In this document: one piece after another, positions 1-29,282 of the stretch
Layout of the letters: each line of letters starts with the position of its first letter
Position numbering within the stretch: the stretch's first letter is position 1
Origin: a virus
DNA: 29,282 nt
IMG/VR virus record: IMGVR_UViG_3300047289_000017
Location: 1 to 29,282 of that record
Reading direction: 5' to 3' (one strand)
Program-made: the position numbers and the translations under genes
The notes under the pieces: generated by a model
Database searches by the model: none
Told to the model about the DNA's origin: nothing
Seen by the model: the letters and a program-made list of their open reading frames with translations, nothing else

Positions 1-39
1 TGTCCACGCACCCATCTTCTGCTTTCCTAAATTTAATAT

Positions 40-155
40 GCCGGTGTGGCGGAATAAACAGTGTAAACTGACGAGTAACATTGAGACGTACCTATTCTAG
101 AATGGTGGAGTGACCGAAAAGGACTCCGTGAGGGTGAAAATCCCTTCCACCGGCA
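40..155 (+). tRNA. Abnormal tRNA-Leu-like RNA or tRNA remnant
   Basis: A seven-base segment at 40-46 (GCCGGTG) pairs perfectly with 148-154 (CACCGGC), followed by A at 155. After it comes TGGCGGAAT, the usual start of a leucine-tRNA D-arm. A long variable-arm-like hairpin (107-111/123-127) and a T-arm-like hairpin (130-134/142-146) follow. The unit is about 115 nt where a class II tRNA is 85-90. The D region carries about 25 extra bases with a small hairpin (59-70). The T-loop reads TGAAAAT instead of TTCRANN, an extra C sits between T-stem and acceptor, and no clean five-pair anticodon stem is visible around 90-106. It could be a decayed tRNA-Leu, a tRNA with an insertion, or a tRNA-like structured RNA. 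No isotype is assigned. Confidence 0.4.
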
Positions 156-158
156 CCG

Positions 159-245
159 GGAGAGATGGCAGAGCGGTTGAATGCACCAGTCTTGAAAACT
201 GGCATACTGGAAACGGTATCTGGGGTTCGAATCCCTGTCTCTCCG
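159..245 (+). tRNA. tRNA-Ser (anticodon UGA)
   Basis: A complete class II cloverleaf of 87 nt. The acceptor GGAGAGA (159-165) pairs with TCTCTCC (238-244) and the discriminator is G245. The D-arm contains AGCGGTTGAA as in bacterial tRNA-Ser. The anticodon stem CCAGT/ACTGG encloses the loop CTTGAAA with anticodon TGA at 193-195. The long variable arm is TACTG-GAAA-CGGTA and the T-loop is canonical TTCGAAT. No CCA is encoded. It reads UCA and UCG-type serine codons. Confidence 0.95.
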
Positions 246-248
246 CAT

Positions 249-319
249 TCCCATTTAGTATAACGGTAGTACAACTGTTTTTGGTGCAGTTTGTTGTGGT
301 TCGAATCCATGAGTGGGAA
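249..319 (+). tRNA. tRNA-Gln (anticodon UUG)
   Basis: A class I cloverleaf of 71 nt. The acceptor TCCCATT (249-255) pairs with AGTGGGA (312-318), with one T-G wobble. The D-loop has GG, the anticodon stem ACTGT/GCAGT encloses the loop TTTTGGT (anticodon TTG), and the T-arm is TGTGG-TTCGAAT-CCATG. The discriminator is A319 rather than the G usual for bacterial tRNA-Gln. No CCA is encoded. It begins only three bases after tRNA-Ser, so the two are probably co-transcribed. Confidence 0.88.
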
Positions 320-338
320 CAGATTAAAAATTAAAAAT

Positions 339-587
339 ATGTTATTGACTTACTATGTTATTTGCATTATCTATTGTTTCTATCAATTAAACAAAAGATA
401 TAGAAAATCAGGACTTGACTATAATTCTCCTGAGTTAGATGCTATTATGGTTGTAGTAATGGCTTGGGTATTGGCTCCTATCGATGTATCACTAACTTGG
501 ATTAGATGGTACAAAGACGCTGAACAAGCTAGAATTAACCAGAATAAATTGGACTTTAGAATAGATCAAGAAGATGGAATCTATTAA
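339..587 (+). CDS. Small two-helix membrane protein
   Basis: An 82-residue protein I do not recognise. The N-terminus (residues 2-17, LLTYYVICIIYCFYQL) is a hydrophobic helix. A second hydrophobic segment around residues 37-57 (AIMVVVMAWVLAP...) is followed by a charged, soluble C-terminus rich in D, E, K and Q. I chose the ATG at 339 because the upstream in-frame extension runs back into tRNA-Gln. It lies between two tRNA genes. The likely location is the host inner membrane; the function is unknown. Confidence 0.65.
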   Translation: MLLTYYVICIIYCFYQLNKRYRKSGLDYNSPELDAIMVVVMAWVLAPIDVSLTWIRWYKDAEQARINQNKLDFRIDQEDGIY

Positions 588-592
588 TATAC

Positions 593-750
593 TGTAGGGT
601 GGTGAAAGCGGCCAGCACGGTATACACACCCACTCGTCTCGTGGGCGCAGATAAAGAAATAGACAAAAGGTATGGGTTGACCACAAGCTCGAGCATTTGT
701 GCCTTTTGTTGAATCTCTGTATGAAGGTTCGAATCCTTCCCCTACAGCCA
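593..750 (+). tRNA. Oversized tRNA-like RNA with encoded CCA
   Basis: The ends are those of a tRNA. TGTAGGG (593-599) pairs perfectly with CCCTACA (740-746), then G747 and an encoded CCA (748-750). The T-arm is canonical (GAAGG 723-727, loop TTCGAAT, CCTTC 735-739). A plausible D-arm is GTG (602-604) with CAC (616-618) around a loop containing GCGG. Between D-arm and T-arm are about 104 bases where about 30 are expected. They can form CCCAC/GTGGG (629-633/641-645), ACAAAAGG/CCTTTTGT (663-670/702-709) and an inner CACAA/TTGTG hairpin. No arm has a canonical anticodon loop with U33. It could be a tRNA with an intron-like insertion, a fused or decayed tRNA, or a distinct tRNA-like RNA. Confidence 0.5.
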
Positions 751-772
751 AGCTGTTGTTCTTTGACATATA

Positions 773-778
773 GGAGAA
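773..778 (+). promoter_or_regulatory. Shine-Dalgarno-like site
   Basis: AGGAGA lies seven bases before the ATG at 786. It is conspicuous because almost all other genes here have A/T-rich leaders with no such sequence. It fixes the start of the following gene. Confidence 0.6.
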
Positions 779-785
779 ATAAACC

Positions 786-1061
786 ATGGAAACATTATCA
801 TTCGTTTTAGGGATGAGCTTAGTGGTGGTTATCGCGTTAGCGGTAGTTGCTGTTATTGCCTTCGTTAAGACTATTAAGTTAGAAAAAAGAATCGAAGACC
901 TCAATAGAGACGTCTTTGAAATAGACGCTCAAACAAATAGAGTACTATCCTTAGAGATAGAACAAGTTCACAGAAGTCGAACAGAATCAGAACAAGCTAT
1001 ATACAGCATGATGGATTCTCGACTAGATAAATTAGAATCAAAGTTAATTAACAAAAAATAA
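786..1061 (+). CDS. Membrane-anchored coiled-coil protein
   Basis: A 91-residue protein with one N-terminal transmembrane helix (about residues 5-28, rich in V, A, I and L). A charged heptad-like region (about 30-88, KLEKRIEDLNRDVFEI...) ends in KKK. The layout suggests a membrane anchor with a helical, probably cytoplasmic, rod that oligomerises. It has the only convincing Shine-Dalgarno sequence in the window. It could be a spanin-, holin- or host-takeover-type protein, but nothing proves this. It stands alone between the tRNA-like RNA and a 90-base spacer. Confidence 0.7.
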   Translation: METLSFVLGMSLVVVIALAVVAVIAFVKTIKLEKRIEDLNRDVFEIDAQTNRVLSLEIEQVHRSRTESEQAIYSMMDSRLDKLESKLINKK

Positions 1062-1151
1062 AAAATAAGTCAAGAACAACAGCTTTACTTTAAACTTTTA
1101 TTTCTCCATCTTCTCCATAATTGTTACATTTATATTATTAAATAAAACGTT
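1062..1151 (+). promoter_or_regulatory. AT-rich leader, probable promoter region
   Basis: A 90-base non-coding spacer before the 1152 gene. Its end (TATTATTAAATAAAACGTTATG) closely matches the leader of the 28189 gene (TAATATTAAATAAAAGTTATG). The shared segment suggests a common initiation signal. A -35/-10 pair cannot be assigned. Confidence 0.35.
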
Positions 1152-1526
1152 ATGGAAAACTCCCTATTTACCTGCCAATATTGCGGCAAAGACACCTCAG
1201 AAGTAGAGTACGATTATCTTGTTGGTGTAGACCATCTTTCTTGTGCATTAGAGCAAGAACAAAATCAAAAAAATCCCATTGAAAAATGCATTATCTGTGG
1301 AGCTGATACTCAGTACAGATTTAGAACTCCTATTGACTTCAGATACAATTACGTAGAAGGTGCGGGTCAGTTGTGTCCTAAGTGCGCTAATAAAGACGAA
1401 GAGCCAATCTCTTTGGACTCTCATAGAAATTTATTCACTGTATCCGAGTATACGGTATTGAGTACACCTAACGATCAAGAATTGGGAAACAAAGTAAGAC
1501 AATTATATTGGGAATCTAAAAAATAA
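1152..1526 (+). CDS. Small multi-zinc-ribbon protein
   Basis: A 124-residue protein with several paired cysteines: CQYC at residues 9-12, a further Cys in LSC near 31, CIIC near 45-48 and CPKC near 75-78. This fits one or two treble-clef or zinc-ribbon knuckles. The rest is hydrophilic. Such small phage zinc proteins often bind nucleic acids or RNA polymerase, but no family is recognised here. It is first in a run of genes to 3215, three bases before the next zinc protein. Confidence 0.75.
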   Translation: MENSLFTCQYCGKDTSEVEYDYLVGVDHLSCALEQEQNQKNPIEKCIICGADTQYRFRTPIDFRYNYVEGAGQLCPKCANKDEEPISLDSHRNLFTVSEYTVLSTPNDQELGNKVRQLYWESKK

Positions 1527-1529
1527 AAA

Positions 1530-1775
1530 ATGAATCAACAACAAAAACAAGTAAAAGTAGATCTATCTAAGACCACACCTTGGACATGCGATGAGTGTGG
1601 AAACGAGGTATTTAATGCGGGATTATTATTACGTAAAGTAAGTAGATTTTTATCAGGTGATGCACAAGACGGAATGGCACCAGTGCAAACTTTCTATTGC
1701 GTAAAATGCGGACACGTTAACAACGATTTTTATCCACCTGAATTAGCCAAGAAAAATGAAAAAGACGAAGAATAG
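1530..1775 (+). CDS. Zinc-ribbon protein
   Basis: An 81-residue protein with CDEC (about residues 20-23) and CVKC (about 56-59), the spacing of a single four-cysteine zinc ribbon. The C-terminus is acidic and lysine-rich. It starts three bases after the previous zinc protein and overlaps the next gene by 20 bases, so all three are translated from one transcript. The function is unknown. Candidates are a transcription factor-like or single-stranded DNA-associated small protein. Confidence 0.75.
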   Translation: MNQQQKQVKVDLSKTTPWTCDECGNEVFNAGLLLRKVSRFLSGDAQDGMAPVQTFYCVKCGHVNNDFYPPELAKKNEKDEE

Positions 1776-2031
1776 AGAAATCTACGGAGATAGCGTTATA
1801 TACTCCAGTGAAAATAGCAGAACGGTATTAAAGACAGATTCTATTGTTGATGGTATCGTTGACGAGTTTATCGATAGATCAAGAGTAGGTAAGTTAAAAT
1901 ACAATACAGATTTAGACAGAACAGACCTATCTTTATCTCAATGGTTACAACACGCTATAGAAGAACACATGGATGCAGTTTTGTATCTTAAAAAAATCAA
2001 GTCCGTGATAGACGGCAAAAAGAAATACTAA
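1756..2031 (+). CDS. Possible MazG-like helical protein
   Basis: A 91-residue protein. Residues 42-80 (RVGKLKYNTDLDRTDLSLSQWLQHAIEEHMDAVLYLKKI) resemble the phage family in which KYG-x-LDR-x-DLSLSEWLQHA is followed by EE-x-x-D. That helix resembles the EExxD element of all-alpha NTP pyrophosphatases (MazG and related dNTP diphosphohydrolases). If active it would hydrolyse nucleotides, but only one metal-binding element is evident and the protein is short. The assignment is therefore tentative. It overlaps the zinc protein upstream and abuts the nuclease downstream (TAATG). Confidence 0.6.
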   Translation: MKKTKNREIYGDSVIYSSENSRTVLKTDSIVDGIVDEFIDRSRVGKLKYNTDLDRTDLSLSQWLQHAIEEHMDAVLYLKKIKSVIDGKKKY

Positions 2032-2948
2032 TGCCAAAACACGAGTGGAAAGTTAATTATGCCTATCAAAAGTCTGTGTCCTATTCGCAGTACTCTATAT
2101 ACAAGCAATGTCAATATCAATGGTATTTGAATTACGTTAAGAAGCTAAAGATATTTAAACCTTCTGTGTACTTAACTTTTGGTACAGCGTGTCATGAAAC
2201 CATACAAGAGTGGTTGAGAGTAATGTACGAAGAGTCCGCAAAGAAAGCAGAAGAGATGGATTTGGGCGAGTTACTTAAAGAGAGAATGTACGAGAACTAC
2301 AAAGAATCTTTAGAAGAACAAAAAGGCGAACACTTTATAAAACCAGAAGAGTTCAAAGATTTTATTCAAGACGGCGTTACTATCTTAGACTTCCTTAAAA
2401 AGAAAAGACCAGAGTACTTCAATCTTAAGACTACCAAACTTATAGGCATAGAGATTCCAATCGAGCAATACATAGTAGACGAGATTCCAAACGTGATCAT
2501 GACCGGGTCTATTGACTTGATATTCTTTAACAAGAATACAGAGACCTACGAGATCTACGATATTAAAACTTCTACCAAAGGTTGGAACGATAACGATAAG
2601 AAGGACAAGAACAAGATCAGTCAACTTCTATTGTACAAACACTTCTACTCAAGAGCACTGAACGTTCCAATAGACAAGATCGAAGTAAAGTTCTTCATAG
2701 TAAAGAGAAGACCTTGGATTAGTCCTGATTTCCCAACCAAATACGTTCAAGAATTCATTCCAGCTCAAGGCACAAAGAAAGTAAAAGACGCAGTTGCAGA
2801 CTTCGAGTCCTTTGTCAAAGAGTGTTTTACCACAGACAACAAGTATATCGATAGAGAATATCCCAAAAACTTAGACGGATGTAAGTGGTGCCCTTTCAAA
2901 GACAAGCCAGATATATGCGACCGTAAAGATAAAAAAGTTTTGTTATAA
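2031..2948 (+). CDS. PD-(D/E)XK nuclease with Fe-S cysteines (RecB/Cas4-like)
   Basis: A 305-residue nuclease-fold protein. The N-terminal helix carries SIYKQCQYQWY with C27, the position of the first cluster cysteine in Cas4/AddB proteins. The active site is built from GSIDL (D162) and YDIKTS (D177-x-K179), followed by the QLLLYKHFY helix (Q-x3-Y). The C-terminus has C284-x2-C287-x8-C296. One N-terminal plus three C-terminal cysteines is the 4Fe-4S staple arrangement of the RecB/Cas4 family. It probably acts on DNA ends during phage recombination, replication or host DNA degradation. No helicase lies beside it and there is no CRISPR array in the window, so a Cas4 role is not implied. Confidence 0.85.
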   Translation: MPKHEWKVNYAYQKSVSYSQYSIYKQCQYQWYLNYVKKLKIFKPSVYLTFGTACHETIQEWLRVMYEESAKKAEEMDLGELLKERMYENYKESLEEQKGEHFIKPEEFKDFIQDGVTILDFLKKKRPEYFNLKTTKLIGIEIPIEQYIVDEIPNVIMTGSIDLIFFNKNTETYEIYDIKTSTKGWNDNDKKDKNKISQLLLYKHFYSRALNVPIDKIEVKFFIVKRRPWISPDFPTKYVQEFIPAQGTKKVKDAVADFESFVKECFTTDNKYIDREYPKNLDGCKWCPFKDKPDICDRKDKKVLL

Positions 2949-2970
2949 ATTCATATTTACTTTTTATCTA

Positions 2971-2981
2971 CATATTTATAG
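2971..2981 (+). promoter_or_regulatory. CATATTTATAG motif upstream of RHH gene
   Basis: An AT-rich element 16 bases before the ATG at 2997. It shares the core ATATTTAT with elements before 19695 and 26904. On the other strand it reads TATAAATAT, like the T4 late-promoter core, but the genes here run the other way. Its role is unproven. Confidence 0.3.
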
Positions 2982-2996
2982 TAAATAAATTATAAT

Positions 2997-3215
2997 ATGG
3001 TTAGCAAAACAAAAAGGGTAATTACGTCTGTAAAGATACCCGAGACTCTATACGAGGACTTCAAGATCACAGCGATAAGAACTAAGATGAACTTACAAGA
3101 CATAGTGGAGAGAACGATGTATATGTATCTGACTGATTCCGGCTTCAGAGCAAAGATGCACGAACAATACAACACATACTACACTGGATCTGAAATTATT
3201 AATGCTATAAAATAA
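2997..3215 (+). CDS. Ribbon-helix-helix DNA-binding protein
   Basis: A 72-residue protein. Residues 7-48 (RVITSVKIPETLYEDFKITA...NLQDIVERTMYMYL) match the Arc/MetJ ribbon-helix-helix layout: a basic strand with alternating residues, P-E, a first helix and a second helix. Such proteins dimerise and bind short operators. It stands just before the glycosyltransferase island, preceded by a 48-base AT-rich spacer, so it may be a local repressor. Targets are unknown; the palindromic motifs at 21517-21618 and 28011-28065 are possible. Confidence 0.75.
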   Translation: MVSKTKRVITSVKIPETLYEDFKITAIRTKMNLQDIVERTMYMYLTDSGFRAKMHEQYNTYYTGSEIINAIK

Positions 3216-3224
3216 GTTACAAAA

Positions 3225-4667
3225 ATGATTAAAGGTTACATTCCAAAGGATCAAAGAAAAAAGATCCTGTTTATGTGCGACGACATTAGAATGACAAGTG
3301 GTATTTCCACCATGGCAAGAGAGATTGTAATCGGTACATCTCACAGATTTAATTGGATTAATTTAGGTGGTGCTATTGAACACCCCGATGCAGGCAAAAG
3401 ATTGGACATTAGCGAAGATACTAACAACATTATGGGTATTAAAGATGCTTCTGTGTTTATCTATCCTATCAATGGATACGGTACACAAGAGCTGATAAGA
3501 CAATTAATTGAAATTGAAAAGCCTGACGCTATCATGTTCTTTACGGATCCTAGGTACTGGATTTGGTTGTTTCAAATGGAAAGCGAGATAAGAAAGAAAA
3601 TCCCAATGATTTACTTAAATATATGGGACGATTTACCTGCTCCACTGTACAACAAAGCCTATTACGAATCTTGTGATACACTAATGGCAATTTCTAAGCA
3701 GACTTTAAACATCAATAGAATGGTGTTAGGCGATAGAATAGAAAATAAAATACTTAAGTACGTACCACACGGTATCAATCATAAGATCTATTTTCCTATC
3801 AACGAATTCATGAAGGACGATACTGCTAACGTAGAAAAGAAAAGAGAACAGCTATTCGGTAAAGACCAACCAGAATTCGTAGTATTCTATAACGCTAGAA
3901 ACATTAGACGTAAGAGTACCTCAGATTTGATTGCAGCCTACTCAGAGTTCTGTGAATCTATCGGAAAAGAAAAAGCAAAGAAGTGCGCGTTGTTATTACA
4001 TACGCAAGTAAGAGATGACAACGGTACAGATCTATCAGTAGTAAGAGATTTACTATGCGATCCAGAATACGTTAAAGTTATATTCCACGACGCAAGAGTT
4101 CCAAGCAACGAAGTGAATTGGCTGTATAATATTTCAGACGTTACTGCATTGATTTCTTCTAACGAAGGTTGGGGATTATCTTTAACAGAGTCTTTGATGG
4201 CCGGTAAAATGATTATAGCTAACGTCACAGGCGGTATGCAAGATCAAATGAGATTTGAAGACGAAGATGGAAATTGGATTGACTTTGACGAGAACTTCTG
4301 TTCTAATCACTTTGGAACTTACAAGAAACATGGAGAATGGGCAGTGCCTGTATTCCCTACAAATTCTAGTATTGTAGGATCTATTCCAACTCCGTATATC
4401 TTTGACGATCGTTGTGATTTCAGAGATGTAGCGAAAGCAATCAAACAAGTGTACGACTTAGATCCACAAGAAAGAGCCAAGAGAGGAAATGCTGGTAGAG
4501 AATGGGTTTTATCAGCAGAAGCTAAGATGAGTGCAGAAACTATGTGTGAAAACGTAGTAGAATGTATTGATCAAACTTTTGAAACATTCGAACCTAGAAA
4601 ATCTTTTGAATTAACAAAGATAGATAAATTACCAAGAAAAAAAATAGTACATAAATTAACATATTAA
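3225..4667 (+). CDS. GT-B glycosyltransferase (GT4-like)
   Basis: A 480-residue retaining-type glycosyltransferase with two Rossmann-like halves. The N-terminal part (ILFMCDDIRMTSGISTMAREI) has the glycine/serine loop of an acceptor domain. The C-terminal part has the donor-binding E-x7-E motif EGWGLSLTE (E314, E322), preceded by VFYNARNIRRKSTSDLI. The donor is a nucleotide sugar; which sugar cannot be told. It opens the sugar island, and the next transferase follows after one base. There is no signal peptide or membrane anchor, so it acts in the cytoplasm. Confidence 0.85.
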   Translation: MIKGYIPKDQRKKILFMCDDIRMTSGISTMAREIVIGTSHRFNWINLGGAIEHPDAGKRLDISEDTNNIMGIKDASVFIYPINGYGTQELIRQLIEIEKPDAIMFFTDPRYWIWLFQMESEIRKKIPMIYLNIWDDLPAPLYNKAYYESCDTLMAISKQTLNINRMVLGDRIENKILKYVPHGINHKIYFPINEFMKDDTANVEKKREQLFGKDQPEFVVFYNARNIRRKSTSDLIAAYSEFCESIGKEKAKKCALLLHTQVRDDNGTDLSVVRDLLCDPEYVKVIFHDARVPSNEVNWLYNISDVTALISSNEGWGLSLTESLMAGKMIIANVTGGMQDQMRFEDEDGNWIDFDENFCSNHFGTYKKHGEWAVPVFPTNSSIVGSIPTPYIFDDRCDFRDVAKAIKQVYDLDPQERAKRGNAGREWVLSAEAKMSAETMCENVVECIDQTFETFEPRKSFELTKIDKLPRKKIVHKLTY

Positions 4668-4668
4668 T

Positions 4669-5961
4669 ATGAAGCAATACTGTGTTATAAGTTGTCCAAT
4701 CGACACTTATTCAGGTTACGGAGCAAGAGCAAGAGATTTTGTAAAAGCGTTATACGAATTAAAGAAAGACGAATACGACATAGAGATACTCGCTCAAAGA
4801 TGGGGTTCAACTCCATGGGGATATATAAAAGATCACAGCGAAGAATGGGGATTCTTAGAACCATTGCTAGCAAAACAACAGATGAGCAAACAGCCCGACG
4901 TATGGATTCAGATCACGGTTCCTAACGAATTCCAACAGATCGGTAAATTCAATATTGGAGTTACAGCAGGTATAGAAACAACTCTATGTCATGCTAGTTG
5001 GATAGACGGCGTAAATAGAATGAACGTTACATTAGTATCTTCTCAACACGCTAAAACGGTATTTCAACAGTCTACATTTGAAGAGAAGAATCAACAAGGC
5101 CAAGTGACTAGACAAATCAAATTGGAAAAACCAGTTGAAGTGTTATTCGAAGGAGTGGATCTAAACAAATACTTCTACATCGCAGACGAAGATTTAGATG
5201 GCACAGATTTGGTACAATCATTAGACGAAATCAAAGAAGAGTTCTGCTACCTATTTGTGGGGCATTGGTTACAAGGAGCTTTAGGAGAAGACAGAAAGAA
5301 CGTAGGTTTAATGTTAAAGACTTTCTTAGAGACCTTTAAAAATAAAAAGAATAGACCTGCATTGATATTAAAAGTATCAGGCGCTGGATCTTCTGTAATG
5401 GATAGAGAGGATATGCTCAATAGAATTGAGAGCGTTAGATCTACTGTTTCTGGAGATTTACCTAACGTATATCTATTGCACGGAGAATTGGACGACAAGG
5501 ATATTAACAACCTATACAATCACGGCAAAGTAAAAGCAATGATCAGCTTAACTAAAGGTGAAGGATTTGGTAGACCGTTATTAGAGTTCACGCTATCTAA
5601 GAAACCATTAATCACAACAGCATGGTCAGGTCATACTGATTTCTTATTCATCGAAAATGTGTGTATGATAGGAGGAGAAATTAAACCGGTTCATCCATCT
5701 GCACAAGTTAAAGATATGTTATTAGCCGAATCAGGTTGGTTTAGTCCAGACGTTAAGCAAGCAGAATTCTATTTAAGAGATGTATACGAGAAGTATTCTA
5801 AGTACGAAGAGAAAGCAAAGAAGCAAGCACATCAATCAAAAACTAAGTTTAACTTTGATGAAATGAAAAATGTGTTGGCTACTTACTTAGATAAAATTCC
5901 TAAACAAGTGGGATTGACATTACCTAAACTTAAAAAAATAGAAGTTAAAAATGACAAGTAA
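4669..5961 (+). CDS. GT-B glycosyltransferase (GT4/GT1-like)
   Basis: A 430-residue glycosyltransferase. The N-terminus CPIDTYSGYGARARDFVKAL is the acceptor-side loop. The donor-side E-x7-E motif is EGFGRPLLE (E298, E306), followed by SKKPLITTAWSGHTDFL as in GT4 enzymes. It differs enough from the preceding gene not to be a recent duplicate. The pair probably adds successive sugars. The end overlaps the following small gene by 11 bases. Confidence 0.85.
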   Translation: MKQYCVISCPIDTYSGYGARARDFVKALYELKKDEYDIEILAQRWGSTPWGYIKDHSEEWGFLEPLLAKQQMSKQPDVWIQITVPNEFQQIGKFNIGVTAGIETTLCHASWIDGVNRMNVTLVSSQHAKTVFQQSTFEEKNQQGQVTRQIKLEKPVEVLFEGVDLNKYFYIADEDLDGTDLVQSLDEIKEEFCYLFVGHWLQGALGEDRKNVGLMLKTFLETFKNKKNRPALILKVSGAGSSVMDREDMLNRIESVRSTVSGDLPNVYLLHGELDDKDINNLYNHGKVKAMISLTKGEGFGRPLLEFTLSKKPLITTAWSGHTDFLFIENVCMIGGEIKPVHPSAQVKDMLLAESGWFSPDVKQAEFYLRDVYEKYSKYEEKAKKQAHQSKTKFNFDEMKNVLATYLDKIPKQVGLTLPKLKKIEVKNDK

Positions 5962-6166
5962 AGAATTTTGTATGTGGCTCAAAGGATTTACCGAAGGGGT
6001 CCACGAGTTTAATATAACACCAAAACAGTGGGATTTATTAAAAGAAAAATTAGCAGAAGTAAATGATGAACCTCGTAATACCATAGCATACTACTCTAAA
6101 GATGGTAGACCCACTTGGTATACAGCTACTAATACAACTAACGAAAAAACATTATTAAATGACTGA
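5951..6166 (+). CDS. Small phage protein, FCMWLKGF type
   Basis: A 71-residue protein of a kind common in phages: an N-terminal helix EFCMWLKGFTEGVHEFNITPKQWDLLKEKLAEV, then a short polar tail. I know the pattern (aromatic WLxGF, then T-P-x-Q and an amphipathic helix) from many phage genomes, but no function has been established that I know of. It overlaps neighbours on both sides (11 and 8 bases). Its place inside a sugar island is odd for a protein with no sugar link. Confidence 0.7.
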   Translation: MTSKEFCMWLKGFTEGVHEFNITPKQWDLLKEKLAEVNDEPRNTIAYYSKDGRPTWYTATNTTNEKTLLND

Positions 6167-6605
6167 TCAATTAACAATATGTCCAAAGTGTAAAGCAGAA
6201 GATGCTTGTTATGTTACTCCTATCAATGAGTTTCATAACGTATATGCTTGCTTTAGCTGCGGATTTACTACGAGCGATTTAATGAGAGAAGGAGAATTTG
6301 ATTTCGAACAATACGAAGCAGAGTTTCCAGAATTATATAAAGATATCAAACACGTAGATGAAGATAAACGAGTATGGTATCCTCAAGTAATTAATATAGA
6401 AAATCAAGGCACCGTATTTGCAAATGGAAGTAGCGCTGAAGATTGGGAATGGAGTGCAATCAAATCTATTAAATTGACAGAAGAAGAGAAAGACACACCT
6501 AAATTCAAAGGTAAAACCCACAAATCAGATTCAGCTAGTCTAAAAGGATTCGGAAGCGACTTCTTTGATGCTTGCGATTACATTGGGTTATTTGAAGTAA
6601 AATAA
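6159..6605 (+). CDS. Zinc-ribbon phage protein
   Basis: A 148-residue protein. CPKC (residues 8-11) and CFSC (about 31-34) form a zinc ribbon. The remainder is acidic with aromatic residues (FDFEQYEAEFPELYKDIKHV, WYPQVINI) and ends with a KGFGSDFFDACDYIGLF segment. It overlaps the upstream gene by eight bases. The function is unknown. A zinc ribbon followed by an acidic body suggests a protein- or nucleic-acid-binding accessory, not an enzyme. Confidence 0.7.
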   Translation: MTDQLTICPKCKAEDACYVTPINEFHNVYACFSCGFTTSDLMREGEFDFEQYEAEFPELYKDIKHVDEDKRVWYPQVINIENQGTVFANGSSAEDWEWSAIKSIKLTEEEKDTPKFKGKTHKSDSASLKGFGSDFFDACDYIGLFEVK

Positions 6606-6610
6606 AGAAT

Positions 6611-7222
6611 ATGAAAATAAGTTACGCAATCACTGCTCACAACGAAGCAGAAGAATTAAACAGGCTATTAAAGCAACTTACAGAAGGCAAGCAAGGCGAA
6701 GATGAGATCATCATTCAGTTAGACGATACAGCAACAGACAAAGTAAAGTTTGTTGTAGATATCTATCCAGTAAAGTCAATTACATTTCCGCTTAACAAAG
6801 ACTTTGCAGCTTTTAAAAATAACCTAAAGAAAAATTGTACAGGCGATTACATCTTTTTTATTGATGCAGACGAATACCTATCTGAGCACTTATTAAAATT
6901 AATTAAAGAGGTATTAGAAGCGAATAGTAATGTAGAATGCTATGGAGTTCCTAGAGTAAACACTGTTAAAGGTCTTACTGAAGAACACATCAAAACATGG
7001 CATTGGAGAGTAGACGAAAAAGGCAGAGTTAATTGGCCTGATTATCAAACAAGAATATGTAAGAACATTGAGTCAATTCAATGGGTTGGTAAAGTTCACG
7101 AAAGATTGGAAGGTTGGAAAACATCTTCTATATTTCCTGCTGAATTTGAAGACTGGGCTTTGTACCATCCTAAAGACATTCAAAGACAAGAACAGCAAAA
7201 CTCCTTATACAACACTATATGA
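6611..7222 (+). CDS. GT2-family glycosyltransferase, short
   Basis: A 203-residue GT-A type transferase. The start KISYAITAHNEAEELNRLLKQL is the GT2 nucleotide-binding opening. IIIQLDDTATDK is the first acidic site, and FFIDADEYL contains the metal-binding D85-A-D87. W-x-WRVDEKGR...YQTRICKN and KVHERLEGW follow as in tandem-type GT2 enzymes. It is shorter than most GT2 proteins and has no membrane segment. The stop overlaps gmd by four bases, which ties it to the GDP-sugar genes. Confidence 0.8.
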   Translation: MKISYAITAHNEAEELNRLLKQLTEGKQGEDEIIIQLDDTATDKVKFVVDIYPVKSITFPLNKDFAAFKNNLKKNCTGDYIFFIDADEYLSEHLLKLIKEVLEANSNVECYGVPRVNTVKGLTEEHIKTWHWRVDEKGRVNWPDYQTRICKNIESIQWVGKVHERLEGWKTSSIFPAEFEDWALYHPKDIQRQEQQNSLYNTI

Positions 7223-8202
7223 GTAAAGTAGCACTAATTACTGGTATTAACGGTCAAGACGGAAGTTATTTAGCCGAGTTATTATTAGAGAAAGGATACG
7301 AAGTGCACGGCACACTAAAGAGAAATTCTGTAGCTGAGAATCAAACAGCGAGAATTCAAGTGTACGATCAGATAAAAGATAATTTGACTTACGCAGATAT
7401 GACCGACTTAGCATCTCTTAATAGAGTGTTGGCTAAAGTACAACCAGATGAGATATACAACTTAGCGGCTCAATCTCATGTAAGAATATCATTCGATCAA
7501 CCAGTGTATACCGCAAATACTGTGGGTATAGGAACTCTTAATCTATTGGAAGCTGCGCTATCTACGTGTAAGAATGCAAAGATATATCAAGCATCTTCTT
7601 CTGAAATGTTTGGTAACTGCATAGACAAAGACCGATTTCAAAGAGAGACCACACCAATGAATCCAGTATCTCCTTACGGTTGCGCTAAAGTATTTGGATA
7701 TAACATAACAAGGAATTATAGAAACTCTTATGGTATGTTCGTATCTAATGGAATTCTATTTAACCACGAATCACCAAGAAGAGGTACTAACTTCGTAACA
7801 AATAAAGTAGTTAAAGAAGCTGTTAAGATATTCTACGGTCAATCAACGGAATTGAGATTGGGTAACTTAGAAGCAACAAGAGATTGGGGTCATGCTAAAG
7901 ATTATGTAGAAGCAATGTGGAGAATATTACAATTAGAAGATGCAGACGATTTTGTTTGTGCTACAGGTACTTCACATTCGGTTAGACAATTATGTGAATA
8001 TGTTTTTAGCAAATTAGAATTAAACTACGAAGACTACGTAAAGCTAGACATGAAGTTTCTAAGACCAGAAGAGTTAACAGATTTAAAAGGAGATCCTAGC
8101 AAATTAATGAAAGCTACTGGTTGGAAACCTACTTATACGTTTGAAACGATGTTGGACGAGATGATTTCATATTGGTTAAAAGAATTAAATAGAGTATTCT
8201 AA
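7219..8202 (+). CDS. gmd: GDP-mannose 4,6-dehydratase
   Basis: A 327-residue short-chain dehydratase converting GDP-D-mannose to GDP-4-keto-6-deoxy-D-mannose. Residues 5-15 (ALITGINGQDG) form the NADP-binding G-x2-G-x2-G. The family hallmarks RNS, YNLAAQSHV, SSSEMFGN and SPYGCAK (Y153, K157) are all present, as is NHESPRRGTNFVT, typical of Gmd. It is somewhat shorter than the bacterial enzyme (about 340-370). It overlaps the next gene (TAATG), which encodes the following enzyme in the pathway. The product can feed both the fucose branch and possibly the 3-dehydratase at 9769. Confidence 0.95.
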   Translation: MSKVALITGINGQDGSYLAELLLEKGYEVHGTLKRNSVAENQTARIQVYDQIKDNLTYADMTDLASLNRVLAKVQPDEIYNLAAQSHVRISFDQPVYTANTVGIGTLNLLEAALSTCKNAKIYQASSSEMFGNCIDKDRFQRETTPMNPVSPYGCAKVFGYNITRNYRNSYGMFVSNGILFNHESPRRGTNFVTNKVVKEAVKIFYGQSTELRLGNLEATRDWGHAKDYVEAMWRILQLEDADDFVCATGTSHSVRQLCEYVFSKLELNYEDYVKLDMKFLRPEELTDLKGDPSKLMKATGWKPTYTFETMLDEMISYWLKELNRVF

Positions 8203-9101
8203 TGACAAAAGTAATTACCGGAGGAACAGGATTAATAGGATCTGCTTTTAATGAAGGAATTAAATTAACTTCTAAGAGAGACCTAAGAGATTACGACAAA
8301 GCTAAATTCGCAATATCAATGTACAAGCCAGATGTGGTAGTGCACTGCGCAGCAAAAGTCGGTGGAGTTGGGGCTAACATGCAATTTCCTGCTGATTTTT
8401 TTATGGACAACATTAGAATGAATACGAATGTAATTCAAGCTTGTCAAGAGTTAAAGATACCAAAACTAGTTTCATTTTTATCTACGTGTGTATTTCCTGA
8501 TAAAGTGGAATATCCATTGGATGAAACTAAAATAGAACTAGGTCCACCACACTCATCTAACTTCGCTTACGCTTACGCTAAGAGAATGGCTGACGTACAG
8601 ATTAGAGCATTCAACCAACAATACGGTACACAATACTTTTCAGTGATTCCTTGTAACGTATATGGACCAAACGATAACTATAGCTTAGAAGTAGGTCATG
8701 TAATTCCAATGTTAATTCACAAGTGTTATCTGGCCAAAAAGAATAGAAAGACTTTTGAAGTATGGGGTGATGGTACTCCACTTAGAGAATTTGTTTATTC
8801 AAAAGACGTAGCGAACATAGTAGATCTACTTATCCAGAAATATACAGGGACTGAACCAGTGATCATATCTAATCCAACTGAGTATTCCATTAAGCACGTA
8901 GTTGATCTGATTGTGGAGTACATGGGCTTCAAAGGGAAAGTAAAGTGGTTGACAGACAAACCAAACGGACAACACAGAAAACCATCGTCTAATGCTAAAC
9001 TTTTGAGTATCATTGGAGACTATGAGTTTACCACTTTGGAGAAAGGTTTAAAAGAATCAATAGAATGGTTTATATTAAATTACCCAAACGTTAGAAAATA
9101 A
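8202..9101 (+). CDS. fcl: GDP-L-fucose synthase
   Basis: A 299-residue epimerase/reductase producing GDP-L-fucose from GDP-4-keto-6-deoxymannose. It has GGTGLIGSAF for NADP, FLSTCVFPDK (S94, C96), YAYAKRM (Y123, K127) and EVGHVIP (H166), which are the catalytic serine, cysteine, tyrosine, lysine and histidine. Several blocks (STC-FPDK-YP-DET, GPPH-SNF-Y-YAKRM-DVQ, the closing Q-K-SN-KL) recall the animal enzyme more than E. coli WcaG. It directly follows gmd with a one-base overlap. A GDP-colitose synthase role is possible, since those enzymes are related, but the adjacent GT11 transferase favours fucose. Confidence 0.93.
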   Translation: MTKVITGGTGLIGSAFNEGIKLTSKRDLRDYDKAKFAISMYKPDVVVHCAAKVGGVGANMQFPADFFMDNIRMNTNVIQACQELKIPKLVSFLSTCVFPDKVEYPLDETKIELGPPHSSNFAYAYAKRMADVQIRAFNQQYGTQYFSVIPCNVYGPNDNYSLEVGHVIPMLIHKCYLAKKNRKTFEVWGDGTPLREFVYSKDVANIVDLLIQKYTGTEPVIISNPTEYSIKHVVDLIVEYMGFKGKVKWLTDKPNGQHRKPSSNAKLLSIIGDYEFTTLEKGLKESIEWFILNYPNVRK

Positions 9102-9772
9102 TGACAAGAGAAATAGTAATAGCAGCGTACGACAAATACTTGGATTGGTTAGATAAATTCAATTCAGATATTAAAGTTACTGTCTATAGAAAAGGAGAAG
9201 AAGCAAAACAAAGAGAAGACGAGATTAAATTAGAACCTAATAAGGGTAGATGCGTACATACATTCTTTAATCACATATACACTAACTACGACAATCTATC
9301 AGATATTACATTCTTTGGTCAAGATTGGCCTTTCGACCATTGGGAAGATATCGTAGAAGTTGTAAACAATGGCACTGAAAACCTTAGGCATCAATTAAAA
9401 ATAGGAGGCTATTACGGATTTCATTTCAATACCATAACAGTTCCATCTCCATTAGGCGGCACAATGTGGGCATTGAGTCCATCTAAACAACACGGAGAAG
9501 GAAGAGTGTTAGTTTGTCAAAGCAATGGATATCCTCAAGACTCTAATCCAAATATAAACGTAGACAAATACTGGGATTTATTATTTACAGATGAAAAGCC
9601 TACAGAATATGAATTCATGCCAGGCGGTCATTTCGGAATTACCAAAGAACATGCTCAATTAAGATCTAAAGAGTTCTATAAAAATGTGTGCGATTTTCTA
9701 TTAGAAGATGAATCAGCACCGTGGATGATAGAAAGATTAGAGTGTTACATATTCAACCCAAACATAAAATGA
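9101..9772 (+). CDS. DUF3431-like protein
   Basis: A 223-residue protein resembling DUF3431 proteins: an opening IVIAAYDKYLDWLDKF, a YRKGEE block, PNKGRCVHTFFNHIYTNYDNLSDITFFGQDWPFDH, and an ending MPGGHFGITKEH-LR. The family is found near glycosyltransferases in fungi, bacteria and viruses, and its fold is thought to be transferase-like. No reaction is established. It overlaps both neighbours (1 and 4 bases), within the GDP-sugar part of the island, so a role in the same glycan is likely. It could be a glycosyltransferase of an undefined family. Confidence 0.75.
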   Translation: MTREIVIAAYDKYLDWLDKFNSDIKVTVYRKGEEAKQREDEIKLEPNKGRCVHTFFNHIYTNYDNLSDITFFGQDWPFDHWEDIVEVVNNGTENLRHQLKIGGYYGFHFNTITVPSPLGGTMWALSPSKQHGEGRVLVCQSNGYPQDSNPNINVDKYWDLLFTDEKPTEYEFMPGGHFGITKEHAQLRSKEFYKNVCDFLLEDESAPWMIERLECYIFNPNIK

Positions 9773-11055
9773 TTAAACTAGAAAATATACAAGAGTTAGT
9801 CGGTAACCACGTAGCTCCTTACATTTACAATGCTAAGAACTTTACACCAGGTAAAACACCGATCTATTACTCAGGTCCTTATTGGGATAATAAAGAGACC
9901 GAAGCTGCAATAGAAAGTTTCTTAAACGGTAAGTGGATTACTACCGGTGAAAAGGTTTACAAGTTTGAAAACCAATTCAGTAAGAGATTCAACGTTAAGC
10001 ACTCGCACATGGTAAATTCAGGTAGCTCTGCTAACTTGGTATTAATTGCCGCGTTAAAGAAGAGATTTAATTGGGCTGACGATGATGAAATTATAGTATC
10101 TCCAGTTGGATTCGCTACTACAGTATCAGTGCTATACCAACACAGATTAAAACCAGTATTCGTTGATATAGAATGGGACACACTTAATTTTGACTTAGAT
10201 CAAGTAGAAGCAAAGATAACAGACAAAACAAAAGGCATCTTCATATCTCCAGTATTGGGTAACCCTCCAGATATAGATAGATTGGTTGAAATGGCTGAGA
10301 AGTACAATCTAAAATTGATTGGAGATAACTGCGATAGTTTGGGTTCTAAATGGAACGGCAAGTTCTTAAGTGAATATTACGTGGCATTCTCTAATTCATT
10401 TTATCCAGCGCATCACATCTCAACAGGCGAAGGCGGAATGATTTGTACTAACGACGATGAGTTAAAGAAACTATTTGTTAGTATTAGTTGGTGGGGTAGA
10501 GATTGCTATTGCATAGGATCTGCTAACTTATTGCCTTGCGGTACATGCGGTAATAGATTTGATAAGTGGTTAGATAATTACGACGGAGTTATCGATCACA
10601 AGTATGTATTCTCTCAAATGGGTTATAACTTAAAACCATTGGATTTACAAGGCGCAATTGGATTGGAACAGTTAATTAAGCTAGATGAAATGGAAGCAAA
10701 GAGACGATCAGCTAAAGCGAGATTGACAAAGATCTTTACCGATAACATTCCAAATTTAAGATCACCTTCTAAATTAGAGCAAGCAGATCCTTGTTGGTTT
10801 GGCACTCCATTTATATGCGATGAAGATGGATTGAAACATAGATTAGTTGCATTCTTAGAAGAGAATAAAATACAAACAAGAAACTATTTTGCTGGAAATA
10901 TTTTAATGCATCCAGGCTATTCATTCTTGGATGACTACAAAAATTATCCAGAAGCAAACAAAGTATTAGACAAAGTATTCTTTATAGGCGCAGCACCACA
11001 CTACACAGAACAAGTGTTTGCATACATTGAACAAGTAGTAAAAAAGTTTAAATAA
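9769..11055 (+). CDS. RfbH-like PLP/2Fe-2S sugar 3-dehydratase
   Basis: A 428-residue protein of the DegT/DnrJ/EryC1 fold. The internal-aldimine lysine region reads NSFYPAHHISTGEGG (H215, H216), so histidine replaces lysine as in RfbH/E1 and ColD. RDCYCIGS and PCGTCGNRF supply C246, C248, C257 and C260, matching the cysteine block of RfbH (CDP-4-keto-6-deoxyglucose 3-dehydrase, 2Fe-2S) and absent from ColD. DHKYVFSQMGYNLKPLDLQGAIGLEQL and FAGNILMHPG are also RfbH-like. It should remove the C3 hydroxyl of a 4-keto-6-deoxyhexose. The natural substrate may be the Gmd product or a host CDP-sugar; the reductase partner E3 is not in this window. Start chosen at 9769 (ATGA overlap). Confidence 0.88.
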   Translation: MIKLENIQELVGNHVAPYIYNAKNFTPGKTPIYYSGPYWDNKETEAAIESFLNGKWITTGEKVYKFENQFSKRFNVKHSHMVNSGSSANLVLIAALKKRFNWADDDEIIVSPVGFATTVSVLYQHRLKPVFVDIEWDTLNFDLDQVEAKITDKTKGIFISPVLGNPPDIDRLVEMAEKYNLKLIGDNCDSLGSKWNGKFLSEYYVAFSNSFYPAHHISTGEGGMICTNDDELKKLFVSISWWGRDCYCIGSANLLPCGTCGNRFDKWLDNYDGVIDHKYVFSQMGYNLKPLDLQGAIGLEQLIKLDEMEAKRRSAKARLTKIFTDNIPNLRSPSKLEQADPCWFGTPFICDEDGLKHRLVAFLEENKIQTRNYFAGNILMHPGYSFLDDYKNYPEANKVLDKVFFIGAAPHYTEQVFAYIEQVVKKFK

Positions 11056-11870
11056 TGATATCTATATTCGGAGGAACTGGATTTATAGGATCTAAGTTCT
11101 ACAACAAACATAAAGAAAATTCAGTCTTAATACCAAGAGACGAAGTACAACCTAAATCTAATAGAGTATTGTACTTAATTAGCACAGTCGATAATTACAA
11201 CGTATTAGAAAATCCTTTCGTAGACATAGAAACAAATCTAATACATTTAATGAAAGTATTGGACAACTGTAAAGGAAAAGATATAGAGTTTACATTCGTC
11301 AGTTCTTGGTTCGTGTACGGTGATACACACTTACCGGCTAGAGAATCATCTCCTTGTAAACCAAAGGGATTCTATTCTATAACTAAGTTAGCAGCGGAAC
11401 AATTAATAGAATCTTATTGCAACACTTTTAATATTAAATACAAGATCGTAAGACTTGGAAATGTAATAGGTAAAGGAGACGGCAAAGTTTCAAAGAAAAA
11501 GAATGCGTTACAATTTTTAATAGACGAGTTGAAGGCTGATAGAGATATTAATTTATACAACAACGGAGAATTCTATAGAGACTTCGTACATGTAGACGAT
11601 GTAGTTGCGGGTATTAAGTTCGTTATGGATCGTGGAGAAAGCGGAGAGATATACAATTTAGGCTCAGCAAGAAAGCCAACACTATTCAAAGATATTATTG
11701 CTTACGCTAAACAGGAAATAGGATCTCACAGCAATATAGGAACAATGGAAGCATCAGACTTTCACAAGATAGTACAAGTAGAATCCATGTATTTGGATTC
11801 AAGTAAATTAGGAGCATTAGGATTTTTCCCATCTGTAGGAGTTTACGAAGCAGTTAAACAAATGATATGA
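11055..11870 (+). CDS. NAD(P)-dependent sugar reductase/epimerase (extended SDR)
   Basis: A 271-residue extended short-chain dehydrogenase. It has IFGGTGFIGSKF for the cofactor, FVSSWFVYGD, and the catalytic pair in FYSITKLA (Y107, K111). RDFVHVDDVVAGI and IYNLGSARKPT follow. It is short for the family (usually about 310) and lacks a clear acidic residue after the second strand, so it may prefer NADPH. It starts on the last base of the RfbH-like gene. In O-antigen clusters a 4-ketoreductase such as abequose synthase follows RfbH, so a 4-ketoreductase making a 3,6-dideoxyhexose is a sensible guess. Confidence 0.82.
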   Translation: MISIFGGTGFIGSKFYNKHKENSVLIPRDEVQPKSNRVLYLISTVDNYNVLENPFVDIETNLIHLMKVLDNCKGKDIEFTFVSSWFVYGDTHLPARESSPCKPKGFYSITKLAAEQLIESYCNTFNIKYKIVRLGNVIGKGDGKVSKKKNALQFLIDELKADRDINLYNNGEFYRDFVHVDDVVAGIKFVMDRGESGEIYNLGSARKPTLFKDIIAYAKQEIGSHSNIGTMEASDFHKIVQVESMYLDSSKLGALGFFPSVGVYEAVKQMI

Positions 11871-12703
11871 TAAGTTATAAAAAGATAGGACATTTTGGTC
11901 GTCTCGGAAATCAGATGTTTCAATTTGCTTCCACTGTAGGCGTAGCTAATAAAACTGGACATGATGTAGCATTTCCAAAAGAGAATGTAGATGTACCAAG
12001 CGTAGAGCACTTTAAAGACGGAGTTAGAAGAGAAGTCTATTTTGATTTACCTAAGTATTTCGACAATGTTAAGTTGACGTTAAAACCAGAATCTGAAATA
12101 CAAACGTTACATATAGCACAAGAACCTTACTTCCATTTCTGTCAAGATCTATTTAGAGTTCCAGATCAGACCAATTTAATGGGTTATTTTCAAACAGAAA
12201 AGTACTTTGAACACTGTAGCGAAACAATACGAGAATTCTTTGAATTCAATTCAGAAACAAAAAAGAAAGCCGAGTCCTCATTCCCAGTATTCCCTATGCA
12301 ATTAGAATTTGTATCAGTGCATTTAAGAAAGGGAGATTATGCCGGTCTTCAACAGTTTCATCCCGTAATGGATGCTGACTACTACTTCAATGCTATGACC
12401 CATTTTATGAATGGTAACTATTGTTTCTTAATATTCTCTGACGATATAGAATACGCAAAAGAATTGTTTGGAGATCAAGAGAACATTATTTACATGGAAG
12501 GAAACGATCCTGATGTAGATATGTGTATGATGAGTATGTGTCATCACAACGTAATAGCTAATAGCAGTTTTAGTTGGTGGGGCGCATGGTTAAACCAAAA
12601 TCCCAATAAAAAAGTTATAGCTCCAAAAAAATGGTTTGGTCCTGCCTACAACGGAGTTCACGATACAAAAGATTTATACCCTCAATCATGGATAAAAGCG
12701 TAA
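11867..12703 (+). CDS. GT11-family fucosyltransferase (alpha-1,2 type)
   Basis: A 278-residue transferase. GHFGRLGNQMFQFAS is the family opening and HLRKGDY (H152-D157) is the HxRxGD(Y) motif binding GDP-fucose. MMSMCHHNVIANSSFSWWGAWLN and VIAPKKWFGP are the conserved C-terminal blocks of FutC/WbsJ/FUT1-like enzymes. It would transfer L-fucose from GDP-L-fucose to a galactose-type acceptor; linkage and acceptor are not shown by the sequence. It lies three genes after the GDP-fucose pathway and overlaps the gene before by four bases. Confidence 0.92.
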   Translation: MISYKKIGHFGRLGNQMFQFASTVGVANKTGHDVAFPKENVDVPSVEHFKDGVRREVYFDLPKYFDNVKLTLKPESEIQTLHIAQEPYFHFCQDLFRVPDQTNLMGYFQTEKYFEHCSETIREFFEFNSETKKKAESSFPVFPMQLEFVSVHLRKGDYAGLQQFHPVMDADYYFNAMTHFMNGNYCFLIFSDDIEYAKELFGDQENIIYMEGNDPDVDMCMMSMCHHNVIANSSFSWWGAWLNQNPNKKVIAPKKWFGPAYNGVHDTKDLYPQSWIKA

Positions 12704-13404
12704 TACCTTTTTTTAGTGTCGCTATTCCTACATGGGGAATTCAAGGTAAAGGAGTCGAATACTTAGAACACTCATTTAATATATTAGCGCAACAGAGCTT
12801 TACAGATTTTGAAGTAGTTATATCAGATCATAGCGAAGATGACGACATAGAGAACTTATGTAATTCTTGGAGTTCAATGATGAATATTAAGTGCTTTAGA
12901 AACTCTAATGGTAGAGGCAAAATAGCGCCGAATATGAATAACGCTATTGAACATTCAAGCGGTCTATTTATCAAGATGTTATTTCAAGACGATTTCTTAT
13001 ACGATACAGATTCTCTTCAGATCATATACGATAGTATAGCGGAGAATCAAGACAAAGATTGGTTTATTACGGCGTGTGTACATACAGATGATTGCGTAAC
13101 TATGTATGATAGAATGACTCCTTACTATCACGATCGCATATATGCAGGAGTTAATACTATAAGTTGTCCGTCTGTACTGACAATTAGAAATGAATATACA
13201 AAACCAAAATTTGATGAGACATTGAATTGGTTGGTGGACGTGGAGTACTATAAAAGATTACACATGATATATGGAGATCCTGTTGTTATAGATATGGTAT
13301 GCACAGTTAATAGAAATTCAGAAGTAAGAGCTACCAATATAATAACAGAGAGACAAAAACAAGAAGAAATTCAAAGAGTAATAAGACGATATGAAACTAA
13401 ATAA
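12688..13404 (+). CDS. GT2-family glycosyltransferase
   Basis: A 238-residue GT-A transferase from the ATG at 12688; an upstream extension would overlap the fucosyltransferase in another frame. FFSVAIPTWGIQGKGVEYLEHSFNIL and FEVVISDHSEDDDIE are the GT2 opening and first acidic site. NMNNAIEHSSGLFIKMLFQDDFLYD includes the QDDF metal site, and LNWLVDVEYYKRL is the later helix. Donor and acceptor are unknown. It overlaps the upstream gene by 16 bases and the downstream one by 14. Confidence 0.82.
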   Translation: MDKSVIPFFSVAIPTWGIQGKGVEYLEHSFNILAQQSFTDFEVVISDHSEDDDIENLCNSWSSMMNIKCFRNSNGRGKIAPNMNNAIEHSSGLFIKMLFQDDFLYDTDSLQIIYDSIAENQDKDWFITACVHTDDCVTMYDRMTPYYHDRIYAGVNTISCPSVLTIRNEYTKPKFDETLNWLVDVEYYKRLHMIYGDPVVIDMVCTVNRNSEVRATNIITERQKQEEIQRVIRRYETK

Positions 13405-14047
13405 TGTAACCATTGCAGCCGTAGCAGGTACTAAAGCTATCGAAACTCTTAAGGCTATTAAGTATAGTATGCGAGAGCTAGAGTTTGACCGTGCAATCCT
13501 AATTACTCCAGAAGATATACAAGACGATCAAGTAGAGATCATTAAGTGCGAACCACTAAACTACGAACAATACAATCACTTTATAGTTTACAGACTACAC
13601 GAGTACATTACAACTACACACTGCTTATTAATTCAGAACGATGGATACGTAGTGAATCCAGACAAATGGCAAGACGAGTGGATGCAATACGATTACATAG
13701 GTGCTTTATGGCCACTGCCTCAAGACGACTTCTCTTTCAGAGATCAAGACGGAAACATACAAAGAATGGGTAATGGAGGATTCACACTAAGAAGTAAAAA
13801 GCTATTATGTGTGGCAAATGATTTAGATTTGGAATGGAAACAGTATTATGGATTCTATCATGAAGACGGATTCTTTTGTTGTCACCATAGAAAAACTTAT
13901 GAATCAGCTGGATGTAAGTTTGCACCAATAGAGGTAGCTGCACAATTTAGTCATGAAACCATGGTAGCAGAAAATTATGGAAACATACCATTTGGATTTC
14001 ATGGAAGAAACAATTATTATTATCACATAACACAAAAAAGTTTATAA
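13391..14047 (+). CDS. DUF5672-like putative glycosyltransferase
   Basis: A 218-residue protein matching DUF5672: NVTIAAVAGTKAIETLKAIKYS at the start, then HFIVYRLHEYITTTHCLLIQNDGYVVNPDKW, DYIGALWP, RMGNGGFTLRSKKLL and FYHEDGFFC. The IQNDG and GNGGF blocks resemble GT-A folds, and the family occurs in glycan clusters, but I know of no measured activity. It is embedded between GT2 and methyltransferase genes, with overlaps on both sides. Confidence 0.8.
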   Translation: MKLNNVTIAAVAGTKAIETLKAIKYSMRELEFDRAILITPEDIQDDQVEIIKCEPLNYEQYNHFIVYRLHEYITTTHCLLIQNDGYVVNPDKWQDEWMQYDYIGALWPLPQDDFSFRDQDGNIQRMGNGGFTLRSKKLLCVANDLDLEWKQYYGFYHEDGFFCCHHRKTYESAGCKFAPIEVAAQFSHETMVAENYGNIPFGFHGRNNYYYHITQKSL

Positions 14048-14622
14048 TGAACGAAGAACAAAGATTAGAAGAACTATTTAACATCCCAAGAATGGGTCAC
14101 GCTGCATTAGAACCTCACAATAGCGTAAGAGGCCTTTATGAATTAGTTAAATTATACATAACTTCAGATACTGAGATGGTAGAGATCGGATCTTTTCAAG
14201 GCGTATCTACAATGTTATTTGCCTTATTTGCAAAAAAAGTAAATAGCGTAGATTGTTACGATTATGTTGTACCTCCAACAGGCAGAATCCCTTCTCACGA
14301 TCAATTGTTCGTGGATGCTGAGAAAGTATTTATAGAAAGGACTTCTCACATAAAAAATATAAATAAGATTAGAAAATCTAGTGTTGAAGCCTCTAATGAT
14401 TTCGTAGATGGATCTTTAGATCTAGTATACGTAGATGCTGAACACGATCCAATTAGTGTTAGATCTGATATTAATGCGTGGAAGAATAAGATTAAAATTG
14501 GTGGCATTTTATGCGGACATGATTTCTATCTACCACACATCTACACTATTTTACACGAAGAAGGATTAATCAACGAATTGTATACATATCCAGACAGTTC
14601 ATGGTCTGTAATAATTAAATAA
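14047..14622 (+). CDS. Class I SAM-dependent methyltransferase
   Basis: A 191-residue protein. EMVEIGSFQGVSTMLFALFA is motif I (E-x-G-x-x-x-G) for S-adenosylmethionine. VNSVDCYDYV is the acidic end of strand 2, and DLVYVDAEHDPISVRSDINAWKNKIKIGGILCGHDF is the Methyltransf_24-type motif with metal-binding-like D and H residues. O-methylation of a sugar is the likely role, for example capping the glycan. It starts on the last base of the preceding gene and ends one base before the epimerase. Confidence 0.8.
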   Translation: MNEEQRLEELFNIPRMGHAALEPHNSVRGLYELVKLYITSDTEMVEIGSFQGVSTMLFALFAKKVNSVDCYDYVVPPTGRIPSHDQLFVDAEKVFIERTSHIKNINKIRKSSVEASNDFVDGSLDLVYVDAEHDPISVRSDINAWKNKIKIGGILCGHDFYLPHIYTILHEEGLINELYTYPDSSWSVIIK

Positions 14623-14623
14623 T

Positions 14624-15619
14624 ATGAAGGTATTAATAACAGGAGTCGCAGGTCTATTAGGTTCAAGACTTGCGGATTGGATTATAGAACATAAACCAGA
14701 AGTAGAGGTAGTAGGTATCGATGATTTATCAGGAGGCTACTTAGAGAATGTAAACCCAAAGGTTAATTTCTGGCAGATGAATTTAGTAGAACATCCTATT
14801 GAGAATTGTTTTGCTACTAACGAATTTGATTATGTATTCCACTTCGCAGCTTACGCAGCAGAAGGTTTAAGTCCATTCATTAGAAGATACAACTACGATA
14901 ATAACCTAGTCGCAACAGCAAGAGTTGTTAACAATTGTATTAAGTACGATGTGAAGAGACTAATCTTTACTTCTACTTTAGCTGTATACGGTCATGGTTA
15001 TGGTGGCATATTCGACGAAACACAAGTGCCTAAGCCAATAGATCCATACGGAGTTGCTAAGTACGCTTGTGAGATGGACATTCAAATTGCGGGTGAACAA
15101 CATGGTTTGGATTGGTGTATCATTAGACCACACAATGTATACGGTCGTAAGCAAAATATATGGGATAAGTATCGTAATGTATTGGGTATTTGGATGTATC
15201 AACAGATGAACGGAGAACCAATGACAATCTTTGGAGACGGTACACAAACAAGAGCGTTTAGTTGTATCGACGATATAGTTGAACCGCTATGGAATTCAGC
15301 AATAGAACCACGAGCATCTAAAGAGATTATCAATTTAGGAGGAGTAGAAGAGTGGAGTATCAACGACGCAAATAAAGTATTAAGAGATATAATCAAATAC
15401 GGAGCAGAGTATCAATATAAAGAAGGAAGACACGAAGTAAAGCATTCAATTCCTACATATCAGAAATCAGAAGACATTCTTGGTTTTAAACATAAGACTA
15501 CGTTAGAGGAAGGATTATATGATATGTGGTTATGGGCACAACGTCAACCAAATAGAGACAGATTCGTTTGGCCTTCATACGAATTAGACAAAGGCATTTA
15601 TTCATTCTGGAAAAAGTAA
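14624..15619 (+). CDS. NAD-dependent nucleotide-sugar epimerase/dehydratase
   Basis: A 331-residue extended SDR. KVLITGVAGLLGSRLADWI is the NAD loop, and VVGIDDLSGG carries the acidic residue typical of NAD preference. FHFAAYAAEGL, FTSTLAVYG and DPYGVAKYACE (Y142, K146) are the active-site blocks, and RPHNVYGRKQNIWDKYRNV is GalE/UDP-glucuronate-epimerase-like. The length is normal for the family. It probably interconverts C4 epimers of a UDP-sugar; the exact substrate cannot be read. Confidence 0.85.
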   Translation: MKVLITGVAGLLGSRLADWIIEHKPEVEVVGIDDLSGGYLENVNPKVNFWQMNLVEHPIENCFATNEFDYVFHFAAYAAEGLSPFIRRYNYDNNLVATARVVNNCIKYDVKRLIFTSTLAVYGHGYGGIFDETQVPKPIDPYGVAKYACEMDIQIAGEQHGLDWCIIRPHNVYGRKQNIWDKYRNVLGIWMYQQMNGEPMTIFGDGTQTRAFSCIDDIVEPLWNSAIEPRASKEIINLGGVEEWSINDANKVLRDIIKYGAEYQYKEGRHEVKHSIPTYQKSEDILGFKHKTTLEEGLYDMWLWAQRQPNRDRFVWPSYELDKGIYSFWKK

Positions 15620-15620
15620 T

Positions 15621-16514
15621 ATGATATACACAAAATTCATGTACGGTCAAGGTTTCGGTAACCAGCTTGCAGTTTATGTAACAACTAGAGCCATAGCTAA
15701 AAGAAACGGTTACGAGTTCGGTTATGCAGGTTTAGAAAACTTTGGAGACAGAAGATACAACGACAAAGGCGTGTACTTTATGGATATAGATTTGGGTACA
15801 CAAGTGCCTGAACACGAGTTCAACATGTACACAGAAAAAGAAACAAGAATAAAGCTAGATCATTCAGAACACGATCGTACCCATGGTTGTGATATAAGAT
15901 TAATAGACCAAGATCTGTTGAATGTAGCTGACGACACTAGAATTATGGGTATTATGCAAGGCGAAGACTATTTTTGGAATTATAGAGAAGAGATTAAAGA
16001 CTGGTTAAAAGTAAAACCAGAATTTGATTGCGTAGATTATAGTCAAGATGACATATGTGTATTGAATATTAGAGACTACGAAGCAGATCCTACTCTATTC
16101 TTATCAAGAGATTATTGGGTTAAAGCAATCTATCACATGCTTAGTTTAAACCCTAACATGCAATTCTTAGTTATCACCGAGAATCCTGATATGGCAAAGA
16201 GATTGCTACCAGAATTAACCGACAATGTATATCACTTTGATTTAGCTAAAGACTATTCTATTGTTAAGAATGCTAAGTGGTTAATCATATCCAATTCAAG
16301 CTTTGCTTATTTTCCAGCATTTTGTAGTGATGCTCATCTAATTATAGCACCGAAGTATTGGTGTAGACACAACGTATCTGATGGATATTGGAGTTGTGGT
16401 TATAACATAAGTCGTAAGTTTACATACATGGATAGACAAGGCCAATTACAATCTTATACTGATGTAGCAAGAGAATTTGAATTATATAAAAAAGAAAGCA
16501 AGATATATGGCTAG
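15621..16514 (+). CDS. Divergent GT11-like glycosyltransferase
   Basis: A 297-residue protein. It opens with KFMYGQGFGNQLAVYVTTRAIAKRNGY, the GT11/fucosyltransferase N-terminal loop. Where HxRxGDY is expected it has CVLNIRDYEADP, keeping Arg and Asp but losing His and Gly. AKWLIISNSSFAYFPAFCSDAHLIIAPKYW parallels the NSSFSWW...VIAPKKW block of the enzyme at 11867. It may use another GDP-sugar or be a fucosyltransferase of different specificity. It overlaps the next gene by eight bases. Confidence 0.7.
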   Translation: MIYTKFMYGQGFGNQLAVYVTTRAIAKRNGYEFGYAGLENFGDRRYNDKGVYFMDIDLGTQVPEHEFNMYTEKETRIKLDHSEHDRTHGCDIRLIDQDLLNVADDTRIMGIMQGEDYFWNYREEIKDWLKVKPEFDCVDYSQDDICVLNIRDYEADPTLFLSRDYWVKAIYHMLSLNPNMQFLVITENPDMAKRLLPELTDNVYHFDLAKDYSIVKNAKWLIISNSSFAYFPAFCSDAHLIIAPKYWCRHNVSDGYWSCGYNISRKFTYMDRQGQLQSYTDVAREFELYKKESKIYG

Positions 16515-17370
16515 AGTATTTGATGTGTTTACATTCTTTAATGAATTGGATTTATTAGAACTAAGATTAGAGATGTTAGATCCATACGTAGATCAATTCG
16601 TATTGATAGAATGCGTAGAAACTTTCTCAGGTAAACAGAAGCCATTGCACTTCATGAATAACAAAGAGAGGTTCTCAAAGTATTTACATAAAATATACCA
16701 TCATGTAACTTATGATCCACCAAAATCATTCGACGATTTACAACAAAGAATAACGAATCCTAATATAGATAAAGATGTTAAGCAAGTTTGTATACAAGCT
16801 TTAACTAGTTCTAATGTGCCTAAAGGAGAATTACACTGGCTAAAAGAATTCTATCAAAAAGAAACTATAAGATTTGCTATAGAAAATGCTGGAGCAGAGA
16901 ACGACGATCTAATATTCGTTACAGATTTAGACGAGATATGGAATCCAGAGTTAGACTATACGCAAATAGAAAACGATAAGATATACAAGTTAAGACAACT
17001 GGCATATTCAGGTTACATGAACATAAGATCTTCAGAAGATTGGGCCGGTACATTATTAACCAGATATACAAATATAGATGGAGCTTGTTTAAACCATCTT
17101 AGAACTCCATCAAAAACTAAGTACGAGTACGTTAACAATGCGGGTTGGCACTTCACATTTATGGGAGGAGAGAAACAAGTTAAGATGAAGTTAGAAGCTT
17201 ACGGTCACCAAGAGTACAACAACGATTCTGTTAAGGATAGAGTCAAAGATTTACTAGCAAACGGTCAAGACGTTTTAGGCAGAACCAATTTTAGATTTTG
17301 GTTGGACGAATCGCAACTGCCAAAGTATTTACTAGATAACAAACAAAAGTATAAACAATTTTTTAGATGA
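16507..17370 (+). CDS. GT17-family glycosyltransferase
   Basis: A 287-residue protein resembling GT17 (beta-1,4-N-acetylglucosaminyltransferase III family). It has ARVFDVFTFFNELDLLELRLEML at the start, VDQFVLIECVETFSGKQKPLHF, then ETIRFAI and LIFVTDLDEIWNP with the DxD-type acidic site. AGWHFTFMGGEKQVKMKLEAYGHQEYN closes the domain. The ATG at 16507, with an eight-base overlap on the upstream stop, fits better than the upstream in-frame ATG inside the previous gene. The family is known in eukaryotes, bacteria and large viruses. A GlcNAc donor is likely but not proven. Confidence 0.85.
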   Translation: MARVFDVFTFFNELDLLELRLEMLDPYVDQFVLIECVETFSGKQKPLHFMNNKERFSKYLHKIYHHVTYDPPKSFDDLQQRITNPNIDKDVKQVCIQALTSSNVPKGELHWLKEFYQKETIRFAIENAGAENDDLIFVTDLDEIWNPELDYTQIENDKIYKLRQLAYSGYMNIRSSEDWAGTLLTRYTNIDGACLNHLRTPSKTKYEYVNNAGWHFTFMGGEKQVKMKLEAYGHQEYNNDSVKDRVKDLLANGQDVLGRTNFRFWLDESQLPKYLLDNKQKYKQFFR

Positions 17371-18503
17371 TAACATTCTGCATACCAAGCAAGAACAACT
17401 TACGATACTTAAAACCTTGTATCAAATCTATTCAAGATAATTCTTACTATCCAAATCAAATCATTGTGTATGTAGATCAAGACACAGACGGAACTGTAGA
17501 ATGGTTGAGAGAGAATGGTATTAAGTTCATTCAAAACCACGAAGCGACTCCAAGAGGAATTGGCTTCGCTTACGATAACATGTTTCAATGGGCCGACAGA
17601 GAATATGTAATAGCATTTCACGCCGACATGATTCTTGGTCCTCATGCGGATAAACACATGATGGATATTAAAACAAAGGACAACATCGTTTGCGCCACTC
17701 GTATAGAACCACCGTTACATCCAGCTGGAATAGAGAAGATCGTGCAAGATTTTGGTATGTGGCCAGAAGATTTAAAGATTGAAGAGTTTAACAAGTTCGT
17801 CGAAGCTAACAAAAGCGATAAGATAACTAAAAGCATCTTCGCTCCGTGGTTAATTAGAAAGGACCAACACTTAGGACATGATCCTATATTCTTGTCAGTA
17901 TTCGAAGACGCTGATCTATTTAGAAGATTCAAATTAAAAGGTTACGATTTGATTCAATCTTGGTCTGCAATGGTATATCACTTAACTTGTAGAGGCGGAC
18001 AATTTGCACACGCAGAAAAGATGGAAGACTTTCAAAAGAAGGACGAGAGCTGGCAGAAGAATAACCAAATATCCGCTAACGAATACATTAGAAAGTGGGG
18101 AGGATTTTTAAAACAGTCTGATACATTAGAACCTATCCCTAATATCAAGTACAATATAGGTCTTAGAATATTAAATTGTTTCAATGATGGTATGATGGGA
18201 GTAGAACCATACTTTGATCAGATACAATGCGAAGCAGATCCTACAAATTACATTAACAGAATTAAAGACGCTACTTCTTTCGATATAGCTTCTAAGTTTG
18301 TAAGTGAGTTAACAACAGATATGATACTAGAAGCGGACTACAAAGATATTCTTAATAATCAAGAACTTTTTAATTATATCTTGCATAATCTACCAGATTT
18401 AATTGCGAATGAAGTTAAAGAAATTGGAGAATACGAACTACAGATATTCAAACTAATTGTAAATAAGGTAGAACAACATCAACCTAAATTAAATTTATGC
18501 TAA
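17367..18503 (+). CDS. GT2-family glycosyltransferase, tandem copy 1
   Basis: A 378-residue protein. The N-terminal half is a GT2 domain: TFCIPSKNNLRYLKPCIKSI, IIVYVDQDTDGTVEWL, FHADMILGP (acidic site), CATRIEPPLHPAG and FEDADLFRRFKLKGYDLIQSW...VYHLTCRG. The last 120 or so residues are an extra domain of unknown type. It shares most of these blocks with the next gene, so the two arose by duplication. The start overlaps the GT17 gene by four bases. Confidence 0.85.
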   Translation: MITFCIPSKNNLRYLKPCIKSIQDNSYYPNQIIVYVDQDTDGTVEWLRENGIKFIQNHEATPRGIGFAYDNMFQWADREYVIAFHADMILGPHADKHMMDIKTKDNIVCATRIEPPLHPAGIEKIVQDFGMWPEDLKIEEFNKFVEANKSDKITKSIFAPWLIRKDQHLGHDPIFLSVFEDADLFRRFKLKGYDLIQSWSAMVYHLTCRGGQFAHAEKMEDFQKKDESWQKNNQISANEYIRKWGGFLKQSDTLEPIPNIKYNIGLRILNCFNDGMMGVEPYFDQIQCEADPTNYINRIKDATSFDIASKFVSELTTDMILEADYKDILNNQELFNYILHNLPDLIANEVKEIGEYELQIFKLIVNKVEQHQPKLNLC

Positions 18504-19672
18504 CACAAAAACAAGTTACATTAGTAATACCGTCAAGTAATAACTTAAGACATTTAAAGAATGCATACGCAAGTATAAAGAAAAATGCGTGGCATTGTAA
18601 GATCGTTATGTTAGACGATGGATCAACTGACGGTACCACTGAATGGTTATCAGGTTTAAATGATGATAATATCACAGCCATATACAGATCTTCAGAAAGA
18701 GTGGGTCATACTGTATTATATGATAAAGGAATAGAGTTAGCAGAAACTGAAGTAGTTGGTATTATGCACGCAGATATGATATTGGGTCCATATTACTTAG
18801 AGAACATGTTAAAGCACTTAAGTAAAGAAACTGTGGTATGCGCCACTCGTGTAGAACCGCCTTTACATCCAGCTGGTAAAGAAAAGATCATTAAGGATTT
18901 TGGCACTGACTTCGACAACTTAAACATAAACGCTTTCGAAGCCTATGTTTTAGAAGCTCAACAAGAATATAAAGATCAAACGACAAACGGTATGTTTGCT
19001 CCTTGGATTATATATAAAGAAGACTTCATTGCAATGGGTGGCCACGATAAGTTATTTGCTCCATTTCCTTACGAAGACTCAGATATATTCCAAAGATGGA
19101 TATTACATGGATACGAACTAATCCAGTCAAGAGACGCATTCGTATACCACTTAACTTGTAGAGGACACAGATGGACAGAAGAGATTGGCAAGGACGACGA
19201 CTACTTTAAGAATGCATCTGCTAAAGCTGCAAGAAACTATATCAGAAAGTGGGGTAGCTGGATTGAGAACGACGAGTATCAAATGCCGATATTAAAACCG
19301 AGGTACGATATAGGAATAGTTGTGGAGAATTGCGATGCTAACCTATTACTATCATTAGAGCCCTGGTTCAATAACATATACGTAGATCAGACTTTAATTG
19401 CTGACTATATAAAACATGAACAGCCTAAGACAGATCTAATCCTTGAAGCTAGGGTGCGTAATATAGAAGAGCCAAAGCAGAACGATATACTTATCTACTT
19501 TGACGCAAAAGAGAACGTGGATCTAAACATAGTTCCAAATATACAGGTCATCATTAGAGAATCGGTAGACGCAGTAGGTACGTACGAATACAATGGACTT
19601 AAGATAGACGTATTACAAATGGTAGATCATACAGACAAAATGATGGGAACATTCATCAAGAACGTATTCTAA
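18497..19672 (+). CDS. GT2-family glycosyltransferase, tandem copy 2
   Basis: A 391-residue paralogue of the preceding gene. It shares VIPSSNNLRHLKNAYASI, MHADMILGP, CATRVEPPLHPAG, YEDSDIFQRWILHGYELIQS, VYHLTCRG and NYIRKWGSW. The C-terminal 120 residues differ more and contain D-rich strand segments (DILIYFDAKENVDLNIVPNIQVIIRES). It ends the sugar island. The pair could add the same kind of sugar in sequence or act as a heterodimer. Confidence 0.85.
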   Translation: MLTQKQVTLVIPSSNNLRHLKNAYASIKKNAWHCKIVMLDDGSTDGTTEWLSGLNDDNITAIYRSSERVGHTVLYDKGIELAETEVVGIMHADMILGPYYLENMLKHLSKETVVCATRVEPPLHPAGKEKIIKDFGTDFDNLNINAFEAYVLEAQQEYKDQTTNGMFAPWIIYKEDFIAMGGHDKLFAPFPYEDSDIFQRWILHGYELIQSRDAFVYHLTCRGHRWTEEIGKDDDYFKNASAKAARNYIRKWGSWIENDEYQMPILKPRYDIGIVVENCDANLLLSLEPWFNNIYVDQTLIADYIKHEQPKTDLILEARVRNIEEPKQNDILIYFDAKENVDLNIVPNIQVIIRESVDAVGTYEYNGLKIDVLQMVDHTDKMMGTFIKNVF

Positions 19673-19682
19673 ATATTTATAA
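19672..19682 (+). promoter_or_regulatory. AATATTTATAA motif after the sugar island
   Basis: An AT-rich near-palindrome beginning at the stop codon of the last glycosyltransferase and ending 13 bases before the ATG at 19695. It shares ATATTTAT with elements at 2971 and 26886. It is a candidate promoter for the next gene group. Confidence 0.3.
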
Positions 19683-19694
19683 GATAAAAGAACG

Positions 19695-20024
19695 ATGGCC
19701 CTTTCACAACAACCTAGATACCCAGTAACTTTGACAATAGACGGCAAAAAGATGCCATTTCAAATACAGTTCGATGTAAATGATAACACCACGAAGATGG
19801 GTATCAAAATGCAATTCGTATTGAATCAAGAGATTCAAGATCCAAGAGCCAAGCAGGAATTGGCAAACAAGATATCTGTTGCACTCCAAAAAAGAATGGG
19901 AGACGCGGGTATTACCATTGCGTACGATGACAGAAATGCATACAAAAACGTTATAGGTTTCACAATACCATTGACATCGATATCCGATATGCTAATGAAG
20001 ACATTCAAAGGCGGCGGAGAATAA
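19695..20024 (+). CDS. Small protein of unknown function
   Basis: A 109-residue protein not recognised. The first 40 residues look like beta strands (YPVTLTIDGKKMPFQIQFDVND). The middle is an amphipathic helix (QDPRAKQELANKISVALQKRM), and the end has VIGFTIPLTSISDMLMKTF plus a GGGE tail. Mixed alpha/beta with no cysteines or membrane segment would suit a small virion or chaperone protein. It is preceded by an ATATTTATA element and starts a new block. Confidence 0.7.
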   Translation: MALSQQPRYPVTLTIDGKKMPFQIQFDVNDNTTKMGIKMQFVLNQEIQDPRAKQELANKISVALQKRMGDAGITIAYDDRNAYKNVIGFTIPLTSISDMLMKTFKGGGE

Positions 20025-20040
20025 AATATTAAAACTAGTT

Positions 20041-20391
20041 ATGGAACAAAATAGACCGCCTCGAGCCATATTTGAAAACATCGCTACGTTGACGGCGCAA
20101 GATATAGAAGCATCCAACATATTAAAAGGTCTTCTTAAGGTCGAAGTACCAAAGGCGATAGAGTACGCTATACAAAATAAGAAGACCTTCGCTTCTATTT
20201 TTGAAATTAACGATTCAAACTCATACATAGAATTACACAAAAACCAATGGGTCTCAGCACTTGAAACGTGCATATTATTTTACGTCGAAGAAGAGGATTA
20301 CGAGGCGTGTAACAGAATGACAAAGCTTATAGATCTAATTAAGTCTAAGAAGTTTAGTAAGGTTGTTACTCACACAGATAAAACAAATTAA
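20041..20391 (+). CDS. Helical protein of unknown function
   Basis: A 116-residue, mostly helical protein not recognised (LTAQDIEASNILKGLLKVEVPKAIEYAIQNKK, then WVSALETCILFYVEEEDYEACNRMTKLIDLI). It has the GTTATG start context seen at several other starts in this window. It is separated from the next gene by one base, so both are probably translated together. Confidence 0.7.
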   Translation: MEQNRPPRAIFENIATLTAQDIEASNILKGLLKVEVPKAIEYAIQNKKTFASIFEINDSNSYIELHKNQWVSALETCILFYVEEEDYEACNRMTKLIDLIKSKKFSKVVTHTDKTN

Positions 20392-20392
20392 G

Positions 20393-20800
20393 ATGGCAGA
20401 CAATTTCAAAGAGGTGCAGACTGCGGTGGATAACATGCTAAATGTTAAGTCGTATGTAAGAAGGAAGAAGAAGACGCAGTCAGATAAAAAGAAGGAGATG
20501 TTCGTACAAATGATAAATAGTTTGGACGAGATATTCGTAAGACAAGGATTAATGTACGCAGACATGGATGTGGATATGTTTAAGTACGACGAGAAGTTTT
20601 TAGGCGTCATAGATGCCATGTTCTATTTACATTTCGGAGAATCTTGTTCAGAGATAATAGCATTCTACCTTTACGATAGGAGAAATCCAGACGGCACATT
20701 GAATCCTTTAACAGATGAAAACAATACAGAGATAATACTATTAACTCCATACGATTTGTGGAATTTATTGGTATCAATCAATCCAAAAATACAGGATTAG
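20393..20800 (+). CDS. Protein of unknown function
   Basis: A 135-residue protein not recognised. It has a basic segment (SYVRRKKKTQSDKKKE, about residues 20-35), then a helical acidic body (IDAMFYLHFGESCSEIIAFYLYDRRNPDGTLNPLTDENNTEIILLTPYDLWNLL). ATG 20393 fits the one-base gap to the previous stop; an upstream in-frame extension would run inside that gene. The last base is shared with the GTG start of the next gene. Confidence 0.7.
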   Translation: MADNFKEVQTAVDNMLNVKSYVRRKKKTQSDKKKEMFVQMINSLDEIFVRQGLMYADMDVDMFKYDEKFLGVIDAMFYLHFGESCSEIIAFYLYDRRNPDGTLNPLTDENNTEIILLTPYDLWNLLVSINPKIQD

Positions 20801-21480
20801 TGGAAGAGAATAAAGACAAACCTCAATTTATATATCAAGGTCTTCAGATCACAGAAGACCAGATATGGGAAGCAATCAACAATACGCGTAGCAATCACGA
20901 AGCTGCGAGATGGATGAAGATCACATACATTACGTACAAGAAATACGCAAAGAAATACATAGATAGGGATACGGGTAAAACTTTGTTTGATTTTCACATG
21001 AATCAATCTGCGAAAGGCATACCAAAGAATTTTCAAGGCAGTAACTTTAAGAAAGACTTGGAAGAGATGCTCGTAGAAAAACAAGTGGCAAATCCTCAGA
21101 GAGTGGCTAAGCTTAAAGATCTATTGATGAAAGATGGTAGATTAGGATATTGTTGCGCTGAGTGTGGATTCAAAGAGAAACGCATATTAGATATGAAGGT
21201 ACCGTTATTGATTAACTTCTCTAATGGTAACAAATCTGATTGGAGATTAGAGAACTTAAGATGGTTGTGTTATAACTGTAGCTTCTTATTCGCAGTGGAT
21301 CCATTCAGCGATCGCATAACAAGAAACATAGAGTCTAAGTACATACACGACGAAGAGGTATTAGAAGAGAACAATACGAAGTTCTACGATTTGGATCCAT
21401 TCTATTTAGAACACTTAGAACGTATAGGCTACGACGATAAAGGTAACCTAAATGTAGACGATATCATAGACTACAAGTAA
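20800..21480 (+). CDS. Degenerate HNH-fold zinc protein
   Basis: A 226-residue protein. The N-terminal part (residues 13-45, ITEDQIWEAINNTRSNHEAARWMKITYITYKKYAK) looks like a helix-turn-helix. C119-A-E-C122 and C157-Y-N-C160 form the zinc ribbon of an HNH fold with the NGNKSDWRLENLRWLC segment between them. Where HNH nucleases have HHI the sequence is LINF, and the His after the last Cys is S161, so the usual catalytic histidines are missing. It is probably a non-cleaving DNA-binding relative. GTG at 20800 overlaps the previous TAG (TAGTG); the upstream in-frame GTG at 20758 lies inside that gene. Confidence 0.78.
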   Translation: MEENKDKPQFIYQGLQITEDQIWEAINNTRSNHEAARWMKITYITYKKYAKKYIDRDTGKTLFDFHMNQSAKGIPKNFQGSNFKKDLEEMLVEKQVANPQRVAKLKDLLMKDGRLGYCCAECGFKEKRILDMKVPLLINFSNGNKSDWRLENLRWLCYNCSFLFAVDPFSDRITRNIESKYIHDEEVLEENNTKFYDLDPFYLEHLERIGYDDKGNLNVDDIIDYK

Positions 21481-21516
21481 TTTTCCAACGCTTTACACAT
21501 ATAATTTAACACCATT

Positions 21517-21534
21517 CATAACTGATTGGCTATC
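21517..21534 (+). repeat. Palindromic motif copy A
   Basis: CATAACTGATTGGCTATC. It differs from copy C by one base (C for T). The outer arms ATAAC and GTTAT (here GCTAT) are inverted, like an operator. Confidence 0.65.
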
Positions 21535-21552
21535 ATAGGGTTGCAATCCATT

Positions 21553-21570
21553 GGTAATCAACGCGTTATG
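21553..21570 (-). repeat. Palindromic motif copy B, inverted
   Basis: Read on the minus strand it is CATAACGCGTTGATTACC. It matches copy D at 16 of 18 positions and has the GCG variant core. Confidence 0.6.
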
Positions 21571-21600
21571 AAAATATCTCATATTATTAAAAAACATATG

Positions 21601-21618
21601 CATAACTGATTGGTTATC
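21601..21618 (+). repeat. Palindromic motif copy C
   Basis: CATAACTGATTGGTTATC with inverted arms ATAAC/GTTAT. The following bases (TATGAAGAAGTTT) are nearly identical to those after copy D, giving 27 matches in 31 positions. Confidence 0.7.
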
Positions 21619-21705
21619 TATGAAGAAGTTTCGAAAATAGTTCAATAAAACAGCTCTAGATATCCAGGATTGCGTAATTTTACCTTATATCAAACAATAA
21701 AAGTT

Positions 21706-22026
21706 ATGCAATTACGAATCCACGTTAAAAATGCTCTTACTAAAGAGGTCGAAATCGACAGTGTTATTAATATTGAGAACGAAGATATCGAAATCATTCG
21801 TGCCAATCACAACGTATTCTACGAAGTGTATCCTGACTGTCACGTTAATTTTGAGTGGCCATCTTCGAATGTAGAATTGTTTGGCACTAATTTTATTGGT
21901 GGAGTACCTCGTAATATGGAATTAGATCAAGCAAAAATAGATACAGGTGAAATGTCGTGGCAATCTTACATGAAAAAATGGCACAACACAGACATAGAAT
22001 ATTCAGTAATGCCTTCATTAAACTAA
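21706..22026 (+). CDS. Small protein of unknown function
   Basis: A 106-residue protein not recognised (MQLRIHVKNALTKEVEIDSVINIENEDIEI...). It begins with beta-rich sequence and later has NFEWPSSNVELFGTNFIGG and MSWQSYMKKWHN. I chose the ATG at 21706 over a TTG 36 bases upstream because it carries the AAAGTTATG context shared with other first genes. It is the first gene after regulatory region 1. Confidence 0.65.
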   Translation: MQLRIHVKNALTKEVEIDSVINIENEDIEIIRANHNVFYEVYPDCHVNFEWPSSNVELFGTNFIGGVPRNMELDQAKIDTGEMSWQSYMKKWHNTDIEYSVMPSLN

Positions 22027-22031
22027 TTAAT

Positions 22032-22133
22032 ATGATATCAGTAATACTATTCTTATCAATTGTGTATATCGGTCACACATTAAATTTAACCGACACGGAC
22101 ATTAAATTCACAGACATTAAAACAAAAAAATAA
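22032..22133 (+). CDS. Very small membrane protein
   Basis: A 33-residue ORF (start MISVILFLSIVYIGHTLNLT, end DIKTKK) filling the gap between two genes, five bases after one stop and three before the next start. The first 14 residues are a hydrophobic helix and the tail is polar, so it is membrane-inserted if made. Placement and composition support it but length alone does not. Confidence 0.45.
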   Translation: MISVILFLSIVYIGHTLNLTDTDIKFTDIKTKK

Positions 22134-22136
22134 GTT

Positions 22137-23309
22137 ATGATAAAGAAAACAAACAAATCGTTGGACGGTACTTCATTTCACGGTGCTACATTTAGTGCTA
22201 CGTTAGCAGATCTACAAGTTATCTTAGGTGCGCCAAACAGTGGCGGTGACCATCACGATAAAGTACAAAATGAGTGGGAATTGGAATTAGAAGACGGTAC
22301 TGTATTTAGTGTGTACGATTGGAAAGAGTATCGTCGTTATACAGATAAAGAAACAATCGAATGGCATATCGGTGGTATGGATCAAAAAGATACATTCGTA
22401 GCTCAAGACACTTTAATAGAAGCATTAGATACTATGAACGCTCCACCTGTGGATCCACCAAAGCCAAACTTGTTTCAATCAGTTAAGTCGTTTATCAATT
22501 CTAAGAACGTAGGCGACACATTCACTACTAAAGAATACCACGCAGCAATGAACGGTATCGAACAACCAACTTGGTGGAAAAAATACAACAAGCAATTGTT
22601 TTATCGTAGCAATACATATAGATCTTACTTAAGACATTTAGGATTCGTTAAAAATCCTGAGCGCGGATTGTGGAAAGTAATATGTCACATTCCAGCATGG
22701 TTAGATAGCGGTCATGTTAATAGCGCATTAGGTTATATGTACACAGCTGGACGCGATGAAAATACAATTAGCTATTCTCATCCTCAAGGATCGTGGTCTA
22801 TTAAGCACTTAGATTATAAAGGTATGACGAGAGACGAAATTGTAACTAAGATCAGAGAGTACGTTTTATTGTTTGGTTTTTTAAACACTCCTAAAGTAGA
22901 AGCTACTAAAGTAGAAGAGACAGACGCTTTAGCTGAATATAAAAATGCGACTGCAAAGTTAGCTAAAGATTTGGCTAGTGAAATTATCGGTGATGGCAAA
23001 TCTCCTAACGTATGGTTCGTTACACAATCACCATACTACATGAAGTACAAAGATGGATACGGTGAGTCATTCTTATTAGATGGATTTGATGCGTCAGACT
23101 ATAGCGTAATGTTTGGTCCTTTCTTTACTTACAAAGATGCGTGTGCTCAGTACGACGAAATAGAATTAGAAGCATACGATGGAGTTGGTACAGTAATGAT
23201 AGAAGATCGTAAGATAGGTACTGTTAAAGAGAAGTTCTTAGAAGAGAGAATAACCGTAGACTATTCTTACAACGAAATTGATGACTCTAAATTTTATAAC
23301 AATAAATAA
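22137..23309 (+). CDS. Multidomain phage protein of unknown function
   Basis: A 390-residue protein. Residues 11-98 (SLDGTSFHGATFSATLADLQVILGAPNSG...WHIGG) match a small domain found in many phages with no assigned function. Residues 110-180 (FINSKNVGDTFTTKEYHAAM...NTYRSYLRHLGFVKNPERGLWKV) look like a winged helix. A linker rich in A, K and E (about 255-282) leads to a C-terminal alpha/beta domain (NVWFVTQSPYYMKYKDGYGESF). DNA binding through the central domain is likely but not shown. It starts after AATAAGTTATG. Confidence 0.72.
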   Translation: MIKKTNKSLDGTSFHGATFSATLADLQVILGAPNSGGDHHDKVQNEWELELEDGTVFSVYDWKEYRRYTDKETIEWHIGGMDQKDTFVAQDTLIEALDTMNAPPVDPPKPNLFQSVKSFINSKNVGDTFTTKEYHAAMNGIEQPTWWKKYNKQLFYRSNTYRSYLRHLGFVKNPERGLWKVICHIPAWLDSGHVNSALGYMYTAGRDENTISYSHPQGSWSIKHLDYKGMTRDEIVTKIREYVLLFGFLNTPKVEATKVEETDALAEYKNATAKLAKDLASEIIGDGKSPNVWFVTQSPYYMKYKDGYGESFLLDGFDASDYSVMFGPFFTYKDACAQYDEIELEAYDGVGTVMIEDRKIGTVKEKFLEERITVDYSYNEIDDSKFYNNK

Positions 23310-23316
23310 TTTAATT

Positions 23317-23517
23317 ATGTTACACGAATACACTAAAGCTGAGCTAAACAGCATGGACACAATCGAACAAGCATGGGACGGTGATGAGTTGAAGATCAAA
23401 ACCGACACTCACAGAATTTGGTTAGTACTACGAGAGAATAGAGCATATAATGGCGACTACGTAGTAGAAACATTAGTAAATGGAGGATGGGAACAAACAA
23501 GTTATTATTTCAGTTAA
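23317..23517 (+). CDS. Small protein of unknown function
   Basis: A 66-residue protein (MLHEYTKAELNSMDTIEQAWDGDELKIKT..., then HRIWLVLRENRAYNGDYVVETLVNGGWEQTSYYFS), mostly predicted beta strands. ATG 23317 was chosen because the 13 upstream in-frame codons overlap the preceding gene. No known family is recognised. Confidence 0.6.
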   Translation: MLHEYTKAELNSMDTIEQAWDGDELKIKTDTHRIWLVLRENRAYNGDYVVETLVNGGWEQTSYYFS

Positions 23518-23532
23518 TTAAAAATATAAAAC

Positions 23533-23808
23533 ATGACACAGTCACAATTAAACAAATTGACTTTATTAGAATTATCAAAGTTAAATAGAATGGTAGTAGA
23601 TACCATTAAAGCAAAGAAGAAAACAGATTCAAAAGAGAAACGTAAAGCATTCAGTATAGGTGATAAGGTTATAGTAGAACACAAGAAGACAAGCGGTAAA
23701 GTGTTCATCATAAAAGATATCAGATTGACTAAAGCTACAGTACACGAAGTAGATGGATTTGGTAGATACGATGTGCCTTTGACAATGATAGGACCATACT
23801 GCTATTAA
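23533..23808 (+). CDS. Small basic protein with SH3-like tail
   Basis: A 91-residue protein. An N-terminal helix (QSQLNKLTLLELSKLNRMVVDTIKAKKKTDSKEKRKAF) is followed by IGDKVIVEHKKTSGKVFIIKDIRLTKATVHEVDGFGRYDVPLTMI. The second part is typical of a small SH3-like or KOW-type barrel, in which IGDKV and G-x-V-x-I recur. It may bind nucleic acid or protein. The function is unknown. Confidence 0.65.
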   Translation: MTQSQLNKLTLLELSKLNRMVVDTIKAKKKTDSKEKRKAFSIGDKVIVEHKKTSGKVFIIKDIRLTKATVHEVDGFGRYDVPLTMIGPYCY

Positions 23809-23825
23809 TAACTAAAAAGAAAATT

Positions 23826-24092
23826 ATGTATATAGACAACTTAACAGGAATTGAATTCACTTTTAGAACAGACGATCAATACGAAAATGCCCGCTTCGGT
23901 GGATACATTGAGAATTATAAGATCGCTAGAGTAGAAGTAACCTACGACGATGGATCTAGAATAGATGCGCCGTACCACTCATTCGAAGAATTCCAAAAGT
24001 GCGTTAAGCAAATGTGGGATGCCAAGAATGTAGTAAGTGTATTACCCTATCAAGCTGATCACTACTACGATATACAAGAATATGCAGAATAA
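23826..24092 (+). CDS. Small protein of unknown function
   Basis: An 88-residue protein not recognised (NLTGIEFTFRTDDQYENARFGGYIENYKIARVEVTYDDGSRIDAPYHSF, then a helix EEFQKCVKQMWDAKNVVSVLPYQ). The alpha/beta layout without cysteine pairs or membrane helix gives no functional clue. It lies 17 bases after the previous stop, in the same run of genes. Confidence 0.6.
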   Translation: MYIDNLTGIEFTFRTDDQYENARFGGYIENYKIARVEVTYDDGSRIDAPYHSFEEFQKCVKQMWDAKNVVSVLPYQADHYYDIQEYAE

Positions 24093-24117
24093 TTTAATAA
24101 CCGTAAAAATAAACAAC

Positions 24118-24327
24118 ATGAATGTATTTGATAAATTATGTCCAGAAAAATATGAGCAATTAGAAATGGAAAGAATGCAAGTAGCCGCAGATCCAGAATT
24201 CCAAGCTTGGATGAGAGCTCTGAATGTGTCCTCTTCTTACGAAGATAGATCAACTAAGATCAACGCATTAGAACTACAGATGCAGTACAACACTAAACTA
24301 TATTCTAAACTAAACTTTAACAAATAA
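24118..24327 (+). CDS. Small helical protein of unknown function
   Basis: A 69-residue protein (MNVFDKLCPEKYEQLEMERM...), almost entirely helical and rich in E, Q and M. I prefer ATG 24118, after AATAAACAAC. In-frame ATGs at 24082 and further upstream run into the preceding gene. The function is unknown. Confidence 0.55.
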   Translation: MNVFDKLCPEKYEQLEMERMQVAADPEFQAWMRALNVSSSYEDRSTKINALELQMQYNTKLYSKLNFNK

Positions 24328-24330
24328 GAT

Positions 24331-24936
24331 ATGAGATTAAGCAAAAATGATAAGACATTTATTGAGATAGTAAAAAATGGTTGTAAGAAACACAAGATAT
24401 CGTGTAAGCTTAAAGAAGTTAAGTACTTAAAACCAATTCCATCTGTAAGATGCACTGGATATTTTGATGACGAAGGTAAAACGTTGCAAGTCGCAATGAA
24501 ACAGAAAGATTCTTTTGAAATATTGGTACACGAATACAGTCACCTTACGCAATGGGTAAATAAGATACCAGTTTATATGAAAGCAAATAAGTATCTGTTC
24601 GCTGTAGATGCTTGGATATCAGGTGAGAAGTTCTCTAGTTCTATGGTAGATGCCGCAATACAAGGCGTAATAGATCTAGAATTAGACAATGAGAAGAGAG
24701 CAGTTAAGTTGATAAGCAAATACAAATTGAGTATTGATAAAGAAAGCTACATAAAGAAAGCGAATGCTTATTTGTATTTTTATCATTGGATGAGAAAGAC
24801 TAGAAAGTGGAGTAGTCCTAATAACTTACCTTATAGGAACAAGAACATTATTGCCGCCATGCCAAACACATTCAGAGGCAAGTACGATAAGTTACCAAAG
24901 AGATTTGAAAAACTATTTAAACAAGAAAATATATAA
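24331..24936 (+). CDS. Zincin-like metallopeptidase 1 (HEYSH)
   Basis: A 201-residue protein. EILVHEYSHLTQW gives H67-E68-x-x-H71, and NEKRA (E121-x-x-A124) is a good candidate third zinc ligand 50 residues on, the layout of gluzincin peptidases. Before the motif lie a basic helical segment (KNGCKKHKISCKLKEVKYL) and an FDDEGKTLQVAM strand, the usual strand leading to the active helix. The substrate is unknown. Two more HExxH proteins follow within 2.6 kb. Confidence 0.7.
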   Translation: MRLSKNDKTFIEIVKNGCKKHKISCKLKEVKYLKPIPSVRCTGYFDDEGKTLQVAMKQKDSFEILVHEYSHLTQWVNKIPVYMKANKYLFAVDAWISGEKFSSSMVDAAIQGVIDLELDNEKRAVKLISKYKLSIDKESYIKKANAYLYFYHWMRKTRKWSSPNNLPYRNKNIIAAMPNTFRGKYDKLPKRFEKLFKQENI

Positions 24937-24937
24937 T

Positions 24938-25174
24938 ATGAAAGCAACATTAGAATTTGACTTAGAAGAAGGCCAAGACAAGACAGCTCATTTACGATGC
25001 GTTAAAGCAGTAAACATGGCAGTAGCACTATGGGATATGGATCAATACTTGAGAGGACTTATTAAATATGGAGAGCTCGACGATGCTACTTATAAAACAC
25101 TTGAAGAGACCAGAGATAAACTAAGAGAAATTATGAGCGAAAATTCAATTGATTTAGACGAGTTATTAAATTAG
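24938..25174 (+). CDS. Small phage protein, WDMDQYLR type
   Basis: A 78-residue protein. MKATLEFDLEEGQD, then AVALWDMDQYLRGLIKYGE and EETRDKLREIMSE match a small protein common in many phages (an F-x-L-x-E strand followed by the W-D-M-D-x-x-LR helix). No function has been assigned that I know of. ATG 24938 follows the zincin stop by one base. Confidence 0.75.
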   Translation: MKATLEFDLEEGQDKTAHLRCVKAVNMAVALWDMDQYLRGLIKYGELDDATYKTLEETRDKLREIMSENSIDLDELLN

Positions 25175-25178
25175 TGTT

Positions 25179-25742
25179 ATGAAGATAAATAGAAAACGTG
25201 TAGCGTGGTATCTACAGAATATCAGAGCTAAGAACGAAGAACTAACAGACGAACAGTTGGTAGATAAATTAGCAACATGGATGGAAACGAATCCTGAATG
25301 CATAAACATCGACGGTGTATCCCACCCAGGTCGTTACTACTATTCTACGGTTGGTTATGGCATATTCAGTTTATTGGGAGAAAGATACAGAATGGGTAGA
25401 GTAGAGATATTCGATAAGCAAAACGAGAGTGGATATCAAATAGCCGAAGGATCTTATTGTATGCCGTTCGTATCCGCTAATCAGTTCGAAGATTTCATAG
25501 AGTCTATAGAGACAGATCTACCTATAAGCATCAACATAGGATCTCATGATTGGTGCGAAGAAGCTTGCGCTATAGATTTAGGCTTCGAGAATGCAGAGGC
25601 AATGAGAGACAAAGCGAATGTTAAAGCATATCGAGATAAGCTGAACGACGAATACGCTGTAGAACAGGGTTACAAGGATTTTGCAGACTTATTATCTAAA
25701 AGTAAATGGAATAAAACAAAACAAGATGAAGATACAATATAA
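25179..25742 (+). CDS. Protein of unknown function
   Basis: A 187-residue protein not recognised. It has a helical start (RVAWYLQNIRAKNEELTDEQLVDKLATWM), then a beta-rich middle (GRYYYSTVGYGIFSLLGERYRMGRVEIF). A short SHDWCEEACAIDLGFENAEAM segment precedes a helical, lysine-rich end. It ends with a 17-base overlap into the second zincin gene, suggesting coupled translation. Confidence 0.65.
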   Translation: MKINRKRVAWYLQNIRAKNEELTDEQLVDKLATWMETNPECINIDGVSHPGRYYYSTVGYGIFSLLGERYRMGRVEIFDKQNESGYQIAEGSYCMPFVSANQFEDFIESIETDLPISINIGSHDWCEEACAIDLGFENAEAMRDKANVKAYRDKLNDEYAVEQGYKDFADLLSKSKWNKTKQDEDTI

Positions 25743-26391
25743 CATAACAGAAATAAAACCAAAGGTATTTGCAGTTGTGGTACCAGATAGATACCACAGA
25801 GCAATGTTGTTCATGAGAGTACAAGAGTACTACGAATCTCCTAACCCTAAATTCAGAGGCAAGTCTTTTGGAATATGGGACTACATAGAATGGTATAGTA
25901 GAAAGAACGGAGACAGATTTAATTATGCATCAGATTGGGTCGGCTTTAACTTCCCTTTAGAAGTAGCCTTAAACTGCTATGATACTTTGGATGATGCATA
26001 CACTCCTTACGATGAGCTCATGCATAAGATTGCTTGGGATATATATGAAATGAACAAAGATTCTGGTAAAGCCTATATCATTGGCGTAGCAGATTTGACG
26101 TCTAGCACATTTCAACACGAACTGTGTCACGCATATTACCATATCAATAAGAAGTATAAGAAAGAGGTGGATGACATCACTAAAGATATAGATCCTAAAA
26201 TATATAAGAGAATGTGTAAGAACTTAGAAGATATGGGCTATACTAAAAAGGTATTCAATGACGAGATTCAGGCCTACACATGTATCGATTCAGATTACTT
26301 TGAATTCAATTTCAAGATATCGGAAACTAAATTAGAAAAACTATCAAAGAAGTATAAAGTCATATATGAAAAATACGTTAACCAAAAATAA
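25726..26391 (+). CDS. Zincin-like metallopeptidase 2 (HELCH)
   Basis: A 221-residue protein. SSTFQHELCHAYYHI gives H131-E132-x-x-H135, and NDEIQAYTCID gives E180-I-Q-A183 as the likely third zinc ligand, 45 residues later. EIQAY is a common third-ligand context in small zincins. The N-terminal 120 residues are alpha/beta with many aromatics (FNYASDWVGFNFPLEVALNCYDTL). ATG 25726 starts inside the previous gene. No family name can be assigned with confidence. Host-protein processing or maturation of virion proteins is possible. Confidence 0.72.
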   Translation: MKIQYNITEIKPKVFAVVVPDRYHRAMLFMRVQEYYESPNPKFRGKSFGIWDYIEWYSRKNGDRFNYASDWVGFNFPLEVALNCYDTLDDAYTPYDELMHKIAWDIYEMNKDSGKAYIIGVADLTSSTFQHELCHAYYHINKKYKKEVDDITKDIDPKIYKRMCKNLEDMGYTKKVFNDEIQAYTCIDSDYFEFNFKISETKLEKLSKKYKVIYEKYVNQK

Positions 26392-26488
26392 AGATAAAGA
26401 GAAAGAGAGACTTAAGAAGTACAAAGAGGTACAAAAGCAAGTCATAGCCAATTTAACAAAGACAGAAAGAAAAGCATTAGGATTATGA
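26366..26488 (+). CDS. Very small basic coiled-coil protein
   Basis: A 40-residue ORF (start MKNTLTKNKDKEKERLKKYK, end RKALGL) bridging two zincin genes. It overlaps the previous stop by 26 bases, and its own TGA overlaps the next ATG (ATGA). It is lysine-rich and helical. The double overlap supports it, but no homologue is recognised. Confidence 0.5.
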   Translation: MKNTLTKNKDKEKERLKKYKEVQKQVIANLTKTERKALGL

Positions 26489-26880
26489 GAAAGGAAAGGA
26501 ACTACGTAACTAGAGCTACCGCACAGAAGATACTGGATTGGTGTTACTTCACATACGGTAGATCCAAGATAAATGGTCCGTATCCGGCTCTTGAGTTCAG
26601 AAAGCCTGACTATTATACTGGAGACGACTACGGCTATTACGACGAAGTGGATCAGACCATATTCGTAAACAAAGAAATTCACCACACAGTAGAAGAGCTT
26701 GTTAAGACCATTATTCATGAGTATTGGCACTACGTTAGTCACTCTATGCATGAGTATCAGATATTAGCCAAGTGGTTGACTTCAGACAAGAACCCAATGG
26801 AGAAGGATGCAATAAGGATAGAGAGAAGAGACTATAAAAAATGTCTTAGGTTTCTTAAAAAAGAATACAACATTGGTTAA
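26485..26880 (+). CDS. Zincin-like metallopeptidase 3 (HEYWH)
   Basis: A 131-residue protein. VDQTIFVNKEIHHTVEELVKTIIHEYWHYVSHSMHEY supplies the edge strand and H78-E79-x-x-H82. NPMEKDAIRIERRDY supplies E106-x-x-A109, like the NPxExxA element of small phage and bacterial zincins (the third ligand). The first 40 residues contain a YPALEFRKPDYY strand. This is the shortest and cleanest of the three zincins. The sole upstream spacing is a four-base overlap with the 40-residue ORF. Confidence 0.8.
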   Translation: MRKERNYVTRATAQKILDWCYFTYGRSKINGPYPALEFRKPDYYTGDDYGYYDEVDQTIFVNKEIHHTVEELVKTIIHEYWHYVSHSMHEYQILAKWLTSDKNPMEKDAIRIERRDYKKCLRFLKKEYNIG

Positions 26881-26885
26881 CCTCA

Positions 26886-26896
26886 AATATTTATGT
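26886..26896 (+). promoter_or_regulatory. AATATTTATGT motif upstream of 26904
   Basis: Shares ATATTTAT with the elements at 2971 and 19672. It lies eight bases before the start codon, in a 23-base gap. Confidence 0.25.
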
Positions 26897-26903
26897 TCAG
26901 GAT

Positions 26904-27119
26904 ATGCTGATATACGATCAACTAGATAGAATAGCGGAAGAGGCACAGATTCCCACCGAGCTACACGAATACCTACACATAAACAGTAGAGAGGTTTGGG
27001 TAGACACAATGGTTTTGCTAATAGAGAGCGGACAGATCAAACCGGTACCGAAGACGATCAAAGTTTTAGCTGAGAATTGGGAAGATTTGTTATGCAGGAA
27101 GTATTCAAATTTAAACTAA
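26904..27119 (+). CDS. Small helical protein of unknown function
   Basis: A 71-residue protein (LIYDQLDRIAEEAQIPTELHEYLHINSREVWVDTMVLLIESGQIKPVPKTIKVLAENW). It is helical and acidic. It contains LHEYLH, which superficially resembles HExxH but lacks a second histidine at the right spacing. It ends four bases before the holin-like gene. The function is unknown. Confidence 0.65.
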   Translation: MLIYDQLDRIAEEAQIPTELHEYLHINSREVWVDTMVLLIESGQIKPVPKTIKVLAENWEDLLCRKYSNLN

Positions 27120-27123
27120 GATA

Positions 27124-27417
27124 ATGACGATTTTACAGGCAACGGTTGATAGTTCTAGTGTGAGTTCCGCCTTTATGCAATATGGTATATTGGGCGTATT
27201 AGCTTTCTTATTAGGATATTTTGCATGGCAACAGTACCTAAGACTAGTAGAAAAGAACGAAGCACTTGAGGAGAAGGTAGATAAACTGCAAGAGCAGATG
27301 ATGAAGATACTAGTAGAAGAAAGAGATCGACTGGATACCTTGATAAGAGAGAACACAGCAGCACTACAAGAACTACAGAAGACTATATATAAGTACATGG
27401 TTAAAAACAGAGAATAA
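27124..27417 (+). CDS. Holin-like membrane protein with coiled coil
   Basis: A 97-residue protein. A hydrophobic segment around residues 18-36 (MQYGILGVLAFLLGYFAWQQY) is followed by a long heptad helix (RLVEKNEALEEKVDKLQEQMMKILVEERDRLDTL) to the end. This matches the BhlA/UviB-like phage holin family, with a single transmembrane helix and a charged helical tail. If so it permeabilises the inner membrane at lysis, but no lysin gene is recognised beside it. A different membrane anchor role cannot be excluded. Confidence 0.65.
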   Translation: MTILQATVDSSSVSSAFMQYGILGVLAFLLGYFAWQQYLRLVEKNEALEEKVDKLQEQMMKILVEERDRLDTLIRENTAALQELQKTIYKYMVKNRE

Positions 27418-27728
27418 TGGATTTTAAAAGATCGGCACTAGCAAAAGCGGGAGACAAATTAATTAAAGCTTTAGAGTTGGCCGAATCATTTAAAAAACGT
27501 AAAGAAACTTTAGAACAAGATTACGGTACTAAAATATACCTCCTAAAAGAGGCATTATCAGAAGAATACAAAAGATGTTTAGAGAATAGCAAGTCCACTG
27601 GACTTTTTGCTATGAAGAGAGAGGTGGTAGAAAAGCACATACAATTCGTAAAGTCAGTGCAAAACAAAAAGGTATTTAACGAAAACGAAAAACAAATTAT
27701 AGACACACTCATCTCAAAATACACATAA
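27417..27728 (+). CDS. Helical basic protein of unknown function
   Basis: A 103-residue protein, nearly all helical and rich in K, E and L (SALAKAGDKLIKALELAESFKKRKETLEQDYGTKIYLLKEALSEEYKRCLE). A basic middle is followed by a helical end. Its first base is the last of the holin-like gene, so the two are co-translated. It could be a partner of the holin-like protein. No homologue is recognised. Confidence 0.65.
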   Translation: MDFKRSALAKAGDKLIKALELAESFKKRKETLEQDYGTKIYLLKEALSEEYKRCLENSKSTGLFAMKREVVEKHIQFVKSVQNKKVFNENEKQIIDTLISKYT

Positions 27729-27744
27729 ACTCCATCTAAAGGTT

Positions 27745-27945
27745 ATGAAACAATTGTTTACAAAAAAGTTTGGTAAGAAGATCACTATCAAACCATGCAG
27801 CTCAGATCAAATCGGTTGCGACTATCACTTAGATCTATTCGGTGCATCATGTCCATCGTGCCCACATCAGCCATCTAATAAGACCAAATTCTTTACTTTC
27901 GGAGCTCCCAAGTCTGCCCCATTGGTCCAAAAACAAAAAGCTTAG
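27745..27945 (+). CDS. Small cysteine-rich protein
   Basis: A 66-residue protein with cysteines at about 18, 25, 36 and 39 (KPCSSDQIGCDYHLDLFGASCPSCPHQP) and a basic, proline-containing tail. C-x6-C and C-x2-C could bind zinc. The start has the GTTATG context. The C-terminus (FGAPKSAPLVQKQKA) looks low-complexity. It could be a real small gene or a chance ORF. Confidence 0.45.
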   Translation: MKQLFTKKFGKKITIKPCSSDQIGCDYHLDLFGASCPSCPHQPSNKTKFFTFGAPKSAPLVQKQKA

Positions 27946-27977
27946 TATATTATAGTCATTTGGTACCAAGCGTGCCC

Positions 27978-28001
27978 AAAGAGCCCAAAATAGGCCCTTT
28001 T
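27978..28001 (+). terminator. Possible rho-independent terminator
   Basis: AAAGAGCC pairs with GGCCCTTT (7 of 8 pairs) around the loop CAAAATA, followed by only one more T. The A-run before and T-run after suggest a two-way terminator, but the U-tract is short. It lies downstream of the 27945 gene end. Confidence 0.35.
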
Positions 28002-28010
28002 ATGCGTATT

Positions 28011-28028
28011 GAGAACCAATCAGTTGCA
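28011..28028 (-). repeat. Palindromic motif copy E, inverted
   Basis: On the minus strand TGCAACTGATTGGTTCTC. It contains the 12 bases AACTGATTGGTT of copy C and matches it at 14 of 18 positions. Confidence 0.5.
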
Positions 28029-28047
28029 CATGTTAAAAAAGAATATC

Positions 28048-28065
28048 CATAACGCGTTGGTTATC
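28048..28065 (+). repeat. Palindromic motif copy D
   Basis: CATAACGCGTTGGTTATC with inverted arms ATAAC/GTTAT. The sequence continues TATGAAGAACTTTT, almost as after copy C. Confidence 0.7.
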
Positions 28066-28135
28066 TATGAAGAACTTTTAAGATACTTGATAAATAATTT
28101 TTTTGTTTCGGAGGATAGCAGTACTTTTACCTAGT

Positions 28136-28155
28136 TGATGCCAAATAAGGCATCA
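28136..28155 (+). promoter_or_regulatory. Perfect 7-bp hairpin in leader
   Basis: TGATGCC and GGCATCA flank AAATAA, 33 bases before the 28189 ATG. A run of A/T and TTTTTT follows at 28165-28170. It could be a leader regulatory hairpin, an operator or a weak terminator. Confidence 0.45.
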
Positions 28156-28188
28156 TATATATAAATTTTTTAATATTAAATAAAAGTT

Positions 28189-29115
28189 ATGAATACACTA
28201 CAAACTACGTTGACCGCGTTACAGTCACAATTGGAATCTCAAAAAGAAGCATCTAAGTATTACTACGACAATGTCTTCGCTAAAGAAATTGCTACGTTAG
28301 AAGCAAGTATCGTTGAATGGTTTTACAAATTTACAGGAGAAACTTACACAATTAAGATCGAAAGTGGCGGAGAAACATTACAGATCTATTCTCTTGATCA
28401 AGAAAAAGCAGATATGTGGAGACATAATGCTATTACCATAAACTATTACTCTCGATACAACGAAGAAGCGAAAGCAAAATTAAGTTTCTATTCTAAAGAG
28501 TGCGAGTACGACGATACTAAGACTATTGCTTACTTAAAAACTTTAGGTATGGTTTCTGTATTAATGCCTCAAATCAATTTTATGATGCCTACGTGGAAAG
28601 CTGAGTATCAACAGTACGCACAAAAACGTTATGCTACATTCGAGCAACCAATATCTCACACAGAATTTGCTATACGTAAAACAGAGACTCAGATATTAGA
28701 AGAAGGTTTAGCTTCTTACAAGCAAGCTGGATTTACACATACCATATCTTCTCGTACAGAATGCGAAAGACACTACAATATTGATTACGATCAACAAGGT
28801 GCTTATACATTAGAGATAAAACCTAATCAGTATTTTGATCTACAAACAGGTAGAGGTCGATACGATAATGTAAGAGTGTATGCATTCGAAGTTGTAGGTC
28901 ACGTTAAAAACGGTAAAGTCGAGATGAACATAAAGACTACTGCGGTAGAAGACGGATCATTCAGTCCTATAGTTGTTACTAAAGCAAGATTCGACGACTT
29001 CATTGCAACTGTATACAATTGGGAGAACTTTGATAGACCTAAATACAATGCCAAGCAAACTGAAAGGTATCTTGATCACATGAGTAAATTTACTACTGTA
29101 GTAGAAGTAGCTTAA
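28189..29115 (+). CDS. Protein of unknown function (308 residues)
   Basis: A 308-residue protein not recognised. The first 40 residues are a helix (LQTTLTALQSQLESQKEASKYYYDNVFAKEIATLEASIVEWFYKF). A beta-rich segment follows (YTIKIESGGETLQIYSL), then a long mixed region. Later strands (YTLEIKPNQYFDLQTGRGRYDNVRVYAFEVVGHVKNGKVEMNI) look like a barrel or sandwich. It is the first gene after regulatory region 2 and has the AAAAGTTATG context. It has no membrane segment and no visible catalytic motif. Confidence 0.7.
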   Translation: MNTLQTTLTALQSQLESQKEASKYYYDNVFAKEIATLEASIVEWFYKFTGETYTIKIESGGETLQIYSLDQEKADMWRHNAITINYYSRYNEEAKAKLSFYSKECEYDDTKTIAYLKTLGMVSVLMPQINFMMPTWKAEYQQYAQKRYATFEQPISHTEFAIRKTETQILEEGLASYKQAGFTHTISSRTECERHYNIDYDQQGAYTLEIKPNQYFDLQTGRGRYDNVRVYAFEVVGHVKNGKVEMNIKTTAVEDGSFSPIVVTKARFDDFIATVYNWENFDRPKYNAKQTERYLDHMSKFTTVVEVA

Positions 29116-29138
29116 TTAATAACATAAAAATAAAGTAT

Positions 29139-29282
29139 ATGAAATTGTATGCAGTTATCCTCACGACAGAGGACTATATAAACACGGTGATATTTGACAA
29201 CGAAAAAGAAGCTGTAGACAGTTTCGATTGTATCGACTACAATGTTGTTGACGATTATGATAACACATTTGCAGTAGTAGCA
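29139..29282 (+). CDS. Start of a gene cut by the window edge
   Basis: 48 codons, open to the end of the window (MKLYAVILTTEDYINTVIFD, then DNEKEAVDSFDCIDYNVVDDYDNTFAVVA). Acidic alternating strands suggest a small alpha/beta protein. It follows an A-rich leader (AATAAAGTATATG). The function cannot be judged from the fragment. Confidence 0.6.
   Translation, partial: MKLYAVILTTEDYINTVIFDNEKEAVDSFDCIDYNVVDDYDNTFAVVA

Follow-up and report, generated by a model that had tools for sequence, protein, structure and literature searches.

The window analyzed here, i.e. the whole 29,282-base IMG/VR virus fragment, carries at 593–750 of its plus strand a gene for a tRNA-Asp-like RNA that extends from U1 to an encoded CCA. 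Its conserved part (593–748) folds like a class II tRNA with acceptor, D-arm, anticodon arm, variable region and T-arm, of which the variable region is expanded to a giant arm. The assignment is based on homology (232 copies among the matches listed), covariation and the covariance model R1. Downstream of the gene (754–1061), a TTCTTTGACATA promoter-like motif and an ORF of 91 aa are conserved in phage relatives. Besides that, a second oversized tRNA-like RNA is found at 40–156, with a Leu-type acceptor (GCCGGTG/CACCGGC), a variable arm, a hairpin insertion in the D-loop, an altered T-loop and ACC-palindrome-GGT in place of the anticodon arm; a pattern scan found copies of it in nine viral contigs. 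A region of ~16 kb (3225–19672) of this phage fragment harbors a series of glycosyltransferase, GDP-mannose dehydratase, nucleotide-sugar epimerase and DegT aminotransferase genes.

A preliminary description of the locus had reported an oversized molecule with a 7-bp acceptor, a canonical T-arm, an encoded CCA and a plausible D-arm, all of which were borne out. The acceptor pairs 593–599 (UGUAGGG, with U1 and G2 near-invariant) with 740–746 (CCCUACA); 7/7 pairs change on both sides and 99.9% of the alignment cells are paired. G73 follows at 747 and CCA at 748–750, although the encoded CCA is no feature of the family, in which only its C74 is conserved (230/232 copies among the matches listed, as for G73). 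The D-stem of 3 bp (602–604 with 625–627; covariation in 2/3 pairs, 96.2% of cells paired) encloses an 11-nt insertion, GCGGCCAGCAC, at 608–618, of a type that is mostly phage-specific, followed by G18 and G19 (619–620), which are invariant in columns 45–46 of alignment A2. The T-arm GAAGG-UUCGAAU-CCUUC occupies 723–739 (100% of cells paired).

Contrary to the claim that the RNA has no ordinary anticodon loop, we found an anticodon arm at 629–645, in which the stem CCCAC/GUGGG (629–633/641–645; 5/5 pairs covary, 99.8% of cells paired) closes the 7-nt loop UCGUCUC (634–640). The loop presents an anticodon-like GUC (positions 34–36) at 636–638, and the window copy has C33, U37 and C38 at 635, 639 and 640; in the family, any of the four bases can occupy position 33, and position 37 is usually a pyrimidine. 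The extra sequence had been placed between the D- and T-arms; it is split into two parts, the D-loop insertion and a structured variable region of ~77 nt (646–722) with covarying helices. From its base, the variable arm consists of stem V1, a purine-rich internal loop, stem V2, a GGGUUGACCAC hairpin and an apical loop. The 5′ strand of V1 (GCAG, 647–650) pairs with 717–720, its second pair being G-C, C-G, A-U or U-A (99.8% of cells paired). The conserved purine-rich strand of the internal loop (651–663, opposite 709–716) reads GGAUAAA in chromosomal copies, forming the loop GGAUAAA/GCUAA; columns A88, A90, A190 and A191 are conserved, and an extra covarying helix joins columns 84–86 and 192–194. 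V2 (664–673 with 699–708) shows covariation in 8/10 pairs. The hairpin module GGGUUGACCAC (674–685) is near-invariant, with columns 140–150 of A2 essentially unchanged, but the pattern used for the search included its sequence. The palindromic apical loop GCUCGAGC lies at 687–694. The 3′ strands of V2 and V1 and the loop between them (699–720) were mapped to the window from the covariation alignment. Folding of the window RNA as a single sequence is unexceptional (z = -0.93); therefore, the case for the structure rests on the comparison of homologues.

Homologues in phages and Bacteroidota chromosomes

Relatives of the phage were reached via the neighbouring exonuclease gene, and recognisable copies of the element were found in seven of them. 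The preliminary description had pointed to an ordinary 75-nt tRNA in related phages, together with an assembly error, as the finding that would speak against it. None of the relatives examined has such a tRNA at this site, some of the same group lack the element there altogether, and an assembly artefact is rejected by homologues of the RNA in well over 200 records. A pattern built from the first copies matched at least 119 stretches in viral contigs and at least 120 stretches in GTDB genomes, nearly all of them Bacteroidota, with a few false positives (the excluded hits are L185, L195, L216, L233, L241, L245 and L269). As lower bounds, more than 100 distinct homologues are present in viral contigs and more than 100 in Bacteroidota chromosomes, the carriers including Chitinophagaceae, Cytophagaceae, Saprospiraceae, Flammeovirga, Runella and Pedobacter; ~31/297 sampled Bacteroidota genomes, about a tenth, carry the RNA. 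In total, 232 full-length copies were extracted from the matches listed. Since the search pattern fixed GGGTWGACCAC and GGTTCRAAYCC, the conservation of these two stretches is partly given by construction; this does not apply to the covarying helices and GUC.

In an alignment of 104 diverse homologues, 96.6% of the cells were paired compared to 78.9% after shuffling, with slid controls near 50%, and the covariation score was 0.527 versus 0.168, a value reached by 0/500 shuffles. All tRNA helices and the helices of the variable arm are supported by this alignment, and RNAalifold, unprompted, returned nearly the same fold with one additional covarying helix. The contacts U8-A14, A15-U48, G18-U55, G19-C56 and T54-A58 show no or almost no variation, and the L-shape is therefore kept. 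Across the family, the variable arm comprises ~45–110 nt. Short variants of 109–125 nt lack the hairpin module and keep V1 and the internal loop; they often stand in tandem, with one another or with a long copy, and Flammeovirga has five tandem copies. The models R1 and R2 set the family clearly apart: its members score at least 85 bits with the covariance model R1 and at least 102 bits with R2, compared to at most 62 bits for ordinary class II tRNAs with the latter. The single intermediate is a 77-nt RNA in genome G084 (L340, G084:C23:55337–55413), which has the loop CUAUCUC and no variable arm; this genome also encodes AsnA. Allo-tRNAs and tRNA-Sec share with the family a long variable arm, G73 and, in the case of some allo-tRNAs, a GUC anticodon. 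However, their acceptor branches are of the 8/4, 9/3 or 8/5 type, whereas the RNA has ordinary 7 + 5 bp, U1-A72, a much larger, branched variable arm and a family-wide GUC.

Chromosomal copies have transcription signals of their own: 52/101 have an intrinsic terminator within 70 nt, compared to 0/93 control windows, and 44/102 are preceded by a TAnnTTTG promoter box, with 4.9 expected. The phage copies mostly have neither, and several adjoin tRNA genes in arrays. These tRNA-derived RNAs certainly constitute a family of Bacteroidota chromosomes and their phages. The earlier view of a phage tRNA with a short structured insertion, or of a tRNA-like regulatory RNA, holds insofar as the molecule is tRNA-derived, has a structured expansion of its variable region and is probably no ordinary decoder; it does not hold with respect to phage specificity and to the anticodon arm, which is present with an essentially invariant GUC.

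The Rfam search proposed in the preliminary description gave no family match, neither at gathering nor at permissive thresholds of Rfam 15, for the window and its homologues. ARAGORN missed the RNA, INPHARED and PLSDB contained no match to the element, a search with the pattern GGTGAAAGCGGCCAGCAC yielded chance matches only, and no description of the family was found in the open-access literature. With respect to these sources, the family is previously uncatalogued: a structured RNA gene that about one in ten sampled Bacteroidota genomes carry, and of which phages have more than 100 distinct copies, has neither an Rfam entry nor an ARAGORN call. A tRNA outside translation is a known kind of molecule (PMC3399842); for the giant variable arm, the Asp identity, the AsnC-like partner and the putative dimer loops of the phage copies, no description was found in the open-access literature.

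Palindromic loops of the phage copies

Of the phage copies, 81% have a perfect palindrome of at least 8 nt in their apical loop, compared to 14% of the chromosomal copies and 7.5% of shuffled sequences. Self-complementary tetraloops follow this trend (56/63 phage tetraloops versus 2/18), and D-loop insertions of at least 10 nt were observed in 58/100 phage copies, but only in 4/103 chromosomal copies (among the matches listed). In the tree, phage copies fall into several groups, with at least 3 changes forced (bootstrap range 4–6), and the palindromes in phage copies arose convergently. Across these separate groups the loop sequence varies and palindromy is kept, which suggests homodimers formed by kissing loops; the phage copies probably dimerise through their palindromic loops. 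The convergence of these loops makes dimerisation of the RNA directly testable.

Aspartate determinants and a possible asparagine pathway

The strong determinants of aspartate identity are G73, G34, U35, C36 and C38 (PMC9976931). In the family, these positions are essentially invariant (GUC in 230/232 copies, G73 in 230/232 and C38 nearly always, among the matches listed). Not kept are G10, a further Asp determinant, and G1-C72, which helps AspRS to position the acceptor end; about 230/232 copies (among the matches listed) have U1-A72. A pattern search located an ordinary tRNA-Asp, with G1-C72, the loop CUGUCAC and A37, in 11/12 RNA-carrying genomes checked. It thus differs from the RNA at the 1-72 pair, at position 37 and in the variable arm, and the RNA is therefore an additional Asp-type RNA. 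We infer from the sequences that it would be processed like a tRNA and charged with aspartate by AspRS, and that it is probably not a normal decoder. It appears, judging from these features, that evolution has taken a tRNA off the ribosome and kept what the synthetase reads.

Among the matches listed, an AsnC-like regulator is the divergent upstream neighbour of the RNA in 72 chromosomal loci, and it holds this position in many sampled genomes too, while the other neighbours vary. The protein carries the Pfam domains HTH_AsnC-type and AsnC_trans_reg, and its best PDB match is AsnC of E. coli (2cg4, E = 6.6e-33; the next match has 3e-18). AsnC of E. coli activates asnA, and asparagine abolishes this activation (PMC4482635). 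An ortholog (at least 48% identity) is present in 43/43 genomes with the RNA (RNA+) and 1/37 genomes without it (RNA-), counted raw with kinship ignored; in ~12 RNA+ genomes the gene is located elsewhere in the genome. Counted in the same way, i.e. raw and irrespective of kinship, GatB and AsnRS are each encoded in 43/43 RNA+ genomes and AsnA in 4/43, with AsnA and the full RNA together in three (G174, G178 and G286). Based on the best hit per genome, the E. coli-type AsnB (554–560 aa) occurs only in RNA- genomes, namely those without GatB, and is absent from the best AsnB-like hits of RNA+ genomes, which have 591–670 aa and at most 35% identity to it. AsnB-like proteins above the family cut-off are found in ~35/43 RNA+ genomes, and eight have none; from their sequences, some of the proteins of 591–670 aa may be working asparagine synthetases. 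The GatB-lacking genome G029 had no AsnB match. The sole RNA- genome with the AsnC-like gene (G014) encodes AsnA and AsnB and has no GatB.

Altogether, our main reading, to which we assign a probability of roughly 45%, is that this class II-like tRNA family with its GUC anticodon and giant variable arm is charged with aspartate, does not decode and would serve as a platform for asparagine made by GatCAB, with dimerising copies in phages. This hypothesis is based on the U1-A72 pair, which is read by bacterial GatCAB (PMC4206432) and which ordinary tRNA-Asp does not have, on the pattern of GatB, AsnRS and AsnA/AsnB, and on the AsnC-like partner. AspRS would charge the RNA with aspartate, GatCAB would recognise U1-A72 and amidate Asp to Asn, and Asn would be released as free asparagine in cells that have AsnRS and no dedicated asparagine synthetase. 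Through the divergent AsnC-like regulator, the level of the RNA would follow asparagine, in the way that AsnC of E. coli acts on asnA, and phage copies in tRNA arrays could plausibly maintain the asparagine supply during infection. More tentative is the stronger proposal that many Bacteroidota use this non-decoding RNA, aspartylated and then amidated by GatCAB, as their asparagine synthase and control it through the AsnC-like regulator, and that the version of the RNA in phages dimerises. Should the asparagine reading be true, it would explain where many Bacteroidota that have AsnRS and no clear asparagine synthetase obtain free asparagine, and a tRNA would be seen to work as a cofactor of biosynthesis with a regulator of its own. 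GatCAB may, instead, be kept for Gln-tRNA. The established tRNA-dependent synthesis of Asn by AspRS and GatCAB on tRNA-Asn resembles the situation here in U1-A72, the presence of GatB and AsnRS and the frequent absence of AsnA, but here tRNA-Asn would be replaced as the carrier by a distinct GUC RNA that AspRS charges.

Alternative readings

The identity and AsnC evidence also fits a pseudo-tRNA that carries aspartate and serves in regulation or sensing but not in biosynthesis, reporting the Asp/Asn status by its charging state or by sequestration of AspRS or another protein via the variable arm. The covarying arm with its conserved loops would suit a protein-binding module, and tRNAOther of Bacillus cereus provides a precedent for a non-translational pseudo-tRNA (PMC3399842). 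Like tRNAOther and the tRNAs of peptidoglycan synthesis, the RNA has a tRNA-like body and is probably charged and probably off the ribosome; it differs from them in its giant variable arm, Asp identity, phylum-scale spread, AsnC-like partner and palindromic phage loops. We consider the sensor doubtful, as it leaves unexplained, when taken alone, why U1-A72 replaces G1-C72 and why the RNA and GatB are exchanged for AsnA/AsnB.

It is unlikely that the RNA is a functional elongator tRNA-Asp whose giant variable arm is simply tolerated. The RNA shares with elongator tRNA-Asp (GUC) the bases G34, U35, C36, C38 and G73, the pair G2-C71 and the canonical tertiary contacts of the L-shape (U8-A14, A15-U48, G18-U55, G19-C56), and U33 is kept in ~91% of the chromosomal copies (among the matches listed). 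Since U33 is missing in only 9% of these copies, decoding by chromosomal members may be possible. However, U33 is replaced by C, A or G in ~42% of the phage copies (among the matches listed), including the window with its C33; position 37 is a pyrimidine in nearly all of the 232 copies among the matches listed; and the T-stem is bulged in some phage copies. Furthermore, elongator tRNA-Asp has G1-C72 and a variable loop of 4–5 nt, compared to U1-A72 and a class II-like body (A15-U48) with a structured arm of 45–110 nt, and 11/12 of the genomes checked already possess an ordinary tRNA-Asp.

Phages might also keep the RNA as a decoy or replacement against host defences that cut tRNAs, a reading in line with its presence in phage tRNA arrays, the alterations of the anticodon loop at 33 and 37 and the mostly phage-specific palindromes. 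It is quite unlikely considering that the RNA is a chromosomal gene across Bacteroidota with its own promoter, terminator and AsnC-like partner. Charging with serine would agree with the class II body and G73, as SerRS reads the variable arm and G73 (PMC7609411), but bacterial Ser identity includes C72 (PMC9976931), in contrast to the A72 of the RNA. SerRS does not read the anticodon and would give no reason for an invariant GUC and a near-invariant C38, which makes this option very improbable. A tRNA with a removable intron in the variable region, to which the 77-nt armless relative in G084 could be taken to point, is the least likely option, given that covariation extends over the entire arm down to its closing stem V1, that short and long arms stand side by side in tandem copies and that the self-splicing introns known from bacterial tRNAs are far larger than these arms.

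Three further candidates were rejected. Identity with tmRNA conflicts with the lack of an Rfam tmRNA match, the presence of an anticodon arm and the separate tmRNA of relatives; the phage relatives L003, L004, L007, L008, L015 and L020 encode tmRNA, and several of the predicted tags are near-identical, e.g. DEMSTMTFDSLMEFVGANEYALAA. A link to LPG synthase was not apparent from its distribution (4/43 RNA+ versus 7/37 RNA- genomes). The bacterial Y RNA YrlA is a tRNA mimic with extra stem-loops; the RNA described here differs in having no Rfam match and in that a TROVE/Ro protein is found in only 4/43 RNA+ genomes, compared to 2/37 RNA- genomes, so that a Ro/TROVE partnership was discarded. GOLLD RNA is, like this family, a structured phage RNA near tRNAs, but is unrelated to it in sequence and size. 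It is present in one relative, L155, where a phage locus with GOLLD RNA (3832–4236) and tmRNA (6225–6633) also harbors the giant-armed RNA and several tRNAs.

Follow-up and report, generated by a model that had tools for sequence, protein, structure and literature searches.

Aquatic T4-like phages, namely cyanophages and pelagimyophages (S-SCSM1, P-SSM2), carry clusters of LPS genes and a host recognition cluster (PMC9602691, PMC7029224), and S-SCSM1 has GDP-fucose genes together with fucosyltransferases (PMC9602691). The pelagimyophages have a hypervariable glycosyltransferase region whose neighbours are tail-fibre genes and which was taken to diverge gradually and not by complete replacement (PMC7029224). 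Chlorovirus PBCV-1, the virus of a eukaryotic host, glycosylates its capsid protein in the cytoplasm with mostly soluble virus-encoded enzymes, and the resulting glycans share a conserved core and come in antigenic variants (PMC5408694, PMC7826918); no swappable cassette locus is reported in the chlorovirus texts consulted. For tailed phages, glycans are reported on the capsid and tail tube subunits of mycobacteriophages (Freeman 2023, as cited in PMC12619734). Bacterial O-antigen and capsule loci and replacement genomic islands have constant flanks around exchangeable sugar genes and are replaced as blocks. Mycobacteriophage virion glycosylation involves few transferase genes and is not known to involve a large sugar-synthesis island.

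The locus studied here lies on an IMG/VR fragment of 29,282 bases (the window; Table 1). In contrast to the pelagimyophage region, a fixed frame of transferase genes encloses cargo that is swapped as a block. In contrast to bacterial O-antigen and capsule loci, no Wzx-type flippase or priming transferase was found (13 related phage genomes), and the island forms a compact phage operon of late type. The glycosyltransferase cluster gp183-gp164 of the cultured Flavobacterium phage immuto (vB_FspM_immuto, Immutovirus, NC_055915) has the same frame order (DUF3310, PD-(D/E)XK, small ORF, GTB1 (63%), GTB2 (57%), Zn-ribbon, GT2 ... GT2 (WcaA), HNH) and the same upstream ATATTTAT motif. Its cargo, however, is almost wholly different: it measures 7.0 kb against 12.5 kb in the window and holds two aminotransferase genes annotated as WecE and a pilin-glycosylation-like gene, but no Gmd or Fcl. 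The papers searched do not describe a swappable locus.

Table 1. Features of the island and its flanks in the window, with the matches on which the labels are based.
Feature	Position	Strand	Evidence or remark
Left flank gene; constant frame	1756..2031	+	position of immuto DUF3310-annotated gene; conserved order
PD-(D/E)XK exonuclease (EXO); constant frame	2031..2948	+	PDDEXK_1 3.8e-20; late-type motif not upstream
Late-type promoter motif ATATTTAT	2972..2979	+	motif end to 2997 start = 17 nt
72-aa protein (s72), first operon gene; constant frame	2997..3215	+	171 loci
GTB1, GT-B glycosyltransferase; constant frame	3225..4667	+	Glycos_transf_1 PF00534 3.7e-10; 195 loci
GTB2, GT4-type GT-B glycosyltransferase; constant frame	4669..5961	+	PHROG 2170 glycosyltransferase 2.9e-20; 193 loci
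71-aa protein; frame, optional	5951..6166	+	88 loci
Zn-ribbon protein (ZnR); constant frame	6159..6605	+	C8/C11/C31/C34 invariant; model pLDDT 94
GT2a, GT2 glycosyltransferase; last left-frame gene	6611..7222	+	PF00535 1e-16
Gmd, GDP-mannose 4,6-dehydratase; cargo	7219..8202	+	PF16363 1e-117
Fcl, GDP-L-fucose synthase; cargo	8202..9101	+	NCBIfam 8e-62; PDB GDP-L-fucose synthase 5e-82
DUF3431 protein; cargo	9101..9772	+	PF11913 1e-12
RfbH/E1-type PLP/PMP + [2Fe-2S] sugar 3-dehydrase; cargo	9721..11055	+	NCBIfam RfbH 3e-109
SDR1, SDR reductase/epimerase; cargo	11055..11870	+	PF01370 3e-32
GT11 fucosyltransferase family; cargo	11867..12703	+	PF01531 6e-24
GT2b; cargo	12631..13404	+	PF00535 3e-8
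DUF5672 protein; cargo	13391..14047	+	PF18922 5e-22
Methyltransf_24 methyltransferase; cargo	14047..14622	+	PF13578 1e-14
SDR2, nucleotide-sugar epimerase/dehydratase; cargo	14624..15619	+	PF01370 1.6e-40
GT11-like glycosyltransferase; cargo	15621..16514	+	PHROG 2644 glycosyltransferase 1e-13
GT17 glycosyltransferase; cargo	16477..17370	+	PF04724 5e-28
GT2c, GT2d paralogue; cargo	17367..18503	+	PF00535 4e-13; clusters with GT2d
GT2d, GT2 at island right edge; recurrent right-frame gene	18497..19672	+	PF00535 5e-16; cluster in 40 loci
Second late-type motif ATATTTAT	19673..19680	+	opens next transcription unit (19695)
Right frame: h109, h116, h136, HNH endonuclease (20758-21480)	19695..21480	+	

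A preliminary description had reported about 19 co-directional, almost gapless genes, which agrees with the 19 mechanically called ORFs on the + strand at 3225-19672 (99.95% coding, junctions of −14 to +5 nt); judging from the sequence, three of them probably start at 9769, 12691 and 16507 instead of 9721, 12631 and 16477. Capsid or tail genes were not recognised within the window. Pfam supported most gene labels. Of the two proposed GT-B enzymes, the one at 3225 scored above the Pfam cut-off, whereas GTB2 fell slightly below (1.4e-5) and was rescued by its PHROG match and GT-B fold. The four GT2 enzymes (6611, 12631, 17367, 18497), GT11, GT17, the DUF5672 protein and the methyltransferase each had a Pfam match, and the GT11-like label at 15621 was borne out by PHROG only. 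To this list we add the DUF3431 protein, the DegT/RfbH dehydrase, the SDR proteins at 11055 and 14624 and the Zn-ribbon protein. The AlphaFold model of GTB2 (pLDDT 91) had as its best PDB fold match the glycosyltransferase 3oy2 of chlorovirus NY-2A (6e-14), an enzyme whose function is not known (PMC5408694); the match is one of a generic GT4 fold at 12% identity. Solved relatives of GTB2 and GT11 found by sequence were not significant. The Zn-ribbon protein was considered as an acceptor or a known enzyme; its confident model gave no PDB fold match at E<0.001. The left flank gene at 1756 had no Pfam match of its own at 0.05; s72, likewise without a Pfam match, resembles by eye a ribbon-helix-helix regulator.

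The preliminary description had proposed a search for the same gene order in homologues. Among more than 180 related IMG/VR loci and immuto, the frame (exonuclease, small ORF, two GT-B, Zn-ribbon, GT2 ... GT2, HNH) did recur around variable cargo, and the order EXO-s72-GTB1-GTB2-ZnR-GT2a was kept in 97 of 117 distinct frames. One frame gene was confirmed in at least 587 contig stretches. Phages of this group are water-dwelling. Cargo in 27 complete islands ranged from 3.1 to 13.9 kb and fell into 118 families, 75 of them seen once (single-linkage clusters at 35% identity and 60% coverage, under which truncated genes inflate the singletons). Close relatives had conserved flanks around non-homologous contents, as in a block-replaced, serotype-like island. 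In the pair G012/G013, identity was about 92-95% along most of the aligned left flank and 94% immediately to the right of the island, whereas the cargoes in between, both made of sugar genes, measured 9.8 and 7.5 kb and did not match; the pair G004/G014 showed the same pattern. Locus L005 shared cargo with the window at 91% identity but the left frame at 80%. Breakpoints of the cassettes fell within or just past GT2a, and single-gene swaps were seen between close relatives as well. As read from these alignments, cargo exchange is an O-antigen-like cassette swap. The constant feature of the group is the frame and the exchange of its contents, and not the particular glycan on which the preliminary description had centred.

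That description had also named a nearly complete GDP-fucose pathway. Gmd and Fcl are indeed present, but a gene for making GDP-mannose is absent from the window. The YxxxK motif of Gmd was invariant in 36/36 homologues. Fcl has an invariant catalytic set (S94, C96, Y123, K127, H166) with a spacing that we take to be that of E. coli S107, C109, Y136, K140 and H179, although its 209 bits did not reach the NCBIfam cut-off of 500. The dehydrase scored 365.6 bits, below the curated RfbH cut-off of 423, and we therefore call it a relative of RfbH and not RfbH proper. It was closer to E1 (3bcx, 1.5e-76) than to ColD (2e-52) in the PDB. Its H231, which aligns with E1 H220 and replaces the PLP-binding lysine, was invariant in 81/81 phage homologues; C204, C262, C264 and C276, presumably the [2Fe-2S] ligands found at E1 positions 193, 251, 253 and 261, were kept in about 69 of the 81. 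Since this DegT-family protein has a histidine and not the aminotransferase lysine, we rejected GDP-perosamine as the product of the Gmd branch. SDR1 adjoins the dehydrase in phages and in four bacterial loci, and DUF3431 is the upstream neighbour of the dehydrase in 14 of 75 loci; some loci were fetched with an RfbH query, which biases the frequency of RfbH in cargo upward. Synechococcus phage S-H68 has an RfbH homologue too. A phage ferredoxin was rejected as electron donor, since no Fer2 protein was found in nine phage records, and a host donor was assumed. The three classes expected of a GDP-colitose pathway (ColD/ColC), namely Gmd, 3-dehydrase and reductase/epimerase, occur together in the island, but the dehydrase is nearer E1 than ColD, and 46 of the 75 loci with RfbH lacked both Gmd and Fcl in the stretch covered. 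As to the CDP-sugar substrate and E3 reductase partner that mark the RfbH/E1 family, no CDP-sugar gene was recognised in the window by Pfam or NCBIfam, and the nine records gave no Fer2 match. The substrate may be GDP-, CDP- or dTDP-linked. Because an E1/RfbH-type 3-dehydrase is paired with a conserved partner reductase, the glycan probably contains a 3-deoxy sugar (3,6-dideoxy, colitose-like) besides fucose, which the sugar set first described did not include. Of the complex, methylated, fucose-containing glycan proposed there, a dedicated phage system for a complex and probably fucosylated product stands, whereas methylation is not established by one generic Methyltransf_24 protein of undefined target.

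As to timing, across four genomes ATATTTAT marked 46 of 59 virion operons but only 2 of 31 replication/metabolism genes (Fisher 3e-11; gene classes from the immuto annotation and homology), and our label 'late' derives solely from this association with virion genes. The motif heads the island in all four genomes and occurs in the EXO-GTB1 junction of 95/104 frames and at the right edge of 17/22, whereas it was absent from the 60 nt upstream of EXO in all 103 frames and not enriched in cargo. Some non-virion genes carry it, and an exact copy was absent at the major capsid gene in all four genomes. The motif common to virion operons and the start of the island suggests that the island is expressed late. 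Shine-Dalgarno-like sites were depleted (1/36 against 2.8 expected) and leaders were A-rich, in agreement with a host from the Bacteroidota, which is the probable host phylum; the promoter search found no full Bacteroidota promoter (TTTG/TAnnTTTG).

Enzyme families, constant frame, wholesale cargo replacement and the promoter-like motif shared with virion genes are read directly from the DNA. In the reading that we favour, and to which we give about an even chance, a late operon of T4-related, Immutovirus-like phages builds a strain-specific glycan, most likely onto a virion protein. Assembly would take place in the host cytosol. GTB1, GTB2, GT2a and GT2d of the frame would form the linkage and the shared inner or closing sugars; Gmd and Fcl would make GDP-L-fucose, and the RfbH relative with SDR1 a 3-deoxy, probably 3,6-dideoxy, sugar. 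The cargo transferases (GT11, GT11-like, GT17, GT2) would transfer these special sugars to give the outer structure. GTB2's chlorovirus fold match speaks for this reading, since chloroviruses glycosylate their capsid protein with viral enzymes, although its generic nature speaks against leaning on it. No virion protein was tied to the island physically or by covariation. No TM-like segment was found in any island protein, and Bac_transf PF02397, Glycos_transf_4 PF00953 and Polysacc_synt PF01943 were absent from 13 related phage genomes, where controls were positive. The priming phosphoglycosyltransferase and flippase of a Wzx/Wzy-type O-antigen or capsule locus were thus not found in these genomes, and we rejected a phage-encoded lipid-linked route. 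Among the acceptors initially considered, the late-type motif and the soluble enzymes favour a virion protein over the host surface, and DNA is unlikely. More tentatively, at somewhat short of even chances, these phages would have glycan serotypes: the late operon, combining invariant anchoring transferases with a cassette that can be exchanged, would coat each virion in one of a great many sugar structures, and cassettes would pass between phages when the conserved flanks recombine, in the manner of bacterial O-antigen and capsule loci.

The soluble transferases could also extend the host LPS core, exported by host MsbA. Modification of the host surface is a serious alternative to which we give roughly one chance in three. 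Here the acceptor would be LPS core/LOS, or a different lipid-linked molecule facing the cytosol, that host machinery exports, and the change would keep competing phages or progeny from adsorbing; cassette diversity would then track competitor and host diversity. This is the usual published reading of phage LPS-gene clusters (PMC7029224, PMC9602691). Chlorovirus transferases are expressed early (PMC5408694), so virion glycosylation need not go with late expression. The cargo make-up resembles O-antigen clusters, and the RfbH-SDR1 pair is also bacterial, lying in locus L257 beside other apparent polysaccharide genes. Peripheral GT-B and GT2 enzymes are normal in LPS core assembly. However, the motif is shared with virion operons and not with early-type genes, and altering the surface so late, with lysis imminent, would seem to bring little gain; the 13 genomes showed no priming transferase or flippase, though host enzymes could serve.

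A glycan on phage DNA bases, protecting the genome from restriction, appears improbable. Many phages are established to glycosylate their DNA with glycosyltransferases of their own (cited in PMC12619734), and immuto encodes 7-deazaguanine DNA-modification genes. G001, however, the closest full-length relative, keeps the island without a match to immuto DpdA, QueC, FolE or ThyA and without a modified-base gene of the thymidylate synthase/dCMP-hydroxymethylase family, although other routes are possible. The island motif is of late and not replication type, and about nine transferases with exchangeable contents far exceed what, to our knowledge, known DNA glycosylation uses. Slightly more improbable still is accidental cargo, that is, bacterial polysaccharide genes that a permissive site has repeatedly taken up and that serve no defined function. 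High turnover, the many families confined to one island and the single-gene swaps would fit it, but the same frame transferases flank the island across deep divergence, reading frames are intact, catalytic residues are invariant and recognisable cargo was sugar-related in the islands examined. Host DNA, a prophage or an assembly artefact, the contamination that the preliminary description had thought conceivable and to which bacterial RfbH homologues at 57-63% identity might point, is next to impossible: hundreds of phage contigs share the frame, as do cultured phages with complete sequences, the same island lies on several independent contigs (L002, L003, L006, L008) and on the 174-kb G001 contig with gp23 capsid, gp20 portal, terminase, sheath and tail genes, and base composition is even across the window.

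Returning to a virion acceptor, a glycan on the particle would mean that phages have a diversity system matching the one that their hosts turn against them, and that a single locus encodes it in an aquatic lineage that is abundant. The open question of the role of phage sugar genes could then be tested with immuto, a cultured phage, on Flavobacterium sp. LMO8; the predictions are the same core, different outer sugars and late expression. The island also supplies sugar enzymes, among them an FeS sugar 3-dehydrase family from phages. All in all, the exchanged cargo and the promoter-like motif shared with virion genes indicate that these phages may wear sugar coats that can be swapped.

Across related phages the edges and surroundings of the glycan island at 3225-19672 were constant, whereas its middle, the cargo, was variable. 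The left-hand order exonuclease, s72 (a 72-aa ORF), GTB1 and GTB2 (two GT-B transferases), Zn-ribbon gene and GT2a (a GT2 transferase) was kept in 97 of 117 distinct frames, and GTB1 adjoined GTB2 in 112 of them. Twenty-seven complete islands held cargo of 3.1-13.9 kb with 118 gene families, 75 of which were confined to one island, and median cargo overlap was zero between complete islands with 50-70% identical GTB2. Unrelated cargo can even sit in near-identical frames. The DNA of contigs G012 and G013 matched at about 94% along 9 kb of left flank and again at 94% immediately right of the island, with 9.8 and 7.5 kb without match in between and the left breakpoint at the start of GT2a. The same pattern was seen for G004 and G014 (11.9 and 8.7 kb unmatched, left breakpoint at the end of GT2a). 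Both the G012 cargo (GT2, GT10, RmlC-like, split transketolase pair, DegT, Gmd, methyltransferase) and that of G013 (FkbM, GT-B, RfbH, RmlD-like, GT2) consist of sugar genes. The transketolase-like N- and C-terminal halves, encoded as two genes (L140:15479-17097), perhaps serve a branched sugar. The opposite discordance also occurred: RfbH was 78-90% identical where GTB2 was only 42-64%, and contig L005 shared 91% identity with the window in cargo and 80% in the left frame, with an extra three-gene insert (epimerase, C-methyltransferase, GT2). Discordance in both directions shows that cargo is exchanged both as blocks and as single modules.

In the IMG/VR record of 29,282 bases analysed here, the island comprised nineteen plus-strand ORFs, 99.95% coding, with junctions of -14 to +5 nt. 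This bears out the tightly packed, one-directional gene block of the preliminary description, and domain searches recovered the transferases, Gmd and Fcl listed there; further genes are added in the table. The Zn-ribbon protein was kept between GTB2 and GT2a in 164 loci, and its confident structure model (pLDDT 94) had no significant match among PDB folds.

Motif copies in the window and island genes added to the preliminary description
Feature	Position	Strand	Remark
ATATTTAT	2972	+	before glycan operon
ATATTTAT	19673	+	just after GT2d
ATATTTAT, late-type	26887-26894	+	precedes 71-aa ORF at 26904
Zn-ribbon protein	6159-6605	+	newly listed
DUF3431 protein	9101-9772	+	newly listed
DegT-family protein	9721-11055	+	newly listed
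SDR enzyme (SDR1)	11055-11870	+	newly listed
SDR enzyme, second	14624-15619	+	newly listed

An unbiased 8-mer count in the upstream regions of G001, the closest long contig (174 kb; frame DNA 79-80% identical to the window), returned ATATTTAT with 19 observed against 0.5 expected occurrences. It lay close 5' of the tape measure, hub, tube, sheath and fibre gene starts, mostly within 4-44 nt; an exact copy at the major capsid gene was absent in four genomes. Extended forms upstream of G001 genes contain TATTTATA, which on the opposite strand reads as TATAAATA, the late box of T4. Across four genomes, 46 of 59 virion-type genes belonged to operons with the motif at their head, compared with 2 of 31 genes for replication or metabolism (Fisher 3e-11); each of the four also had it at the head of the glycan operon. 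The motif was present in the exonuclease-GTB1 junction of 95 of 104 frames, before the exonuclease in 0 of 103 and at the right island edge in 17 of 22; within cargo it fell to background level, about equally on both strands. All three window copies are on the coding strand. With the motif at the operon head and right edge and only at background in the cargo, the island looks like a single transcription unit of the virion-gene class, a class named by gene function and not by transcripts.

The best solved relative of the DegT-family protein was E1, CDP-6-deoxy-L-threo-D-glycero-4-hexulose-3-dehydrase (3bcx, 1.5e-76), followed by ColD (2e-52); the nearest NCBIfam model was RfbH (3e-109, score under the model cut-off). 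An aminotransferase was ruled out, as H231 corresponds to the E1 histidine that replaces the PLP lysine, invariant in 81/81 phage homologues. The four cysteines aligned with the E1 iron-sulphur ligands were retained in about 69 of these 81. Since RfbH and SDR1 are also neighbours in other phages and on cyanobacterial, Flavobacteriales, Saprospiraceae and Bacteriovoracaceae contigs, they probably form a single module making a 3-deoxy sugar. Its nucleotide could be GDP (with Gmd, to a colitose-like sugar), CDP or dTDP: neither Gmd nor Fcl was present in 46 of 75 RfbH loci within the stretch covered per locus, and locus L257 has RmlA-like and RmlB-like genes beside the pair. A search of nine phage records turned up no Fer2 ferredoxin, so electrons for the 3-dehydrase would be host-supplied. 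Gmd and Fcl retain their catalytic residues, and GDP-mannose must come from the host. GT17, GT11-like, SDR1, RfbH and DUF5672 homologues also occur together on a bacterium-binned Saprospiraceae MAG contig (L256, 9.5 kb), which may be a donor locus or else a piece of phage DNA binned wrongly.

By GTB1, GTB2 and exonuclease, the nearest cultured phages were Flavobacterium phage immuto (160 kb) and Microcystis phage Mel-JY01. Among the immuto-like genes of G001 are those for gp23 capsid (53%), gp20 portal, terminase, sheath and tube. Window start codons lack Shine-Dalgarno sequences and leaders are A-rich, which is consistent with a Bacteroidota host. Tandem tRNA-Ser(TGA) and tRNA-Gln(TTG) lie at 159-320, and immuto, too, has upstream genes for tRNA-Ser and tRNA-Gln. 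A remote homologue of GTB1 (25%) in Rhodothermus phage RM378 (NC_004735.1 9153-10433) suggests an ancient presence of this transferase in the lineage. Three small window proteins (24331-24936, 25681-26391, 26485-26880) contain the HExxH-type motifs HEYSH, HELCH and HEYWH; two gave weak Pfam matches (DUF6782 metallopeptidase, DUF3920), and all are possible Zn metallopeptidases.

As acceptor of the glycan, a virion protein, DNA or a host surface molecule had been considered. No island protein has membrane-like segments, and Bac_transf, Glycos_transf_4 and Polysacc_synt families were missing from 13 related phage genomes (controls positive), so a lipid-linked polysaccharide route does not appear to be phage-encoded. 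The soluble enzymes fit a soluble cytosolic acceptor, such as a virion protein. The chief alternative acceptor is on the host surface, in the form of LPS core. DNA as acceptor is improbable, since G001 keeps the island but has neither thymidylate-synthase-type nor 7-deazaguanine genes. Cytosolic glycosylation of a virion protein would resemble that of chlorovirus capsids, the best-characterised system working in such a way; there, viral enzymes act in the cytoplasm, the glycan core is conserved and antigenic variants occur (PMC5408694, PMC7826918). The GTB2 model (pLDDT 91) found its best PDB fold match in the chlorovirus NY-2A glycosyltransferase B736L (3oy2, 6e-14, 12% identity). This is no more than a lead, given how common GT4 folds are and that the chlorovirus enzyme has no assigned function (PMC5408694).

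Glycan genes in phages are as such already known; cyanophage S-SCSM1, like the window, has Gmd, Fcl and fucosyltransferases (PMC9602691). The hypervariable host recognition cluster of pelagimyophages also contains glycosyltransferases, but its authors described gradual divergence and not complete replacement (PMC7029224), whereas here cargo is replaced in blocks. Marine phage metaviromic islands are said to keep size and gene number (PMC3909814). In the open-access papers searched we found no description of a fixed transferase frame, size-changing cargo block replacement or a shared promoter motif. It is the identity of the acceptor that decides whether the system goes beyond the known kinds of phage glycan locus.

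Follow-up and report, generated by a model that had tools for sequence, protein, structure and literature searches.

The metal site of gluzincins is described in the available part of a study on ArdC: two histidines and one glutamate hold the metal, the glutamate of the HExxH motif serves as the base, and ExxA is the "glutamate helix" motif (PMC7213743). The same portion of that study reports that ArdC carries a separate N-terminal ssDNA-binding domain, that ArdC with the metal-ligand mutation E229A is still able to promote conjugation, and that HhaI is not degraded; it also cautions against equating the site with function, given that E229A remains active in conjugation (PMC7213743). Zincin-like peptidase domains in which the helix with HExxH precedes one that bears a glutamate have been described, in the available part of a second report, for the polyvalent proteins of phages and plasmids, where these domains are fused in large multidomain proteins (PMC5512222).

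This study analyzed a 29,282-base IMG/VR virus record (hereafter the window), the right end of which is a series of small plus-strand genes. Three of these, designated Z1, Z2, and Z3, encode HExxH proteins and, unlike the domains of polyvalent proteins, are three small separate genes. According to the best explanation of the data, to which we assign a probability of roughly 0.6, a T4-like phage encodes three divergent metallopeptidases of the gluzincin type, Z1–Z3, which are soluble and intracellular, consist of one domain each, and act on separate protein targets. This kind of gene is already known. The recurrent grouping of the three genes is new, and so is the Z2 family, a member of which was also seen in an archaeal genome bin; a literature search yielded no publication that we recognized as describing this three-gene set. 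Setting priorities among phage genes without a known function is difficult; here, three adjacent ones share a predicted chemistry, and each predicted enzyme offers a single-residue handle, the glutamate of HExxH.

The window and its gene run

The window contains two tRNA genes, and positions 3225–18500 comprise a long stretch of ORFs whose translations read as glycosyltransferase-, nucleotide-sugar epimerase/dehydratase-, and aminotransferase-like proteins. At the nucleotide level, bases 1–25000 matched none of 50,697 phage records. A promoter and terminator scan of the window was uninformative, promoter-like sites being rarer than in shuffles. The features of the Z1–Z3 region are as follows.

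24331–24936, plus strand: Z1, 201 aa, predicted gluzincin-type metallopeptidase-like protein (sequence, conservation, model)
24529–24543, plus strand: HExxH of Z1, HEYSH, residues 67–71, on predicted helix 61–76 (motif, conservation, model)
24691–24693, plus strand: Glu121 of Z1, proposed third zinc ligand, on predicted helix 103–130 (conservation, model)
24938–25174, plus strand: small ORF, 78 aa, in the Z1–Z2 interval
25179–25742, plus strand: ORF, 187 aa, in the Z1–Z2 interval, sharing 17 bases with the beginning of Z2
25726–26391, plus strand: Z2, 221 aa, HExxH/Glu protein, family lacking a curated model (sequence, conservation, model)
26116–26130, plus strand: HExxH of Z2, HELCH, residues 131–135, on predicted helix 127–140 (conservation, model)
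26263–26265, plus strand: Glu180 of Z2 (in DEIQA), proposed third zinc ligand, on predicted helix 174–187 (conservation, model)
26485–26880, plus strand: Z3, 131 aa, related to PHROG 87 "metallo-protease", DUF3920, DUF6782, and M78 (profile matches)
26716–26730, plus strand: HExxH of Z3, HEYWH, residues 78–82 (motif, conservation)
26800–26802, plus strand: Glu106 of Z3 (in MEKDA), proposed third zinc ligand (motif, conservation)
26904–27119, plus strand: Z4, 71 aa, conserved partner 3' of Z3, HxxxH kept but the glutamate not

A TTG is present farther upstream in the Z2 ORF, at 25681; because methionine occupies the position of 25726 in 18 of 20 aligned Z2 sequences, the ATG at 25726 was taken as the start. 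Hydropathy analysis of Z1–Z3 identified no signal peptide and no membrane stretch. Farther to the right, an ORF with a membrane-anchor and coiled-coil-like sequence (27124–27417) is conserved 3' of Z3 and Z4 and weakly matches spanin and phrog_3671, and a conserved neighbor of 308 aa (28189–29115) weakly matches PDC-M04B in PADLOC (E 7e-4). PADLOC returned no defense or counter-defense match for Z1, Z2, or Z3.

Conservation of the putative active site

The earlier note reported the motifs HEYSH, HELCH, and HEYWH in Z1, Z2, and Z3, respectively, and all three were present exactly as described; the distances that it gave (50, 45, and 24 residues, respectively) were likewise reproduced, counted from the last histidine of HExxH to the glutamate of ExxA. 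The ExxA of the gluzincin pattern (E,H)xx(A,F,T,S,G) was found in all three window proteins.

HExxH is short, and two other copies that the window contains, an isolated one in the epimerase-like ORF at 14624 and one in Z4 at 26904, look incidental; in principle, a motif of five uninformative letters could have become concentrated here by chance. The motif occurred in 5 of 45 plus-strand ORFs (9277 aa; hand-picked from 82 listed), against a mean of 0.34 and a maximum of 4 in 2000 within-protein shuffles. We then considered conservation. When viral contigs were scanned with single proteins, 119 stretches were confirmed for Z1, of which 80 were kept, and 22 and 21 for Z2 and Z3, respectively; alignment-based scans gave 145 for Z2 and 164 for Z3, of which 80 each were kept. 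In profile searches of the ORFs of 241 loci, HExxH was intact in every distinct sequence of Z1 (85/85), Z2 (72/72), and Z3 (58/58). The third glutamate was intact in 85/85, 72/72, and 57/58, respectively, the remaining Z3 sequence being gapped there, and the general-base glutamate of HExxH was retained in all 215 sequences. The invariance of Z1 and Z3 is partly ascertained because their search patterns held active-site residues (DLELDNEK, which holds Glu121, for Z1 and HExxH for Z3), whereas that of Z2 is unbiased because its search patterns contained no active-site residue. Each of the 12 active-site positions uses both synonymous codons, which indicates that selection at the protein level keeps these residues. 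Invariance across 215 distinct relatives, together with the shuffle result and codon use, refutes chance concentration, which we consider practically negligible.

The three adjoining zincin-like genes that the earlier note observed are therefore a real cluster. Its suggestion that some of them might be inactive decoys is contradicted by the invariant active-site residues, given that every one of the three families retains the ligands and the general base, encoded by either synonymous codon. Retention of the third glutamate across the three families supports its proposed role as the third ligand of a zincin-type site.

Predicted folds and relationship to known zincins

Structure prediction, which the earlier note had suggested as a check, placed HExxH on one helix and the glutamate on a later one in the models of both Z1 and Z2. 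In the AlphaFold model of Z1 (pLDDT 95.3), HEYSH lies on helix 61–76 and Glu121 on helix 103–130. When this model was compared with solved structures (VIA-align 2), IrrE (3dte; Z score 6.6, rmsd 3.5, 100 residues aligned), ArdC (6sna; 6.3, 5.4, 116), and Spartan (6mdx; 5.7, 4.0, 97) ranked near the top; zincins farther down included anthrax lethal factor chains, YfcM, BlaR1, and small archaeal proteases. Z scores below 8 may, according to the tool, reflect just a common arrangement, yet the top rows repeatedly share HExxH chemistry. Sequence searches of the PDB with Z1 and Z2 (queries A1 and A2) found no convincing solved relative, and Z1 had no match in BFVD at E up to 0.001.

Every Pfam and NCBIfam match of the window proteins falls below the curated cut-off. 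Among the closest families is DUF6782 (PF20573), a "putative metallopeptidase" family matched by 32 of 35 Z1 members at E up to 0.1 (best 3e-5) and by 17 of 21 Z3 members, whereas the window Z1 itself scores 16.8 bits, under the 27-bit cut-off. Z1–Z3 resemble IrrE/ImmA proteins (M78, PF06114) in combining HExxH with a later glutamate (on a separate predicted helix in Z1 and Z2), in the best structural match of Z1, and in a weak match of 7 of 21 Z3 members at E up to 0.1; they differ in that no window protein matches PF06114 at E up to 1 and no HTH repressor partner was recognized beside them. SprT/Spartan is likewise a structural match of Z1 and a weak sequence match (SprT-like, PF10263) of 8 of 16 Z2 members, Z2 scoring 13.6–13.7 bits, below the 25.6-bit cut-off. 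The third zinc ligand of SprT is a histidine, whereas a glutamate is invariant as the candidate third ligand in Z1–Z3.

The AlphaFold model of Z2 (pLDDT 95.6) has HELCH on helix 127–140 and Glu180 on helix 174–187. The four best rows of its structural ranking were anthrax lethal factor chains, representing one gluzincin, at Z scores of 4.2–3.8, and the next row scored 3.6; a Foldseek search of the PDB with the model returned nothing at E <= 0.001. A zincin fold of Z2 is thus tentatively suggested by its motif and predicted helix order, known zincins being matched weakly. No curated family model was found for Z2, and its sole match in BFVD was a Megaviridae environmental protein (E 1.3e-5). A relative in a Woesearchaeota genome bin (L245:3148–3792) shares 26% identity and keeps HExxH and DE-x-x-A; its neighboring ORFs read as topoisomerase VI subunit-like, which suggests a cellular gene rather than a provirus. 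Another relative, ORF432 of Xanthomonas phage XacN1 (L247:3983–4627), is annotated as "ABC transporter ATP-binding protein", an annotation contradicted by its membership in an HExxH family.

The phrog_87 "metallo-protease" family is matched by 12 of the 21 Z3 members (best E 3.5e-8); the match of the window Z3 (E 7e-5) spans the catalytic region but covers 68 residues only (42–109). At E up to 0.1, DUF3920 was also matched by 12 of 21 members. A PDB match of Z3 (query A3) to "rat RAP" (E 5e-4) was regarded as spurious, no single stretch passing.

The earlier note held that the three genes are not simple duplicates. They are indeed three distinct proteins, and the Z2 profile is separate from those of Z1 and Z3 (hhalign probabilities of 6% and 0.3%), which rejects simple duplication as its source. 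The claim needs modification for the other two, since the Z1 and Z3 profiles align with a probability of 85 (E 6e-6). Judged from these profiles, Z1 and Z3 are distant homologues, and only Z2 looks independent.

The structural match of Z1 to ArdC, whose C-terminal metalloprotease domain has, in the available part of its description, an identical ligand set (PMC7213743), raises a different explanation: Z1–Z3 could be metal-binding proteins that act mainly by binding DNA or protein, in an ArdC-type counter-defense, with proteolysis secondary or absent. The conjugation activity of E229A and the undegraded HhaI, as recounted above from the same partial source (PMC7213743), favor this explanation. 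ArdC, however, has its added ssDNA-binding domain, whereas the window proteins are stand-alone, comprise 131–221 aa, and showed no ssDNA-binding domain among Pfam matches at E up to 1. Moreover, the general-base glutamate is retained in all 215 sequences, beyond the need of a metal-held structure alone. We consider a binding role without essential proteolysis unlikely, although it is the strongest competitor of the metallopeptidase reading.

Recurrence of the grouping

The 241 loci were collapsed into 148 near-identical clusters. Of the 76 Z1 clusters, 22 have Z3 directly 3' of Z1, with a spacing of -20 to 3 bp, and Z2 is the next picked gene after Z1 in 10 clusters, at gaps of 1–3 bases in 3 of them and 503–744 bases in 7. 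The longer gaps can hold skipped small genes; gene picking dropped both small ORFs that separate Z1 from Z2 in the window. All three genes are present in 10 of the 148 clusters, and the clustering recurs in relatives at 42–50% identity.

We also examined 33 long records, which were hand-chosen via 33 loci and may include close relatives. Z1 was found in 23, Z2 in 19, and Z3 in 19, with some Z3 E-values of just 1e-9 to 1e-12, and eight records (G001, G002, G006, G014, G015, G018, G023, and G033) carry all three. Z1 and Z2 lie within 2 kb of each other in 8 of the 11 long records with both. Among the 16 with both Z1 and Z3, the distance is less than 2 kb in 5, 4–5.1 kb in 4, and more than 30 kb in 7. 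The grouping is thus recurrent but, as these last seven records show, not obligatory.

The Z4 family sits directly 3' of Z3 in 31 clusters. Z4 was considered as a fourth zincin and ruled out: both histidines are kept in 20 of 20 relatives, but HE in only 11. In a 274-kb record, an M78 (IrrE-like) protein above the Pfam cut-off (L099:2930–3349) is encoded immediately upstream of Z1, placing another zincin beside it.

Virus type and proposed role

A T4-type portal and an S77 prohead protease were each found in 12 of the 33 long records, including G001 (174 kb), and the best reading of the window virus is a large T4-like phage. Protein searches of the phage records found Z1 in 4, Z2 in 2, and Z3 in none. 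Cultivated phages that carry such genes are Xanthomonas phage XacN1 (Z1 and Z2) and Stenotrophomonas phages CM1 and RAS14 (Z1).

Two jumbo phages, XacN1 and RAS14, have their Z1 gene approximately 3 kb 3' of the portal gene, a position that would suit virion-assembly proteases processing head or tail proteins. In G001, however, the portal and S77 prohead protease genes lie at 67–73 kb and Z1–Z3 at 136–138 kb, approximately 70 kb away. Because this relative encodes its own T4-type protease at such a distance, Z1–Z3 are unlikely to substitute for the prohead protease or to mature the capsid, and we regard a virion-assembly role in general as very improbable.

For the preferred reading of Z1–Z3 as intracellular metallopeptidases, metal binding is very likely and protein cutting is likely. 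From the observed sequence, conservation, and gene neighborhood and the predicted folds of Z1 and Z2, we infer metal binding, proteolysis, targets, and timing as follows. The infected cell would produce Z1, Z2, and Z3 from small non-structural genes that follow one another in the same direction. In each protein, a single metal ion would be bound by the two histidines of HExxH and the glutamate of the later conserved helix, and the HExxH glutamate would activate water for peptide-bond cleavage. The three enzymes would differ in their substrates, which are most likely host proteins or regulators, as for IrrE/ImmA-type enzymes. Separate targets are preferred over a staged cascade, such as the stepwise processing of host-defense or phage proteins raised in the earlier note, because the surroundings of the sites differ and the genes travel together. 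The presence of Z1 and Z2 relatives in the cultivated phage XacN1 means that targets can be sought directly.

A neighboring CobT-like and MoxR-type gene pair

In other phages, two further families recur upstream of Z1 or Z2. F28 proteins (650–770 aa) have an N-terminal HExxH in 15 of 16 members, the sixteenth ending at a contig edge just before the motif, and weakly match CobT_C, a VWA domain (E 0.008). F22 is a MoxR/CbbQ-type AAA+ ATPase (AAA_5, E 2e-16, with a CbbQ_C match). Across the 148 clusters, the gene orders were F28 F22 Z1 (7), F28 F22 x Z1 (3), F28 F22 Z1 Z2 (2), and F28 F22 Z2 (3).

These orders and domain matches raise the possibility that Z1 and Z2 belong to an ATP-driven module, in which the MoxR-type ATPase and the CobT-like VWA protein would present substrates to the small zincins or mature them. 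More broadly, large phages might have their own ATP-dependent protein-targeting machine, composed of a MoxR ATPase, an HExxH VWA protein, and exchangeable zincins (Z1, Z2, and M78-like ones in other phages), that would unfold and cut chosen host proteins, the window phage keeping its three-gene zincin part. Searches of G001 and G033, which are the two long relatives of the window phage, yielded no F28 relative, and the set of the window thus does not need one. We consider the module doubtful, and the wider machine equally so.

A survey of archaeal tailed viruses, in its available part, treats viral CobST as cobaltochelatase and considers the peptidase annotation of cobT mistaken (PMC8651126). 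Because F28 relatives occurred in just 2 of the 50,697 phage records, we do not claim that F28 is that cobT; its HExxH suggests that a peptidase reading is worth testing. The link of Z1 and Z2 to the MoxR/VWA pair offers a possible function for viral genes otherwise called cobalt-chelatase subunits. An example of the F28–F22 pair is found at L132:1954–4266 and L132:4426–5742, and like pairs occur at other loci.
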